A stretch of 64,000 nucleotides of DNA from Tridacna crocea (Eukaryota > Mollusca > Bivalvia > Cardiida > Cardiidae). The notes beneath the pieces are model-generated. The model was not told where the DNA came from, made no database searches, and worked only from the letters and a program-made list of their open reading frames with translations. The stretch is taken from the NCBI GenBank assembly GCA_943736015.1, contig OX031059.1:56121159-56185158 (forward strand). The letters are read 5' to 3'. Both the position numbers and the translations under genes were made by a program. Shown here piece after piece: positions 1-64,000 of this stretch; the first letter of the stretch is position 1, and every line of letters begins with the position of its first letter.

Positions 1-131
1 ATGGATCCATTCTTTTTGTAGATATATTAAGCTCTCTTGTCATAGAGCATGGCTCTCTCTATTGGTATGTGAATGTTCTAAAATCCATGGTTAAAGTTAA
101 GCCCTTGATAAATCTTCTGTAAATAGTGGGT

Positions 132-339
132 TTAACCCTCTACCACACAATCGCAGAATCCTTTCGAAAAGATTATAGGAAAAAGAGAAAATGCTGGTAA
201 CCAGCATTTTCTCCTTTTCCCACAATGTTTTCTAGCCTTCCAAAAAATGAAATTATCATGTGGACCACATTCAATTTGTCGTCTGCAAACACTCTGAACT
301 TGGACGAGTTTAAAATCTTGTCATTTGGTAAAGAATTAA
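132..339 (+). mobile_element. TTAA hairpin element, forward
   Basis: This near-complete copy is TTAA-bounded with an intact central palindrome at 190-222. The family as a whole has a 229 bp consensus length. Its terminal repeat starts CCC/CTC-(A/T)TTACCA and its TTAA target suggests piggyBac-like mobilisation (inferred). No transposase is encoded. Confidence 0.9.
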
Positions 340-1028
340 AGGTTATCAATTTCCTGTTTCACCACATGTAACTTCAACTGTCTGTATCAGAGCAAATTTT
401 TAAATCATAGTCGAGTAGAATCTCATTTTATAACTTTTTCTCCTGATCTAATAATGTACCAGGTAGCAAAAACTGCTGACCATGTAACAATAAATACTGT
501 AACTTTTTTTTTAATTTTCTGAGAAATATATTTACTTAGACCCTCTTCTTAGCAGGGAGAGGGGTGTAGCACCCCACCCCCATGTCTTACCTTTTTGCAT
601 AAATTGGAAGTCTTTATATTTACTAAAGTTCGCTGCTGATTACACAAAACATATATTTTTACTTACAGTAATACCAGAATTGACTGGAATATTTAACATG
701 GAGATGCAAGATCAGACAGCACCGAGTTGAAAGACCAACATAAGAATAGACAGGATGGAATGCCCAACCTACCCCATAACAGATAATGGATGAGGAATGG
801 ATCAATCAGAGAAAGTAACAAGTTACTTTGAATTCTGTTTAAAATCTGGCAGAAGAATTCTACACTATGCTTAATTTCAGTGAAAGACAAAGGTTATTGT
901 TTCCAGTATCAGTATCAAACACAAGAGTGCAATCTGATTAGAACAGGAGCTTATCATTCTGTGCAACCAAGATGGCCAATCTAAATTTTCCCAAGTCTTC
1001 CAAACTCTGTTTCGTTAACTGTTGTTTG
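340..1028. other. gene-free stretch
   Basis: AT-rich spacer. I see no coding exon, and only a weak GATCAGACAGCAC-type repeat fragment near 705. Confidence 0.6.
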
Positions 1029-1255
1029 TAACTCTTTATCAAACGACAAAATTTTAGACTGGTCCAAATTGAAAGCATTTGCAGACGACAAAATTGATAT
1101 GACTAAAAAACTGAATTTTTTTTGGGGAAGGGAAGAAAACATTGTGGGAAAAGGAAAAAATGCTGGTTACCAGCATTTTCTCCTTTTCCCACAGTATTTT
1201 CAGAAGGCTTCTATCTCAGGGTCATGAAAACCAGGGATTGTTTGGGAAAGGTTAA
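1029..1255 (-). mobile_element. TTAA hairpin element, reverse
   Basis: Near full length. The left TTAA has decayed to GTAA. The central palindrome is present, with one substitution in the left arm. Confidence 0.9.
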
Positions 1256-1589
1256 AGAACTCTATCCAAATGAAATGAAAATGGTTTCTGTTCATGATGC
1301 AGAGGTCGGAGATCAATCTCTGTGTCGTCTAATTTATACCTAAAAATTGCTCAAAAACTCAAACCTTGAAGTATCTTATAAATATGTCTTTGCTGCAAGT
1401 TTGATCACACTACACAAAAATTGCAGTCTGATCTTTGGTCTACACTGTCTGAGATATCCTGAATGAAAGTAACCCTAAACAGCAATTATTCTATGGTTTT
1501 TCTCCAGAACAAAAATGTCTGTTGGCTTTATTTGGCTTTTTAAGGGTCCAACTTGGCCCTTTCTATATGAAACCTTGATACATAATCCT

Positions 1590-2115
1590 GAGTTTTAACA
1601 ATTATGTGGAAGAAGGATTTTGATATTATTGTGACCATCATTTTCTCCTTTTCCCACAATGTTCTGTACTAGCTCTATCACAGACAGGAATCATTGTGTG
1701 AACTACATTTAATTGTCATCTGCAATTGCTTTGAATTTGGCAGAGTAGGAAATTTGGTAAAGAGTAGGGAGTTGGTTTACTGTTAAATGACAATTTCTTT
1801 TGTATAACTATGATAAATTAGTAAATTGTAAAACAATATAGGGAAGTCCTGATGTACTCATGTATAAAACAGATAATAATATCATGAACTCTATCTTTTA
1901 TAATATCATGAACTCTATCTTTTAGGATTATCCACACCGAACAAATTTTGCAGACAAACATGGCTAAAACAGAAGGCCTTCACTTTCACACAGTGAAAAA
2001 CATTGTGGAAAAAGTTACAATTCTGATTACTAGTATTTTATTTGTTTCCCACAAACAATTTGGCAACATCCTTTTGCAGGGTCATGAAAGTATGTGATAA
2101 CTTGGTAAAGAGTTA
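1590..2115. mobile_element. two decayed TTAA hairpin elements
   Basis: A forward remnant (1590-1775; ATTTTCTCCTTTTCCCACAA then CATCTGCAA) is followed by a reverse remnant (1934-2115; GCAGACAAACATGGC ... TTGGTAAAGAGTTA). Both palindromes are badly eroded. A duplicated ATATCATGAACTCTATCTTTTA lies between them. Confidence 0.65.
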
Positions 2116-2276
2116 GTTTAAACATATTTATTTTACATCGATTGAGAAACAAGTTCTTACAACTTATACTAATCTCTCTCGATTCTGCTTCCTGGGAACT
2201 TCACCAGTACTCGCGCCAAATGTGTGGGCCAATGAAAAATCCCAAAGTTAAAACCCGCTTTGGGTAAAGAGTTAAC
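2116..2276 (-). repeat. dispersed repeat, copy 1 (SINE body-like)
   Basis: About 85% similar to 5267-5425 (AACAAGTTCTTACAACTTAT ... CCAATGAAAAATCCCAA). The other copy continues into a GGTATCGAACTC box B-like end, so both are probably tRNA-derived SINE bodies on the minus strand. Both start at the same hairpin-element terminus. Confidence 0.7.
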
Positions 2277-2298
2277 CCTTTACCATGCAATTATAAGC

Positions 2299-2526
2299 TT
2301 AACCCATTACCACACAATTCCTACTTTTAACGCCCCTGAGAAAGAAGCCTTTAGAAAACATTGTAGGAAAAGGAGAAAATGATGGTTACCAGCATTTTCT
2401 GCTTTTCCAATAATGTTTTCTACCCTTCATAAAACAAATTTCAAATTTTCGGTCACTTTTATTTTGTCGTCTGCAAATGCTTCGATTTGGACAAGCCTAA
2501 AATATTGTCGTTTGGTTATGACTTAA
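2299..2526 (+). mobile_element. TTAA hairpin element, forward
   Basis: TTAA at both ends, 228 bp. The palindrome carries GATGGTTACC. A second terminus-like fragment (TTAACCCTTTACCATGCAA) precedes it at 2274. Confidence 0.92.
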
Positions 2527-2542
2527 ATGACCATGGAGAGGA

Positions 2543-2798
2543 TTGGTTGGTTGCTTGGTTGTGGTTTAATGCCACTTTTACAGCTATGGTCACATCATGG
2601 CGGTCAGTGACGCATATGTGTTTCTTGGCTTTCTTATACCAATACTTACACAACTTTCTTTCCAAAGCCACCGACTACTTTCCTCACATGCTTCAGCAGA
2701 GGTGAGAGGCGAAAGACTGTTTGCCTCAACCAGGTATCGAACTCACAACCACCAGGTCATGAATCCGACACGCTCACCACTGAGCCACCCAGGCGGGC
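2543..2798 (-). mobile_element. tRNA-derived SINE with 12 bp target duplication
   Basis: On the minus strand the head shows a box A-like TGGCTCAGTGG (near 2785-2775) and a box B GTTCGATACC (2742-2733), followed by an unrelated body (CTTTGGAAAGAAAGTTGTGT) and a tail. The sequence CCATGGAGAGGA flanks it exactly at 2531-2542 and 2799-2810, a clean target-site duplication. A fragment of the same body recurs at 27870-27980 and 51600-51665. Confidence 0.88.
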
Positions 2799-2939
2799 CC
2801 ATGGAGAGGAAGCTAGATATTGGAAACATGGCAAGAAAATGTGAAAATCCTAGTAGCCAGCATTTTCTCGTTTTCATAAAACTTTTTCTATACATTCGGT
2901 GCTAATTTCCATAATTTGAGCCTCTTAAATTGTGGTTAA

Positions 2940-3100
2940 CCAATTATGTTTCAAATGGGCAAAGCTGTCTTTGGCAGGATAGAAAACATTGTGGGAAATG
3001 GAGAAAATGCTGGTTACCAGCATTTTCTCCTTTTGCAATAATGTTTTCAAAAACTTTACTTATTACTGTCATTAAAACTCAGATTAATTTGGTAAAGGGG
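2940..3100 (-). mobile_element. TTAA hairpin element, decayed reverse copy
   Basis: The palindrome is intact at 2988-3040 but both arms are degenerate. Neither TTAA end is certain. Confidence 0.7.
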
Positions 3101-3301
3101 TGCCTGATAGCAGTAACTCTATGATATCTTTACTTGACATACTAGAGGTTACTGTCTTTAAAATAAAGACTGAGTTAAGATTATAATCTTCTTCAATAAT
3201 ATGACAGATATCTATGTCATAAATTTTTCCCACGCTATCACAGTCTTAATGTTCATCTAGGATTTCTTTCTGTTTCCTATTTAATCCAATATTAATTTGA
3301 G

Positions 3302-3532
3302 ATAACTCATTGCCACCATACAACAAAATTTAAGACTGGTCCAAATTGAAAGCACTTGCAGACGACAAAATAAACGTAACTCAAAAATGGAAATTTTTTC
3401 CAGCAGACAAAGAAACATTCTGGGAAAAAGAGAAAATGCTGGTTACCAGCATTTTCTCCTTTTCCCACAATGTTTTCAAAAGGCTTCTCTTTCAAGGTCG
3501 TAAAAACCAGGGATTGTTTGGTAAAGGGTTAA
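3302..3532 (-). mobile_element. TTAA hairpin element, reverse
   Basis: 231 bp, with TTAA preserved on the right. The B arm (CAAATTGAAAGCACTTGCAG) is on the left. Confidence 0.92.
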
Positions 3533-3589
3533 TCCAATATTAATTTAACTCATTGCCACTGCTGTTGTTTAAAGTGTCGTTTAACCCGA

Positions 3590-3678
3590 TACCTGCGTTT
3601 TCTCCTGTTCCCACAGTGTTTTCAAAAGGCTTCTTTCTCAGGGGTAACTAAAGTATGGATTGTGTGATAATGGGTTAA
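3590..3678 (-). mobile_element. TTAA hairpin element, truncated
   Basis: Only half of the palindrome plus the A arm remains, ending GTGTGATAATGGGTTAA. Confidence 0.8.
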
Positions 3679-3924
3679 ATTAATAGGCTTTAAGCAAGGA
3701 TGCATAATGGATATTGTAATTTTACGTACACTAGAACTGCAATGAACTCTCTGCTGATTTGCTTTATAATAATGTGAAATCTCTTTACTAACATGACAAA
3801 ATAATCATCCTGATAAAACTTCAGTGGTAAATGTACATGTAAATAAACATGACCCTACTGTATCTCATTTCCGGCCTCTAAAACCAGCAGTCTGTCTATT
3901 TACCCATAATTCAATGGGGTTTAC

Positions 3925-4215
3925 AGGTGGGCCTTCAGATTTTGGGACGAAAATCTTACAAAAATACAAAAAAAATCATCCTTGTACTCCCAAAGCCTTA
4001 TAACTTTCATTCCTTAAACCCCTGTAATCGAAAACCATCCAACAACTAGATAAATTAGAGATTTACTACAGCCCAGGTCGACACGGAAGGGAAACAGGGT
4101 CTATTTTTTATTAGCGCATTTACATACCGGAAATATACAGATGAGGCTTCAAACATAGCATCTGAAGTTCTAGACTCTATGAAAAATAATTACATTTTTC
4201 TTACGTTATGGAATG
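3925..4215 (+). repeat. dispersed ~290 bp repeat, copy 1
   Basis: Similar throughout to 37912-38212, for example TCAGATTTTGGGA, ACTCCCAAAGCCTT, GAAAACCATCCAACAAC, CCGGAAATATACA and TTACGTTATGGAAT. No coding capacity or clear termini were seen. Confidence 0.8.
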
Positions 4216-4889
4216 TTGAAAGGAGTAAATACAAAAATTAAAAAACCCTCATATTTTCAAGATTTTCGAAATTACAGACTTCCAATTCTTTAACTGTTTC
4301 CCCTATGTACATGAATAACTATACATGGATAATGAAGGCAATGTCACTTCATACTGAAGTTTGGAACAAGTCAACTGAAATAATGATTAAATTATACACC
4401 TTTCTGTGATACTTAAATGCTAAATTTTTCTGTTCACATCAAAGCCTTTTTATTTCAATTTCTTGTTTGTTAAAAGGATACAATCAAAATAGTACTCAAA
4501 CAATTTCACATTGTTTTTGTATGTCTTTTTCTTCATCATAATTTTCAGACAGCTTTGTCTGTTTATGAAAGCTAGCATGTCTGTCTGGTATGAAAAGCTA
4601 ATAAACATGTAGTGATTTTTATCTATCTCAAAGCAAACCAAATCAACAAGTTACGGAAACAATCGAGTTGCATTTGGGTTTGTGATGGACTTTAACCTTC
4701 AAAGATGTACAGTGGTAAATAAAAAATGGGAACATGCAGAGTACATCCGTCAACCCCCAACTGCACCATAATATTAAGGACTACTGTAAGAATTGTAAAA
4801 CCTTTATCCATCTCCAAGGTTTCTGCCGAAATATGTTTTACCCTTACCTTCAAAATCCGAAGTTTTAATGGCCCTGTCAGATAAGGCCT
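4216..4889. other. gene-free stretch
   Basis: AT-rich spacer with no exon or recognisable repeat. Confidence 0.55.
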
Positions 4890-5100
4890 TTAACTCTTTC
4901 CCACATAATCCCACCTTTTAACGACCTTAAGAAAAACAAAAGCCTTTGAAAACATTGTGGGAAAAGGAGAAAATGCCAGTAACCAATGTTTTCTACCCCT
5001 CCCAGCTCAAATTTCAATTTTTGAATCTCTTTTATTTTGTTGTCTGCAAATACTTTCAATTTGAAGAAGTCTGACATTTTGTCGTTTGGTAAAGAGTTAC
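4890..5100 (+). mobile_element. TTAA hairpin element, forward
   Basis: Near full length but the right half of the palindrome is deleted (CCAGTAACCAATGTTTTC). It ends in TTAC. Confidence 0.88.
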
Positions 5101-5109
5101 AGCATTGCC

Positions 5110-5266
5110 TTTAAAACATTGTGGTAATCAGTATTTTCTCCTTTTCCCACAATGTTTTTTATCCGTCCCAAAACAAATGTCAATTCTTGAGTCACTTTAA
5201 TTTTGATGTTTGCAAATGCTCTCAAGCTAGACCAGGCTAAAATTGTGCAATTTGGTAAAGAGTTAG
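5110..5266 (+). mobile_element. TTAA hairpin element, 5'-truncated forward copy
   Basis: Starts inside the left stem, has a complete B arm, and is joined directly to the SINE-like repeat at 5267. Confidence 0.82.
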
Positions 5267-5425
5267 TTTAAACATATTTATTTAACATCGACTGAGAAAC
5301 AAGTTCTTACAACTTATACTAATCTTTCTTGATTCTGCTTCCTGGGAACTAAACCAGTACTCGTGTCGAATCTCTGGGCCAATGAAAAATCCCAATGTTG
5401 ACACCCGCTCTCAGGTATCGAACTC
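5267..5425 (-). repeat. dispersed repeat, copy 2 (SINE body-like)
   Basis: Paralogue of 2116-2276. At its right end GGTATCGAACTC, read on the minus strand, gives a box B-like GAGTTCGATACC. Confidence 0.72.
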
Positions 5426-5737
5426 AGTTAAACAGTGTTAAACATGTAACTCTATTATCTTCAGATCACTTGTGGAAACATTTTGACAAGGAGAGATGCT
5501 GCTCTTTGTAAAAGACTCTTTGTATAGAACCGTGTCTTCAGAAACTTATACAGCAGATCACCCGAAAGACAGATATGGAAGTAAAAACTACCTTGTACAA
5601 AAAGAAAGTGTTTAGCTCGACACTCCCTGTCACTCTGTTTGAATGACGTAGTAAACACTCTTTTGATAAGGTATATGCAAACATTATGTTACTAAATATA
5701 TCATACGTAAGAATTCAATAAGTTTCAAAACTTTTCA

Positions 5738-5969
5738 CTAGCTCTTTAACATAAGACAAAATTCAAGAAACTTCAAATTTGAAAGCATTAACTTGCATAA
5801 TATCAAAAGTAGCTAAAGTGATAGGATCTGTCTGTGAAAGGATGAAAATCATTCTGGACAAACAAAAAAATGCTTGTTACCATCATTTTTTTATATTTTT
5901 CCACAATGTTTTTCAGGAGCACTCTATTTCAGAGTGGTAAAAGCACAGGGTTGTTTGGGAAGGGGTTAA
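5738..5969 (-). mobile_element. TTAA hairpin element, degenerate reverse copy
   Basis: The B arm and stem are recognisable (AATGCTTGTTACCATCATTT). It ends TTGTTTGGGAAGGGGTTAA. Confidence 0.75.
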
Positions 5970-5997
5970 CACTAAAACTTGTGGAAAGGCTGAAGTA

Positions 5998-6225
5998 TTA
6001 ATCCATTACCACACAATCCCGACTTTTGACGTCCCCGAGAAAGAAGCCTTTTGAAAATATTGTAGGAAAGGGAGAAAATGCTGGTAACCAGCATTTTCTC
6101 CTTTCCCACAATGTCTTCTACCCTTTCAAAACAACCTTTGAAAGTTCTGGTCATATTTATTTTGTCGTCTGCAAATGCCCTCAATTTGGATCAGTCTGAA
6201 GTTTTGTTGTTTGGTAAAGAGTTAT
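5998..6225 (+). mobile_element. TTAA hairpin element, forward
   Basis: 228 bp. The palindrome is intact except for one deleted T in the right stem, and the right TTAA has become TTAT. Confidence 0.92.
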
Positions 6226-6474
6226 CAAATGCTTTGATAATTAGATTTTCATAGATTGTGCTGGACTAGTACTGAATTTCCTCATCTGGTAAACTGTAGA
6301 TACCCTAGGGTCAACTACAACAAAATGGGCATTCATAGCCCATGCAAAAGATGCAGATATTGCAATGTCAGGGTTATCTTTCTCAAAATATTTTGCCAAG
6401 TAGTAGACAGTATAGATTCATGATCAGATTGCACTTTCTATCCAGTCTGATCTTCAACTTCCCTAACCCAACTA

Positions 6475-7475
6475 GAGCGACGTTTGGTATTGTCGACAGT
6501 CGGCAGTTATCGTCAATTCTTTATTGTGTCCTTTAATTCCATGAAAGATAACAAATTTCATTTTTATGAAGTAAAATATGACATCAATATTTTATCTAAT
6601 CACAGTGCCGGAAGTAAACAGTACTCTGTAAGTCCCAAAGAATCAGTAAAATTTTACAGTAATAAAATTTCCCAACGTTAACGTCTACGATAAGGAGGGT
6701 GGTGGTTTTTGTCAGCGTGAAGGGCGTACTGCTTGATTGCTTGAATTCAAACTTCAATACAAGTTTCAGATATAAAATAGTGTTTGCATCACAAAATTGA
6801 GCGTGTTTTGTTCACCATAAAGCAGCTTATTCATGTGTCGATGACTGGCGATGCTAATTTGTGTGATCAGCAATTATCGACAGATTAAGATATGAATAAA
6901 AGAAATAAGAATTAATATGTTTTGTGTAACCACAAGTACTTTTTATCTTTCGGGTTACAGCTATGTCCAGACAAATTTTGGCTTAAAACTCCAAAACGAG
7001 GTCAATACTCGTCAAGTAACATGTCATAGGCCATAGAAATGGTGCGCAGTGGTGCAATGTCCAGACATCTTAGTCCATGATATTACCAATGTGTACCTGT
7101 TCGGCCTTCTTTTGCAGTTGTACCTATGTTACCCGTCAAGTTCTGCTTTAATTGCTTTATATTAGGTCTAATTCGGTGATGAGTACTGAATAAAACCCAT
7201 AATGATGGGTTAAAAGAGGACTTTGATGTTAAATTCTTGAAAATTAAATACAATGTCGATAATAGACGAAGCCTGTCGATATCAACCGACATACCCTTAT
7301 GTAATGTTGGCGTTGTTTGCTACAATACGCACCTTTACACCATTATATTATACGTGTAGATCAGTAGAGTATCCGCAAAATAAACCACTGATAACTTCAG
7401 TTTGTATTTAAAGCGGCTGTTATCAACACCACACTTTCCGATCTCTTAAAGTGTCGATAATACCCGCCGTTGCTC
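6475..7475. mobile_element. TA-flanked DNA transposon remnant (~1.0 kb)
   Basis: The left end GAGCGACGTTTGGTATTGTC and the reverse complement of the right end, GAGCAACGGCGGGTATTATC, form a ~24 bp imperfect inverted repeat. TA lies immediately outside both ends (6473-6474 and 7476-7477). Several internal TATCGAC/GTCGATA motifs occur. I found no transposase, so it looks non-autonomous. The TA target suggests the Tc1/mariner/pogo group (inferred). Confidence 0.72.
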
Positions 7476-7510
7476 TATACCTAGACTAGGAAACTTTGCC
7501 ACTTTCAGAG

Positions 7511-7710
7511 TTAACCCTTTACCCCATAAGGCATTTCTATGGTATCTCTAACTGACCCTAAATAACAGCAAGGATGAAACCATTTCTTATTTGTATAATA
7601 TGACACCTTTCGATAGGATAAAAAGCATTGTGCAGTCTTTTGCCACGATGTTTTCCAAATGCTCCTACAAGCAATGTGTAGAAATGAGTATCTATGAAGT
7701 AAAGGGTTAA
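7511..7710 (-). mobile_element. subfamily 2 TTAA hairpin element with deleted core
   Basis: The termini match the 17285 and 50191 copies in reverse (CCCCATAAGGCATTTCTATG ... GTAGAAATGAGTATCTATG). Most of the central palindrome is gone. Confidence 0.85.
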
Positions 7711-7718
7711 TTCATGTG

Positions 7719-7935
7719 TTATCCCTTTACCACACAATGACGACTAGGAAAGAAGCCTTTTGAAAACATTTTGGGAAAAGGAGAAAATGCTGGTAACCAG
7801 CATTTTCTCCTTTTCCCAAAATGTTTTCAACTCTATCAAAAAATGATTGCACTGTTTGAGCCACATCAAAATTGTCGTCTGCAAATGCTTACAATTTGGA
7901 CACGGTTCAAATTTTGTTGTCTGGTAAAGGGTTAC
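7719..7935 (+). mobile_element. TTAA hairpin element, forward, with a compensated stem change
   Basis: The stem reads CATTTTGGGAAAAGG on the left and CCTTTTCCCAAAATG on the right, so a base differing from consensus is matched on the other arm. Ends are TTAT and TTAC. Confidence 0.92.
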
Positions 7936-7994
7936 GTAAAAATCTGAGGGCAGCGTAAAAATCTGAGGGCAGCCGTAAAAATCTGAGGGCAGCG
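7935..7994. repeat. three tandem copies of a 19-20 bp unit
   Basis: CGTAAAAATCTGAGGGCAG is repeated three times (starts 7935, 7954, 7974) with one extra C. It lies in the GLIS intron, 23 nt beyond the finger 5 exon donor. Confidence 0.95.
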
Positions 7995-8016
7995 TCTAAC
8001 AGTAGAATATCATTAC

Positions 8017-8127
8017 CTTTTTCTTCTGTTGAGAATCTTTCTGTGTGTGGTTCTTCACATGTTTTCTCAGAGAACTTGGATCTGTATACCTCTTGTTACA
8101 GCCAACCACATTACATGCATACGGTTT
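8017..8127 (-). CDS. GLIS3: GLIS exon 4 (finger 5 and basic tail)
   Basis: This 111 bp exon (37 codons, residues 658-694) reads [20 protein letters not shown] and onward. The acceptor is TTTCTTTTTCCAG, ending at 8128, and the donor is AAAAAG|GTAATG at 8016. Finger 5 uses C662, C667, H680 and H684. [11 protein letters not shown] is nearly invariant in the GLI/GLIS/ZIC superfamily. The basic tail KDSQQKKK could contribute to nuclear import. The exon is too short and too atypical in base composition to be found as a long open frame. A triplicated ~20 bp repeat lies about 23 nt inside the next intron. The phase 0 donor shows that more coding exons follow off the left edge. Confidence 0.93.
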
Positions 8128-8546
8128 CTGGAAAAAGAAAATGGAGAGATAATATCAGCTGTATGGAGTAACACTGGAGACAAGATAACTCATTTTTATG
8201 GCCAAAAATATACTTTCATTGCCACACTGTCTATTCCTAGAGATGCTATTTCTGTTAATGCTATGGAGAAATATCTGACAATTTTTTTTTTCAGCTCTTT
8301 TTGGCATTAAATTTTAAGACCTCTCTCTACATAAAAATATTTGCTGACAAAGCACAATGTGACTGAAATGACAGTATTTGCAAAACATGAAACATTTAAT
8401 GAGAAAAGGAATAAATGCAGGCCCATAATTCTAGCGAATGCCTTCTTCCCTATGAGAATTTTTTTTTTTTTCATAAAGGGTTATAAAAGGTCCTGAGAAA
8501 ATATACAAAAAGAGCTTTTGAATAACGTAAGCTGTTGCCTATCCAG
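8128..8546. other. GLIS intron 3, no element recognised
   Basis: Contains the exon 4 acceptor polypyrimidine tract (minus strand) and otherwise featureless AT-rich sequence. Confidence 0.5.
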
Positions 8547-8936
8547 CATCTTTGCAAGCCAAGGCTGACGATTCACTACACTACTCTACCCTTGGCGGAT
8601 CAAGCTTGATTTTTACATTCCCCCGATACACTTTTTCATTGGATGCAGCCAGCTCCAACTGCAACAAATGAAATCGCCTGTAGTATTTCATCTTTGATAA
8701 AAATAGAATAAGGTCGCTAGCTTTCAAGTAGAAGGTAAACATGGAAACCCTCGTGGATGTCTGCTTATCGCTTCATGAGTATTCGTAAGCAGTTTGTAAA
8801 ACGATGTTTTATTGGCTTTTAGAAATATGATGTGTAACTAGCATCCAATAGAGGGCGCATTGCAGGAATATCGAAATCAGGCTAAATCAGCTAAGGTAAG
8901 ATCCACATAGTGATCGTAACCTTGGCTCGCGAAGAT
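8547..8936 (+). mobile_element. Mutator-like MITE, copy A
   Basis: Begins CATCTTTGCAAGCCAAGGCT and ends with its imperfect inverse CCTTGGCTCGCGAAGAT. The flanks CCTATCCAG (8538-8546) and CCTCTCCAG (8937-8945) are a 9 bp target duplication with one mismatch. About 390 bp, no coding capacity. Confidence 0.88.
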
Positions 8937-8964
8937 CCTCTCCAGTAACTGTGTAAAATCCTGT

Positions 8965-9192
8965 ATTCAATTCTTTATCGAACAATGCTGAATTTCTATC
9001 AACCCAAAGGAGAAAGGTTTTTGACAAAATGAGGGAAAATGAGGAAATGCTGGAAACCAACATTTTCTACATCTCTCCCCAACCTATTCTACCATGTCAT
9101 AGAAAAATTCCATTATTATGAGCAATTATCTAAATTCTCACCTTCATATGCTTGGACAAGTATAAAAATTGTGTTATTTTGTAAAGAGTTTA
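8965..9192 (+). mobile_element. TTAA hairpin element, degenerate forward copy
   Basis: Stem remnant GAAATGCTGGAAACCAACATTTTC. The B arm ends TTGTAAAGAGTTTAA. Confidence 0.65.
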
Positions 9193-9425
9193 AAGATTGT
9201 GATAAATGTCATTTTAATGGATGAATTATAAGGTAACAGAAAATTTCAAGATGGACAAAAAAACCTCCTGTCAATAAGCCTTAAATAAATATGACACAAG
9301 AGCTATTGACGTCATTTCATAGGTTTCATAATGTTCACTTCTTTACATTTTGGCTCATTACCTTCTAAAACATACTAGCAGACAATGTTCACCACTTCCA
9401 TAAGAAATATGAGCAATATACATAA

Positions 9426-9520
9426 TTAACCCTCTACCGTACAATCCCAAGTTTGAAAGACCCTGATAAAGAACGGTTTTGTAACTATTGTTGGAAAAGA
9501 GAGGAAATTCTGTATACCAG
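9426..9520 (+). mobile_element. TTAA hairpin element, 3'-truncated
   Basis: TTAACCCTCTACCGTACAATC and a decayed left stem only. Confidence 0.75.
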
Positions 9521-9593
9521 GTGATTGAGTAAAACAATCCAACTACAGTTAAAAAGAAAGCTAACATTTAACTAAATAACAAATTTATTTACA

Positions 9594-9978
9594 TGCCCAA
9601 ATTGATAGCTTCAACAGAGAACAAATCAGATGTAGGTTTAATGATGTAATTTGAAAGGGTACAAAGCATGTGGTAAAATGACAAAATGCTTGTAACCAGG
9701 GTTTTCTCCTTTTCCCACAATATTTTGGAAAGGCTTTTTCCTCAGGATCTTAAAACATGGGATTCCTTGGTAGAGGATTTATGACATTTGATGCAAGTAT
9801 TTAGCACAAAAAGTTCTAGACAAGTTGGTAAAATCTGTAGATGACAAACTCAATGTTTAAATAATGGGATTTCTCTTGAATGATTGAGGGAAAGAACAAA
9901 ATAATAATTAATACCTTGTTTCTAAAGCCTGCTTTTTGAGGGTTATAAAAACAATAGATAGTTTGGTTAAAAATTTAG
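9594..9978 (-). mobile_element. two decayed reverse TTAA hairpin elements
   Basis: Copies at 9594-9781 (AATGCTTGTAACCAGGGTTTTC) and 9810-9978 (TGTAGATGACAAACTCAATG then TTGAGGGTTATAAAAAC). Both are strongly eroded. Confidence 0.6.
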
Positions 9979-10041
9979 AGCAATGGGTAAGGGTATAGGG
10001 TCAACAATACACACATGGGTATATGAAAAAAAATCGGCAAC

Positions 10042-10272
10042 TTAACCCATTACCACACAATCCCTTAACTTTTGACAACAGTGAGAAAGAAGGCTGTAGA
10101 AAACATTGTGGGATTGGGAGAAAATGCTGGTAACCAGCATTTTCTCCTTACCCCACAATGTTTTCTACACTTCACAAAGCAAATTTCAAATTTTCTGTCA
10201 CTTTTATTTTGTCGTCTGCAAATGCTTTCGATTTGGACAAACCTAAAATTTTGTCGTTTGGTAATCAGTTAA
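10042..10272 (+). mobile_element. TTAA hairpin element, forward
   Basis: 231 bp, TTAA at both ends, palindrome nearly perfect. Confidence 0.95.
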
Positions 10273-10950
10273 GCTGTGAAGTACAATATCATGTACAAGT
10301 TCTGATTTCTTTTTAGATCCACATGCCTTTTCAAACTAATAGATGGGATTTAACTGATGTTCTGATACATACAGAATTCCTCATTGCTTTAAAATGCTTT
10401 CTATTCCCAATCTGTGTTTAGTGCGTATGAATATTCTAATCCTGGCTATGCCTATGAAGGGTCAATTCTGAGTGGAGATATTTGCCAAATTATGCACATC
10501 CCAGCTGAATCATCCATGTCTATCTGTTCATTGATCATATCACTGATTGATCATAATGCACCAAAAAAATGTGGGCCAATTTCAAGGCGATTTGTATGAG
10601 TGAACATTTGAAATAAACATTCAGCGAATAAATAAGGAGCACAGGGTATGGCAAGAATGTATATAAACAAACAGACAAACAAATCTGAATTCCTTTTAAA
10701 CTGCATCAATATGGGCGTGATTTAAAAATTGATTAAAATGTTTACAAAACATAATAAAATGTATCAGATTTAATCGAGCGGTGAAGCTTAAAGCATTTTA
10801 GCCTCAAAGGTACCAATGCCCAATTTCTGTGTTCACAAAGCATGCATTCTGTTTACCCCCCCCGTCTTTCAATTAGTACATGTAAAGGTCTTTATTAGCA
10901 TGACTTAACATTTTAACCCTTCAACTACTAAATAAATAGAATGTGTATTT
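10273..10950. other. GLIS intron 3, gene-free stretch
   Basis: AT-rich sequence with no exon or element recognised. Confidence 0.5.
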
Positions 10951-11179
10951 TTAACTCATTACCAAACGACAAATTTACGGAGTGGTTCAAATTGAAAGCA
11001 TTTGCAGACGACAAAATAAAAGTGACTGAAAATTTGAAATTTGTTTTGTGAAGGGTAGAAAACATTGTGGGAAAAGGAGAAAATGCTGGTTACCAGCATT
11101 TTCTCCTTTTCTCACAATGTTTTCTAAAGGCTTCTTTCTCGGGGTCATCAAAAGTAGGGATTGTGTGGTAATGGGTTAA
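10951..11179 (-). mobile_element. TTAA hairpin element, reverse
   Basis: Exactly 229 bp. The palindrome has a single mismatch (TTTTCTCAC in the right stem). Confidence 0.96.
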
Positions 11180-11210
11180 TTCAATTCGCCCTCATATTGC
11201 AACATCATGG

Positions 11211-11390
11211 CTCAGGGCTCGAATTCAGCAACCATTCTTTGTCTTATTCTCCAGAATTTTCTACATTTGTAAGTAACACAAATTCTGATTGGCTAAACAG
11301 AATGGTTTAGCCAATCAGAAGTTGTGTTCCTTACAAATGTAGAAAACCTTGGAGAATAAGACTAAGAATATTCTCAAGAATGGTTGATCT
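11211..11390. mobile_element. foldback element, copy 1
   Basis: The left arm CAACCATTCTTTGTCTTATT and the right arm ending GAATGGTTG are inverted copies around the loop GCTAAACAGAATGGTTTAGC. A second family member lies at 57192-57394. Confidence 0.88.
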
Positions 11391-12044
11391 TGATTTGTAT
11401 TATAAATCAGTATAGTTGTAAAGGTGCTTAATCCATAGACTGCTTCATAAACTAAGATGGCTTTAAAAAACCTAGTCATTAATTCATTATATTGCAATTT
11501 TGAGGTAGTTTTGTACAGTTTATTAAATTTTCATAAAAAATTATCTGAGCAGTTTGATCTTGATCTATACTGTTCCCAAAATCAAGTCTAAATGCCTGTG
11601 ACACATGCCTGTGACACATAAGAGCTAAACCATAATACTCAGACAGACTAAAATTTGTTTTACTATTTTATTCTTTCACAGTTTTTAGAGATATCTATCA
11701 CCAACTTTTAAGTAAAAACTATATGTATTACAAAAAGAACTAATCAGACCCTAACACTGATTTATTCAACTCCGCTGAACTTAAAAAAACCTTTACTGTA
11801 CCAAGGAAAAGAATGCTTTTCCAAGAACATTGTGAAACATTAACAGAAAAGGAAGAAACTCAAAAAGGTTTACTGTCTCTATCGTCATGAGGAAGGAAGA
11901 AATATTTCTGTGGTTCCTAAAAATAAATCAACTGTTAATAATTCATATACTTTGGGCTGCTTACACCTTCTTTCACCTATCTGAGTGTAATTTACATTTA
12001 TTTGCAACTTTTTAATGTTTATTCAAATACTGGGTTTTAACTCT
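11391..12044. other. GLIS intron 3, gene-free stretch
   Basis: No exon or known element, apart from a tandem TGCCTGTGACACA duplicate at 11593-11620. Confidence 0.5.
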
Positions 12045-12271
12045 TTAACCCATTACCACACAATCCCTACTTTTGACACCCCTGAGAAAGACCTTTAGAA
12101 AACATTGTGGGAAAAGGTGAAAATGCTAGTAATCAGCATTTTCTACTTTTCCCACAATATTTTCTACCCTTCACAAAACAAATATCAAATTTTCAGTCAC
12201 TTTTATTTTGTCGTATGCAACTGCTTTCAATTTTGACAAGTCTAAAATTTTGTTGTCTGGTAATGAGTTAA
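12045..12271 (+). mobile_element. TTAA hairpin element, forward
   Basis: 227 bp, TTAA at both ends. Scattered stem mismatches (GCTAGTAATCAGC). Confidence 0.93.
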
Positions 12272-12562
12272 CTAAATGACAAAATTTTGAAGTGTCCAAA
12301 TTGAAAGCACTTACAGGTGACAAATTAAAATTTAACCCTTTGCCAAACAATCCTGGTTTTTACCATCATGGGAAAAAATCTTTAGAAAACATAGTGGGAA
12401 AAGGAGAAAATGCTGGTAATCAGCAGTTTCTCCGCCTCCCAAAATGTTTTCTCTCTTATCAAAGAGAGAAAACATAATTTCAGCAACAATTAATTTGCCA
12501 TCTGCAATTGCTTTTAATTTCGATCAGTCTAAAAGGTTATTTTTTGTTTGTTGAAGAGTTAT
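12268..12562. mobile_element. B-arm fragment joined to a forward TTAA hairpin element
   Basis: 12268-12331 is a reverse B-arm fragment sharing its TTAA with the previous copy. 12332-12562 is a forward copy (TTAA to TTAT) with a decayed right stem. Confidence 0.85.
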
Positions 12563-12639
12563 TGTGGTTGAGGTAATTTTTTTTTTGAAAGTTTGGAAAG
12601 CATTTATTTACCAGCATTCAACAATCAAGTTTTTCTTTA

Positions 12640-12775
12640 AAGGGGGTGACTGATACAATTGCGGGAAATAGAGAAAATGCTGCTACCCAGTATTTCCTTC
12701 TTTTGCCATAAATTATTTCTGGGCGCTACCTTCCTCAGATTTGTAAAAATATGGCACGGTTTGGTAAACAATTTA
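12640..12775 (-). mobile_element. TTAA hairpin element, decayed reverse copy
   Basis: Stem GCGGGAAATAGAGAAAATGC and a decayed A arm. Confidence 0.65.
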
Positions 12776-12884
12776 GTTCTAGTTCACAATTTTCTCTTTT
12801 TGCTAAAGAGTTTTCAAAACTGATCTGCAGCAAGACAACAGCAGGTGATAATAGACTGATTTACTTTAATGATGTCTTTGGGTG

Positions 12885-13150
12885 GACCAATAGTGCAGTG
12901 GTAAAGCGCTGGACAATCAATCCTGAGGCCTAAGGTTCTAACGGACCTTTTTGAGACACCTTGAGGTGAACTGGTTTGGAACCCAGAGGTAGCCTCGCAT
13001 GTATCGGTGCTTTACACCGGGCACATTAAAGAACTAAGGAGGGGCTTCTACCCGAATTTCCTTGTATCCGATTCTTTCTCTACAATGGTCCATACCAAAT
13101 ATGCCAAGAGCACGGAGGGACCTTAATCCTACAAAGTCATCATCATGATG
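12885..13150 (+). mobile_element. tRNA-derived SINE with a conserved 3' domain
   Basis: Head TGCAGTGGTAAAGCGCTGGA (box A-like) and AAGGTTCTAAC (box B-like). The body GGTGCTTTACACCGGGCACA matches the domain in the copy at 51270-51472 (GGTGCTATACGCCGAGCACG). Confidence 0.75.
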
Positions 13151-13157
13151 ATGTCTA

Positions 13158-13300
13158 TAGCCCTTACAAAACAACAAAATAGTAGATTGGTCCAAATCCA
13201 AAGCATTGGCAGATGACAAATGTTGTTCAGATGGTGGTAACTGTGTTGGAAAGGGGTTGAACACTTTTCGAATGCTTTCTTCAGGGTTGATAAAACCCTG
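13158..13300 (-). mobile_element. TTAA hairpin element, core-deleted reverse copy
   Basis: B arm TTGGTCCAAATCCAAAGCAT followed by a short remnant of the A arm. Confidence 0.7.
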
Positions 13301-13330
13301 AGGTGACTGTATACAGGGCTTTTATACCCT

Positions 13331-13545
13331 TTAACCCTTTACCAAACGACAATATTTTAGACTGGTCCAATTTGGAAGCATTTGCAGACGACGAAATAAA
13401 AGTAACTGTAAATGTAAAATTTGTTTTGTGAAGGGTAGAAAACATTGTGGGAAAAGGAGAAAATGCTGGTTACCAGCATTTTCTCCTATTCCGACAATGT
13501 TTTCTAAAGGCTTCTTTCTCAGGGGGGTCAAAAGTAGGGATTGTG
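13331..13545 (-). mobile_element. TTAA hairpin element, reverse, right end lost
   Basis: Intact palindrome. It stops at GGGATTGTG without the terminal repeat. Confidence 0.93.
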
Positions 13546-13747
13546 AAACAGAGAAGTGAGAAAGAAAGTAAAAATATGAGAACAATTTTTCATCAATCAG
13601 AAATTTAGTTCTTTTTTGGCAACTTACAAAATTTATGTTTCAGTACCATGAGGGAAAAGAAGCTAACCAGGATTTTAATTCCAGTTGTAATTACAATCCT
13701 GGTGGATGCTGTAATTTAATGCAAGACATTATGCAAGAACATGACTA

Positions 13748-13976
13748 TTAACTCTTTACCACACAACAAAATTTTAGACTGGTTCAAATTGAAAGCATTT
13801 GCAGATGACAAAAAAAAGGTGACTGAAAAATTAAAATTTGTTCTGGGAAGGGTAGAAAACACTGTGGGAAAAGGAGAAAATGCTGGTTACCAGCATTTTC
13901 TCCTTTTTCAACAGTGTTTTCAAAAGGCTTCTTTCTCAGGGGCGTCAAAAGTAGGGATTGTGTGGTAATGGGTTAA
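13748..13976 (-). mobile_element. TTAA hairpin element, reverse
   Basis: 229 bp with TTAA at both ends. Has the CACTGTG/CAGTG version of the outer stem. Confidence 0.95.
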
Positions 13977-14051
13977 ACAACCAATTTTCAATTATGCACA
14001 TTTTTCACAGAGCTGCAAAACAAACAGTTGACCTTATTCTCCTACGTATTA

Positions 14052-14206
14052 TTAACTCTTTACTAAATAATACCTGTCTTTTGTCACAATGTTTTTAATC
14101 CTTCCCGAAAGATCTTTTTTCTTTCTTTATGCCGCATTTAAAATCTTGTCTACAAATGCTTTCAATTTGGACTGGTCTAAAATTTTGTTGTCTGGTAACC
14201 GATTAA
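14052..14206 (+). mobile_element. TTAA hairpin element, core-deleted forward copy
   Basis: The A arm and left stem are deleted. It ends at a TTAA shared with the next copy. Confidence 0.88.
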
Positions 14207-14423
14207 TCCTGTACCACACAATGATGAAGTTTAACGACCCTGAGAGAAAAAGCCTTTAGAAAACATTGTGGGAAAAGGAGAAAATGCTGGTAACCAGCAT
14301 TTTCTCATTTTCCCACATTTTTTTCTACCCTTTCCAAATTAAATTTCAAATTTTCAGTCACTTTTATTTTGTCATCTGCAAATGCTTTCGATTTGGACAA
14401 ACCTAAAATATTGTCGTTAATTA
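14203..14423 (+). mobile_element. TTAA hairpin element, forward, next to the GLIS exon 3 donor
   Basis: Intact palindrome. The terminal TTTGGTAATGAG is missing and is replaced by GTTAATTAA. Its edge is about 14 nt inside the intron from the donor at 14437. Confidence 0.93.
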
Positions 14424-14437
14424 ATGACATCACTTAC

Positions 14438-14599
14438 CGTATCCAGATGCGTTCTCTGATGTTTGGCCCTATCTGAGGAGTTGCTGAAAGCTTTCGTACA
14501 ACCTTGATGTGTACAGATGTATGGACGTTCACCCGTGTGGGAGCGTAAGTGGATCTTCAAGTTCTCCAAACGTGAGAATGCCTTATTGCATCCCTCAAA
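14438..14599 (-). CDS. GLIS3: GLIS exon 3 (rest of finger 3 and finger 4)
   Basis: This 162 bp exon (54 codons, residues 604-657) begins [20 protein letters not shown] after the acceptor TTTATTTCAG and ends THLDT|GTAAGT. Both junctions are phase 0. It supplies C607, H620 and H624 of finger 3 and the whole of finger 4 (C632, C637, H650, H654), joined by the classic linker HTGERP. The sequence [16 protein letters not shown] is diagnostic of GLIS proteins. A TTAA hairpin element ends only about 14 nt into the following intron. Confidence 0.95.
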
Positions 14600-14704
14600 C
14601 TGAAATAAAAATGATCTATGTATATCACTTGTCAATAGTACTATAGATATTTATTATATGGTCTGTTCATTTTACTACATATTATTGGCTCTGTACTACT
14701 AGAT

Positions 14705-14933
14705 TTAACCCATTACCACACAATCCCTACTTTTTATGCTCCTGGAAAAGAAGCCTTTTGAAAACATTGTGGGAAAAGGAGAAAATGCTGGTAACCAGCA
14801 TTTTCTCCTTTTCCCACAATGTTTCCAACCCTTCACAAAACAAATTTTAAAATTTCAGTCACTTTTATTTAGTCGTCTGCAAATGCTTTAGATTTGGACA
14901 AGTCTAAAATAATGTCGTCTGGTAATGAGTTAA
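14705..14933 (+). mobile_element. TTAA hairpin element, forward
   Basis: 229 bp, TTAA at both ends, perfect central palindrome. Confidence 0.96.
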
Positions 14934-14984
14934 ACAGTAGGAGGAAGATTTTTAAACAAATGATAAGCAATCCTGTTCCATTTT

Positions 14985-15075
14985 GGAACATGCCATTGGC
15001 TGCAATACTAGTATGGGAAAAAGGGCATACAGACATGAAATGTTGTTCCAGATCAGCCTATGCACTCCGCACTGA
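14985..15075 (+). repeat. dispersed bivalve-type repeat fragment
   Basis: CCAGATCAGCCTATGCACTC and neighbours resemble a very common bivalve repeat containing AGATTAGCCTGTGCAGTCC. A related fragment lies near 19430-19510. Recognition is from memory. Confidence 0.4.
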
Positions 15076-15570
15076 GTAATCCGAACCGAACATTTCAAAC
15101 ATGTGTGAGGTCAGAAAAGTCGTAATGAATATGTTACATGGAAAACAAGGGAAGTTATGCGATACATAAGGAGACTACAATGATTATGGAATGTTATAAG
15201 ACGAGTATCTGAAAATACTTTTATACAATGCTAGTAGCCATCACAATGAAAGTAAATGTCCTGTTAAAGACATGCATTATTTCATGCTTTCCGGTAGGAT
15301 ATCAAGAAATAGCAGTGAAAATATTTTTCGATCTTACACTGGTACCACCAGTGAAAATACCGATTTTCATGTTCTTGTTGCCTAGGTTAATTGTGGGTGC
15401 CTGACAAAACCAGATGGGAAATATGACATCATTTAACTTACATTTCTCGCGCTTGACGTAATATTGTAATGCGTTGCTGTGCGGGAGAGGTACGCCATGG
15501 GGAATAAGGGAAAAGAACTGTACTAGATTTTGATAAAGCTCATCCCAGAAAGGGTTAAAAGTATGAAATA

Positions 15571-15748
15571 AATAGAATATTTGGTTTTTTTGGTGAAAGA
15601 TCGAAATTTATTTCATCTTGTGAATACCATCAGTAATATTTTCACTCATGGCTGTGCCATGAGTGAAAATATTACCAATGCTGTCCGCTCCATGAAATAA
15701 GTTTCGATCTTTCACTGAAAAGAACAAAATTAATATCCTCTATTTATT
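15571..15748. mobile_element. foldback element with ~80 nt arms
   Basis: GGTGAAAGATCGAAATTTAT on the left pairs with ATAAGTTTCGATCTTTCACT on the right. The centre is CATGGCTGTGCCATG. A partial relative is at 15270-15370 (CAGTGAAAATA). Stem identity is about 75-80% by eye. Confidence 0.82.
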
Positions 15749-16409
15749 GTTTGCTTATGAATCTCTAAGGAAGTCCCCAGGAATCAAACAATTGTGACCC
15801 ATCCCGCAAAAAAGGGACAATCTGGGAATTCTGTACATCAATTAGATGAAAACAGATCAACGATAATGCAGGTCAGTTTCAGTTGATAATTCAAAAATAA
15901 TTGTACAACATGGTGCAATGACCACTTTTCATACAGAAACTGTTATCAAAGCGAAAAGTTTCAACCCTGGTCAACCTGGGAAATTTGCACAGTCTGATCA
16001 CGGTTGACACTTTTCGCAGTTCCCTGGAGGTCCATTTTTGCAAAATGGGTCACAGTTTCATTTGCTGATGTCTTCTTTGACTATAAACCGCTGAAAAAGT
16101 CACAAGGAAAAAAAGCTTGTTTTAAATCTCAATCATTTCTTTTCTTCAAGTGCATTTTTTTTTGTATGTATACTTGCCAAAAACAGCAGGTGGCTAAACT
16201 AAGATCCTACGGGTGACATGTGAAGGAGTGCAAATTATAAGTACTCAATCAGTCCTGATATAGATTTCAATAGAAACAAAAAAATCAGTCGCCCAATAAT
16301 TGGTTTCAAAAGAAAACCACAATCCCAGACTTACTGCCGACTGGTTACTTATAAATTAATTAATAAGACAAAAGAATCAAAGTGACAGTATTACATTGCA
16401 TATTTTACC
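15749..16409. other. GLIS intron 2, gene-free stretch
   Basis: No exon recognised on either strand. Confidence 0.5.
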
Positions 16410-16638
16410 TTAACCCATTACCACACAATCCCTACTTTTGATGCCCCTGAGAAAGAAGTCTTTAGAAAACATTGTGGGAAAAGGAGAAAATGCTGGTAAC
16501 CAGCATTTTCTCCTTTTTCCACAATGTTTTCTACCCTTCCAAAGACAAATTTCAAATTTTCAGTCACTTTTATTTTGTAGTCTGCAAATGTTTTTAATTT
16601 GGACTAGTCTAAAAATTTGTCGTTTGGTAAAGAGTTAA
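16410..16638 (+). mobile_element. TTAA hairpin element, forward
   Basis: 229 bp, TTAA at both ends. Confidence 0.96.
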
Positions 16639-17284
16639 AATAGACTTATTTTAAAGGAACTAGCCAAAAACTTACACCCTATCTCCAAAATCTATTTCAC
16701 TGGGAAAAACCAAGAATTGGAGAAAGTAATGCAGAATCACTGCAAGAAGATTCATAATCAGACAAAATTCTTTTTCTTGAAAAATTCATAAAAAATGTTA
16801 AATTTCTTGTGAATTTCTTTTATAGGGAGAAAAGAAAAGCTAGTGTCTGAAATAAGTCGACATTCTTTACACTGTCTTTCTGAGAAGATCATAAAAAAAA
16901 AAATCAAGAAGATTATTTAATACTTTACAGTTACATATTTATATACATATTTCTTTATGAGTTAATATTATTAGTTTTGCAAAACCAAATTTGAACACTA
17001 AGAATCGAGAAAGACTGATTTTCCCCCCGTTTTCGCAGATACTTCGATTCACAACTGATCATGGTGACAAGACTAAACCTTATGCTACTTGGTGCTACTC
17101 ACTGACCTTCTGCAGACAGTGTAGATCATGATCAGACAGCACGTTCTTTGCAGTCTGATCATGGATCTATATACACTGTACAGTTTGGAGAAATTATTCC
17201 TGAAGACATGACTTTGGAATGGCAATATTTGGGTTTTTAATATCAAAATGAAAATTTAATTTTAGTTATTCAGCAGGATACTGG
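16639..17284. other. GLIS intron 2 spacer with one hairpin
   Basis: Mostly AT-rich. At 17107-17182 CAGTGTAGATCATGATCAGA and its inverse TCTGATCATGGATC form a hairpin related to 24572-24639. Confidence 0.65.
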
Positions 17285-17513
17285 TTAACCCTTTACTCCA
17301 TAGATACTCATTTCTACACATTGCTTATAGGAGCCTTTGGAAAACATTGTGGCAAAAGGTGAAATTGCTCGTGACGAGCAATTTCACCTTTTGCCACAAT
17401 GTTTTCTATGCTATCAAAAGGTGTCATATACACATAAGAACCAGCTTCATCCTTGTTGTTATTTAGGGTCAATTAGAGATACCATAGAAATGCCTTATGG
17501 GGTAAAGGGTTAA
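17285..17513 (+). mobile_element. subfamily 2 TTAA hairpin element, intact
   Basis: 229 bp, TTAA at both ends, but with different internal arms (ACTCCATAGATACTCATTTC; TAGAGATACCATAGAAATGC) and a different, fully self-complementary stem (GTGGCAAAAGGTGAAATTGC). The only other intact copy is 50191-50419. Confidence 0.96.
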
Positions 17514-17892
17514 CAAAGAGATATTTTGACATAAAGAGAGCGCCTGAACACTTGAATAGTTCCTGAACCCTTTACTTCAAGGGCTTATTTTATACCTACA
17601 AACAACTAACACTGATCCAAAGAAAATATCTTAATAAAGAAATTAAATACCATTAATCAGATGGAAAAATAAAAGAGACAAGGCTTGTAATGAGGAACTG
17701 CTTCTTCTTTCTACTATTTTCAAATGCCATAAAGAAGGATGTAAAATACATTTTTGCAGTAACGGAATAAAAAAGGCTTTCACCTCCTGGGGCGTTTCCA
17801 ACACATCAAAATGTAAAATAATCTTGTTACAATTAGTACCTGGTATTTCAGATAGTTATCTGGCCATATTTGTCACTCAATGGTCTTTGGAA

Positions 17893-18078
17893 CTCTTACC
17901 TAGATGACAAGTTCTCAAACTTGTCCGTATTAAAAGCAATAGTAGATGACAAAGAAAGTAAGACTAAAACAGTGGGATTTTTCTGTGAAAGGATAGGAAA
18001 TATTTTGGAAAAGACAAAAAAATCCTAGTAACCAGCATTTTCTCCTTTTTAAAAAATGTTTTCAAAAGCCTCCCCCTC
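17893..18078 (-). mobile_element. TTAA hairpin element, decayed reverse copy
   Basis: B arm and right stem recognisable (AACCAGCATTTTCTCCTTTT); the left stem is eroded. Confidence 0.75.
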
Positions 18079-18298
18079 TTAACTCTTTTCCACACGACAA
18101 AATTTTAGCCTGGTTCAAATTGAAAGCATTTGCAGACAACAAAATAAAGGTGACTAAAAAATTGAAGTTTGTTCTCGGAAGGATAGAAAACACCGTAGGA
18201 AAAGGAGAAAATGCTGGTTACCAGCATTTTCTCCTTTTCCCATAATGTTTTCTAAAGCCTTCCTTCTCAGGGGCGTCAAAAGTGTGGTAATGCGTTAA
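18079..18298 (-). mobile_element. TTAA hairpin element, reverse
   Basis: 220 bp, TTAA at both ends. Short deletion in the A arm. Confidence 0.93.
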
Positions 18299-18756
18299 CC
18301 CCCCCATCATACGGTGCAGGGTAAAGATCGCATTTTGATAGAGATAAAAAGGCTCTATCTAAATATTACATGGCACCATATTTCGCAATCAATGACACTT
18401 CAGTGTTACAAAATTTTAAAAGTATACAGTATCTGAAGTTTTGTGGCTTTCTATTTGTGTAATTGTTTTTAAATGCAGGTGAAGTCGGAAAACCATCATG
18501 AGTAAAAAACCAAAAACAGCATACATTCGATGGTATTTTATGCCATTTTCAAATGTAGGTAAATCATAAAGTTACAGCTCATTTTTTCATAGACTACTTT
18601 AGTTTGGCCAAGACTAGGCTACAAAATCAATCGGCACTACCAGCAGAAAGTGAACGTGTTATATGCAAATCACTCTACTGGAGCCACCTTCACATTGTGG
18701 CCTGCTACAGTCACAGCTTTCCATATAGATATTTTGCTAATAAAGGTCTTCCTAAA
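18299..18756. other. GLIS intron 2, gene-free stretch
   Basis: No exon or repeat recognised. Confidence 0.5.
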
Positions 18757-18922
18757 AATAAACCTTTAACAGACTTTTGTTAAACATTGAGGGAAAAGGA
18801 GAAAGTGCTGGTTACCTTAATTTCTAAATATTTTCTATCATAGGAAGTCTATCCCTTTTGGATGAATTTCTAATTTGAGGTCTGAAGTAAATTTCAAATT
18901 TGATGAGTCAGTATTTTGTTCT
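18757..18922 (+). mobile_element. TTAA hairpin element, decayed copy
   Basis: Left stem GGGAAAAGGAGAAAGTGCTG only; the right arm is degenerate. Confidence 0.6.
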
Positions 18923-19150
18923 TTAAATCTTTACCAAATAAGCCCTGGTTTTAACGACTCTTGGAAAGAAGCCTTTTGAAAACATTGGTTGAAAAAGAGA
19001 AAATGCTGGTAACCAGCATTTTATCTTTTTACAACGATGTTTACAAATCTATCAAGGTCAAATTCCTTCATCTGTGCCACTTTTGATTTGTTGTCTGCAA
19101 ATGTTTTCCATTTGGACAAGTCTAAACTCTGTTGTTTGGTAAAAAGTTAA
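18923..19150 (+). mobile_element. TTAA hairpin element, forward
   Basis: 228 bp, TTAA at both ends, moderately diverged stem. Confidence 0.92.
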
Positions 19151-19157
19151 GAACAGT

Positions 19158-19385
19158 TTAATCCTTTCCCAAACTAGCCCAGGTTTTTATGTGTCTGCAG
19201 TAAAAGTCTTTTGAAAACACTGTGGGAAAAGGAGAAATTGCTCATAACGAGCAATTTCTCCCTTTCCCACAGTGTTTTCTACCCTTTTTGAGAACTTCCT
19301 GCCATTTTCTCCAAATCTAAAATTGTCGTCTGCAAACTCTTTTGGTTTGGAAGAGTCCAAAATTTGTCATTTGGGAAAGGGTTAC
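19158..19385 (+). mobile_element. subfamily 3 TTAA hairpin element
   Basis: The inner stem is GAAATTGCTCATAACGAGCA instead of the ATGCTGG type, with outer stem CACTGTGGG/CCCACAGTG. Other members are at 36069, 40570 and 49478. Confidence 0.93.
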
Positions 19386-19679
19386 AAAAATAAAGTATGA
19401 GTCCTGCTCTATGAAAACGAAGCTTAATGCATCCAGGGAAAAGTTTTGACATAAGTCAGCAGTGCAATCCGCACAGACTGATCCTTGTTAAAACTTTTTG
19501 CTTTTGGTAAGTTCTCTGCATGCCCAATGACCATTCTACTTCAGGATCCAACCAGTCAGAAGACAAAATGGATTTTATGGATCCAAAATTTTGCGATGTA
19601 TTTCCTACTATAACTCATCACGGAGATGCACTAAGCTCCCTTTTGTCAAAGTGGTACTAAAGAATAATTTTATGATTAC

Positions 19680-21238
19680 CGTGCACTTGTTGGGTTTCTC
19701 TCCTGAGTGAACTCTCATATGAATCAGGAGTTTGTATCTGGCATTAAACGGCTTGTATCGTCTCTGACATCCTGACCAGAAACAAGTGAAGTCCTCTCCC
19801 TTTCGCTGGTCGATATGAGCTTTTTCAATATGGCGGGCAAGCTCTTCTTTATCTTTGTGCTGCATGTTGCAGTCAATCCAGCGACATATCAATTGTTTCT
19901 CACCATTCTCATCCACTTCACCATCATCAGGATATTCATTAAAGGTATCATTTAAATTATTAGTCATTGTGTTCAAATTATTGTTTATGTTATTCAAGTT
20001 ATTGATGTTATTTATGTTCATGTTATTTTGCGCAAGTGGCTGCGTAGGCACAGAAGACTGGAAATTTTGCGTCGGCTGCAGTACACCGTGTTGCTGCTGT
20101 CCAACTGCTTGATCATATGGAGGTGGTGGCCTGACCATGTTATCATTCATATTGTTCATGTTGGCATTCATGTGCATATAACCACTGTAATTGCCATTGA
20201 CCCCTGGGGGCTGTACCTGGTTTTCAGGCGGCAGATGAAACTGTGGAGCTCCATATGTCTGGATGTCCTGAAAAGCTCTCTGTTCCCAGTATGGAATCTG
20301 GTTCTGTGGCATGACAACTTGGTTGCTGCTGATATCCTGAAAATACTCATTGATGTCGCTGATTTCAACACCAGGCTCACTCTTGAGATGAGTGAAACCT
20401 CTATTACCAGAGTTAGCAGAGCCAGAGTATGGGCTTCCATTACTGTTCCTACTGTTCCTTGCTATCAGATGGCCAAAGTGGCCATACTGATGTACTCCTT
20501 GGTTGTTCTGAGGAATCATAGGAGAGGCACTTGCTGAAGGTCCGCTCATCATGCAGGCCAAAGAAGTCGGGGATGTGCGGATTAGTTTTGAAAAATCAAA
20601 GTTGTCTCCAAGGGGAGACAATGAGTGAGCTCTTTTATGTGCTCTTGATAGGTGGTGAGCTGAGTGTCTTGGACTTGTTGTGAAGTTGGACCCAAATGCT
20701 GTTGAACCAGTGGGTGATGTCTCCATAGCAAGGTGGGGTGATAGAGAGTTGGTTCCACTACTACTAGTCTGGTACCTTGTTGTTGCACTACTCGGCATGC
20801 CATTTGTATGCCAGGAAGCGGTCTGTCTCTCAGGTAAAGATTGCTTGTCAGAGAGTGATGTGTTGTCAGAATCCTTGTAGTTCAGTCCAACATTAGGTAG
20901 CGTTGGATATGGATTCCAACCCTTGCTGGTCTGGCGTGGCTCAAGGAACACTTGTTTGTCAATGTTGCTGACTGGTGTTTGAATGTTCCTGATGGGTGTA
21001 TGCATACTCCTCTCCGAACCTTGGCCTGACACCATGGAAAGTGTGGGTGTGTGAACATTCCTGGAGGAGTGGATTGTGGACACTTCACTGGGTGTTGGGG
21101 TCTGGGTCTCCAGTCGACTGTTGGGCACATTCAGCTGTGGGTTTGCAAAGGCTGCTGCATTGACATGTCCAAAGTTATGTTCTTTTTGTTTTGGCATAAC
21201 CCCAAATCCTTGCAAGCCAAAGTTTGCATTGCCATAAT
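19680..21238 (-). CDS. GLIS3: GLIS exon 2 (regulatory N-half, fingers 1-2 and start of finger 3)
   Basis: This is the large exon (1559 bp, residues 84-603). The acceptor is the TTCTATTTTCAG ending at 21239 and the donor is ACG|GTAATC at 19679. An in-frame ATG at 21272 lies upstream of that acceptor, but the phase fit to exon 1 makes it intronic. Residues 285-310 (KRAHSLSP...IRTSPTSL) match a motif shared by GLI and GLIS N-terminal regions. Residues 488-517 form an Asn-rich low-complexity run. Finger 1 uses C535, C540, H553 and H558; finger 2 uses C569, C574, H590 and H594. The linker HIDQRKGEDFTCFW and the stretch RRYKPFNARYKLLIHMRVH are typical of GLIS1/3 rather than GLI or ZIC. Finger 3 begins with C602. 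No mobile element interrupts the exon. Confidence 0.93.
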
Positions 21239-21357
21239 CTGAAAATAGAAGATCAGGAGTTGTGGTGAACATATTATGTTATTACGTGATTGCTTGACTT
21301 TCAAAACCACATCAAATCATCAGCTGAATTCTTTACAACATCATCCCAAGAAAAAAT

Positions 21358-21675
21358 TTAAAGACTACTCCAGTCCAAATTGAAAGCATTTGCAGACAAA
21401 AATTTTTAAGTTAGCTTAAAATATGGATACTCTTTTTGAAAGGATTAACCCATTACCAAACGACAAAATTTCAGACTGGTCCAAATTGAAAGCATTTGCA
21501 GACGACAAAATAAAAGTGACTGAAAATTTGAAATTAGTTTTGTGAAGGGTAGAAAATATTGTGGGAAAAGGAGAAAATGCTGGTTACCAGAATTTTCTCC
21601 TTTTCCCACAATGTTTTCTTAAGGCTTCATTCTGAGGGGCGTCAAAAGTAGGGATTGTGTAGTAATAGAGGTTAA
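21358..21675 (-). mobile_element. B-arm fragment plus full reverse TTAA hairpin element
   Basis: 21358-21444 is a lone B-arm piece. 21445-21675 is a complete reverse copy (231 bp). Together they sit 120 bp upstream of the GLIS exon 2 acceptor, in intron 1. Confidence 0.92.
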
Positions 21676-21676
21676 A

Positions 21677-21902
21677 CAAAACTTGGGAAAAGGAGTATTT
21701 TCTCCTTTTCCACATTTTTTTTTTTTCAAGTTTTGTGTGTTAGGGTTTTTTTAACCCATTACCAGAGAATCCAAACTTTTGACACCCCTGAGAAAGAAGC
21801 CTTTTGAAAACACTATGGGGAAAAGAGAAAATGCTGGTAACCAGCATTTCCTCCTTTTCCCACAGTGTATTCTACCCTTCCCAGAACAAATTTCTATTTT
21901 TT
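21677..21902 (+). mobile_element. mini-hairpin and 3'-truncated forward TTAA hairpin element
   Basis: 21677-21715 is an isolated short inverted repeat (GGGAAAAGGAGTATTTTCTC). 21751-21902 is a forward copy cut off after the right stem. Confidence 0.85.
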
Positions 21903-22792
21903 AGAGGAATAAATTCTATCCATAAAACCATGTGACAAAAGGCATAAATTTATCACCATTTATTTGAACTTAAAAGAATAAAAGAGTAGAGACTTAAACA
22001 AAACATCACCATTTCTTTCAGAATTTATATGCATCTATCTACATGTGGGCCGAGTTAACACAAACCAAGTACAATAATTGTGTAAAGTTGTCTGACCCTG
22101 AAAATCAATGAATAAAATTCCATGCCTTTATTACACCTTCACACAATGATTTTGGTAGATCCAATGGGTTCCTTTGCTGAAGTATTTAAGAAGACCAGGA
22201 TAGTAGAAGACCAATAGGCATCAGTACAGGAATATTTGAAGGACAGCATTCTGGTGAACTGAACATTTGTTAAAAAATTTATTTTGTCAAACAAGTATGC
22301 TTTGATTCACAAAAAAGGTCTTAAATTTTAAGAAAGCGGGTCAGATTTTTAAAAATATTTTGTACATCATGTAAGATTTCTGGGTGTGATAACCGTCAAT
22401 CACATGCAATTTTTTTTTTGTTCTTGTCAATAAAAACCATCTTGGTGACTATAATTTCAAGGTATGTGGGTGTTTTACTAATCCAGATTGTAAAGATTTC
22501 TCCGATAAATTTTGTCACATCAACAACCCCCTTCTGGACTTATTTCAAGGAAAGGATTCCAGTGCCATTACTACCATACAAGGGGATCATTTGAATCAGT
22601 TGAATATTTAATGGTAAACAACTTTGTACTTGGTTAACCCCACAACTGAAATGTCTGTTGACAATCGATTAAAAGTGTTTTTGGTTTTCCTTGTTCGAAA
22701 CTCCAGTGACATTCAATGTATTTCACAAGATCATGGGTGTAGTGTAAAAACAAGGTTATTTGTGCTCACTAAATCTATATAACAATATTGTG
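21903..22792. other. GLIS intron 1, gene-free stretch
   Basis: AT-rich, with no exon or element recognised. Confidence 0.5.
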
Positions 22793-23228
22793 GTAAATCC
22801 TTTAGACTTTTATCGCACAATCCAAAGTTCAAAAACCTTAAGGAAGAAATCTTTTGAAAGCATTGTAGAAGAAAGAGAAATCGCTGGCATCTCCTCTTTT
22901 TTTCTCCCAGTTTTCCACTCAACTGATGGCAAATTTTACTGTATGAGTCGCCTTTCATCACTTGTCTGCAAATGCTTTAAATCATTACCAAACAACAAAA
23001 CTTTAGACTGGTCCATATTCGAAGGATTTGCAGACGACAAATTAAATGTGACTGAAAGGATGATTTTTGTTTTTTGATAGGGAAGAAAACATTGTGGGAA
23101 AAGGAGAAAATGCTGGTTACCAGCATTTTCTCCTTTTCCCACAATGTTTTCAAAAGTCTTCTCCTACACAGTTGTTAAAACTCGGGATTGTGTGGTAATG
23201 GGTTAAATGCTGTTGTGTGGTAAAGAGT
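22793..23228 (+). mobile_element. forward TTAA hairpin element interrupted by another copy
   Basis: The outer copy runs 22793-22976 to TGTCTGCAAATGCT and resumes at 23207 (TGTTGTGTGGTAAAGAGTT). A complete reverse copy lies exactly between. Confidence 0.8.
22977..23206 (-). mobile_element. TTAA hairpin element, reverse, nested
   Basis: 230 bp, TTAA at both ends, perfect palindrome, inserted in the outer forward copy. Confidence 0.94.
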
Positions 23229-23324
23229 TCTCATGACTGATCTTGAAAACTGCTTAACTCTAAACAAAACTACAAAATGTTTGACCCGTCTATATGCCTA
23301 AAGCATGCATTAGAATTTTGTTTA

Positions 23325-24330
23325 GCTCACCTGAGCACAACAAGCTCAAGGGGAGCTTTTAGGATCACTGGGTATCTGTCGTGCGTCAACAATCCTTTAA
23401 ACATCAACTCCATCTAAACCACTGAGCCAATTTGGACCAAACTTGGCTGAAATGTTCCTTAATTAGGAGGTCCTCTTTAAAATTAAAAATTGTTCACAGA
23501 ATTTGATTCCGTCAAATTCTGGTTGCCATGGTAACCAAATGGAATATTCTTGGAAATTCTTTGAAAATCTTCTCCTCTGAAACTGCTGGTCAGATTTTAA
23601 AATAATTTCACAAAGATGTTCCTTGGGTGACCCTTTTCAAAAATTGTTCGTGAAATTTTAATCCATCGAGAAACAAGGCTCTGGTGAATGGGGGCTTCTT
23701 GCACTATACAGAAATAAAGGAATTCTTAAAAATTCTTCTTGTCTAAAACCGCAGGTCAGATTTTGAAATTATTTCACAGAGATGTTCCTTGGATGACCCA
23801 TTTCAAAAATTGTTCACAAAATTTTGATCTGTCAAGAATCACGCCTCTAGTGAATGGGGGCTACTTGTACTATTCAGAAATGCAGAAATTCTTAAAAATT
23901 CTTCTTCTTTGAAACCGCTGGTCAGACTTTGAAATAATTTCACAGAGATGTTCCTTGGGTAACCCTTTTCAAAAAGTGTTCATGAAATTTTGATTCTTCA
24001 ATAAACATGGCTCTGATGAATGGGGGCTACTTGCACTATATGGCCATGAAGGAATTTTTTAAAATTCTTCTCTGAAACAGCTGATCAGATTCTAAAATAT
24101 TTTCACAGAAATGTTCCTTAATTGACCCTTTTCAAAAATTGCTCAAAATATTTTGATCCATCAAGAAACATGTCTCTGATGGCTTTGGGCTATTTATACT
24201 ATACAGACATAAAGAAATTCTTAAAAATTCTTCTTCTCTGAAGTGGCTGTTTAGATTTTGAAAAAAATGGCTATGGTCCTCTCAGAAATTCAGATGAGCG
24301 ATCCAGGGCCATCTTGGCCCTCTTGTTTCA
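23325..24330. mobile_element. satellite-bearing non-autonomous element
   Basis: Starts TTTAGCTCACCTGAGCACAA. It contains at least four tandem units of ~165 bp (CTGGTCAGATTTT at 23585, 23752, 23917, 24080, with a fifth near 24246; shared ATGTTCCTTGGGTGACCC). It ends TCAGATGAGCGATCCAGGGCC then ATCTTGGCCCTCTTG. This layout recalls the bivalve pearl/CvA elements, possibly Helitron-related; that link is from memory. Confidence 0.8.
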
Positions 24331-25389
24331 AATTTTTCTGCTGTTATTTGGTTTCAAAAGGTAATGGGTTAAAAAGGGTCCAGTATTGGATCTAATTTTG
24401 TAATGAGCCTTATTGTGAAACAAAGTATGTATTTAGGAAACCTGTGTTGATGGTAATGCAGTTGTAATGAGTGTAATCCATCCACTGAAAAAGTCCCGAG
24501 TTTGTAAACCTTGACTCATGGAGTCTTCTCTATTAGCCCTTATAGGCTAAACCTGGACCTGGATAGCTTATGTGGACAGTGTAGATCAAGATCAGACTGC
24601 ACAGACTGTGCAGTCTGATCTTTGATCTACACTCTCCACTTCTTTGCCAGCTATTTTAAAAAAAAACAGCCTTGGAAATTGCAACATCTGCAACTTAAGT
24701 ACTGACTGAGAATGTCCAGTCCATATTTTGTGCACCACAAGATTAATGAAACTCTAGAGTATCTTTCAAACCTATAGAAATTTCTGATGACTGTGCAGAA
24801 AATGCAGTATGATCTTGTCCTATGAAACTGCTTGGAATTGCAATCAATTCTGCATTTGGAAGCAGCAAAACAATTAAATTTTAGATGTTTTCAGCTTTTT
24901 CGATTAGTACTGTAAAGTAATTAGTGACTCAATCACTTGTCAGACTAGAACCGAACAAACGAAGGAATGAACGAACAAACGAATTACTTTAATGACAAAA
25001 AATTACATACCAGCACTAGCACCAGTTGATATGTTCTTAAGTCTTTCATCATAACAATTCTGGTAATATTTTGACAGAGGGAGAATTGGCTAAGGATGAG
25101 AATTTTTCAAAATTAATGTCTTAATAATCAGTCATGTTTGTAATATATCGTTACATCTCATTATGATGATTTCTTCGTTAGCGGCATTTATTTCTTTCTC
25201 CAAACGCGATAAGTTATTACTTGGTAATTTTGCAATTTGTAAAACAACTGCTTTCATTTCTTTTCTGTTCTTCTTTTTAGGATCTTTTGCTGAAAGGACT
25301 TCTAGTTCTAAATTAGCAAACAACAAAATATCAAACATGCTGAATTGAAAACATTTATAGAGAACATATTAATTGTATTATATTATGAT
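24331..25389. other. GLIS intron 1 spacer with one hairpin
   Basis: 24572-24639 is a hairpin (GTGTAGATCAAGATCAGACT paired with AGTCTGATCTTTGATCTACA). Otherwise no exon was seen. Confidence 0.65.
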
Positions 25390-25537
25390 TTAACCCATCT
25401 AAAGCATTTTTCCTTTTCCTACAATGTTTCTACCTTTCACAAAACAAATTACAAATTTTCAGTCACTTTTATTTTGTCATCTGCAAATGCTTTCGATTTG
25501 GACAAGCCAAAAATATTATTGTTTGGTAACGAGTTAA
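25390..25537 (+). mobile_element. TTAA hairpin element, core-deleted forward copy
   Basis: 148 bp with both TTAA ends. The A arm and left stem are missing. Confidence 0.88.
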
Positions 25538-25652
25538 ATGATTGAATTTATCTTTCTGTGATTAGAAATATTGTGAGAATTTATGAAACTAACACTTATC
25601 AGCATTATTTTTTTTGCAATAATTTTTTAACAAACATCTTTCTCAGGGGTCT

Positions 25653-25857
25653 TCAACCTTTACCAAACGATCCCTGGGTATAAACAACCTTTGGAAGGAG
25701 CCCTTTTGAAAACATTGTGGGAAAAGGAGAAAATGCTGGTAACCAGCATTTCCTCCTTTTTCCAAAATGTTTTCTACTCTATCAAGAACAAATTATGCCA
25801 TTTAAGCCATCTTCAATTTGTCGTCTGCAAATGCTTTCAGTTTGGACCAGTCTAAAA
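25653..25857 (+). mobile_element. TTAA hairpin element, forward, right end lost
   Basis: The palindrome is present with two mismatches. The B arm ends at CAGTCTAAAACATAC. Confidence 0.88.
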
Positions 25858-25993
25858 CATACATCATCACAAAAAAAGTTGACAGTGGCACTTCCATCAA
25901 ACAATGACACTGAAACAAAGTTATTATTACTTTTTATTCGTTTTCTTAAAATTTTTAAAATTTACTAGGCTAGAAACTGAGAATGAAAACTAA

Positions 25994-26296
25994 GCTCTTT
26001 ACCACCTATTACAAAATATTACTCCTGTCTACACTAAAGTATTTGCAGATGACAAACTGCAGCTAAACGTTTAATATACAAATTGTGAAAGTTGTCTGAA
26101 AAAGGGTAGAAAACGGGAGAAAATGCTGGAATAATCCCTGGTTATAAGGACCCTGAAGAAGAAGCCTTTTGAAAAAATTGTGGGAAGAGGAGAAAATGCT
26201 GGTAACCAAGTTTTAATTTTTGAGTAATGTTAATTTTGTTGTCTGCAAACGCCCTAAATTTTGAAAAGTCTAAAATTTTGTCGTTTGGTAAGGTAA
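25994..26296. mobile_element. composite of a reverse and a forward TTAA hairpin element
   Basis: A left B arm and half stem (25994-26130) are fused to the A arm, left stem and B arm of a forward copy (26131-26296). The right stem is deleted. Confidence 0.8.
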
Positions 26297-26806
26297 TAAG
26301 CATTTGGGTGACCATCAAATTTGTTTGGCCCCATATTAGACATATTTGTAATGCCTGAAAGTTTATTTCTGACTGAGTTGTACAAAAACCTGTCAAAAAG
26401 GGCCGATAGATCAAATAAAGCTTAATTACTTCATTTATCAACACCAATCACAGATTTAGGAAACAAATATTGGAAATTTGATCCTTTTTCAAATGCTATC
26501 CTATTTCCAAGCATGTATCAGGTTCAAGAATATCACTAAAAGGTGAGATACAAAAAGCAACTTGTCTTTATGTTTATTTTTGGAGTGTGACATCAAAATA
26601 ATGACAAATGTGAATTTTCTGCCTTGAAGATGTTAGAATGCCAAAAAATTATTTTTGAGGCAATAGGGAACCACAACAAGTATAAAACATGTGCTGCGTA
26701 AGAAAAGACGTCAAATGAACTCAAAACTCAGTATCAGACAAAAAAATATGATGTTAATGCAACTTTTTTTTTGAAAATTAAACAAAAAAACCCTGGTTCG
26801 ACTATT
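26297..26806. other. GLIS intron 1, gene-free stretch
   Basis: No exon or repeat recognised. Confidence 0.5.
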
Positions 26807-27034
26807 TTAACCAATTACCACACAATCCCTACTTCTGACGACCCTCAGAAAGACGCCTTTAGAAAACATTGTGGGAAAAGGAGAAAATGCTGGTTACCAG
26901 CATTTTCTCCTTTTCCCACAATGTTTTCTACCCTTCGTAAAACAAATTTCAAACTTTCAGTCACTTTTATTGTGTCATCTGCAAACGCTTTCAGTTTGGA
27001 CCAGTCTAAAATGTTCTTGTTTGGTAATGAGTAA
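26807..27034 (+). mobile_element. TTAA hairpin element, forward
   Basis: Perfect palindrome. The right terminus has decayed to GAGTAAAA. Confidence 0.95.
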
Positions 27035-28105
27035 AATAGTGATCAACTGTAAATTTGGCAAGTAAAGAAAGTGCATGAAACACATCAAAAGCACCTCCTA
27101 TTTTTTGCTTTATATTTCTTGATACTGTGGAGTACAATTCGGAGCTAATGGAAAGGACCATATTCAAGGAAAGATTTTCGATTTTCATAATATGTACTTG
27201 CCATATGAAATAACTGACTAATCTAGTTCACATACAGGACTTGTTAAGGAGTCTTGCAACTCCACATAAGCGATAAAATACCGCTAAATGAAATATTATG
27301 TTTAGCTAGCCAATTATTACACTGAAACACAAATTTACTATAGAAAATCCATATGTCTAGTAGGGTGTGAGAAAGTTCCACATTCCAGATGTAAAATGTA
27401 TTGAATTCTCATCAATCAAGCAGACCACTTGAAAATGATTACCCATAATTCCATGGTACGATTGTTTTCTGAAGAGAGCTGCTGATAGCACGGACATAAT
27501 TGATGAATATGATTACTTCATTTATTTCTCTATCCATTAAAAATGTCAGAAAATGTCCATAATAATTTCTGTACATGTTATGATCTATCCAGAGAATATT
27601 TATTCCAGAATTCATGTTAAATATTTACGTACAGCATCCATTGTAATTTCAATCTTACTAGGTGATTGTAACAAGTCAGTTTTTGTGAAAGCAATTTCTT
27701 GCTTGTTGTAGTAATATATCCTAAAAATCCTAAAAATGTTTTGCCTTTTTGAAGCCTTTTCATTTATTGCTTCTTGAAACAAGTATACAGTGGACATTTT
27801 TGACAAAAATCCATATAAAGAAATGTTGCTCAGCATGAATTACATTTGTATTTGTTTGAATATGGGCTTAGGTTATATCATGGCAGTCAGTGATGCACTC
27901 ACGTGTTTCCTGGTTTTCTCACACCAGCACTGACACAACTTTCTTTCCAAAGCCACCAACTACTTTTCTCAAAAAATTTAATTTTGTCACAACCTTACTA
28001 TATGTGTTCAATTATTATTTTGTAATTTATGGGCAATACTTGAATACATGCTGACAGTTTGTGACAAAAATAGTTCTATTTTTTCATTAGACATTTCTCA
28101 GTATT
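27035..28105. other. GLIS intron 1 spacer with a SINE fragment
   Basis: 27870-27980 is a fragment of the SINE body at 2543-2798 (GACACAACTTTCTTTCCAAA). No exon was recognised elsewhere. Confidence 0.6.
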
Positions 28106-28334
28106 TTAACCCATTACCACACAATCCCTACTTTTGACGCCCCCGAAAAAGAGGCCTTGAGAAAACACTGTAGGAAAAGGAGAAAATGCTGGTAACCAGC
28201 ATTTTCTCCTTTTTCCACAATGTTTTCTATCCTTTACAAAATAAGTTTCAAATTTTCAATTACTTTCATTTTGTCGTCTGCAAATCCTTTCGATTTGGAC
28301 AAGCCCAAAATTTTGCCATTTGGTAATGAGTTAA
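28106..28334 (+). mobile_element. TTAA hairpin element, forward
   Basis: 229 bp, TTAA at both ends. Confidence 0.95.
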
Positions 28335-28579
28335 AAGATATAAATGGTCTTATGATGAAAAAAATAAGTTGCTTGCAGGATGTACAATAACATGATAATA
28401 CAATTCCTGGCTGAAGACATTGATCATGTCATTAAAAATTCTTTCTTCACAATTCTTTTTTCTATAATGTATATTCTGGTGTTGCCATACTCAGGAATAT
28501 TTGTCCAGATGAACACATCATGGCCTAGAAGATTGTGACTATCATTTTTCTTTAACCGAGTCCAACTGTGCCGGAAACT

Positions 28580-28787
28580 TGATAACCCTTTTTTTAACAA
28601 CCAAAAGTAGACATTTGGAAACATCATGGGACAAAGAACAAAATGCTGGTAACAAGCATTTTCCTTCCCTCAATGGTTTTTGCCTATTTATAGACAAATC
28701 CAAGCATCTGAGGCATATTTATTTAGTCATCTGCAAAGTACTTTCATTATGAGCTGGTCTAAGTTTGCTCCCTGGTAAAGAGATATA
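28580..28787 (+). mobile_element. TTAA hairpin element, degenerate forward copy
   Basis: Stem AAAATGCTGGTAACAAGCAT and a diverged B arm (TAGTCATCTGCAAAGTACTT). Confidence 0.72.
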
Positions 28788-29127
28788 ACAAGTGTTTACA
28801 AGGGACCGTTGAAATTCATAACTATGTAAAATATTTGCATTTTTTACCACCTCTGTGATGGATTTGAAACAACAGGCTGAATTTCAAGGTTGTATTATCA
28901 ACAAAAAAGTTTTCATTTGCAATGTTACAGTATTTTTATAGCTTACAGACTCCGGCAAGCAAACAAATAAATAATTCATCACAGTAACACTAGAATTACC
29001 ATAAAAAGGTCTAAAATGCGAGAGGATGTGTCATATTGTTAAGTTGTAATGCGCATGCAGCATATTTTAGCAACTTTATTTGTATTCAAATCCTTCAAAA
29101 TTTGTTGCAAATAGTTTTTCTACACTA

Positions 29128-29484
29128 AGCAAAGCCCTTTATCATACAATACAACATTTTATCAACCCTGGGGCATTTTTGTAGCCTTTGAAAACATTGT
29201 GTGAAAAGCAGAAAATACTTGTTTTCAGCATCATCTTCTTTTCCTCCTGATGGATTTCTACCCTTTTAGCCCTTTACCACAAAGTCCTGACTTTTAAGAA
29301 GCCTGAGAAAGAAGCCTTTTGAAAACAATTTGGGAAAAGCAGAAAGTAACCAGATTTTGTCCTTTACAATGTTTTCTACCATTCTCAAAACAATTTTCGA
29401 CTCTTCAGTCACTTCTGTTTTATCGGCTGCAAATGCTTTCAATTTGGACCAGTCTTAAAATTTTGTCATTTGGTAAAGAGTTAA
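29128..29484 (+). mobile_element. two forward TTAA hairpin elements in tandem
   Basis: A decayed, 3'-truncated copy (29128-29266) is followed by a longer one (29267-29484) whose palindrome has collapsed to GAAAGTAACCAGATTTTGTC. Confidence 0.82.
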
Positions 29485-29489
29485 TATCA

Positions 29490-29700
29490 AAGCCTGTCAT
29501 TCAGGCCACATTTAGTATGCCATTTGCAGTTGGTTAATGATTTTGGACAGTAGAAATAGGCTGACCTGGGCTGGAACTTTTTCATTAGGGTCTATTTTCT
29601 GTATGTCAAGAGGCAACTCTAGCTCCTGATTTAATCCATTGTTCATGAAATTGGTCTTATGGATCTATAATTATGTGCTGATTTCCTCTAATTCTATGTG
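29490..29700 (+). repeat. dispersed repeat with CTGACCTGGGCTGGA
   Basis: Shares ATGGATC(T/C)ATAATTATG and the GACCTGGGC stretch, inverted, with 37078-37260. Termini unknown. Confidence 0.45.
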
Positions 29701-29722
29701 GTGTGCGCTTAGAAAAGGGGGG

Positions 29723-29951
29723 TTAACTCTTTACCAAACAACAAAATTTTGGACCAGTCCAAATTGAAAGCATTTACAGACTACAAAATAAATGCGAGTC
29801 AAAAATTGAAATTTGATTTGTAAAGGATAGAAAAGATTGTGGGAAAAGGAGAAAATGCTGGTTTCCAGCATTTTCTCTTTTTCCCACAATGTTTGTAAAG
29901 GCTTTCTTCCTCAGGGTCGTTAAAAGTCAGGATTGTGTGGTAAAGGGTTAA
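29723..29951 (-). mobile_element. TTAA hairpin element, reverse
   Basis: 229 bp. Its right TTAA is shared with the next element. The central base pair region reads CTGGTTTCCAGC. Confidence 0.95.
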
Positions 29952-30227
29952 CTCATTACCAAACGACAATATTTTAGACTTGTTGAAATCGAAAGCATTT
30001 GCAGACAACAAAATAAATGTAACTAAAACATTGAAATGTTTCCAACAAGCTAGAAAACATTGTGGAAAAAGGAGAAAATGCTGGTTACCATTATTTTTTC
30101 CTTTTCCCACAATGTTTTCTACCCTCCCAAATTCAACTTCACTTTTTTGAGTAACATTAAATTTTGTTGTCTGCAAAAGCTTTCAGTTTGGACAAGTCCA
30201 ACATTTTGTCGTTTGGTAAAGAGTTAA
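29948..30227. mobile_element. double-B-arm TTAA hairpin element
   Basis: Both flanks are B arms: GAAATCGAAAGCATTTGCAG on the left and its inverse CTGCAAAAGCTTTCAGTTTG on the right. The whole 280 bp is therefore one imperfect inverted repeat. It lies in GLIS intron 1, about 105 nt from the exon 1 donor. Confidence 0.92.
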
Positions 30228-30333
30228 CCCCTTTTTAAATCCTCAAAGCATTTTTCCTTTTTTTCTTTTCAACACTGCTGGTATCATAAACCATATCTTG
30301 CCCACAAAAATAATCCATGAATACAGCAATTAC

Positions 30334-30583
30334 CTTTGACTCGGTGATGTCCATTGTAAATTCCGTTTGGTCCAGGATTTCTCGGGGTTACAAATGGCGA
30401 CTTGCTGTCTGTGTAGCCATTCTGCGTAGCTTTTCCTTGCGAAATAATGGAACGCTGTGTAGGTAGGGCTGGTAGCTGAACCCTCTCATTGGGTTGTGGA
30501 GTCTCAGCTTCTATGCGTAAGGCTGGAATCCCAGCACCTGGACCAATCTGACCGCGGCTATTGTTTGAACTGCGACCATTCAT
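30334..30583 (-). CDS. GLIS3: GLIS exon 1 (N-terminus, residues 1-83)
   Basis: This is the first coding exon. It opens with ATG at 30583 (MNGRSSNNSRG) and ends CGA GTC AAA G followed by the donor GTAATTGC at 30333. It holds 83 codons plus one base, so it is phase 1 and joins exon 2 to make GAT (Asp). Just upstream, a pyrimidine-rich tract and CAG at 30590-30588 make a credible acceptor, so a 5' untranslated exon probably lies further right and this exon may begin at 30587. The encoded segment is rich in Pro, Gln, Asn and Ser, with no domain, as is usual for GLIS N-termini. The start is favoured because MNGRS matches the N-terminus I remember for vertebrate GLIS3. Confidence 0.82.
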
Positions 30584-30748
30584 AGTTCTGTAGCAATAAA
30601 AAATATAAACAATTTGTTAGTGCTTTACCTAGATATTGAAACTAATGGGTATTTTCCATCCATTTAAAACGAAAAACTACACTTATAGTAACTTAAGTGA
30701 AAAACATGAAAAAGGTTAGGCCAGAATATTCGATGAGATATACTGTAT

Positions 30749-30937
30749 TTACTCTTTACCACACAACAAAATTTTAGACTTGTCCAAGCTGAAAGCATTG
30801 TCAGACCACAAAATAAAACTGACTGAAAATTTGAAATTTATTTTGTGAAGGGTAGAAAACATTGTGGGAAAAGGAGAAAATGCTGGTTACCAGCATTTTC
30901 TCCTTTTCCCACAATGTTTTCTAAAGGCTTCTTTCTC
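30749..30937 (-). mobile_element. TTAA hairpin element, reverse, right arm lost
   Basis: Perfect palindrome. It stops at GCTTCTTTCTC, where the duplicated flanking unit begins. Confidence 0.92.
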
Positions 30938-31055
30938 AAACTGACTCTGTTCAACAAGTAAAACAGTTTATACAATTTCAACATTATTCCAGACAGTTTT
31001 ACAAATTGGTAGACAACATCCAAATCAGACTGACACTCAATTTCATTCAGCTGTC

Positions 31056-31277
31056 TTAACTCATTACCAAACAACAGCATTTTAGGCTTGTCCAAATCGA
31101 AGCAGAAAACAAAATAAAAGTGACAGAAAATATGAAATTTGTTTTGTGAAGGGTAGAAAACATCATGCGAAAAGGAGAAAATGCCTGTTACCAGCATTTT
31201 CTCCTCACCCCACAATGTTTTCTAAAGGCCTCTTTCTCAGGGTGGGCAAAAGTCGGGAGTTTGTTGTAATGGGTTAA
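31056..31277 (-). mobile_element. TTAA hairpin element, reverse
   Basis: Part of duplicated segment 1. The stem carries ATGCCTGTTACCAGCAT and other mismatches. Confidence 0.93.
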
Positions 31278-31407
31278 TGAAACTGACTTTGTTCAACAAG
31301 AAAAACAGTTTAAAATATTGCAATTTCAGCATTATTCCAGACAGTTTTACAAATTGGTAGAGAATATAGATCCAAAATCAGACTGCACTCAATTTCATCC
31401 AGCATTT

Positions 31408-31632
31408 TTAACTCATTACCACATGGCAATATTTTAGGCTTGTCCAAATCAAAAGCATTTGCAGACGACAACAAAACTGACTGAAAATTTAAAATCTGTT
31501 TTGTAAAGGGTGCAACACACTGTGGGAAAAGGAGAAAATGCTGGTGACTAGCATTTTCTCCTTTTCTCACTATGTTTTCTAAAGGCTTTCTTTTCAGGGT
31601 CATCAAAGTAGGAATTGTGGGTAATGGGTTAA
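31408..31632 (-). mobile_element. TTAA hairpin element, reverse
   Basis: Part of duplicated segment 2. TTAA at both ends. Centre GCTGGTGACTAGC. Confidence 0.93.
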
Positions 31633-31922
31633 GGTTGAATTCTGAATATAATGTCAAAATTCACCTATTGTTTTTTCTTTTAAGAGGAAAATAGACATCA
31701 AAACATAAAATATTTATACTAAAACATTAAAACATAAACACAGATATCCTTTTAACTTATTCAGTATCATTTTTTTGGTGTTTTACACCTTTTTATACAT
31801 TGCTTCCTTCTATTTTTCACATCAGCAAGTGCTCCTTTTATCAATTGTTGACTGGTATCAGAGCTCAAGATATAGGGTGTGATTTTTGTCTTCATAATTG
31901 AAAATATTAATCATTCTCAACT

Positions 31923-31997
31923 AAACCCTGTGTTATGGGTACTCATTAGAATTGTCTCATTGAGACAATTCTAATGAGTACCCACAACATAGGGTTT
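31923..31997. repeat. 75 bp near-perfect palindrome
   Basis: Two 37 nt arms around T31960. Only two pairs differ, and both are G/A exchanges (CCCTGTGTTATGGG against CCCTATGTTGTGGG). Central part GAATTGTCTCATTGAGACAA. Confidence 0.93.
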
Positions 31998-32244
31998 GAA
32001 AGAGAAATAATGGACTTAGAATGCTTTCACTCCCTCTCATCTGGAGCTCTGTGGTACTTGGCACTACACTTTTTGGAAGCCACCAGTTGTTTTCCTACAA
32101 CAACATGATCTAAATAACTTTAGGTTATGGCAGAGCGGGATGAATTGTCATTAAACCTATCATCAATTCTCCGAGAGATCTTGACCAAGCCAGGTTTCGA
32201 CTTCAAACCTCTGGGTTACTATCCCTGAATGTTACCGATTTGGC

Positions 32245-32646
32245 CATCTTTGCGAGCCAAGGTTAAGATCACTACGTGGATCTTACCTTGGCTGATTGAG
32301 CCCAATTTCGTGATTCCTGCGATGCGCTTTCTATTGAATGCTGGTTATTACCCCCCTTTACATCATATTTCTAAAAGCAAATGAAATATCATTTTACAAA
32401 CTGCTTACAAATACACATGAAGCGATAAGCAGACATCCACGTGGGTTTCCATGTTTACCTTCTATTCGAAAGGTAGCGACCTTATTCTATTTTTATCAAA
32501 GACGAAATGTTACGAGCAATTTCATTCGTTGCAGTCAGAACTGGCTGCATCCAATGAATAAGCATAACGGGGGAATGTAAAAATTAAGCTCTATCCGCCA
32601 AGGGTAGAGTAGCGTAGTGAATCGTCAGCCTTGGCTTGCAAAGATG
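32245..32646 (-). mobile_element. Mutator-like MITE, copy B
   Basis: Inverted relative to copies A and C. Ends CATCTTTGCGAGCC and GGCTTGCAAAGATG. Flanks CGATTTGGC (32236-32244) and CAATTTGGC (32647-32655) form a 9 bp duplication with one mismatch. Confidence 0.9.
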
Positions 32647-32649
32647 CAA

Positions 32650-32890
32650 TTTGGCAGGCTTTGCTATGCATGTCAGCCATGCTCTGTGAAAAGGGGGCCT
32701 AGTGTATCTGCAAAAAAAGGTATCAACCTATGCCAGCCTTTAAGATATGCACTCAATGCGGGCTGACATGGGTCATAATTTTTCGCTCTATGCAAATTGT
32801 TTGCATGTCTAAGAACAACTCTATCTCCAGATCCAATTAATTCTTAGAATAAACAGATATTTACGGATCTACAACTATGTGATGACAAAT
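32650..32890 (+). repeat. dispersed bivalve-type repeat fragment
   Basis: Contains AGCCATGCTCTGTGAAAAGG, seen again at 36800-36850 and inverted near 37230 and position 45. Confidence 0.5.
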
Positions 32891-32892
32891 GC

Positions 32893-33126
32893 TTAACTCT
32901 TTACCAAACGACAAAATTTTAGAAGAAGGGGGTCCAAACTGAAAGCATTTGCAGACAACAAAATTAATATGACTCAAAAATTGGAATTTGTTTCCATCAG
33001 GGTAGAAAACACTGCGGGAAAAGGAGAAAATGCTTGTTACCAGCATTTTCTCCTTTTCCCACTATGTTTTCAAAAGGCTTTTATCTCAGGGTCGTAAAAA
33101 CCAGGGATTGTTTGGGAAAGGGTTAA
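32893..33126 (-). mobile_element. TTAA hairpin element, reverse
   Basis: TTAA at both ends, with a small insertion (GAAGAAGGGGG) in the B arm. Confidence 0.94.
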
Positions 33127-33146
33127 TATGGTACATGATGGATGCA

Positions 33147-33376
33147 TTAACCCTTTACCACACGATCCTGACTTTTTCTGACCCCAAGAAAAAAGCTTTT
33201 TGAAAACATCGTGGGAAAAGGAGAAAATGCTGGTTACCAGCATTTTCTCCTTTTCCCACTCTGTTTTCTACCCTTTTCCATCACAAATTTTAATTCTATA
33301 CTCATGCATGTTTTGTCGTCTGCAAATGCCTTCAGTCAGAACTTGTCTAAAAATTTTATAGTTTGGTGAACAGTTA
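33147..33376 (+). mobile_element. TTAA hairpin element, forward
   Basis: 230 bp, TTAA at both ends. Confidence 0.95.
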
Positions 33377-33747
33377 AACTGCCTTTCACCAGAGCATGGC
33401 TTGTATTCAACAGTATCTGCAAAATTCTAAAACGAGAGGGACTGGACCATTGAGCAAGATTTCCACTGGTAGTTACAAGTAATTTTCTCCATTTGCCATT
33501 ATGATTTTCAAAAAATAACTCTCCACCATATGACGAAGTTTTAGACTTTTCAAAATTAGAAGCATTTCATAGGCGTAATTTCTACTACGCACACCACATA
33601 CGTGCGTAATGTAAAAAAAAAATCGAGAATAAGTTGTAGGTTGCCTCTTTTTCGCGTATTTTTCAGTTTGGCCCTTTTCTAAAACAGCAAAGATTAGAAA
33701 ACCAAATTTCTACCTTGGAAGAGGCTCGAAATCATTCTACAGCCATC
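33377..33747. other. gene-free stretch
   Basis: Holds a faint hairpin-element trace near 33470-33580 (TTTCTCCATTTGCC ... GAAGTTTTAGAC) and nothing coding. Confidence 0.5.
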
Positions 33748-33976
33748 TTAACCCTTTCCCAAACAATCCCTGGTTTTTACGGGTCAGGAATAAAAGCCTT
33801 TTGAAAACATTGTGGGAAAAGGAGAAAATGCTGGTAACCAGCATTTTCTCCTTTTCCCACATTTTTTTCTACCCTATCATATAGAAAAATCATCTTTTTA
33901 ACAACTGTTAATTTGTCATCTAGAAAATGCTTTGAATTTGGTCTGGTCCAAAATTTGCCGTTTGGGAAAGGGTTAA
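33748..33976 (+). mobile_element. TTAA hairpin element, forward
   Basis: 229 bp, TTAA at both ends. The termini are of the TTCCCAAAC type. Confidence 0.95.
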
Positions 33977-34097
33977 ATATAAAAATTTTCTTGGAGGATG
34001 CCCCCCAAACACCTCGTGTTCTCCCTGCACTCACGCATACGGCGTGCATACAATTTACTTTTTCTTGGTTACTCCCCTGCATTTACATGCTGCAGAT

Positions 34098-34329
34098 TAT
34101 CTCTTTACCACGCAACAAAATACTAGGCCTGTCAAAATTGAAAGCATAAATTTTGCAGACCACAAAATAAATGTGACAGAAAAATTGAGATATGTTTTGA
34201 AAAGGGTAAAAAATCAATGTGGCAAAAGGAGAAAATGTTGGTTACCGGCATCTTCCCTTTTCTCCGACAACGTTTTTTGAAAAGGCTTCTTTTCTCGTCA
34301 AAAGTCGGGATTGTGTGGTAAAAGGTTAA
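34098..34329 (-). mobile_element. TTAA hairpin element, reverse, diverged
   Basis: The palindrome has several mismatches (GTTGGTTACCGGCATC). Confidence 0.9.
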
Positions 34330-34349
34330 TTATAGCTTATATTATGAGA

Positions 34350-34505
34350 TCTATCGGGGAAGGGGTAGAATACATCGTCGAAAAAGGAAAAATGCAGGTA
34401 ACAAGCATTTTCTCCTTTTCCCTCAATGTTCCACTGGCCTATATTGTCCAGGCGGTTAAAAAATAAAAAAATGGAGTAGTGTTATTTGGGTATAATGCGC
34501 TAAAT
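34350..34505 (-). mobile_element. TTAA hairpin element, decayed reverse copy
   Basis: Stem GGAAAAATGCAGGTAACAAG. The A arm is degenerate. Confidence 0.65.
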
Positions 34506-34658
34506 ATTAATTCTTGTCGACTCGTATTTTACAAAGGGAAAAGTGTGAAATTGAAGATTTTCTCTGAACTTGACAGTGCATCTAAAAGAGTAGTGCCAGG
34601 ATTGAATGGAAAGATTTGAACCTCATTGTATGGTTGATTGTATGGTGCTTAACGCTGC

Positions 34659-34888
34659 TTTAACCGTTTACCAAACAATCCCTGGTGTTTACTACACTGA
34701 GATAGAAGCCTTTGGAAAACACTGTGGGAAAAGGAGAAAATGCTGCTAAACAGCATTTTCTCCTTTTCCCATAGTGTTTTCTACCCTGATCGAAACAAAT
34801 TTTAATTTTTGACTTATGTTTATTTTGTCGTCTGCAAGTGCTTTCAATTTGAATCAGTCTAAAATTTTGTTGCTTGGGAAAGGGTTAA
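34659..34888 (+). mobile_element. TTAA hairpin element, forward
   Basis: 230 bp, TTAA at both ends, centre GCTGCTAAACAGC. Confidence 0.94.
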
Positions 34889-35160
34889 ACATTATTTCAG
34901 TTATAATGGGGCAGCCAGTGCACCTAGCCATGCATTCCTGGAGTTTCCTTTACCAGTACTTTGCACAATTTTCTCTCCAAGCCACTGGCTGCTTTTCATC
35001 ATGATCATCCTCAAAACAATGGTCAGTCATGGGTCAGGAATGGATCATGTCTCAGTAACGATTATCAATCCGAGCCATGTCTCGTAGCCAGGGCTGGAAC
35101 CCTCGACCCTGTGCTCTTAAGACCTGCATGCTACCGACTGAGCTACAGGGGATCGGCTTT
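34889..35160 (-). mobile_element. tRNA-derived SINE
   Basis: On the minus strand the head reads CCCCTGTAGCTCAGTCGGTA (box A) and GAGGGTTCCAGCCC (box B). The body contains CCAAGCCACTGGCTGC on the plus strand. It abuts the hairpin element that ends at 34888. It is not a functional tRNA: no cloverleaf closure follows box B. Confidence 0.78.
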
Positions 35161-35166
35161 GAGCAT

Positions 35167-35369
35167 TTAACCCATTACCACACAATCCCTACTTTTGACG
35201 CCGCTGAGAAAGAAGCCTTTAGAAAACATTGTAGGAAAATGCTGGTAACCAGCAATGTTTTCTACCCTTCACAAAACACATTACAAATTTTCAGTCACTT
35301 TCATTTTGTTGTCTGCAAACGCTTTCAATTTAGACCAGTCTAAAATAATGTTGTTTGGTAATGGGTTAA
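35167..35369 (+). mobile_element. TTAA hairpin element, forward, short stem
   Basis: The stem has lost its GGAGAAA portion (GGAAAATGCTGGTAACCAGC). TTAA at both ends. Confidence 0.92.
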
Positions 35370-35531
35370 CAGCACCTTGATCAAAGCCATCTCATGGACA
35401 ATTCAGAAAGTCCTCCTCTGCAGGTAGAATGTCACAACCTGACTAAATGTAGATACCATAAATGGCCTCATTCATCTTTGGAAATCAGCGAGTTTGACTG
35501 AGTGAGATCAGACAGATATTGAGGAAGAGGC

Positions 35532-35764
35532 TTAACCCTTTACCAAACGATAAAATTTTAGACTGGTCCAAATTGGAAGCACTTGTAGATGATGAAATAA
35601 ATATTACCAGTACTCAAAAATTGAAATTTGTTTCCCGCAGGGTAGAAAACATGGTGGGAAAAGGTAACCAACATTTTCTCCTTTTTCCACAATGTTTTTT
35701 TTTTTTTTCAAAAGGCATCTATATCAGGGTCGTAAAAACCAGGGATTGTTTGGTAAAGAGTTAA
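35532..35764 (-). mobile_element. TTAA hairpin element, reverse, loop deleted
   Basis: The centre is missing (GGGAAAAGGTAACCAACATT). A long T run has replaced part of the right arm. Confidence 0.9.
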
Positions 35765-36068
35765 TCAACTCAAAGCGAAAATGGTCAATGGCAGTAATCG
35801 TAATTGCAGACTTTATGATGATTATTGAGACAAAGATAAGAAACAAAATGTGAAAAGATAGTTTAATGTACCTTTTGGTGCCATTGATGAAAGTTTTGAT
35901 GATGATGTTCATGATATGAAATTAATTTTGATCTTTCACAAAAAAAACCCCAAATGTTCCATTTGTTTCATGGTTCTTTATCAAAGTCCAGTACAGTGCT
36001 GTTGTTTTCCGTAATTCCCCGTGGCATATCTCCCGCAACATAAAAACACTTGACAATATAATATTATA

Positions 36069-36296
36069 TTAACCCATTCACAAACGACAAATTTTGCACC
36101 CTTCCAAACCTAAAGGGTTTGCTGATGACAGTTTTAGATTTGGAGAGAATGGCAGAAAGTTCTCAAAAAGAGTAGAAAACACTGTGGGGAAAGGAGAAAT
36201 TGCTCGTTACGAGCAATTTCTCTTTTTCCCACAGTGTTTTTAAAAGACTTTTACTGCAGACATGTAAAAACCAGGGCTTGTTTGGGAAAGGGTTAA
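36069..36296 (-). mobile_element. subfamily 3 TTAA hairpin element, reverse
   Basis: Core GAAATTGCTCGTTACGAGCA with outer CACTGTG/CACAGTG. Its right TTAA is shared with the next copy. Confidence 0.94.
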
Positions 36297-36521
36297 GTTT
36301 CTACCAAACAACAAAATTCTAGACTGTTCAAACTGAAAGTTTTGCAGATGAAAAAATAAACGTAACCCAAAAATTGAAATTTGTTTCCAGCAGGGAAGAA
36401 AACATTGTGGGAAAAGGAGAAAATGCTGGTTACCTGCATTTTCTCCTATTCCCACAATGTTTTCAAAAGGCTTCTATCTCAGGGTGGTCAAAACCTGAGG
36501 GATTGTTTGGGAAAGGGTTAA
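36293..36521 (-). mobile_element. TTAA hairpin element, reverse
   Basis: Abuts the previous copy at a single TTAA. Perfect stem except for two positions. Confidence 0.94.
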
Positions 36522-36684
36522 GCGTGAAAAATGTAGGTTGAATGCATGTAAAGGACATCATTTTTCTGTCTGCTTGAATGCCCTGGCACCGATTTCCTAA
36601 CAATATAGTGCGTGAAAACTCATGTTTCGGCTTGCATTTGAAGAGTAGCTGGAACATTTATGGTAAATTTCACTGGTTGTAATC

Positions 36685-36860
36685 ATGAATTATCAAGCCA
36701 TATATTTCACCATTATTTCCCCAAAAGCTACAGGAAAGCATGACATGAAAATAAAAATTTACATGGGTAAACACATGCTCCTGATCCCAGTCGTGATGGT
36801 ATATATATCTGAGCCATGCTCTGGCAAAAGGGGGCTTACTGCATCTCTACAGTTCATTAT
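36685..36860 (+). repeat. dispersed bivalve-type repeat fragment
   Basis: Contains GAGCCATGCTCTGGCAAAAG, related to 32677 onward. No coding exon. Confidence 0.5.
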
Positions 36861-36864
36861 ACCA

Positions 36865-37073
36865 TTAACTCTTTACCACACAATCCCGACTTAACAACCT
36901 TGTGAAGGTAAACTTTTGAAAACATTGTCGGAAAAGGAGAAAATGCTGGTAAACCACAATGTTTTCTTCCCTTCCCAAAACAAATTTCAAATTTTCAGTC
37001 ATTTTTATTTTGTCGTCTGCAAATGCTTTCAATTTGAACCAGTCTAAAATTTTGTCTTTTGGTAAAGTGTTAA
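36865..37073 (+). mobile_element. TTAA hairpin element, forward, right stem deleted
   Basis: TTAA at both ends. The stem is cut to GAAAATGCTGGTAAACCACA. Confidence 0.92.
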
Positions 37074-37077
37074 GACA

Positions 37078-37260
37078 TCACATAATTATGGATCCATAAA
37101 ATTCATTATATCTAACAACCAAAGGAAACATGAGGTAAAATTGAGCAGTAGCAGAAAGGCCCAGGTCAGCCCGTGTGGACTGGGCTGGCTGACCCGAATC
37201 GATACCTTTCACAGATGTATTAAGCCCTATTTTCACAGAGCATGGCTCATTTCGTTTTAC
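37078..37260 (-). repeat. dispersed repeat related to 29490-29700
   Basis: CATAATTATGGATCCAT and GGCCCAGGTCAGCC, followed by AGAGCATGGCTC. Confidence 0.45.
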
Positions 37261-37351
37261 CCTTGTCTTATTGCTTGAATGACATGCTGCTTCAGAGTAA
37301 TCTATAAGCATGTCTGTGATACCAAAGTTTATTTTGATTTGACTGATGTAT

Positions 37352-37538
37352 TTAACCCTTTTCCACACAATTACAACTTTTAACGCCTTTTGAATACATT
37401 CTGGGAAAAGGAGAAAATGCTTTTCTACCTTATCAAAGTGAAATCGCACCATTTGTTCAGCCACTTTGAAATTGTCGTCTGCAAATGCTTCCAACTTGGA
37501 CAGGTCTAAAATTTTTTTGCTGTATGGTAACTGATTAA
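37352..37538 (+). mobile_element. TTAA hairpin element, forward, core partly deleted
   Basis: TTAA at both ends. The right stem is missing after GAAAATGC. Confidence 0.9.
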
Positions 37539-37911
37539 ATTACAACTTGATTCAAAATCATGTTCTCTGTGAACAAATAAGTAAATGAATTGGGAACAAA
37601 CAAGAACCATTGTTTTTTTATTGACTTAAAAATTGAAAGTTGAGTTTTAGATCTATTGCAGGTATTGACTGAAATATGATGATTTTCACACAAGATCCAC
37701 TCCGTCAGTATTTACTGTTGACTTGTAGGGAGCTCATGATAAATCAATTGTAATTATCACTAGAATATAAACTGTCCAAAGTGTTAATTAAACCATTCCC
37801 TCATGTTGATTGTCTCCAGTCAAGAGTTCATAAAAGGAATGGTCTCTCTTTTAAATGTCACAGTTTTGAATATCAAGAATATATAGGAATCTTCCATCAT
37901 ATTTTCTTAAA
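37539..37911. other. gene-free stretch
   Basis: AT-rich; nothing recognised. Confidence 0.5.
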
Positions 37912-38212
37912 GGTGGCCATTCAGATTTTGGGATGAAAATTTTACAAAAATACAAAAAAAAACATCCTTATACTCCCAAAGCCTTTTAATTTTCATTCAT
38001 AAAACCCCCAATAGTTGAAAACCATCCAACAACAAGAGGAATTAGAGATTAATTACTATGGCCCATCTTGACACAAATGGGAAATACAGTCTATTTTTGT
38101 AAGAGCAGCTCGCTCATTTACACCGGAAATATACATACAAAGCTTCAAACATACCTTCCGAAGAAGACATTACGGAAAATAATTACATGTTTGTTACGTT
38201 ATGGAATTTAAG
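37912..38212 (+). repeat. dispersed ~290 bp repeat, copy 2
   Basis: Paralogue of 3925-4215 in the same orientation, with small indels. Confidence 0.8.
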
Positions 38213-38312
38213 CTTCATTTAAGTCACATGCCAGTTACTTGACATTCCCACAATGCTTTGTTAGAAATTTTTGCCTGAAATCTAAAATTACCTTTACAGG
38301 CTACATAGCCTT

Positions 38313-38540
38313 TTAACCCATTACCAAACGACAATATTTTAGACTGGTTGAAATTGAAAGCATTTACAGACGACAAAATAAAACAGACTAAAAATTTGAA
38401 ATTTTTTTGTGAATGATAGAAAACATTGTGGGAAAAGGAGAAAATGCTGGTTACCAGCATTTTCTCCTTTTCCCACAATGTTTTCCAAAGGCTTCTTTCT
38501 CAGGGGCGTCAAAAGTAGGGACTGTGTGGTAATGGGTTAA
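38313..38540 (-). mobile_element. TTAA hairpin element, reverse
   Basis: 228 bp, TTAA at both ends, perfect palindrome. Confidence 0.96.
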
Positions 38541-38740
38541 AGGAACAACATCAAAAAATAATTATTTTGTAATTTTATGATCCTTAAATATTCTATAATG
38601 GTAGAAAACCTTGGATGATAAACCTTTCAATCAGTTACATGGGTATTTGCACTTGTAGCCATGATATAACTGAATACTGTTATAAAATGAGTTCGCCCCC
38701 TTATAAAAAATATCTGCAAATTACATGACTAAAAATGAGT

Positions 38741-38969
38741 TTAACTCTTTACCAAATGACAAAATATTAGACTGGTCCAAACTCAAAGCACTTGCTGACA
38801 ACATAATAAACCTAACCAAACAATTGAAATTTGTTTTGGAAAGGGTAGAAAACATTGTGGGAAAAGGAGAGAATGCTGGTTACCAGCATTTTCTCGTTTT
38901 CCCATCATGTTTTCAGAAGGCTTCTTCTATAGGGGTGTTGAAAGTCTGGATTTTGTGGTAAAGGGTTAA
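38741..38969 (-). mobile_element. TTAA hairpin element, reverse
   Basis: 229 bp, TTAA at both ends, three stem mismatches. Confidence 0.95.
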
Positions 38970-39342
38970 GGTATTCTATCCTAACGCTTCTAGCGCAACA
39001 TGGAATGAAATTTTTTATTAGTTGATAAATAAGGATTTATACTGATATAATATTTTTGCACATTTCTAACCCACCAGAAATTCGTTTGATGTCCATCTTG
39101 AAATTATTTGTCGATATTTTGTTATTTTTCAGAAAAGGGAGGTAATTATTGTCTGCTTTTGTAATGAGAATGGAGTGGCCTAGATTTATAAATGATAATT
39201 CTAAGAAGGAAAAAATGGAAAAAGTGGCTCAGTCAAAGTAGTACAATAATACTCATTTTCAATTTGTAGCAGCTTTTTTAGGATAATGTTACGGTGGAAA
39301 TAGCTGTTTTCCATTAGAATGGTATCACCTTAACTATTCAAG
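38970..39342. other. gene-free stretch
   Basis: No exon or repeat recognised. Confidence 0.5.
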
Positions 39343-39534
39343 TTCTTGAATTCTTCGTTGAACTTCTTAAAGATAGCAACTTCATGAACTGTTAGTAATA
39401 GTTCATGAATATGGAGTTCATGAACCACCAGTTCACGAACTACCACTTTACAGTTCAAGAATTTTTCTACCAGTTCTTGGATTGTTCAAGAACACTTCAT
39501 GGACTGAAAACATATATAGCGAATTGTTCATGAA
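39343..39534. promoter_or_regulatory. cluster of eight TTCNNGAA palindromes
   Basis: Exact matches start at 39343, 39381, 39402, 39417, 39432, 39454, 39485 and 39527, most in the context GTTCATGAAC. TTCNNGAA is the core of a heat-shock element. Whether this is regulatory or a degenerate palindromic satellite cannot be decided here. Confidence 0.45.
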
Positions 39535-39659
39535 CTCAAGAACTACTTTTTGCAGGGGTAATTTTCTTTGAAATAAAAAATATAGCATTAATTGATTCAA
39601 CATGAAAACCAGGAGACAGTACCTTTATTGTCAATCTATCACTGATGTATCAAATCACT

Positions 39660-40007
39660 TTGTACTTGACCAAACAACAGGTTTTAGCACTCCAACAAAT
39701 TGAAAGCATTTGCAGATGAGAAGATAAATGTAGATCAAGTGACGATTTCTGTGATAGGGTAGAAAACATTGTGGGAAAAGGAGAAAATGTTGTTACCAGC
39801 ATTTTCTCCTTTTCCTACATTATGCTTTCAAAAGGCCTCATCTTCAAAGTCGTTCAAACAACAATTAAAAAAGGAGAAAATGCTGGTAACCAGCTTTTTC
39901 TCCTTTTCCCACAATGGTTTCTGTCTCTCCTGAAGCATTTATTTTGTCGTCTGCCAGTGCTTTCAATTTGGACATGTCTACAATTTTGTCATCTGGTAGA
40001 GGGTTAA
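39660..40007. mobile_element. composite TTAA hairpin element with two palindromes
   Basis: A left reverse copy (stem GAAAATGTTGTTACCAGCAT) is fused at AACAATTAAAAAAGGAG to a second stem and forward B arm ending at TTAA (40004-40007). The outer ends are both B arms. Confidence 0.85.
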
Positions 40008-40092
40008 AAAAAACTCTTATTAGCCTACAACATTATGGCAAAAGGAGCCATCTAGTAATGGTCAATTTCTCTTATTGTTGTTATCTCTAAAT

Positions 40093-40256
40093 CTTAACCC
40101 TGTACCTAGTTTTTACGACCTGAGATAGAGGCCTCTTGAAATCATTGTGGAAAAAGGAGAAAATGCTGTAAACCAGCAATTTCTCTTTTTCCCACAGTGT
40201 TTTCTCCCTGCTGAATTTGGACCAGTCTAAAATTTTGTTGTTTGGTTGAGGGTTAA
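40093..40256 (+). mobile_element. TTAA hairpin element, shortened forward copy
   Basis: 164 bp with TTAA at both ends. Part of the B arm is deleted. Confidence 0.9.
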
Positions 40257-40569
40257 GTAGGGGTTTCCCTAACTCCCTGTTTGTTTGAATTTAGGCTCCA
40301 ATGACACCCTAAATTTAAATATTTGTGCTCTTATATTTATTTAAAACGGGTCAAATGACCCGGATAGGAAAAAGCTATAGAAAACATAGTCTCTATAATG
40401 AGACTGTTACCGTTCTTCTTTTCATATTCTTTTCTCTTTTACTGTGCGCCAGAGGGCAACCAGTCAAAATTAAAATGGTCTTCTAGAACGGTTATCTGTA
40501 CAACAGGAAAACCCCTGCCAACAGTAATTTATTTTGACAACATGTAACTTTATTTTTTTTTTCTAAAAA
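40257..40569. other. gene-free stretch
   Basis: Nothing recognised. Confidence 0.45.
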
Positions 40570-40776
40570 TTAACCCTTTCCAAAACAAGCCCTGGTTTTT
40601 ATGTGTCTACTGAAAAAGTCTTTTGAAAACACTGTGGGAAAAGGAGAAATTGCTCGTAACAGTGTTTTCTAGCCTTTTTGAGAACTTTCTGCCATTTTCT
40701 CAAAATCTAAAATTGTCTTCTGCAAACTCTTTGAGTTTGGAAGATTTCAAAATTTTGTCGTTTGGGAAAAGGTTAA
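40570..40776 (+). mobile_element. subfamily 3 TTAA hairpin element, right stem deleted
   Basis: Closely matches 19158-19385 (AGCCCTGGTTTTTATGTGTCT) but jumps from GCTCGTAAC straight to AGTGTTTTC. Confidence 0.92.
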
Positions 40777-40796
40777 TACATTTCCTCCACCAAACT

Positions 40797-41007
40797 TTAA
40801 CCCTTTACCACACAGCCCCAAGTTTTAAAGAAACATAGAGAGAAACCTTTGGAAAAAATTGTGGAAAAAGGAGAAAATGCAGTTTACCAGCATTTTCTCT
40901 TTTTCCCACAATGTTTTCCACTCAATCAGTGAGAAATATACTTTTTTTTGTCCTCTGTAAATGCTTTCAAATTTGATGGGTAAAATTTATTGTTTGGAAT
41001 AGAGTGC
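40797..41007 (+). mobile_element. TTAA hairpin element, forward
   Basis: Left TTAA intact; the right terminus is degenerate. Confidence 0.88.
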
Positions 41008-41982
41008 ATTTCCAAAAGGTTGAAGGAAAGGCAGAAAACAATAAAGCCTAATAAAAATTTGAGAAGTTTGAAGTTATACCAAGACATGTAAGGAAAATTA
41101 AAAAACTGAGAACAATTATTTCTTTTAGTGAAAATGTTAGGTAAAAAAAACCCATACCAGTTTCAAGTGTTATCCATGAATTCAGATCTGCAGTAGCAAT
41201 GAAACAATAAATTCAAGCCTAGTTACAAGGCTTTCGTCACATAATTTATATCCAAGGTATAGTATGGTCAACACAAATTACAAACACAAAAACACAATTA
41301 AAATTATCTTTTTTTTTTTAAAGTAGTCTAAATATATTTTCTCCTAAATTTAAAAGAAATCCAATAAAGTTTTAGTGTAATCTATTTGATATCCAAGCAA
41401 AATCAATCAGTTTGTACAAATCCCAATGGCAGTTAACTTGATCACTTGAAAAAACCTCCGTCCTTCTCAGCACATAAATCTATTCTAACAACATACAGGC
41501 GAGTTCAAATTCTCCTCCAGTATTTACACCTAAAAGGGCTGGATTTAAAATTGATGTAACTTGTAATATATGAACACATTTGTTACAACAGTACTGCATT
41601 AATCAATTCACCCGACATACTGATAACAATGCTCTTCATTTAGGCATAACGTCAATATTCAACCAATCAAATCACAGCAGATCAATGGAACGGTGATTGT
41701 ATTTCAGTCAATATTGATAAAAGAAAACTTTGCAAACCTTAGCCCGATTTCTTATTCAAAAATACCCTTTCCTTCCAAAGATAATTATACTTTCACTTTC
41801 AAACACAGATAAAAATCATAAAACAGCAAAGAAAAAGCAGACTGAGAAATGATGTCCCAGCCAGTAGTCAAGTCTGTGATGCCAAGGGACCATAACTAAG
41901 ACACCAGTGACATGTCTTTTCCTTGCACACATCTTCTCAAGTAATCCTAGCCACCAGAGCACATCACACAAGTATCTTTCCA
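41008..41982. other. gene-free stretch
   Basis: Nearly 1 kb of AT-rich sequence without a recognised exon, repeat or hairpin element. Confidence 0.5.
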
Positions 41983-42180
41983 ACATGACAAAATTCTCAA
42001 ATTATCAAAATTGAAAGCATCAGAAGACAACAACAACTTACATATAGCTCAAAAGATTACTTTTTTCCTCACATGGTAGAAAACATTATGGAAAAAGGAG
42101 AAAATGCTATTTACCAATGTTTTCAAAAGCTTTCTTCTTCAGCGTCCTTAAAACTCAGGATTGTGCGAAAAAAGGGTTAA
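41983..42180 (-). mobile_element. TTAA hairpin element, reverse, right stem deleted
   Basis: B arm diverged. It ends GTGCGAAAAAAGGGTTAA. Confidence 0.85.
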
Positions 42181-42353
42181 AAAAATGACTTTACAAGCAG
42201 CTTCACTGAATGAACATCAAATGAATTTCAAAACTATAAAAAAAAAATCACCTCTTTCTTTTATATTTGATTGGGGTGAAGTGGCACCTCATTTCACTCT
42301 TCTTTGAATGTAAACTCTACCTTGCAGAAAAAGTTTGGACTCATAGGTCCGTC

Positions 42354-42597
42354 TTAACCCTTGACTGTATGATGCCGACTTTTAACGACTCTGGAAAAGA
42401 AGCCTTTTGAAAACATTGTGGGAAAAGAAGAAAATGCTAGAAAATACTGGTAACCAGCATTTTTTTTCTTTTCCCACAGTGTTTTCTTGTGACCCTTTCA
42501 AAGAAAGACTTCCCCATTTCATACACATTGAAATCGCCGTATGCAAATGTTCTCAATTTGGAACAGGCTAAAATTTTGTGGTTTGGTAAAGGGTTAA
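42354..42597 (+). mobile_element. TTAA hairpin element, forward, insertion in the stem
   Basis: The left stem has an extra TAGAAAATAC. The right TTAA is shared with the next copy. Confidence 0.93.
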
Positions 42598-42822
42598 CCC
42601 ATTACCACACAATCCCTAATTTTGACGCCCCCGAGAAAGAAGCCTTTTGAAAACACTGTGCGAAAAGGAGAAAATGCTGGTAACCAGCATTTTCTCCTTT
42701 TCCCACAGTGTTTTCTATCCTTCCCAGAACAAATTCCAATTTTTCAGTCACCTTTATTTAGTCGTCTGCAAATGCTTTCAATTTGGACCAGTCTAAAATT
42801 TTCTTGTGTGGTAAAGGGTTAA
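42594..42822 (+). mobile_element. TTAA hairpin element, forward
   Basis: 229 bp. Outer stem of the CACTGTG/CACAGTG type, with one unpaired G to C change in the left arm. Confidence 0.96.
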
Positions 42823-42968
42823 AGGATTTGCAAAGCACAAAATAAATGCAACTGAGATGACAGGATTAGACTTTGAAAAGGTAGAAAACATTGAGGGAAA
42901 AGAAGAAAATGGTGGTTACCAGTATCTTTTTCTTTTATCCATGTTTTCTAAGCATATTTTTCAAAAGG
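42823..42968 (-). mobile_element. TTAA hairpin element, truncated reverse copy
   Basis: Starts within the B arm. Stem GGTGGTTACCAGTATC. Confidence 0.8.
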
Positions 42969-42972
42969 ATTT

Positions 42973-43411
42973 AGCCGAGACTTGGTAGCTCAGTCGGTAG
43001 GCTACAGGACTTGAGAACAAGTAAGTCATGCAAGGCCGGCGGAAGCGGTCCGGCTATGGCTGGACCAAATTTTCGGCCGAAAATGAAAAATGGCCAGACC
43101 AATTTTCGAAAAAAATGTGTAATATAAACCTCGAAAAATGCGCCAGAATGCACCAGAGAGCGTCTTATTTTCAATTTTTTTCCGGGGGAGCATGCATGGC
43201 TTAAATGCATAATATAAACCTAAAAAAATGTGCCAGAATGCACCAGGGAGCGTCTTATTTTCAAAATTTTTCCGGGGGAGCATGCCCCAGGACACACACA
43301 CACGCCTGAAAAACTGGTAAAAAAGACTCAAGGAAAACATGGATAGGTGCACTGGTCGCCGTAATTATAACTGAAATAATCTTGAAAATGGTATTAAACA
43401 CCACATTCTCT

Positions 43412-43441
<30 letters not shown>
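42973..43441 (+). mobile_element. SINE-like head and tail around a tandem repeat
   Basis: TGGTAGCTCAGTCGGTAGGC at 42981 is box A-like. The tail TGGTATTAAACACCACATTC then (ATCA)n at 43411-43441 resembles molluscan SINE tails. Between them sits the 43121-43290 tandem repeat, perhaps an insertion. Confidence 0.55.
43121..43290. repeat. two tandem 90 bp units
   Basis: AATATAAACCT, CCAGAATGCACCAG(A/G)GAGCG and TTTCCGGGGGAGCATGC occur in both units (starts 43121 and 43211). Similar GGGGGAGCATGCCCC repeats are common in marine invertebrates (from memory). Confidence 0.85.
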
Positions 43442-43442
<1 letters not shown>

Positions 43443-43501
43443 GAAATTAAAATTTGGCATGGTTTGGTACAGATTTTAATAACAAACTCACTCAGTAAAT
43501 G

Positions 43502-43732
43502 TATAACCCTTTCCCAAACGACAAACTTTCGAACCAGACTAAATTCAAAGCATTTGCAGACGACAATTCAACTCTTGCTGAAAAGATGATTTCTGTCTAT
43601 GATAGGGCAGAAAACATTGTGGGAAAAGGAGAAAATGCTGGTTACCAACATTTTCTCCTTTTTCCACAATGTTTTCAAAAGGCTACTATTCCAGAACCAT
43701 AAAAACCAGGGATTGTTTGGGAAAGGGATAAA
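43502..43732 (-). mobile_element. TTAA hairpin element, reverse
   Basis: 231 bp. Ends decayed to TATAA and GATAA; the stem is good. Confidence 0.93.
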
Positions 43733-43942
43733 TCAATTTTTGAAAGAAAAATCATTCTTCGTCAGGAAATCATTGACCAATCAAAATACAAAACCAATAC
43801 ACATCATTTTAAAAACGGCCTCGTCAAACTATGGATATTATCAACTGAAATTTGGATCTGATTACATAAAGGAGTATGACCGCCACAATGTTTTGAACAC
43901 AATTTTGCTTCAAGATGAAAAATTACAATGATTACTGGAAAG

Positions 43943-44082
43943 TTTTACACTTTGCCACACAACAAAAATTTAGACCAGTCAAAATTCAAAACATTAATTT
44001 GCAGATGGCAAATTGAAGGTGACCCAAGTAGCAAATTTCCTGTTGAAGTTAACCTAGTGGGCAAAGGAGAAAATTCTGGTAA
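43943..44082 (-). mobile_element. TTAA hairpin element, truncated reverse copy
   Basis: B arm and left stem only (GGGCAAAGGAGAAAATTCTG). Confidence 0.75.
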
Positions 44083-44338
44083 TTTGGGTAGTTTATGATT
44101 ATTGTTAAGGGCTTAGACTAGAGTTAGCTTCATCGGCAGGAAGCATGAATTGTGCAAACTGTTGGTCGGCTGAATGTGTTGGAGGATACTCAGATAAACT
44201 GATTACCTTGTAATTAGACAAACAAATGATAAAAGTAGAGGCGCAGAATAATATACTGGCTGAGATAATCAAACTGGGTGTCCTTTACTTGATAAAAAGA
44301 TAAACCACAGACAATATGACTGAGGCTAAACTCTACTA

Positions 44339-45148
44339 CAGTTGACTCCCCGTTATCTCGAATCCCTAGGGACAACAAAAATAATTTGACCTATCAGGAG
44401 TTCAATATAAGAATTGGAAGACAGACTTGCCCAAAACTGAAAGTAAACATAAAACAGAACAAGGATAAACTGTGGCTGTGGCTTTGTGAAACAACCCCTT
44501 GACTTTTTTTTTGGACTGTACGGCTTAACATCAAGCTTACCTATCATGCCTCTCTTTTAAATAGCTGAACCACTTATTTAAAGGTCCCCCACTGGTTTGC
44601 CCGGCCATTATAGCAAAAGCACAATCAAGTGGCATTTCCGATGACATTGTGAGCATTCAAGAAATTCTATATGAGTTTTTGTGAAGAACGACTTAATACA
44701 CAACAATGTTGTCAACTTATTAACTCCAAAAAGATGAACAATTAGCAAGAGAGACAAACCAACAAGACTTATCATTCAGTGTATCTATCACAATGTGTGG
44801 AAGTCTTACATAAACTGCTGTTTATGATGCTGCAAGTTTGTTCACGCCTTAATAATCCAATATCTAACGCATCAATTAAAATTATCGTATCATGTGAATT
44901 GGCACCCTATCATCTACAAACAATGGCAGATATAAATGGATGAAAATATGATTTGACGTACGAAATCACTCTCAAAATTACTTTGACATAACAGTATTTA
45001 GATGCACTGTGGTTTCGAGATAATCAACATAGAATATAGAGGCACAAAGTTCGGACATAGCTTTGACTCCAACATAACATGAGTTTTGAGAGACTCTGAC
45101 ATAACAGGAGTTTTGAGATAAGCAATTTCGACATAATGAGAGTCAACT
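44339..45148. mobile_element. TA-flanked DNA transposon, pogo/Tigger-like (810 bp)
   Basis: Begins CAGTTGACTCCCCGTTATCT and ends with its inverse (AATGAGAGTCAACTG). TA lies directly outside both ends (44337-44338; 45149-45150). The inner right end repeats the terminal motif (GACATAACATGAG, GACATAACAGGAG). No transposase is visible. Group assignment from termini and target is inferred. Confidence 0.82.
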
Positions 45149-45618
45149 GTAATTCTACTACAGCTGGGATTGGGCCAACTGGTACCAAAACAACATGTAC
45201 CAGATAATTGGTATTCAGGGCAACTAGCACCAGTCCTGTACCAAAGACACATCTGAATGATCTGAGATATTAGGCAAAACTGTCAGATACGCATAAAAAA
45301 ACTTGAAAATCAACCTAATGTAAAAATAGAGACTAATTGTAGAAATGGACTAACACTGAGCAATAAACTTTATCTTGTAGTGATTAGGACAAATAAGAGC
45401 TGGTTGACCCATCGCTCACCAAAGCCAATTTTACAAGTAGGTAAGATCTTCTACATATAGGATGATAATAATGATACTTTGAACAATAATAGTACCTAGG
45501 ACAATATTGGTCCTTTGAAAAATAATGCTGCTTACAAGACAATATATTATTAAGACAATCTGTGTACAGGACATTTTTTACCAAGAACAGTTCATTGGTA
45601 TCCAGGACAACTTGTGAT

Positions 45619-45847
45619 TTAACCCATTACCACATGACAATATTTTAGACTGGTCCAAATTGAAAGCGTTTGCAGACGACAAAATAAAAGTGACTAAAAA
45701 TTTGAAATTTGTTTTTTGAAGGGTAGAAAACATGGTGGGAAAAGGAGAAAATGCTGGTTACCAGCATTTTCTCCTTTTCCCACAATGTTTTCTAGAGGCT
45801 TCTTTGTCAGGGGCGTCAAAAGTAGGGATTGTGTGGTAATGGGTTAA
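45619..45847 (-). mobile_element. TTAA hairpin element, reverse
   Basis: 229 bp, TTAA at both ends, perfect palindrome. Confidence 0.96.
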
Positions 45848-45953
45848 AGCAGTAACATCAAAAATTGTAATTTCCTACTTGAAGAAGCTTTGGCTTACCA
45901 TTGTGCTGCATTGAAAGTTAGAAAGACCTGAATATCTTTTGAACAACCATCTT

Positions 45954-46182
45954 TTAACCCATTACAACACAATCCCTACTTTTGATGCCCCTGAGAAAGA
46001 AGCCTTTAGAAAACACTGTGGGAAAAGGAGAAAATGCTGATAACCAGCATTTTCTCCTTTTCCCACAATGTTTTCTACCCTTCACAAAACAAATTTCAAA
46101 TTTTCAGTCACTTTTATTTTGTCATCTGCAAATGCTTTCAATTTGGACCAGTCTAAAATACTGTCATTTGGTAATGAGTTAA
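45954..46182 (+). mobile_element. TTAA hairpin element, forward
   Basis: 229 bp, TTAA at both ends. Confidence 0.96.
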
Positions 46183-46757
46183 TCTACCTTATTATTGCTG
46201 AACTAGGACAACTGGTACCAGGACAATCTGTTATTGGTACTCAGAACTACTCATGCCAAGGACAATAACAGTACCAAGGACAATAATGGTGCTTTGGGCA
46301 ACATGTAAATGGGACAATCTATATGTAAAACAATTAGTACAATCAGCATCCAGGACAACTTGTAACTGAAGACAACAATACCAGTTGTAATTAACTCCTT
46401 GAAAGAAGTTTAGATTTTACATTTGGAATGCACTGAAGTTAGAATATCTGAAATTTCTCTTTAATCCAAACTGCTCTTCATCTATCTTGTTTGTATTGTG
46501 TCAGGCATACTTAGAGGTAGAATAAGACAAACTGACATGGAGACTGAAAGGTTGCCAAACATGGCCAAAGTAACTATAATTGCGAAAGGTTTGATGAAAA
46601 CTCAGTAAAGCCAAAGAATACGGTATGTAATTTTTACTGTTTAAAACCCAAAAATATCACAGGTTACCCATCACAACACACATATATGAGATCACAGCGA
46701 AAGTGTCAGCTACTGCATTGGTTGCCATGATATACACGTGCGAAAATGGAGGGAGAA

Positions 46758-46937
46758 GCCCATCCAAATAGAAACCATTGGCAGATGACAAATTAAATAT
46801 GGCTCAAATCAAAGGGTTTATCTTTGAGAGCATTGTGAGAAAAGGAGAAAATGCTAGTTGCCAGCATTTCCTCCTTTACCCACAATGTTTTCAAAATCTT
46901 CTTCTGTAAGGTCATGGGATTGTTCAGTAAAGGATTA
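46758..46937 (-). mobile_element. TTAA hairpin element, degenerate reverse copy
   Basis: B arm (GGCAGATGACAAATTAAATA) and stem present; the ends are decayed. Confidence 0.82.
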
Positions 46938-47883
46938 TGCAAATTAATCATCTCTAACACACCTTTTCATTTGACAAGTTTATTACTCTACATTTTCAAT
47001 ACACCACCATATAAACCTTATTATAGGGCACTTGATTTTCAAAATTGTTGATTTGAGGCCTGGTGACCAAGGTGTAACAATCTATTGTTTACTTAGGCTT
47101 AAAATTGTTTTCCCTCATCTGTAATTATAACCCTCTACTTGCCCGTCTGTTAAGATTATTAAACAGATTCTATACTGCGGACAAGTAACATATCGTATTC
47201 AAGGGGTTATTTTCAGATCTGTCAAAATTTGATTTAAGATATACAAAGGATAAACATCTGAAGGCACGGAAAGCATCATTTGTTAATATTATGGATAATA
47301 CTGTTGGAAGAGAAGCAAAAGCACCTGATATATATGAAAATTTTAGATCAAATAAGTAAAAACAAACTTCAGTGAATGCCATCAGGAGCAGAAAAGCCCA
47401 TAATATCACTACTCTGTTGTCTCTTTTTAACACCCAAAGGGGTGTTACATTTCGCAAAAGGGGGGGTGGCACAATGAGTAGAATTGATATAAAGTTTTCC
47501 AAAGATAATGATAACATAAATGTCTGGGTTTTTAGTCAGTGCCAACTGTAACAAGACCAGAAGTTGAGAAACCAGCTGTATTAAGTCTATCAATACCATA
47601 CATGACACCACAAGCTTTTGTCGATGCTGCATATCAAAATCACACTGCACAGGACATGCAGTCTGATCTCTCATCTTCACTATCCAATGCCATATTCTGA
47701 ATTATAGTCGAACTGTCCTCTTGATCTTGCAGAGGAAGTGTAATTTTAGCTTTTGAGAGAATCCGATTAATTTTTTCAGTAGTAAAAGAATTAATGCAGA
47801 GTATCTGTGGTAACCAAAAGACCTACTTTTATCACATAACCTCCCTTTTTTTCAGTGTAATATATCTGTTATGATTTTTAGGC

Positions 47884-47925
47884 CAGGGAATCCCTCTCAA
47901 GGGAATCCCTCTCAAGGGATTCCCT
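47884..47925. repeat. tandem palindromic AAGGGAATCCCTCTC units
   Basis: GGGAATCCCTCTCAA occurs twice, then GGGATTCCC. Each unit contains the palindrome GGGAATCCC. Confidence 0.9.
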
Positions 47926-48484
47926 TACCTATAGGGATCGTAAGCTGCCTATTCAGACAAAAATGTTGGACGGTGTGTCCACTCTGTATCGCTGAGTCCG
48001 CCAAAACAACTAGTTTACAGTGATTGTTTATCACACGGTGTAAATGCTTTCCTATCCTCAAAGCTTTCATCTGCAAAATGCCATGGAATTGCAAGGGTAT
48101 TACAACCCTTTAATAACTGACGAGTATGTGTTTTTTTATCCCGTTTTTGTCATTAACACTGACCAAATAAAGGCGTAGCCTAATATAAACTCAGCTTTAT
48201 CCGACAGTTGTGTATTCCTACGTGCTATATACGGTTAATATCTATAACGCTCTCTCTTGCACTCCGGATCATTCATGTATGGTGAGAGTAACGAACAACA
48301 ACTCTGCTCGGAATTTGTCTATAACGCTGTGTTGACATTTGAACATATGTGTCACAAAACGCGTCTCCGCTAAAATGCGATTGTAAATAAAGCAAATAGC
48401 TACATATAGAATATTGGCCCGTGTTATGTTTATCACTTTTTCCTATGTATATCGACTAAATCTAGGGTACTTCAGCGGAATGCT

Positions 48485-48620
48485 AGAGAAATCGGCCCCT
48501 GGAGAAATCGTCCCCAAACTGCTTGGCCCGTGTTATTTTTATCACTCCGGAGAAATCGTCCGCTGGAGACGATTTCTTTGGTGAAATCGCCTCCAAATAA
48601 AATTCTAGAAAAATCGACCC
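48485..48620. repeat. cluster of GAGAAATCGNCC motifs
   Basis: AGAGAAATCGGCCCC, GGAGAAATCGTCCCC and GGAGAAATCGTCCGC, then GGAGACGATTTC, GTGAAATCGCC and AGAAAAATCGACCCC. GGCCCGTGTTAT(G/T)TTTATCAC is also duplicated 107 bp apart (48415 and 48523). Confidence 0.85.
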
Positions 48621-48961
48621 CAACATCAAATTTCATCCATATCGTTAATCAAGTTGTCTATAAAAAATATTTTTGAAAGTTCGTTGTCTTTAGTATGTAC
48701 TTTATGTGTATTAGTTACCTTTATCCAAGAGTTATTTGGTAGTTTTGTCATTGTTTATACTGCCTATTTCACATTGATAGGATGTATTTCACACATTTTA
48801 CACCTGTCAAAAGTAGATTACACCTGTGTGATTCTTAAAATGTCGTTGATTGACTTTGATTTGAAACCAAATAAATGCTTATAATTTTTTCCTGTAGTCG
48901 TTCGCTTGTCATTTAATGTATTTTTTTTTTTATCTCTCTCTCTACAAGTGTCATATGACAT

Positions 48962-49295
48962 ACCTGTGACCAATACCATTTAGCAGGGGCATTAGTGTCT
49001 CTGACACACATATTTCTAGTGTTCACTAGGGCTTGTGTGCATCCGAATATTTCCGGTCCATAACTTCTACAATTGTGGATGGATTTCAAAATAATTTGGC
49101 ACAATTGACCTCCATCACGAATAAATGTGCCATTTGAAATATCTGTTGAAGTAGCTTGAAGATCAAGGCCACATTGAAGGCCAATTTTTCGTCCGAACCA
49201 TAACTCATACATTTTTGGATAGATTCCGTTATAAATTGGCATAATGCATTGTTCTCCATCATGAGCAGAAGTTCCCTTTGAAACATTTATTCAGG
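48962..49295 (-). repeat. degenerate dispersed repeat of ~110 bp units
   Basis: On the minus strand TGTGCCAAATTATTTTGAAA then AAGTTATGGACCGG, and the diverged unit TATGCCAATTTATAACGGAA then GAGTTATGGTTCGG. It resembles a molluscan repeat containing GTGCCAAGTTATTTGAAAATC that I recall. Open frames here are accidental. Confidence 0.65.
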
Positions 49296-49477
49296 TCCAG
49301 GGTCTAAGTCAAGCTTGAGAGTCAAGTGTTCACGGACTTGACAAAAATTGTCCTTGGACAACGATTATGAATTAGGATTAACGTCTTTTTATATTATGTA
49401 GATATAAGTATCGAAGCTCAAGTCACTATGACTTGTCCGTAAAATAGGCAAGTAAAATAGGTAAACCGAGCCTAATC

Positions 49478-49682
49478 GTTTTCCCAAAACAATCCAACCT
49501 TTTCACAGTATTTTATTGAGAAAATATTTTGGCTAATAGAGAATTTGCTTGTAACAAGCAATTCCTCCCAATTTCCCCAAAATCTTACTTTTCAATATAC
49601 ACGAAGAACTACTTTGGATTTTCATCTACAACTTCCTTCAGATATGACCAGGTCGAAATTTCGTCGACTTGTGGAAGGAAGA
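49478..49682 (+). mobile_element. subfamily 3 TTAA hairpin element, degenerate
   Basis: Core GAATTTGCTTGTAACAAGCA. Arms and ends diverged. Confidence 0.78.
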
Positions 49683-50190
49683 GACAACCTGACCAACTGC
49701 CATATCACTCCAATCTTTATTATTCATTACATTTTATATTGATATCTATCTTACATGTATTTTCATTGAAAACAATAAAAATAAATATGTTCTTGCGTCA
49801 TAAATGTAAAAAATAACGTCATTCAGGACTACAGGACATCACATGTCTCAGAAAATTTAGATATTCAAAGTTGGTATTGCACCGATTAAATAGTTCAATT
49901 TTGACTTGGGATTGTTTACAAGCACGACAAATTACTAAGTATTCTAAGCCATTATCAAGCACCCCATAACTGTGAGCACATGCCTAGCTCTGGCTTAATT
50001 AGTTTCTGGCTGGTGCTTTCTAGTATCAGTTCAAAATTTCATGCTAAAACCAAGAATTCCAGGGGCTTAGTGGAATCCGCTTGTATCCCTGTCCGTCTAC
50101 CTGTTTGTATTAATTAAAATTGACCTCTTGTGTTGTTTTGTATCCTCAATTTCCTGGCCTTCAGTACTATCAGTACTTTGATTTATTATC
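49683..50190. other. gene-free stretch
   Basis: No exon or element recognised. Confidence 0.5.
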
Positions 50191-50419
50191 TTAACCCTTT
50201 ACTCCATAGATACTCATTTCTACGCATTGCTTGTAGGAGCCTTTGGAAAACATTGTGGCAAAAGGTGAAATTGCTCGTGACGAGCAATTTCACCTTTTGT
50301 CACAAAGTTTTCTATGCAATCAAAAGGTGTCATATACTCATAAGAAATGGCTTCATCCTTGCTGTTATTCAGGGTCAGTTACAGATACCATAGAAATGCC
50401 TTATGGGGTAAAGGGTTAA
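50191..50419 (+). mobile_element. subfamily 2 TTAA hairpin element, second intact copy
   Basis: 229 bp like 17285-17513 and highly similar along its whole length. One stem position has decayed (TTTTGTCACAAAG). Confidence 0.96.
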
Positions 50420-50492
50420 ACACATTTGATATCACACTGGTGTGACATCATTTTTGACGTCATTTTGTATACATTGTATTCCATTATGTAAT

Positions 50493-50593
50493 GGTTAGAG
50501 CACAAAAAGAGAATTCTTCGAGAAAATAAAAGCGAAGGCGCTCTGCGCCGTAGCTTTTATTTTCTCGAAGAATTCTCTTTTTGTGCTCTAACC
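50493..50593. repeat. 41 nt perfect inverted repeat with 19 nt loop
   Basis: GGTTAGAGCACAAAAAGAGA starts the left arm (50493-50533). The right arm (50553-50593) is its exact complement. The loop GAAGGCGCTCTGCGCCGTA itself contains GGCGC/GCGCC. Confidence 0.97.
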
Positions 50594-50689
50594 AACTTAG
50601 TGATCGACTTGGTTTTTATATAAATCATTTTATAGAGACTGCATTCTCTATAAAGTTTGTCCTAGATATTATGCAAAGACATGCCTTCA

Positions 50690-50908
50690 TTACCGCATGA
50701 CTCTATAAACACGCCCACATGACATAAGTATATCAAGAAACATGACTTTCATCAAATTTCATTGTTTTGTTTTATTGTAAAGACACGCCCGAAACACGAG
50801 AAAATAACACTATCACGTGTATTTCCTTATGCACAGCCCCCTCATGTTATTCGTGTCTCCAAGCCCAAATTTTGCGAAAGAAAAGTACATGGCATTGCTG
50901 TCTTTACA
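50690..50908 (+). promoter_or_regulatory. possible promoter / 5' UTR of the plus-strand candidate gene
   Basis: This stretch is free of recognised mobile elements. It contains CACGCCC near 50703 and 50783, an E-box CACGTG at 50814-50819, and higher CpG than its surroundings, directly before the candidate start at 50909. The assignment is inferred from position only. Confidence 0.3.
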
Positions 50909-51017
50909 ATGGCGGAAGCCAAACCAAATTTTGACCTTTTCTTAGGAAATGACTTAGACGAAATTTTCAAGGATATATCATGTACGCAATTGCCCACACA
51001 AGAACTTGTAAAAACAG
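50909..51017 (+). CDS. candidate first coding exon of an unrecognised gene
   Basis: The ATG at 50909 sits in a strong context (TTTACAATGGCGG: A at -3, G at +4). It opens 36 codons, MAEAKPNFDLFLGNDLDEIF and onward, ending AAAACAG|GTAACT with a good donor at 51018 (phase 1). The peptide is acidic and hydrophobic in its middle (FDLFLGNDLDEIF), as in activation or docking segments, but I do not recognise a family. The 150 bp upstream holds an E-box CACGTG (50814-50819) and two CACGCCC boxes, consistent with a nearby promoter. I could not identify a second exon before 64000; it may lie in the repeat-rich stretch or beyond. This could instead be a chance open frame. Confidence 0.5.
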
Positions 51018-51269
51018 GTAACTGATATGATTTATGATTGCAGTCCTCTTTTTTTCTTTTTTCAAATAATACAAGTTCACATGTTTATCAGTAAATTTCG
51101 TTCTTTAGGGTACATGCAAAACACTATTAATTTTAGTATATGTTGATTTTTCAATGTCAACATTTTAGGTACCACAAATGTATCCACTTTTCATTTACAA
51201 ATGCGTTGTCCTTGGATATATAAGATAATCTAGGTATGACATTTGTCAACTGGCCAACTAAAATTGCTA

Positions 51270-51472
51270 ATAGTCTTTCGGATGAGACATTAACCGAGGT
51301 CCCGTGTGACGGTGCTATACGCCGAGCACGTAAAAGAACCAGGCGAAGCTCTCAGTAGTGTCGACCTGTATCCTTGCACTATCCCCTGTAACAACTAACC
51401 GTCTTCTGGGGGCGTCGCTCAGATGGGCAACCGGTAGCGACGATAAATAAATGGAAATAACAAACAAACAAA
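51270..51472 (+). mobile_element. SINE 3' domain with (AAAC)n tail
   Basis: GGTGCTATACGCCGAGCACG and GTAAAAGAACCAGGCGAAGC correspond to the copy at 12980-13060. It ends GAAATAACAAACAAACAAAC. Confidence 0.75.
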
Positions 51473-51589
51473 CATTTGTAAACAATCTACCATCTCAATT
51501 GTTGTTGTTCCTCGTTATCAATTATCACATGAGGTCGACAGTTTAAGAGATTGAATAATTGGTTAATTTATTGATGATTATTATTTTAC

Positions 51590-51775
51590 ACCGCTTCTGT
51601 TTCCTTGCTTTTTCACACCTGCACTGACACAACTTTCTTTCCAAAGCCACTGACTAATTTTCTCACATGCATCAGAGGTGAGATGCAAAAGTTTAGCGTA
51701 AAGAGAGTTCGCCGCAACCAGGTATCGAACCCGTGACCTCCAAGTTACGAGTCAGATACACTAACCATTGTACGT
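51590..51775 (-). mobile_element. tRNA-derived SINE
   Basis: Minus-strand box B GGGTTCGATACC (around 51730-51721). The body matches 2600-2700 (GCACTGACACAACTTTCTTT on the plus strand). Confidence 0.8.
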
Positions 51776-52744
51776 GCTGCTTTTAATATGCTAGAGCCTA
51801 AAGTTTTGACATCTTGTAAAGAGTGCATGGCAAGCATTTTCGGACTTTCCTTTATAACTGTACTTGCTAAATACTATCTTTTTTTTAAAGGGTTATTTTT
51901 AAAAGAAAACAAAAAGACAAGTTGAACTTTTCTAAATACTAATCAGTTGTCTCTTGCTGAAGATAATCTTTTTTACTTTCGAAATTTTCAAATGTTATTT
52001 CTTTGTTTTCAAATTTTTGTCATGATACAGAACGGACAACGTGCAATCAGTCCATAAATTTTAACATTGCGCTGTTTAGCACAATGTTTCAATTCATGAT
52101 CAGAGTACGCGTTCTCTGCAGATCGATCGTTAAAGTACACAAAAGCTACTTGGGTCGTCCATTTGGATGTAAAATTTATTGGGGGTAAAATATAGAGAAG
52201 GAAAATCAGATTTTGTTTTATTACTCAATTCCTCCATTGCAATTTCCCCTTTTTCTGCAATATTTTCTAAAATCAAACTTTCACCGATAACATACAGGAT
52301 TACTTGGTAAAAGGGTTTAGGTTCATGTAGGTTGTGTTGTAACAAGTTTCAAATCGTGCTTTAAATGGTTCGGAGGAGCATGAATTAATTTTATGTAGAT
52401 GTGGGAGGAGCCAATAGAATTCATACGTGCGGAACGGCTGTCTTTATTTCAAGCAGACAAAATTTTATGGACTTTTAAGAGGTAGAAAATTTCCACAAAT
52501 ACTCCTCTCTGATTGGACAAAAAATTAGGTCGATCACTAATTTTAGTTCTAGTGAATGAGCTGTATGAATATTACTGCTGGTAAACAGAAGGTTTATGCA
52601 TTTTCTGATCAATAATTTGTGAGATATCCTTATGGGATAAAAAGAATCCGAGTTGCCATTTGAGATAAAAATTTTATTAAACTAAAAAAAAAACACTATT
52701 AAGCTCACCAAAGCCTTGCTCAGTGACACTTGCTCTAGACTTGT
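51776..52744. other. gene-free stretch with a faint hairpin-element trace
   Basis: 52230-52320 (TTGCAATTTCCCCTTTTTCTG ... CTTGGTAAAAGGGTTT) looks like a decayed right half. No exon of the plus-strand candidate gene was recognised. Confidence 0.45.
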
Positions 52745-52973
52745 TTAACACTTTCCCAAACGACAAAATTTTAGACCGGTCCAAATTGAAAGCACTTGCA
52801 GACGGCAAAATAAATGTAATTCAAAAATTGAAACTTGACTTTAGAGGAGTAGAAAACATTGTGGGAAAAGGAGAAAATGCTGGTTACCAGCATTTTCTCC
52901 TTTTCCCACAATGTTTTCAGAGGGCTTCTTCCTCTGGGTCGTAAAAACCAGGGATTGTTTGGTAAAGGGTTAA
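52745..52973 (-). mobile_element. TTAA hairpin element, reverse
   Basis: 229 bp, TTAA at both ends, perfect palindrome. Confidence 0.96.
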
Positions 52974-53076
52974 TTAATATAATTCTATCTCAAACACAAA
53001 ATCATTTCAGATCCTATATATCACAAGCACTCCATCCTTTTACTGCAATGTATTCACAAGTGGTTCTTGCAAATTA

Positions 53077-53770
53077 CAGTGTTGCATCCAGGGCGCGCGA
53101 TCGCGCAAATCCGGCTTTTTTTACTTTAAATCCCGCAATTTTAGATTTTCTCGGGTGGCAACTCCCGCAGAAACGGATATAATCCCCCGCTCTGTAATAG
53201 TCAGTGCGCAACAAAATTGTATTTTACATGTATGGAAAACGCTCCGTGTACTCGATTCCTGCCAAAAATAATAACCCGCATATCAGTTTTGTAGCGAAAT
53301 AAGGTCGTAACCATAACAGTCTACAATTTCACTTACACCAGTTAACCGGTAATTTGTTGGGGAAATACCCGTATGACGTAATCGACAAGAGGGATACATG
53401 GCATTGTTCAATTCTTCGGATTACGTAATTGACTTGTATTGGGATATGTGCTATTGAGCAATACCCCGGTAGTAATTTCAACACGTGTAGGATTAAATTG
53501 TATACCAAATTTGAACGCGGAATATATTTAAATTCATCAGTTCTCCTGGATTATGCCACCTAAACGTATTACGGACTTTTTCAAGACGGTTTTGATATTT
53601 TCTTTTTTCAAAGGTAAATATGCTACATAATCTCAAAGTTATATTCATGCTAAATAAAGTTAATTTAAATAAGTTTTTATCTGTGATGCATTAGAATTGT
53701 TCACTCCCCCCATTTTTATAATATGATGGGGGATCTCCCCCTCTCTGAGGTCATCCTGGATGCAACACTG
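53077..53770 (+). mobile_element. hAT-like element with a possible transposase first exon
   Basis: 16 bp perfect terminal inverted repeats (CAGTGTTGCATCCAGG / CCTGGATGCAACACTG) with AAATTA directly outside each end. CAGTG termini are typical of hAT, but hAT target duplications are 8 bp and only 6 bp is seen. The plus-strand ATG at 53553 encodes MPPKRITDFFK then a donor at 53614 (AAAG|GTAAAT), like the start of several transposases. The rest of a transposase is absent. Confidence 0.82.
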
Positions 53771-54111
53771 AAATTATGAAGAGTAGTATGCCTGAGCTTG
53801 AAATAATATTAATGCACCAAAATGACTTCAGTATGTCTGTGACTTTATCTGTAACAAATCTATGAAATCTTTAAATAAACCATTTATGTACGATTACACT
53901 AAGTAATGGATCATTCAGCTTAGAAAAAAATATTTCACCTTATTGTACAGAAATTCAGATATAGATCTATGCCAAATTACTTAACTAATGATACAAAATG
54001 ACACACACTCTTTTCCTAAAAATGTTTAACACAAAAACAGTGAAATATTTGACAGCAGCTGCTGCTGTTTTTCTGCACCATGTAATCATAATCTCTAAAA
54101 TCAAAAGACCT
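53771..54111. other. gene-free stretch
   Basis: Nothing recognised apart from CAGCAGCTGCTGCTG at 54055. Confidence 0.5.
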
Positions 54112-54339
54112 TTAACACTTTTCCAAACAACAAAATTTTAGACTGGTCCAAATTGAAAGCATTTGCAGATGACAATTTAAATGTGACTAAAGAATTGAAA
54201 TTTGATTTAGGAATGGAAGAAAACATTGTGGGAAATGGAGAAATGCTGGTGACCAGCATTTTCTCCTTTTCCCACAATGTTTTTTAAAGGCTTCTATCTT
54301 AGTGTCATCAAAAGTAGGGATCGTGCGGTAATGGGTTAA
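54112..54339 (-). mobile_element. TTAA hairpin element, reverse
   Basis: 228 bp, TTAA at both ends. Confidence 0.95.
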
Positions 54340-54979
54340 GTCATGCTTTTATCACAACAACAGTTACTGTTTCTTATTTCATGATCTTGAAAACTTTTGA
54401 AAGCAGCAGACTTGGGAAAAACAGGAAATACAGCATTTTCCCCTTGTCCCACAGTCATCTCTACTCTGAAACACAGACTGACAGTGGTTCAGCAAAACAC
54501 CATTCCTCGCCAGCTTTGGGCAAACTTGACGCGCTTCAAAGACACTTGTTCGAAGACATTTGAAGCAAAGTATGATTAAGCGGGTGTTTGAAGCCAAAAT
54601 GATGGTTTTAAGCAAGGTTCATATCTGTCTGTTTAAACCAAAGACAGAAATCTGAGTTTGGCACTTTGTCTTATAGACCATATAAGACAGTGGTTAATGG
54701 CGTCTAACAGATAATCTATCTAGACAGTATTTTGATACTTATGTGATTTTAGTTTCAATTCAATTGAGGCCAGATAGCCTGAGGAAAATTCTATAATATT
54801 ATATAGCCAGAACTGTACATATTCCATGGTAAGACATTGTCACCTGATAAACAAATTAACCCACTCATCATCATCATCATTTCTCTTGACAGATTCAAAT
54901 CTTTGAAACGACCATTTCGCTTACAGGAAATAACAAATTGCTTATGCAGAGACTTCAAGCATAATTTGCATATATGAGA
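54340..54979. other. gene-free stretch
   Basis: 54385-54460 may hold a decayed hairpin element (GGGAAAAACAGGAAATACAG). No exon was seen. Confidence 0.45.
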
Positions 54980-54981
54980 TA

Positions 54982-56254
54982 CGAGGGGAGATCAGAAAGA
55001 ACGTGGATCAGTGCTTGTATCGGAATATTATTATTAAAAGCAACTTGGAGTGTTCACTATTTTTGACAGTAACCTCCTCCGAGTTCTATGCACTTATTCA
55101 TTCTTGATTTCCATGAGCAGAGCACATGTGGGAGCGTGTCACGTGACGTTACCATCAAGGACCTGGTCATACCGAGGGTTAGCTCCTCTCTGCTCTCGTA
55201 GTGCATGCCTTTCAAAATAGGATCTAGTCAGAGGACACATGGAGTCAGGACTAAATAATACAGAGTGTTGGCAAGTGTTTTCATGTTTAGTTTTTGCAAA
55301 GTTTCCAGTACGAGTGTGGCCCCGTGAGCTTCGCCGTTATTCTGGGGTAAAGTGACGTCACTCTGCAGGACCTCTGGCTAAGTTTTTCATACCGTGCATG
55401 TGAAATTTATTGGAATAATGTGGGCATAAAACTCAGTATTGACTGCAGTATGTATAGATACAAAATGATTTTAATAGAAGAAAAACAGGACAACAGAAAT
55501 ACTTGATGTAGATAACTTTGCCAATTAAATGACTTAGAAAGGTTAGCTTTTCCAGCGGAAGGCGATGTTGAATGTTTCAAAACACTGCTTTGATGTATAG
55601 ATTCAGTCTCGTTGAAGTGTGCCAATCTTTCATAGCATGTTACAATATGATCAGTAAAGTTTGACCCCTCTACCCCAGTGCATTCAGAAATTTCTTTAAA
55701 GATTTCGATCCTAACCCCAATTTTCTCGAACATCAGTTGCCGAGGTACCCACATTGTACAATTATGCGACATTCCAAGATTCACCATCAAAATCTTCTAG
55801 GCACTTCTGTATGAAAAGTCAAATGTATAAGCTTTTTTCCTGACAGTATCTTGGCAATCTTGTTTTACATGCTGCTCTACAGCCGTTATGAATTTTTCTG
55901 TGACAGATGTTGATGGACGGCCAGATTTAGGGTCATCTTTAACAGTATCGCACCCTTGTCTAAACCAGTCCGATCCATGTGCTTTTGATTTCCGATAAAT
56001 ACTTTTCGAGTTTGACGTAAAACTTAATGATAACTCTCGGCTCAAGTAAAACGTTGTCCGCTGTCTTAGACCACTTATGCAGCATATCACATCATTAAAA
56101 TGACATCATAATTTACCTAGCTGAATATGACAACATCTGAAAGCTCAAGTCAGTTACCAGATAATTTATGCTCATCTGTGCAAAAAATTTTAATTGTATG
56201 TGTAGTAGTTTTCAAAACAACGAGGTAGTCCACGATCTTTTTGATCACCCCCCG
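54982..56254 (-). mobile_element. mariner transposon, 1273 bp, inactive
   Basis: The left end CGAGGGGAGATCAGAAAGAA and the inverse of the right end, CGGGGGGTGATCAAAAAGAT, form imperfect ~28 bp terminal repeats. TA lies immediately outside each end (54980-54981 and 56255-56256). Length, target and the transposase remnant on the minus strand all fit mariner. Confidence 0.93.
55055..56095 (-). pseudogene. mariner transposase, frameshifted and missing catalytic residues
   Basis: In minus-strand order: DNA-binding region with WFRQGCDTVKDDPKSGRPST (56000-55900), a frame change, WVPRQL near 55745 with GMSHNCT before it, FTDHIVTCYERLAHFNE (catalytic IVTGDE changed to IVTCYE), further frame changes, VLQSDVTLPQNNGEAHGA near 55350 (the usual HDNA changed to QNNG), YESREELTLG, and NKCIELGGGYCQK near 55080, matching the family C-terminus. 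At least two catalytic Asp are gone and several frameshifts or stops interrupt it, so no active enzyme is made. Confidence 0.92.
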
Positions 56255-56256
56255 TA

Positions 56257-57190
56257 AGTAGTCATTGACTGAAAAATATGTTGCAAAGCTAAAAATAGAT
56301 TATGTATTCGTGCCGGTGCCACTAAGTATCCGCTAAAGAAATTAAAATCTTGTTTACTGTCGTATTTTCCCTGATTTTTCCTCTCTATCATTATTGAAAA
56401 TTGATTCAAGTGAACAGCATGTGCAGTTTTAAGGGCTGAGTGCATATTTCATAGAGATATAATATGCAACTGCCTTATTACATGGCTTAACATAACTCCC
56501 TTAGGCATTATTTGCCGTGTAATATGGCATTTGTATTATATATCTCAATGAAAACACATGTTAATTTTGTTAGGAATTTCTCTCTTTTTCATGTTAACAT
56601 GTTTCAACCACAGAGACCTCAAACTGAACCAGAAAGGTTAACTTTTTACCAAACGGCAAAATTTCAGACTTGTATTGGGTATTCTAGGTACTGGTACCAA
56701 CCAAACTAGACTACTGGTACTTTTCTTGATGGCAAATGATGCAGCGAAATTTAACAATAAAATGTTCATTTATTCAAAACAATTTGTACAATTCAATCAG
56801 CCATAGTTAGCTATAATCAAATCCAACAGGCCTGGAAATCCTCTTTTATAAGCCAAGCATGGTGGGGACATTTCTTTTGTAGTTAAAATCTGTGGAAAAA
56901 TCCAGCATAAACCAAGGATTTTTCCTACACCTATATCAAATCAAGAAACTGCATGCAAAGATATGCAATTTTTTTTTATAAATTACTTCTTTTCTTTGAA
57001 ATCATTATATCTTTAGAAATGTGGCACAAAAATAAGGCTTAATTTCTTAACAGTATTATTATTTTGAGCCATTTTCTGGCTTGCTACTTTTTAGCGGCAG
57101 AGCTTGAGCTATGCGCACCGCGTATCGATATTAGTTTTATCCTATACAAGATAGTGTGTCATAGAAGACATTTCAATCTCTGCAGAATAT
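56257..57190. other. gene-free stretch with a hairpin-element fragment
   Basis: 56637-56675 is a lone B terminus (TTAACTTTTTACCAAACGGC). The rest is AT-rich without recognised features. Confidence 0.5.
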
Positions 57191-57191
57191 G

Positions 57192-57394
57192 ACCTGGGTG
57201 CATACTCACCAACCGTTGTTAAGAACATTCTTAGTCTTATTCTTTAGAGTTTCGTCAGTGTAAAAGTAACAGAACTTCTGATTGGCTAAACCATATGGTT
57301 TAGCCAATCGGAAGTTCTGTTACTTTCATTGTCAGAAAATCTTGAATAAAAAGACAAAGAACATTCTTAGGAATGGTTGGTGAATACGGGCCCT
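57192..57394. mobile_element. foldback element, copy 2
   Basis: Arms TCACCAACCGTTGTTAAGAA and TTCTTAGGAATGGTTGGTGA. Loop ATTGGCTAAACCATATGGTT and its inverse. Same family as 11211-11390. Confidence 0.9.
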
Positions 57395-57889
57395 GTACAT
57401 ATAATTGTTGCCAGTATTTCTGAGGACCCAAACAGTGCAAGGACAGGATGACAGATATGTACAGAGATATTTTTTAGATTTTGTAATTTTTCAAGTAGGT
57501 ACATTTAAATACTGAATCTCTAGGTCTATTAGTCAGGCTTCCTAGGTGCCCTTTACAAGAGAAACATTTAGTAAAAATAACTAAAAACATCTATGCAAAG
57601 ACGCAATACAATGAAACACCGAATCTAACACCAAATGGAAGAAAGCAGTGTTAGTTTTCTCCACGAAGGAATGCTATTAAATGAGATTAAAGTTTATTGA
57701 ACACCTTTATCAAGAGTGAATAGCATGATTTGACAGATCAACAATTACATTCCCAGACAAAACCTGCTGATAATAATTATCTAAAATTAAAAGCAACCCT
57801 TTTACATTTCAGACTGTGACCTCCAACAATCTGATATCATACAATTATGACTTAGTATAAACCTCTCAATGAAACTTATTTGAAACCAG
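57395..57889. other. gene-free stretch
   Basis: No exon or repeat recognised. Confidence 0.5.
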
Positions 57890-58665
57890 CGAATTCTTAA
57901 TCTTTTGCCCCACTGGCCATAGCTGGTTTTTGTTGTGGCCCCATGTCAGTGCGTGCATGCATCCATTCCCTCCATCAACTTTTATTTCAAACATCTTCTG
58001 TGAAACTACCCATCCAATTGTGATGAAACTTCACAGAAATGATACTGCCATGATCCTCTTCAGACATTTTTGAAAGAATTTGATGTTTTCATAACCTCTG
58101 GTCTTGCCAGAAATCATAAGGCCCAGGGCTACCAAATTTGCGATATAACCTTATCTAACAGACCTCTACCAAGTTTCAGGAGTTATAGCCATGAGATAAA
58201 AATTGGCCCTGCCCTAAGTGTCACAAGTTTTACGAGGGCTTATATAGTGAAAACTTTTAAATCTTCCTGTACCTAGCCATAAGGCCCATGGCTACAAAAT
58301 TGCATGTAGCTTTATCTGGTGGGCTTCTACAAAGGAGGAGCAGGTTACAACCTTGGGGTAAAATTTAGCCCTGCTGGGGAGAGGGGGGTGGGTGTTGACA
58401 GGTTTAAGATGGGCTTACATTTCGAAATACTTTGAAATCGTCATGTAGCTTTATCAAATTGGCCTCTACCAATGGAGACAAAATATTAGGCCATGGGTCA
58501 AAACTGGCCCTCCTCCTGGGCCACAAGTTTTACATGGGCTTATAATAGTGAAAAGTATAGAAATGTTCTTGTTACTTTTCATAAGACCTAGGGCGACCAG
58601 TAAGTTTTTTTACTTATTTGATAGTGGAGCGATAAAGGGCCAACATGGCCCCCTCTTCTATGCTT
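57890..58665. mobile_element. second satellite-bearing non-autonomous element
   Basis: Degenerate tandem units share AAGGCCCA(G/T)GGCTAC(C/A)AAA, GTAGCTTTATC, and CACAAGTTTTAC(G/A)(A/T)GGGCTTAT. It ends GGAGCGATAAAGGGCCAACA then TGGCCCCCTCTTC, the same 3' signature as 23325-24330. Confidence 0.75.
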
Positions 58666-58758
58666 AATTTGTCCATATGTGAAAAAGTTTTTTGGTCCTG
58701 AAGCTTCTTCAATATTTCACCAAAAATTTAATTTCATTATGTCAGAGAAGAAAGGTTC

Positions 58759-58987
58759 TTAACCCATTACCACACAATCCCTACTTTTGATGCCCCTGTG
58801 AAAGAAGCCTTTTGAAAACACTGTGGGAAAAGGAGAAAATGCTGGTGACCAGCATTTTCTCCTTTTCCCACAGTGTTTTCTATCCTTCCCAGAACAAATT
58901 TCAATTTTTCAATCACCTTTACTTTGTCGTCTGCAAATGCTTTCAATTTGGACGAGTCTAAGATTTTCTCGTGTGGTAATGGGTTAA
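58759..58987 (+). mobile_element. TTAA hairpin element, forward
   Basis: 229 bp, TTAA at both ends. The outer stem is CACTGTG with matching CACAGTG. Confidence 0.96.
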
Positions 58988-59059
58988 TACATGTAAATTG
59001 TGGGAAACCAGCTAATTTTGCTTTTCTTATGATGTGATCTACCTTGTCTTGCCAATCAG

Positions 59060-59258
59060 TTTAATGCTTTTCCAAACTACAAAATTTTTGACTGGTCCAA
59101 ATTGAAAGCATTTGCAGGCAAAAATAAAATAATGTGCTTTGAATTATCCTATATGTCTTAGAAAGACTTTAAAACATGGTGGGAAAAGGATAGGATAAAT
59201 TGCTGGTTATCAGCATTTTCTCCTTTCCCATCATTCTTCTTCAGGGTCCTTAAGCCTG
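59060..59258 (-). mobile_element. TTAA hairpin element, decayed reverse copy
   Basis: An extra GATAG in the left stem. The A arm is truncated. Confidence 0.82.
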
Positions 59259-59265
59259 TCTGATA

Positions 59266-59486
59266 CCCCATTACAAGAGGGGACAATTTTAGACCTATTC
59301 AAATAAAAACATTTGCAGACGACAATTTCAAACCATGGCTAAAATGGTGCAATTTTTGTTTTGATAGGGTAGAAAACTTTGTGGGAAAAGGAGAAAATGC
59401 TGGTTACGAGTATTTTCTCCTTCTCTTACAATGCTTTCGAAAGGCTTCTTCCTCAGGGTATTTAAAAGCTGATATTGTGTGGTTAA
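59266..59486 (-). mobile_element. TTAA hairpin element, reverse
   Basis: Left terminus degenerate (CCCCATTACAAGAGG). The right TTAA is shared with the next copy. Confidence 0.9.
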
Positions 59487-59711
59487 CCCGTTACCACACA
59501 ATCCCTACTTTTGACGCCCCTGAGAAAGAAGCCTTTTGAAAACATTGTGGTAAAAGGAGAAAATGCTGGTAACCAGCATTTTATCCTTTTCCCACAATGT
59601 TTTCTACCCTTCACAAAACAAATTTCAAATTTTCAGTCACTTTTATTTTGTTGTCTGCAAATGCTTTCAATTTGGACAAGTCTAAAATACTGTCGTCTGG
59701 TAATGAGTTAA
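59483..59711 (+). mobile_element. TTAA hairpin element, forward
   Basis: 229 bp, TTAA at both ends. Confidence 0.96.
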
Positions 59712-59739
59712 AGGTTAAATGTTTAACTTTCCACATGGT

Positions 59740-60029
59740 TGTGTCTAAAATTTTGTTGTCCTGTTCAGAGTTAACTCTATCAAACAATCCCGAGTTTTCA
59801 TACCTCTAAGTGAAAAGGTTTTTGAAAAATGTCAGGGAAAAGGAGTAAATGCTGGTAACCACCATTTTCTCCTATTCCCACAATGTTTTCTATCCTCCCA
59901 AAATGGAATTTCACCTGATCAGTTCTACCTGTATTTACATATCTATACCTGTTTTATCTGTATTTTACAGATCTACAGAGTGCATTCGATTTTGACCAGT
60001 CTGAAATTTTGGTATTTGGTTAAGAGTGT
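59740..60029 (+). mobile_element. B-end fragment and a forward TTAA hairpin element with insertion
   Basis: 59740-59773 is a lone B end. 59770-60029 is a forward copy whose B arm contains an extra TACCTGTATTTACATATCTA-like repeat. Confidence 0.85.
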
Positions 60030-60244
60030 TCTGTTTACCAAATGCAAAATTTTAGGCTAGTCTAAAATGAAATTTACAAAATAAATAGGACAGAAAAATT
60101 AAAACTTGCTGTGGGAAAGGTAGAAACCACTGTGGGAAAAGAAGAAAATGCTGGTTACCAGCATTTTCTTCTTTTCCCTCAGTGTTTTCAAAAGGCTTCT
60201 GACTTGGGGGTGGTTAAAAGTCGGGATTGATTGGTAAAGGGTTG
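60030..60244 (-). mobile_element. TTAA hairpin element, reverse, with a compensated stem change
   Basis: The stem has GGGAAAAGAAGAAAATGC against GCATTTTCTTCTTTTCCC: G to A on one side and C to T on the other. Confidence 0.92.
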
Positions 60245-60390
60245 TATAGAAAATACATGATAATTACAACATGCAAACACATGCAGTGAAATAAATTTTC
60301 AGTCCAGGAATAAAAAAAAATAATGAGAATCAACATGAATCAATTATGGTTTTAAGCTTTTCAGACAACAAAATTTTAGATTTATTTATA

Positions 60391-60622
60391 ATAACCCTTT
60401 ACCAAACAATCCCTGATTTTCACGACCCTGGGAAGGAAGGCTTTTGAAAACATTGTGGAAAAAGGAGAAAATGTTGGTGACCATCATTTTCCTTTTTTTC
60501 CACAATGTTTTCTACCCCATCAACTTAGGCACAAACCATAATTTAAGCTTCATTTAAATTATCGACTTCAAATGCTTTTGGTTTGATCAGGTCCAAAATT
60601 TTGTCGTGTGGTAAAGGGTTAA
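60391..60622 (+). mobile_element. TTAA hairpin element, forward
   Basis: Right TTAA intact. Stem diverged (GTTGGTGACCATC). Confidence 0.92.
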
Positions 60623-60754
60623 ATTTATAGCATTTGCCAATGATTTCTTGTAGCCCAAATGATTTGTTTTTGAAAACATTGGTCTGAACAGGAGAAAATT
60701 TATCCTTTTGCAACATGATTGGTATACAAAATCTCACCATTGGCAGAGCAGGCT

Positions 60755-60891
60755 GTTAACCAGCACTTCTGGCTTTTCTCACAATGTTTTCTGCCCCTCC
60801 AAAGAGAAGTCCCTGAATCACATGTAATTTGTCATCTGCAAATGCTATCCAATTTGAGGAATCTAGAATTTTGTCTTGTGGTAAAGAGTCA
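60755..60891 (+). mobile_element. TTAA hairpin element, 5'-truncated
   Basis: From GTTAACCAGCACTTCTGG through a complete B arm. Confidence 0.82.
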
Positions 60892-60953
60892 AAAGTTTGT
60901 TATCTTATAATGAGTTATCCAATCACTTTGCAAACAAGGGGCTTTTTATCAAT

Positions 60954-61183
60954 TTAACTCATTACCAAACAACAAAATACTAAGTCTGTCCAAATCAAAA
61001 GCATTGGCAGACGACAAAATAAAAGTGACTGAAAATTTGAAATATGTTTTGTGAAGGGTAGAAAACTTTGTGGGAAAAGGAGAAAATGCTGGTTACTAGC
61101 ATTTTCTCCTTTTTCCCATTATGTTTTCAAAAGGCTTCTTTCTAAGGGTCGTCAAAAGAAGGGATTGTATGGTAATGGGTTAA
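60954..61183 (-). mobile_element. TTAA hairpin element, reverse
   Basis: 230 bp. The right TTAA is shared with the next copy. Confidence 0.95.
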
Positions 61184-61410
61184 CTCTTTACCAAACGACA
61201 AAATTTTAGACTGGTCCAAATTGAGAGCACTTGCAGACGACAACATAAATGTAACTCAAAAAGTAAAATTTGTTTCAAGCAGGGGATAAAACATTTTAGG
61301 AAAAGGAGAAAATGCTGGTAACCAGCATTTTATCCTTTTCCCACAATGTTTTTTCAAAAGACTTCTTTCTCAGGGTCGTTAAAAGTCGGGATTGTGTGGT
61401 AAAAGGTTAA
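61180..61410 (-). mobile_element. TTAA hairpin element, reverse
   Basis: 231 bp, head-to-tail with the previous copy. The central base is A, as in forward copies. Confidence 0.95.
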
Positions 61411-61638
61411 AGATGGCTTTTCAGAAATGTAACAGAGAAAAGGGGCCATTTTGTTTTCACCAGCAATTTAGCCTTTTCTCTAGAAGTTTTGCAAGCAAAT
61501 CACACGCTTTTTTTTATTTCTATTATTTCTCGTTTGGTGGTCCTGCAAGGCACAAAATTTATCTTTGGGGGTAATTGACTAGTTCATTTTTACAAACTTT
61601 TGGCACACCACTCACAAAAACACCCTAAATAAATATGA

Positions 61639-61869
61639 ATAACTCATTACCACACAATCCCTACTTTTGACGCTCCTGAGAAAGAAGCCTTAAGAAAATA
61701 TTGTGGGAAAAGGAGAAAATGCTGGTAACCAGCATTTTTTCCTTTTCTCACAATGTTTTCTACCCTTCACAAAACAAATTTCAAATTTTTTGTCACTTTT
61801 ATTTTGTAGTCTTCAAATGCTTTCGATTTGGACAAGCCTAAAATATTGTCGTTTGGTAATGTCTGTTAA
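61639..61869 (+). mobile_element. TTAA hairpin element, forward
   Basis: Ends slightly decayed (ATAAC on the left, CTGTTAA on the right). Confidence 0.93.
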
Positions 61870-61997
61870 TCAATATGAACAAGATTCCTGAAATCTCAAA
61901 AAAAATTAACTTGTTATAGGCAATTTCTCCTTTTGTCTCAATGTTTTCAAAAGCAGTTTGCAGCCGCACTGAAAGAGTTGTCCCTAGGAGCCAATAT

Positions 61998-62178
61998 CAA
62001 AACACTAGGCTCACCCAAACTGAAAGCATTTGCAGACAACAGTATTGAATTTTTTTTATGGAAGGGTAGAAAACATTTTGAGAAAACGAGAAAATACTAG
62101 AAATCGGCAATTTCTCCTTTTTCCATGTTTCTTCTTCCTCAGGAACATTTAAATACAAGATTGTATGGTAAGGGGTTG
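61998..62178 (-). mobile_element. TTAA hairpin element, degenerate reverse copy
   Basis: B arm CCAAACTGAAAGCATTTGCA. Eroded stem (ATACTAGAAATCGGC). A separate right-stem fragment lies at 61918-61955. Confidence 0.8.
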
Positions 62179-62535
62179 ATATACAAGATTTATGATTTAG
62201 AGTAAGAAAATTAAAGTCTACGAGAAAAAAGATCAAAGTCCATAATTATTATGACAAAATGCTCTTTTCTATTATAATCATAATTTATCATTTTTTTTTT
62301 CAACCCATTACACAGAAAATATGAATTTTATTCCTTTGTAAACACCTTGGCTTTGTTACAACCAATTTTGCTCCTTTTTTCAAGGTGTTTCCATGGTTAT
62401 TAAATTAGAAAGTTTTTTTTTCCTCCCTCTCTGTTACTTGGAAGTATTTTTTTGCAATGTGCAACAATAGATTAGGTGAGTGACCTTTGACAATCATTCC
62501 CATGAGAGGTCACTAAGTTGGTCGGGGAATTCTTT
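62179..62535. other. gene-free stretch
   Basis: Nothing recognised. Confidence 0.5.
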
Positions 62536-62764
62536 TTAACCCTATATCACACAATGCTGAGTTATAACGGCTTTGTGAAAGAAACCTTTTGAAAACATTG
62601 TGGGAAAAGGAGAAAATGCTGGTAACCAGCATTTTCTCCTTTTTCCACAATGTTTTCTTCCCTTCCTTAAACAAATTTCGTTTTTGTAGTCACATTTATT
62701 TTGTCATCTGAGAATGCTCTCAATATAATTCAGTCTAAAATTTTGTTGTTTTGTAAAGAGTTAA
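62536..62764 (+). mobile_element. TTAA hairpin element, forward
   Basis: 229 bp, TTAA at both ends. Confidence 0.95.
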
Positions 62765-63073
62765 TGAAATGTATATCATTTTACATATAAGTTTTGTCCA
62801 TTATAAACTGAGAACATAATCTCTCTGTCGATGTTAGCTGATACACTGATAAAAAGCCAAATAAACAAAATGGACATTTGCAGACAGAAAAAAAATCCCC
62901 TACATTATTTTAAAAAAATATTGCTTTTCTCAGCTAGGGCCAAGGGAATAAATTAAATTCTGCAACAAACCCAGTGAAATAAGGACCAGAAACAAACAAA
63001 ATGTCATATAATTATATGTAGATGAAAAGAATTTCTCCTTTAGCCACAATGTTGGCAAAAATCAATGGTAAGC

Positions 63074-63475
63074 CATCTTCGAAAGCCAAGGCTGATGATT
63101 CACTACGCTTCTCTACCCTTGGTGGATCGAGCTTGATTTTTGCACTCCCCCGATATGCTTTTTCATTGGATGCAGCCAGCTCTAACTGCAACTAATGAAA
63201 TTGCTTGTAGCATTTCATCTTTGATAAAAATAGAATAAGGTTGCTACCTTTCGAATAGAAGGTAAACATGAAAACCCACGAGGATGTCTGCTTATCGCTT
63301 CATGTGTATTTGTAAGCGGTTTGTAAAACAATATTTCAATGGCTTTTAGAAATATGATGTAAAGGGGGGTAATAACCAGCATCTAATAGAGGGTGCATCG
63401 CAGGAATCTCGAAATCAGGCTCAATCAGCCAAGGTAAGATCCATGTAGTGATCGTAACCTTGGCTCACAAAGATG
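63074..63475 (+). mobile_element. Mutator-like MITE, copy C
   Basis: Ends CATCTTCGAAAGCCAAGGCT and CCTTGGCTCACAAAGATG. Flanked by the perfect 9 bp duplication ATGGTAAGC at 63065-63073 and 63476-63484. Confidence 0.93.
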
Positions 63476-63502
63476 ATGGTAAGCTTGTCCTATCATCAGT
63501 AT

Positions 63503-63685
63503 TTGACCCTTTACCGGATGACAAAACTTTAGCATTGATGCAACTTTTCTTCAACAGGGTAGGAAGTATTGAGGAAACAGGAAAAAATGCTGGTTACCAG
63601 CATTTTCTCCACTTCCCTTCTTCCTTTTTGAAAAGGCATCTTTCTCAAGGTTGTTAAAAGTCGTTACTGTGTGGTAAAGGGTTAC
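63503..63685 (-). mobile_element. TTAA hairpin element, reverse, B arm shortened
   Basis: Starts TTGACCCTTTACCGGATGAC. Stem partly decayed. Ends GGGTTAC. Confidence 0.88.
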
Positions 63686-63904
63686 AGTAACTGCTTTGTT
63701 TCCTTCTAGAGGCTGAAGTAACAACATTTTTGCTATGTTAATTGGAGATGTCATCAGACCTCTCCAACAGTGGTGAGTTTAAAAGGTGGAGTGCCAAAGA
63801 ATTTGCTGCCTAAATCCATTTTTCTTGTGGAACTGTACTGATGCACAGTCTGTTTCATCATGATTTTGTAAATAAATAAATGACGAATATCAGAAAAATA
63901 TTTG

Positions 63905-64000
63905 TTAACCCATTACCACACAAGCCCTACTTTTGACGCCCCTGAGAAAGAAGCCTTTTGAATACACTGTGGGAAAAGGAGAAAATGCTGTTAACCAGCA
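63905..64000 (+). mobile_element. TTAA hairpin element, forward, cut by the window edge
   Basis: A arm, left stem and centre (GCTGTTAACCAGCA) are visible. The rest lies beyond 64000. Confidence 0.93.

Follow-up and report, generated by a model that had tools for sequence, protein, structure and literature searches.

How can a small element be so successful that a single MITE family, in about a million segments, comes to make up some 18% of a 1-Gb genome? The question is raised by a stretch of 64,000 bp of Tridacna crocea DNA, hereafter the window, in which one 229-bp element bounded by TTAA recurs in both orientations. The scale of the family rivals that of Alu in humans, and one long palindrome is present in a single genome in natural copies that number hundreds of thousands, with the unchanged, one-arm and two-arm forms exactly countable for each pair. 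Two open questions thereby become testable: one is whether animals repair long palindromes from arm to arm, the other whether MITEs owe their success to internal symmetry.

From 21 full-length copies, set in one orientation, a profile was made; run on the window and on 20 dinucleotide shuffles, it returned 207 raw matches in the former and none in the latter. Removal of overlaps left 111 non-overlapping segments (fragments counted), 58 on the forward and 53 on the reverse strand, which cover 20,549 of the 64,000 bp (32.1%). Near full length are 57 of the 111; 21 of these 57 measure exactly 229 bp, and 39 carry an exact TTAA at both ends, as do 55 of 92 in other stretches of the genome. The original prediction of about 100 copies in both orientations over some 30% of the window, about 60 of them near full length and many of 229 bp with both TTAA, agrees with these counts, and its suggestion of amplification over a long time is backed by the spread of divergences among copies. 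The copies and cores, by window position and strand, are:

132..339, +, near-full copy
1029..1253, -, near-full copy
2299..2526, +, near-full copy
3303..3532, -, near-full copy
4890..5099, +, near-full copy, right core arm cut
5739..5969, -, near-full copy
5998..6224, +, near-full copy
7511..7710, -, subfamily B copy, core partly deleted
7720..7934, +, near-full copy; arm position 10 of core changed in both arms
8969..9190, +, near-full copy
9562..9779, -, near-full copy
10042..10272, +, near-full copy
10951..11179, -, near-full 229-bp copy, TTAA both ends
12045..12271, +, near-full copy
12332..12561, +, near-full copy
13748..13976, -, near-full 229-bp copy, TTAA both ends; arm position 8 changed in both arms
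14705..14933, +, near-full 229-bp copy, TTAA both ends
16410..16638, +, near-full 229-bp copy, TTAA both ends
17285..17513, +, subfamily B, 229 bp; outer arms diverged; four core changes, all in both arms
17340..17406, +, palindromic core of subfamily B copy 17285..17513
18079..18298, -, near-full copy
18924..19150, +, near-full copy
19158..19384, +, near-full copy, subfamily C; three changes in both arms, two in one arm
22977..23206, -, near-full copy, perfect core
26807..27034, +, near-full copy, perfect core
26862..26928, +, 67-bp core palindrome of copy 26807..27034, 33/33 pairs
28106..28334, +, near-full 229-bp copy, TTAA both ends
29267..29484, +, near-full copy
29723..29951, -, near-full 229-bp copy, TTAA both ends
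31056..31277, -, near-full copy
31408..31632, -, near-full copy
32893..33126, -, near-full copy
33147..33377, +, near-full copy
33748..33976, +, near-full 229-bp copy, TTAA both ends
34097..34329, -, near-full copy
34660..34888, +, near-full 229-bp copy; empty site recognisable in paralogue 43313-43403
35167..35369, +, near-full copy, core partly deleted in both arms
35532..35764, -, near-full copy, right core arm cut
36069..36296, -, near-full copy, subfamily C; TTAA common with next copy
36293..36521, -, near-full 229-bp copy
36865..37073, +, near-full copy, right core arm cut
37352..37537, +, near-full copy, right core arm cut
38313..38540, -, near-full copy, perfect core
38741..38969, -, near-full 229-bp copy
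40570..40776, +, near-full copy, subfamily C, right core arm cut
40797..41005, +, near-full copy
42354..42597, +, near-full copy; TTAA common with next copy
42594..42822, +, near-full 229-bp copy; arm position 8 changed in both arms
43504..43730, -, near-full copy
45619..45847, -, near-full 229-bp copy
45954..46182, +, near-full 229-bp copy
50191..50419, +, subfamily B, 229 bp; four changes in both arms, two in one arm
52745..52973, -, near-full 229-bp copy, perfect core
54112..54339, -, near-full copy
58759..58987, +, near-full 229-bp copy; arm position 8 changed in both arms, arms perfectly paired
59483..59711, +, near-full 229-bp copy, best profile score
60032..60243, -, near-full copy; two changes in both arms, two in one arm
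60392..60622, +, near-full copy
60954..61183, -, near-full copy; TTAA common with next copy
61180..61410, -, near-full copy
61640..61862, +, near-full copy
62536..62764, +, near-full 229-bp copy, TTAA both ends

A full copy opens with TTAA and an inverted repeat that is short and imperfect. A left flank (ending at element position 55) follows, then a palindromic core of 67 bp (56-122), a right flank (from 123) and a second TTAA. The left end reads TTAACCC(T/A)TTACCA and the right end TTAACTC or TTAACCC, so that the terminal motif CCC/CTC-(A/T)TTACCA was correct as first given. The palindrome is confined to the core: its arms of 33 bp are centred on position 89 of 229, and pairing, still 87% at arm position 33, has dropped to 7% only three positions farther out. 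The initial description of the element as a hairpin therefore holds for this off-centre core; the rest of the element is not palindromic.

To which superfamily does the element belong? It is short, dispersed in both orientations and devoid of a transposase gene, as MITEs are. Among the stop-to-stop frames listed, those crossing copies reach at most 127 codons, with one exception of 153 codons (37078-37539) that overlaps a copy, and a Pfam search of 10 long open reading frames of the window, some of which overlap copies, yielded no transposase domain; the one match, to PAS_12, was weak and below the cut-off. An empty site with a single TTAA was found in one clean case, the copy at 34660-34888 against the paralogue at 43403-43313. 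Two further empty-site alignments (copies 36865 and 45619) cross a mutated target, and three others, which pair with family copies, are weaker, so that an intact TTAA appears in one of the six shown. TIRs of piggyBac elements typically start CCCTT or CCCAT, in the part of the literature cited here (PMC10813416). Kolobok elements also duplicate a TTAA target and occur in molluscs, as do the KolobokP solo repeats that the family resembles in these respects, and the same source, as excerpted, gives their ends as 5'-RR...YY-3' (PMC9587614). The termini of the present element are 5'-CC or 5'-CT, unlike those of Kolobok, and despite the common target a Kolobok-type origin is extremely improbable. 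The copies are non-autonomous TTAA insertions with ends that fit piggyBac and not Kolobok, and the original assignment to piggyBac-like, TTAA-targeting MITEs is supported by the TTAA ends, the CCC termini and the clean empty site.

The genome contains at least 118 piggyBac-domain matches, including some transposase genes with long open frames. The expected partner, a piggyBac-type transposase with the same ends, was sought at 18 of these loci and not found; TIRs starting with CCC were recognisable at 7 of the 18, and their agreement with the MITE ends never extended beyond the first seven bases. No published description of the 229-bp family was found in the literature, a search whose scope lay outside the repeat catalogues Repbase and Dfam.

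Is the density of the window itself unusual? Twenty hand-placed 10-kb stretches (200 kb) elsewhere in the 1.05-Gb genome contained 227 segments, with a mean coverage of 19.4% and a range of 3-56%. Because the coverage of the window lies inside this range, the density of the locus, originally judged extreme, is ordinary, with an exact 31-mer content about 1.9 times the genome average, and for the locus the original account is refuted on density by the standard it set itself; by the same data it is the family as a whole that is remarkable. A 31-bp piece of the core has 183,553 exact occurrences genome-wide. By point estimate the family numbers 0.97-1.19 million segments and takes up 17-19% of the genome, and a bootstrap of the direct estimate gives 0.85-1.60 million segments and 14.0-25.5%.

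The core is the best-preserved part of the element. Its median divergence is 4.5%, against 18.6% for the flanks, a difference of about fourfold, and it is less diverged than the flanks in 90 of the 92 full copies from the other stretches. Subfamily B retains 84-87% identity to subfamily A in the core and 57-67% in the flanks, and the cores of both B and C are set apart from that of A by changes carried in both arms. Eight core deletions begin at the centre of the palindrome, and a single DNA strand of the core folds with -37 kcal/mol.

The two arms change together. In the window, 30 double changes were counted against 7.2 expected (60 of the 111 cores), and in the independent stretches 34 against 5.0 (73 cores at a threshold of 27/33). 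The window cell count was 26, compared with 6.8 in shuffles and 8-13 in slid controls; the number of pairs changed on both sides was 10, compared with 4.7 in shuffles and 7-10 in slid controls, so that in the pair counter the slid controls are exceeded by just two measures, the covariation score and the cell count. Two-arm cases in the other stretches surpassed independence at position 8 (10 against 1.5), position 26 (7 against 0.6) and position 31 (6 against 0.4). Genome-wide, two linked pairs were unchanged in 242,497 copies, changed in both arms in 29,913 and mixed in 16. Rarer changes behaved similarly: pair 31 G>C was found in two arms 28 times and in one arm 899 times, with 0.8 two-arm cases expected (1.9 after heterogeneity control), and pair 28 G>A in two arms 275 times against 205 expected after that control. 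The flanks of 20 fetched pair-31 loci are very diverse, indicating that the change arose more than once, and these loci carry 20 further two-arm changes against 4.6. On a weakly supported flank tree, the two-arm change at position 8 needs at least four changes. These observations suggest that the mirror matters for how the element spreads.

We consider it probable, from the pattern of sequence change, that this is one huge piggyBac-type MITE family whose symmetric core is read as a unit and is needed by copies still multiplying. A transposase supplied in trans would insert copies at TTAA sites, and copies with an asymmetric core would rarely become parents of new copies, most likely because the core is read as a symmetric unit. 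It could be a two-fold site bound by a transposase dimer, or it could act as a hairpin or cruciform; a single central site might suffice for the two ends of such a short element and thereby aid amplification. The CRD dimers of piggyBac and piggyBat bind palindromic sites in transposon ends, and the lengths of 14-19 bp given in the cited portion of that work, far below 67 bp, count against the proposal (PMC11707139). Also counted against it are the failure to find a matching-end transposase at the 18 loci, the single intact TTAA among six empty-site alignments, the number of pairs changed on both sides, which does not rise above the slid controls, and the paired changes, such as those of pair 28, some of which may stem from arm conversion without selection. 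In a bolder form, which we put forward tentatively, the palindrome would be a third functional module beside the two ends, an internal site whose recognition by a single transposase assembly, or by a hairpin-reading factor, is obligatory; symmetry would be enforced in each round of copying, the arms would evolve as a unit, and this would have helped the family to reach about a million copies. If so, symmetry helped a 229-bp element to reach close to a fifth of an animal genome.

The main rival to a recognition or folding module is arm-to-arm conversion, in which template switching or gene conversion in a cruciform keeps the arms alike, no function is needed and later copies inherit the result. 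The two-arm excess among rarer changes (pair 31 G>C, pair 28 G>A), an apparent one-base insertion in both arms at locus L062 on reading of its sequence, and core deletions that start at the centre, as if the palindrome folds in vivo, all favour it; the repeated origin of the pair-31 change is compatible with conversion and with selection alike. However, unbiased conversion would leave the rate of change as it is, whereas divergence in the core is about a quarter of that in the flanks, and among changes confined to one well-preserved copy of the window the excess is small (3 against 1.7 under the strictest threshold), leaving this account doubtful.

Relatedness could also mimic joint change, if a few perfect-palindrome masters seeded the subfamilies by chance, with neither selection nor conversion. 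MITE families in general grow from few masters, cell counts inherit relatedness, the two-sided pair count stays within the slid controls, and since the large variant consists of two linked pairs, its 29,913 copies may trace to one founding event. Chance founding is nonetheless improbable: several different pairs exceed independence in the other stretches, position 8 and the diverse pair-31 loci point to repeated change, and the low divergence of the core is left unexplained. Selection on the core as an RNA hairpin, for instance in a processed or protein-attracting transcript, is very improbable. A perfect 33-bp stem would fold strongly, as the DNA strand does; however, one-arm changes that keep a G-U pair are equally common for either transcribed strand (43 against 47 in 56 cores), and no Rfam family reached its gathering score within the window.

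Bacterial REPINs and REP sequences have an unrelated enzyme and, to our knowledge, lack a TTAA duplication; the likeness to them is only in behaviour. They too are small, perhaps mobile and made of palindromes. The family shares with piggyBac MITEs the TTAA at both ends, short inverted repeats starting with CCC and the lack of a transposase gene of its own, and differs from them in the partner not found at 18 loci and in an estimated copy number of about a million segments. Its most conserved part is a central 67-bp palindrome, unlike the shorter palindromes near the ends of piggyBac and piggyBat in the portion cited (PMC11707139). The bivalve elements pearl, CvA and DTC84 are likewise small mollusc MITEs, and in DTC84 a conserved palindrome lies close to a repeat junction; as far as the cited part goes, they contain internal satellite-like tandem repeats (PMC5139131), whereas the present copies lack recurring ones. 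Ten tandem-repeat rows were found in the window, none a recurring part of element copies, and the published BIV160 primers have no match to a 166-bp array that the window holds. Finally, neighbouring copies share one TTAA at 36069..36296/36293..36521, 42354..42597/42594..42822 and 60954..61183/61180..61410.

The window is packed with one repeat, as the original prediction held. A profile built from 21 oriented full-length copies yielded 207 matches in the window and none in 20 dinucleotide shuffles; removal of overlaps left 111 segments, fragments included, with 58 on the plus strand and 53 on the minus strand, which together cover 20,549 bp (32.1%). Fifty-seven of the 111 are near full length, and of these 21 are 229 bp long and 39 possess an exact TTAA at both ends. 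The consensus that the prediction had proposed to build was derived from 49 copies and is 229 bp in length. The same prediction regarded the locus as exceptional, a view that was not borne out. In the genome assembly (1,048,827,098 bp in 31 contigs, with the window at C4:56121159-56185158) an exact 31-bp stretch of the element's core occurs 183,553 times, and its reversed control not once; the window contains 21 of these 31-mers, 0.33 per kb versus a genome mean of 0.175. Twenty other stretches of 10 kb, placed by hand on contigs C1-C12 and hence not strictly random, contain 227 segments, 92 of them near full length, with a mean coverage of 19.4% (range 3.2-55.9%). Direct extrapolation gives 1.19 million segments in the genome (0.85-1.60 million, with a coverage of 14.0-25.5%, when the stretches are bootstrapped), and the 31-mer calibration yields 0.97-1.13 million, or 17-18% of the genome. 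Thus, this locus exceeds the average density yet is of an ordinary kind, and it is the MITE family that is extraordinary. A locus-specific cluster or satellite is rejected on the scattering of copies, in both orientations, throughout the genome. An exact 24-mer of the core had no occurrence in viral_contigs or genome_contigs.

The ends of the element, TTAACCC(T/A)TTACCA and TTAACTC(T/A)TTACCA, form imperfect inverted repeats. PiggyBac terminal inverted repeats (TIRs) start with CCCTT, CCCAT, CCCTC or CACTA, as given in parts of PMC10813416, whereas Kolobok elements, which also target TTAA, begin with two purines according to a portion of PMC9587614. The MITE begins with CC or CT following the TTAA; its termini therefore fit piggyBac, and assignment to Kolobok is rejected. 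Insertion with TTAA duplication is shown by the TTAA ends and by a clean empty site, in which the two flanks of copy 34660-34888, once joined, align to an uninterrupted paralogue (43403-43313) holding one TTAA. This is the only one of the six empty-site alignments shown that has an intact TTAA; those of the copies at 36865 and 45619 span a mutated target, and those of 12045, 18923 and 21445 are weaker and run to other copies of the family. Additionally, the window contains 10 junctions at which one TTAA is common to two copies or fragments.

The predicted piggyBac affiliation stands on termini and target site; the search for a partner gene with matching ends was unsuccessful at the 18 loci covered. 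Matches to the piggyBac transposase domain number at least 118 in the genome, several pieces of a single gene being counted separately in some cases, and many have open frames of about 460-670 codons. At the 18 piggyBac-domain loci inspected no transposase carried the ends of the MITE. Seven of the 18 loci possess paired TIRs starting with CCC, and one possesses a single such end; agreement of these with the MITE ends never extended past the first seven bases:

CCC-starting ends at piggyBac-domain loci of the genome
L029, L042, L043: TIR CCCTTTATATAC
L031, L037: TIR CCCTAGTCATGC or close
L034: TIR CCCATTTATGCC
L036: TIR CCCTTTCAGYGC
L044: single CCC-starting end

Six of these loci (L029, L042, L043, L037, L034 and L036) each seem to hold a whole piggyBac element, about 2.6-2.9 kb long, with long open frames and TIRs of 12-13 bp, imperfect at L036. 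Several transposase matches at other places have equal scores, a hint of recent copying. Broken piggyBac-domain matches are clustered on contig C8 near 56.71-56.76 Mb and on contig C13 near 4.48-4.61 Mb.

The original prediction described the entire element as a hairpin. The palindrome comprises element positions 56-122, a 67-bp core of two 33-bp arms around a single central base, and pairing drops from 87% at arm position 33 to 7% three positions farther outward. This collapse just beyond the core rules out a whole-element hairpin; the description applies to the core, and the rest of the 229 bp is not palindromic. In five window cores both arms equal the consensus and pair perfectly, and the predicted fold of the core as single-stranded DNA is one long stem. 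The core is also the best-conserved part of the element. The 92 near-full copies of the 20 stretches diverge from the window consensus by a median of 4.5% in the core versus 18.6% in the flanks, and in 90 of them the flanks are more diverged than the core; column conservation in the window averages 0.92 for the core versus 0.81 and 0.79 for the flanks. In gapped alignments, subfamilies A and B are 84-87% alike in the core and 57-67% in the flanks. Strong divergence of the flanks marks subfamily B (two whole copies of 229 bp at 17285 and 50191, and a damaged one at 7511-7710), in which the inverted repeat at the tips is longer and is accompanied by another short, internal one. Conservation centered on the core is unusual, since in MITEs it is normally the ends that are conserved best.

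The two arms of the core change together. Sixty of the 111 window segments have cores in which each arm matches the consensus at 24 or more of 33 positions, and these contain 30 identical two-arm changes, versus a mean of 7.2 and a maximum of 20 in 10,000 arm permutations. A pair counter applied to 56 window cores (52 distinct) found 26 double-change cells, versus 6.8 in shuffles and 8-13 in controls with slid partners, and a covariation score of 0.090, compared with 0.038-0.045 for slid partners. Ten of the 33 pairs were changed on both sides, which is more than in shuffles (4.7) but no more than in the slid controls (7-10). In the independent stretches, where core orientation was fixed by the center base, 73 cores at a threshold of 27/33 had 34 double changes versus 5.0 expected (maximum 15), and the loosest threshold gave 53 versus about 14 in 104 cores. 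On a tree built from flanks only, many of whose branches are weak and whose bootstrap is not settled, the two-arm T>C change at position 8 requires at least four changes when only TT or CC rows are considered.

The inner 25-mer extends this pattern to the genome. It is unchanged in 242,497 copies and has two pair changes in both arms in 29,913, and the mixed form, in which a single arm is changed, occurs 16 times versus about 53,000 under free assortment of arms. Because this variant, with its two linked pair changes, may descend from a single founding event, single pairs were tested as well. G>C at pair 31 was found in 899 one-arm and 28 two-arm cases (0.8 expected), and G>A at pair 28 in 9,351 one-arm and 275 two-arm cases (90 expected). 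Since age differences among copies inflate double changes, we measured a non-partner control, which had 672 doubles versus 296 expected from singles (15,343 and 9,351); the resulting factor of 2.27 comes from one non-partner pair. After this correction pair 28 has 275 versus 205, a modest excess therefore, and pair 31 has 28 versus 1.9. The first 20 of the 28 two-arm sites at pair 31 have very diverse flanks, nearest to subfamily A in 16, C in 3 and B in 1, several weakly. Beyond the searched 25-mer these 20 sites carry 28 two-arm changes versus 5.5 expected, or 20 versus 4.6 when one site, L062, is left out; by eye, its eight two-arm cells look like a shift artifact, caused by a small insertion that both arms carry.

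The feature worth pursuing is this palindromic core with concerted arms. Two-arm changes in the window are concentrated among those common to subfamilies, and changes private to single copies show a weak excess (10 versus 3.9 at a loose threshold, 3 versus 1.7 at the strictest); hence symmetry seems to be kept mostly in copies that later give rise to others. Conversion without bias would not by itself slow change in the core, so the low divergence of the core argues for selection on its sequence as well as its symmetry. One-arm changes have no bias of the kind expected from wobble pairing on an RNA strand (43 versus 47), and an Rfam scan of the window returned no match at gathering score. We propose that the core is recognized as one symmetric unit during transposition; a hairpin or cruciform would be a second form of this proposal. 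The transposases of piggyBac and piggyBat, according to sections of PMC11707139, bind palindromes in the transposon ends through paired C-terminal domains; this sets a precedent for symmetric sites, though those palindromes are shorter and terminal, whereas that of the MITE is 67 bp long and lies mid-element. No palindromic piggyBac MITE of this kind is described in the titles and opening abstract lines of the literature hits listed or in parts of PMC9587614, PMC10813416, PMC5139131, PMC11707139, PMC10294476 and PMC8905726.

Deletions provide secondary evidence. The 60 aligned copies, 57 of them near full length, carry 32 deletions of 5 bp or more; 11 overlap the core, near the length-based expectation. 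Eight core deletions begin at its center, within element positions 85-95, an interval picked after seeing the data, as might be expected if the palindrome folds in vivo. Six of the eight (4890, 26116, 35532, 36865, 37352 and 40570) cut the right arm and leave the left largely intact, and none removes the left arm only, but a 6-bp left-arm deletion (element 81-86) is present at 29266. In this small sample, loss of the right arm is possibly a polarity.

The window also contains repeats outside the main family. One is a tandem array at 23553, whose look makes a mollusc seem a likely host; published BIV160 primers, however, fitted its 166-bp unit no better than their shuffled versions did, so a bivalve host is not claimed. 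A self-comparison of the masked window revealed no second copies of the three palindromes at 31923-31997, 50492-50594 and 15567-15748.

Other repeats in the window
23553-24268: tandem array, 166-bp unit, 4.3 copies, 79% matches
11234-11369, 57187-57402: other palindromic repeat family, 136-220 bp, two copies, 78-87% self-complementary
24572-24639: third palindromic family, about 68 bp; relatives at 17107-17169, 47613-47686, 6348-6454
31923-31997, 50492-50594, 15567-15748: three palindromes outside the main family, 75, 103 and 182 bp, 77-93% self-complementary
8546-8936, 32246-32647, 63074-63475: 400-bp interspersed repeat, not the MITE, three copies, 87-91% alike

That the host is an animal follows from an exon at 19608-21278, free of the MITE, which we take to be GLIS-like: it encodes zinc fingers that match Pfam zf-C2H2_15 and have GLI as their best PDB sequence match.
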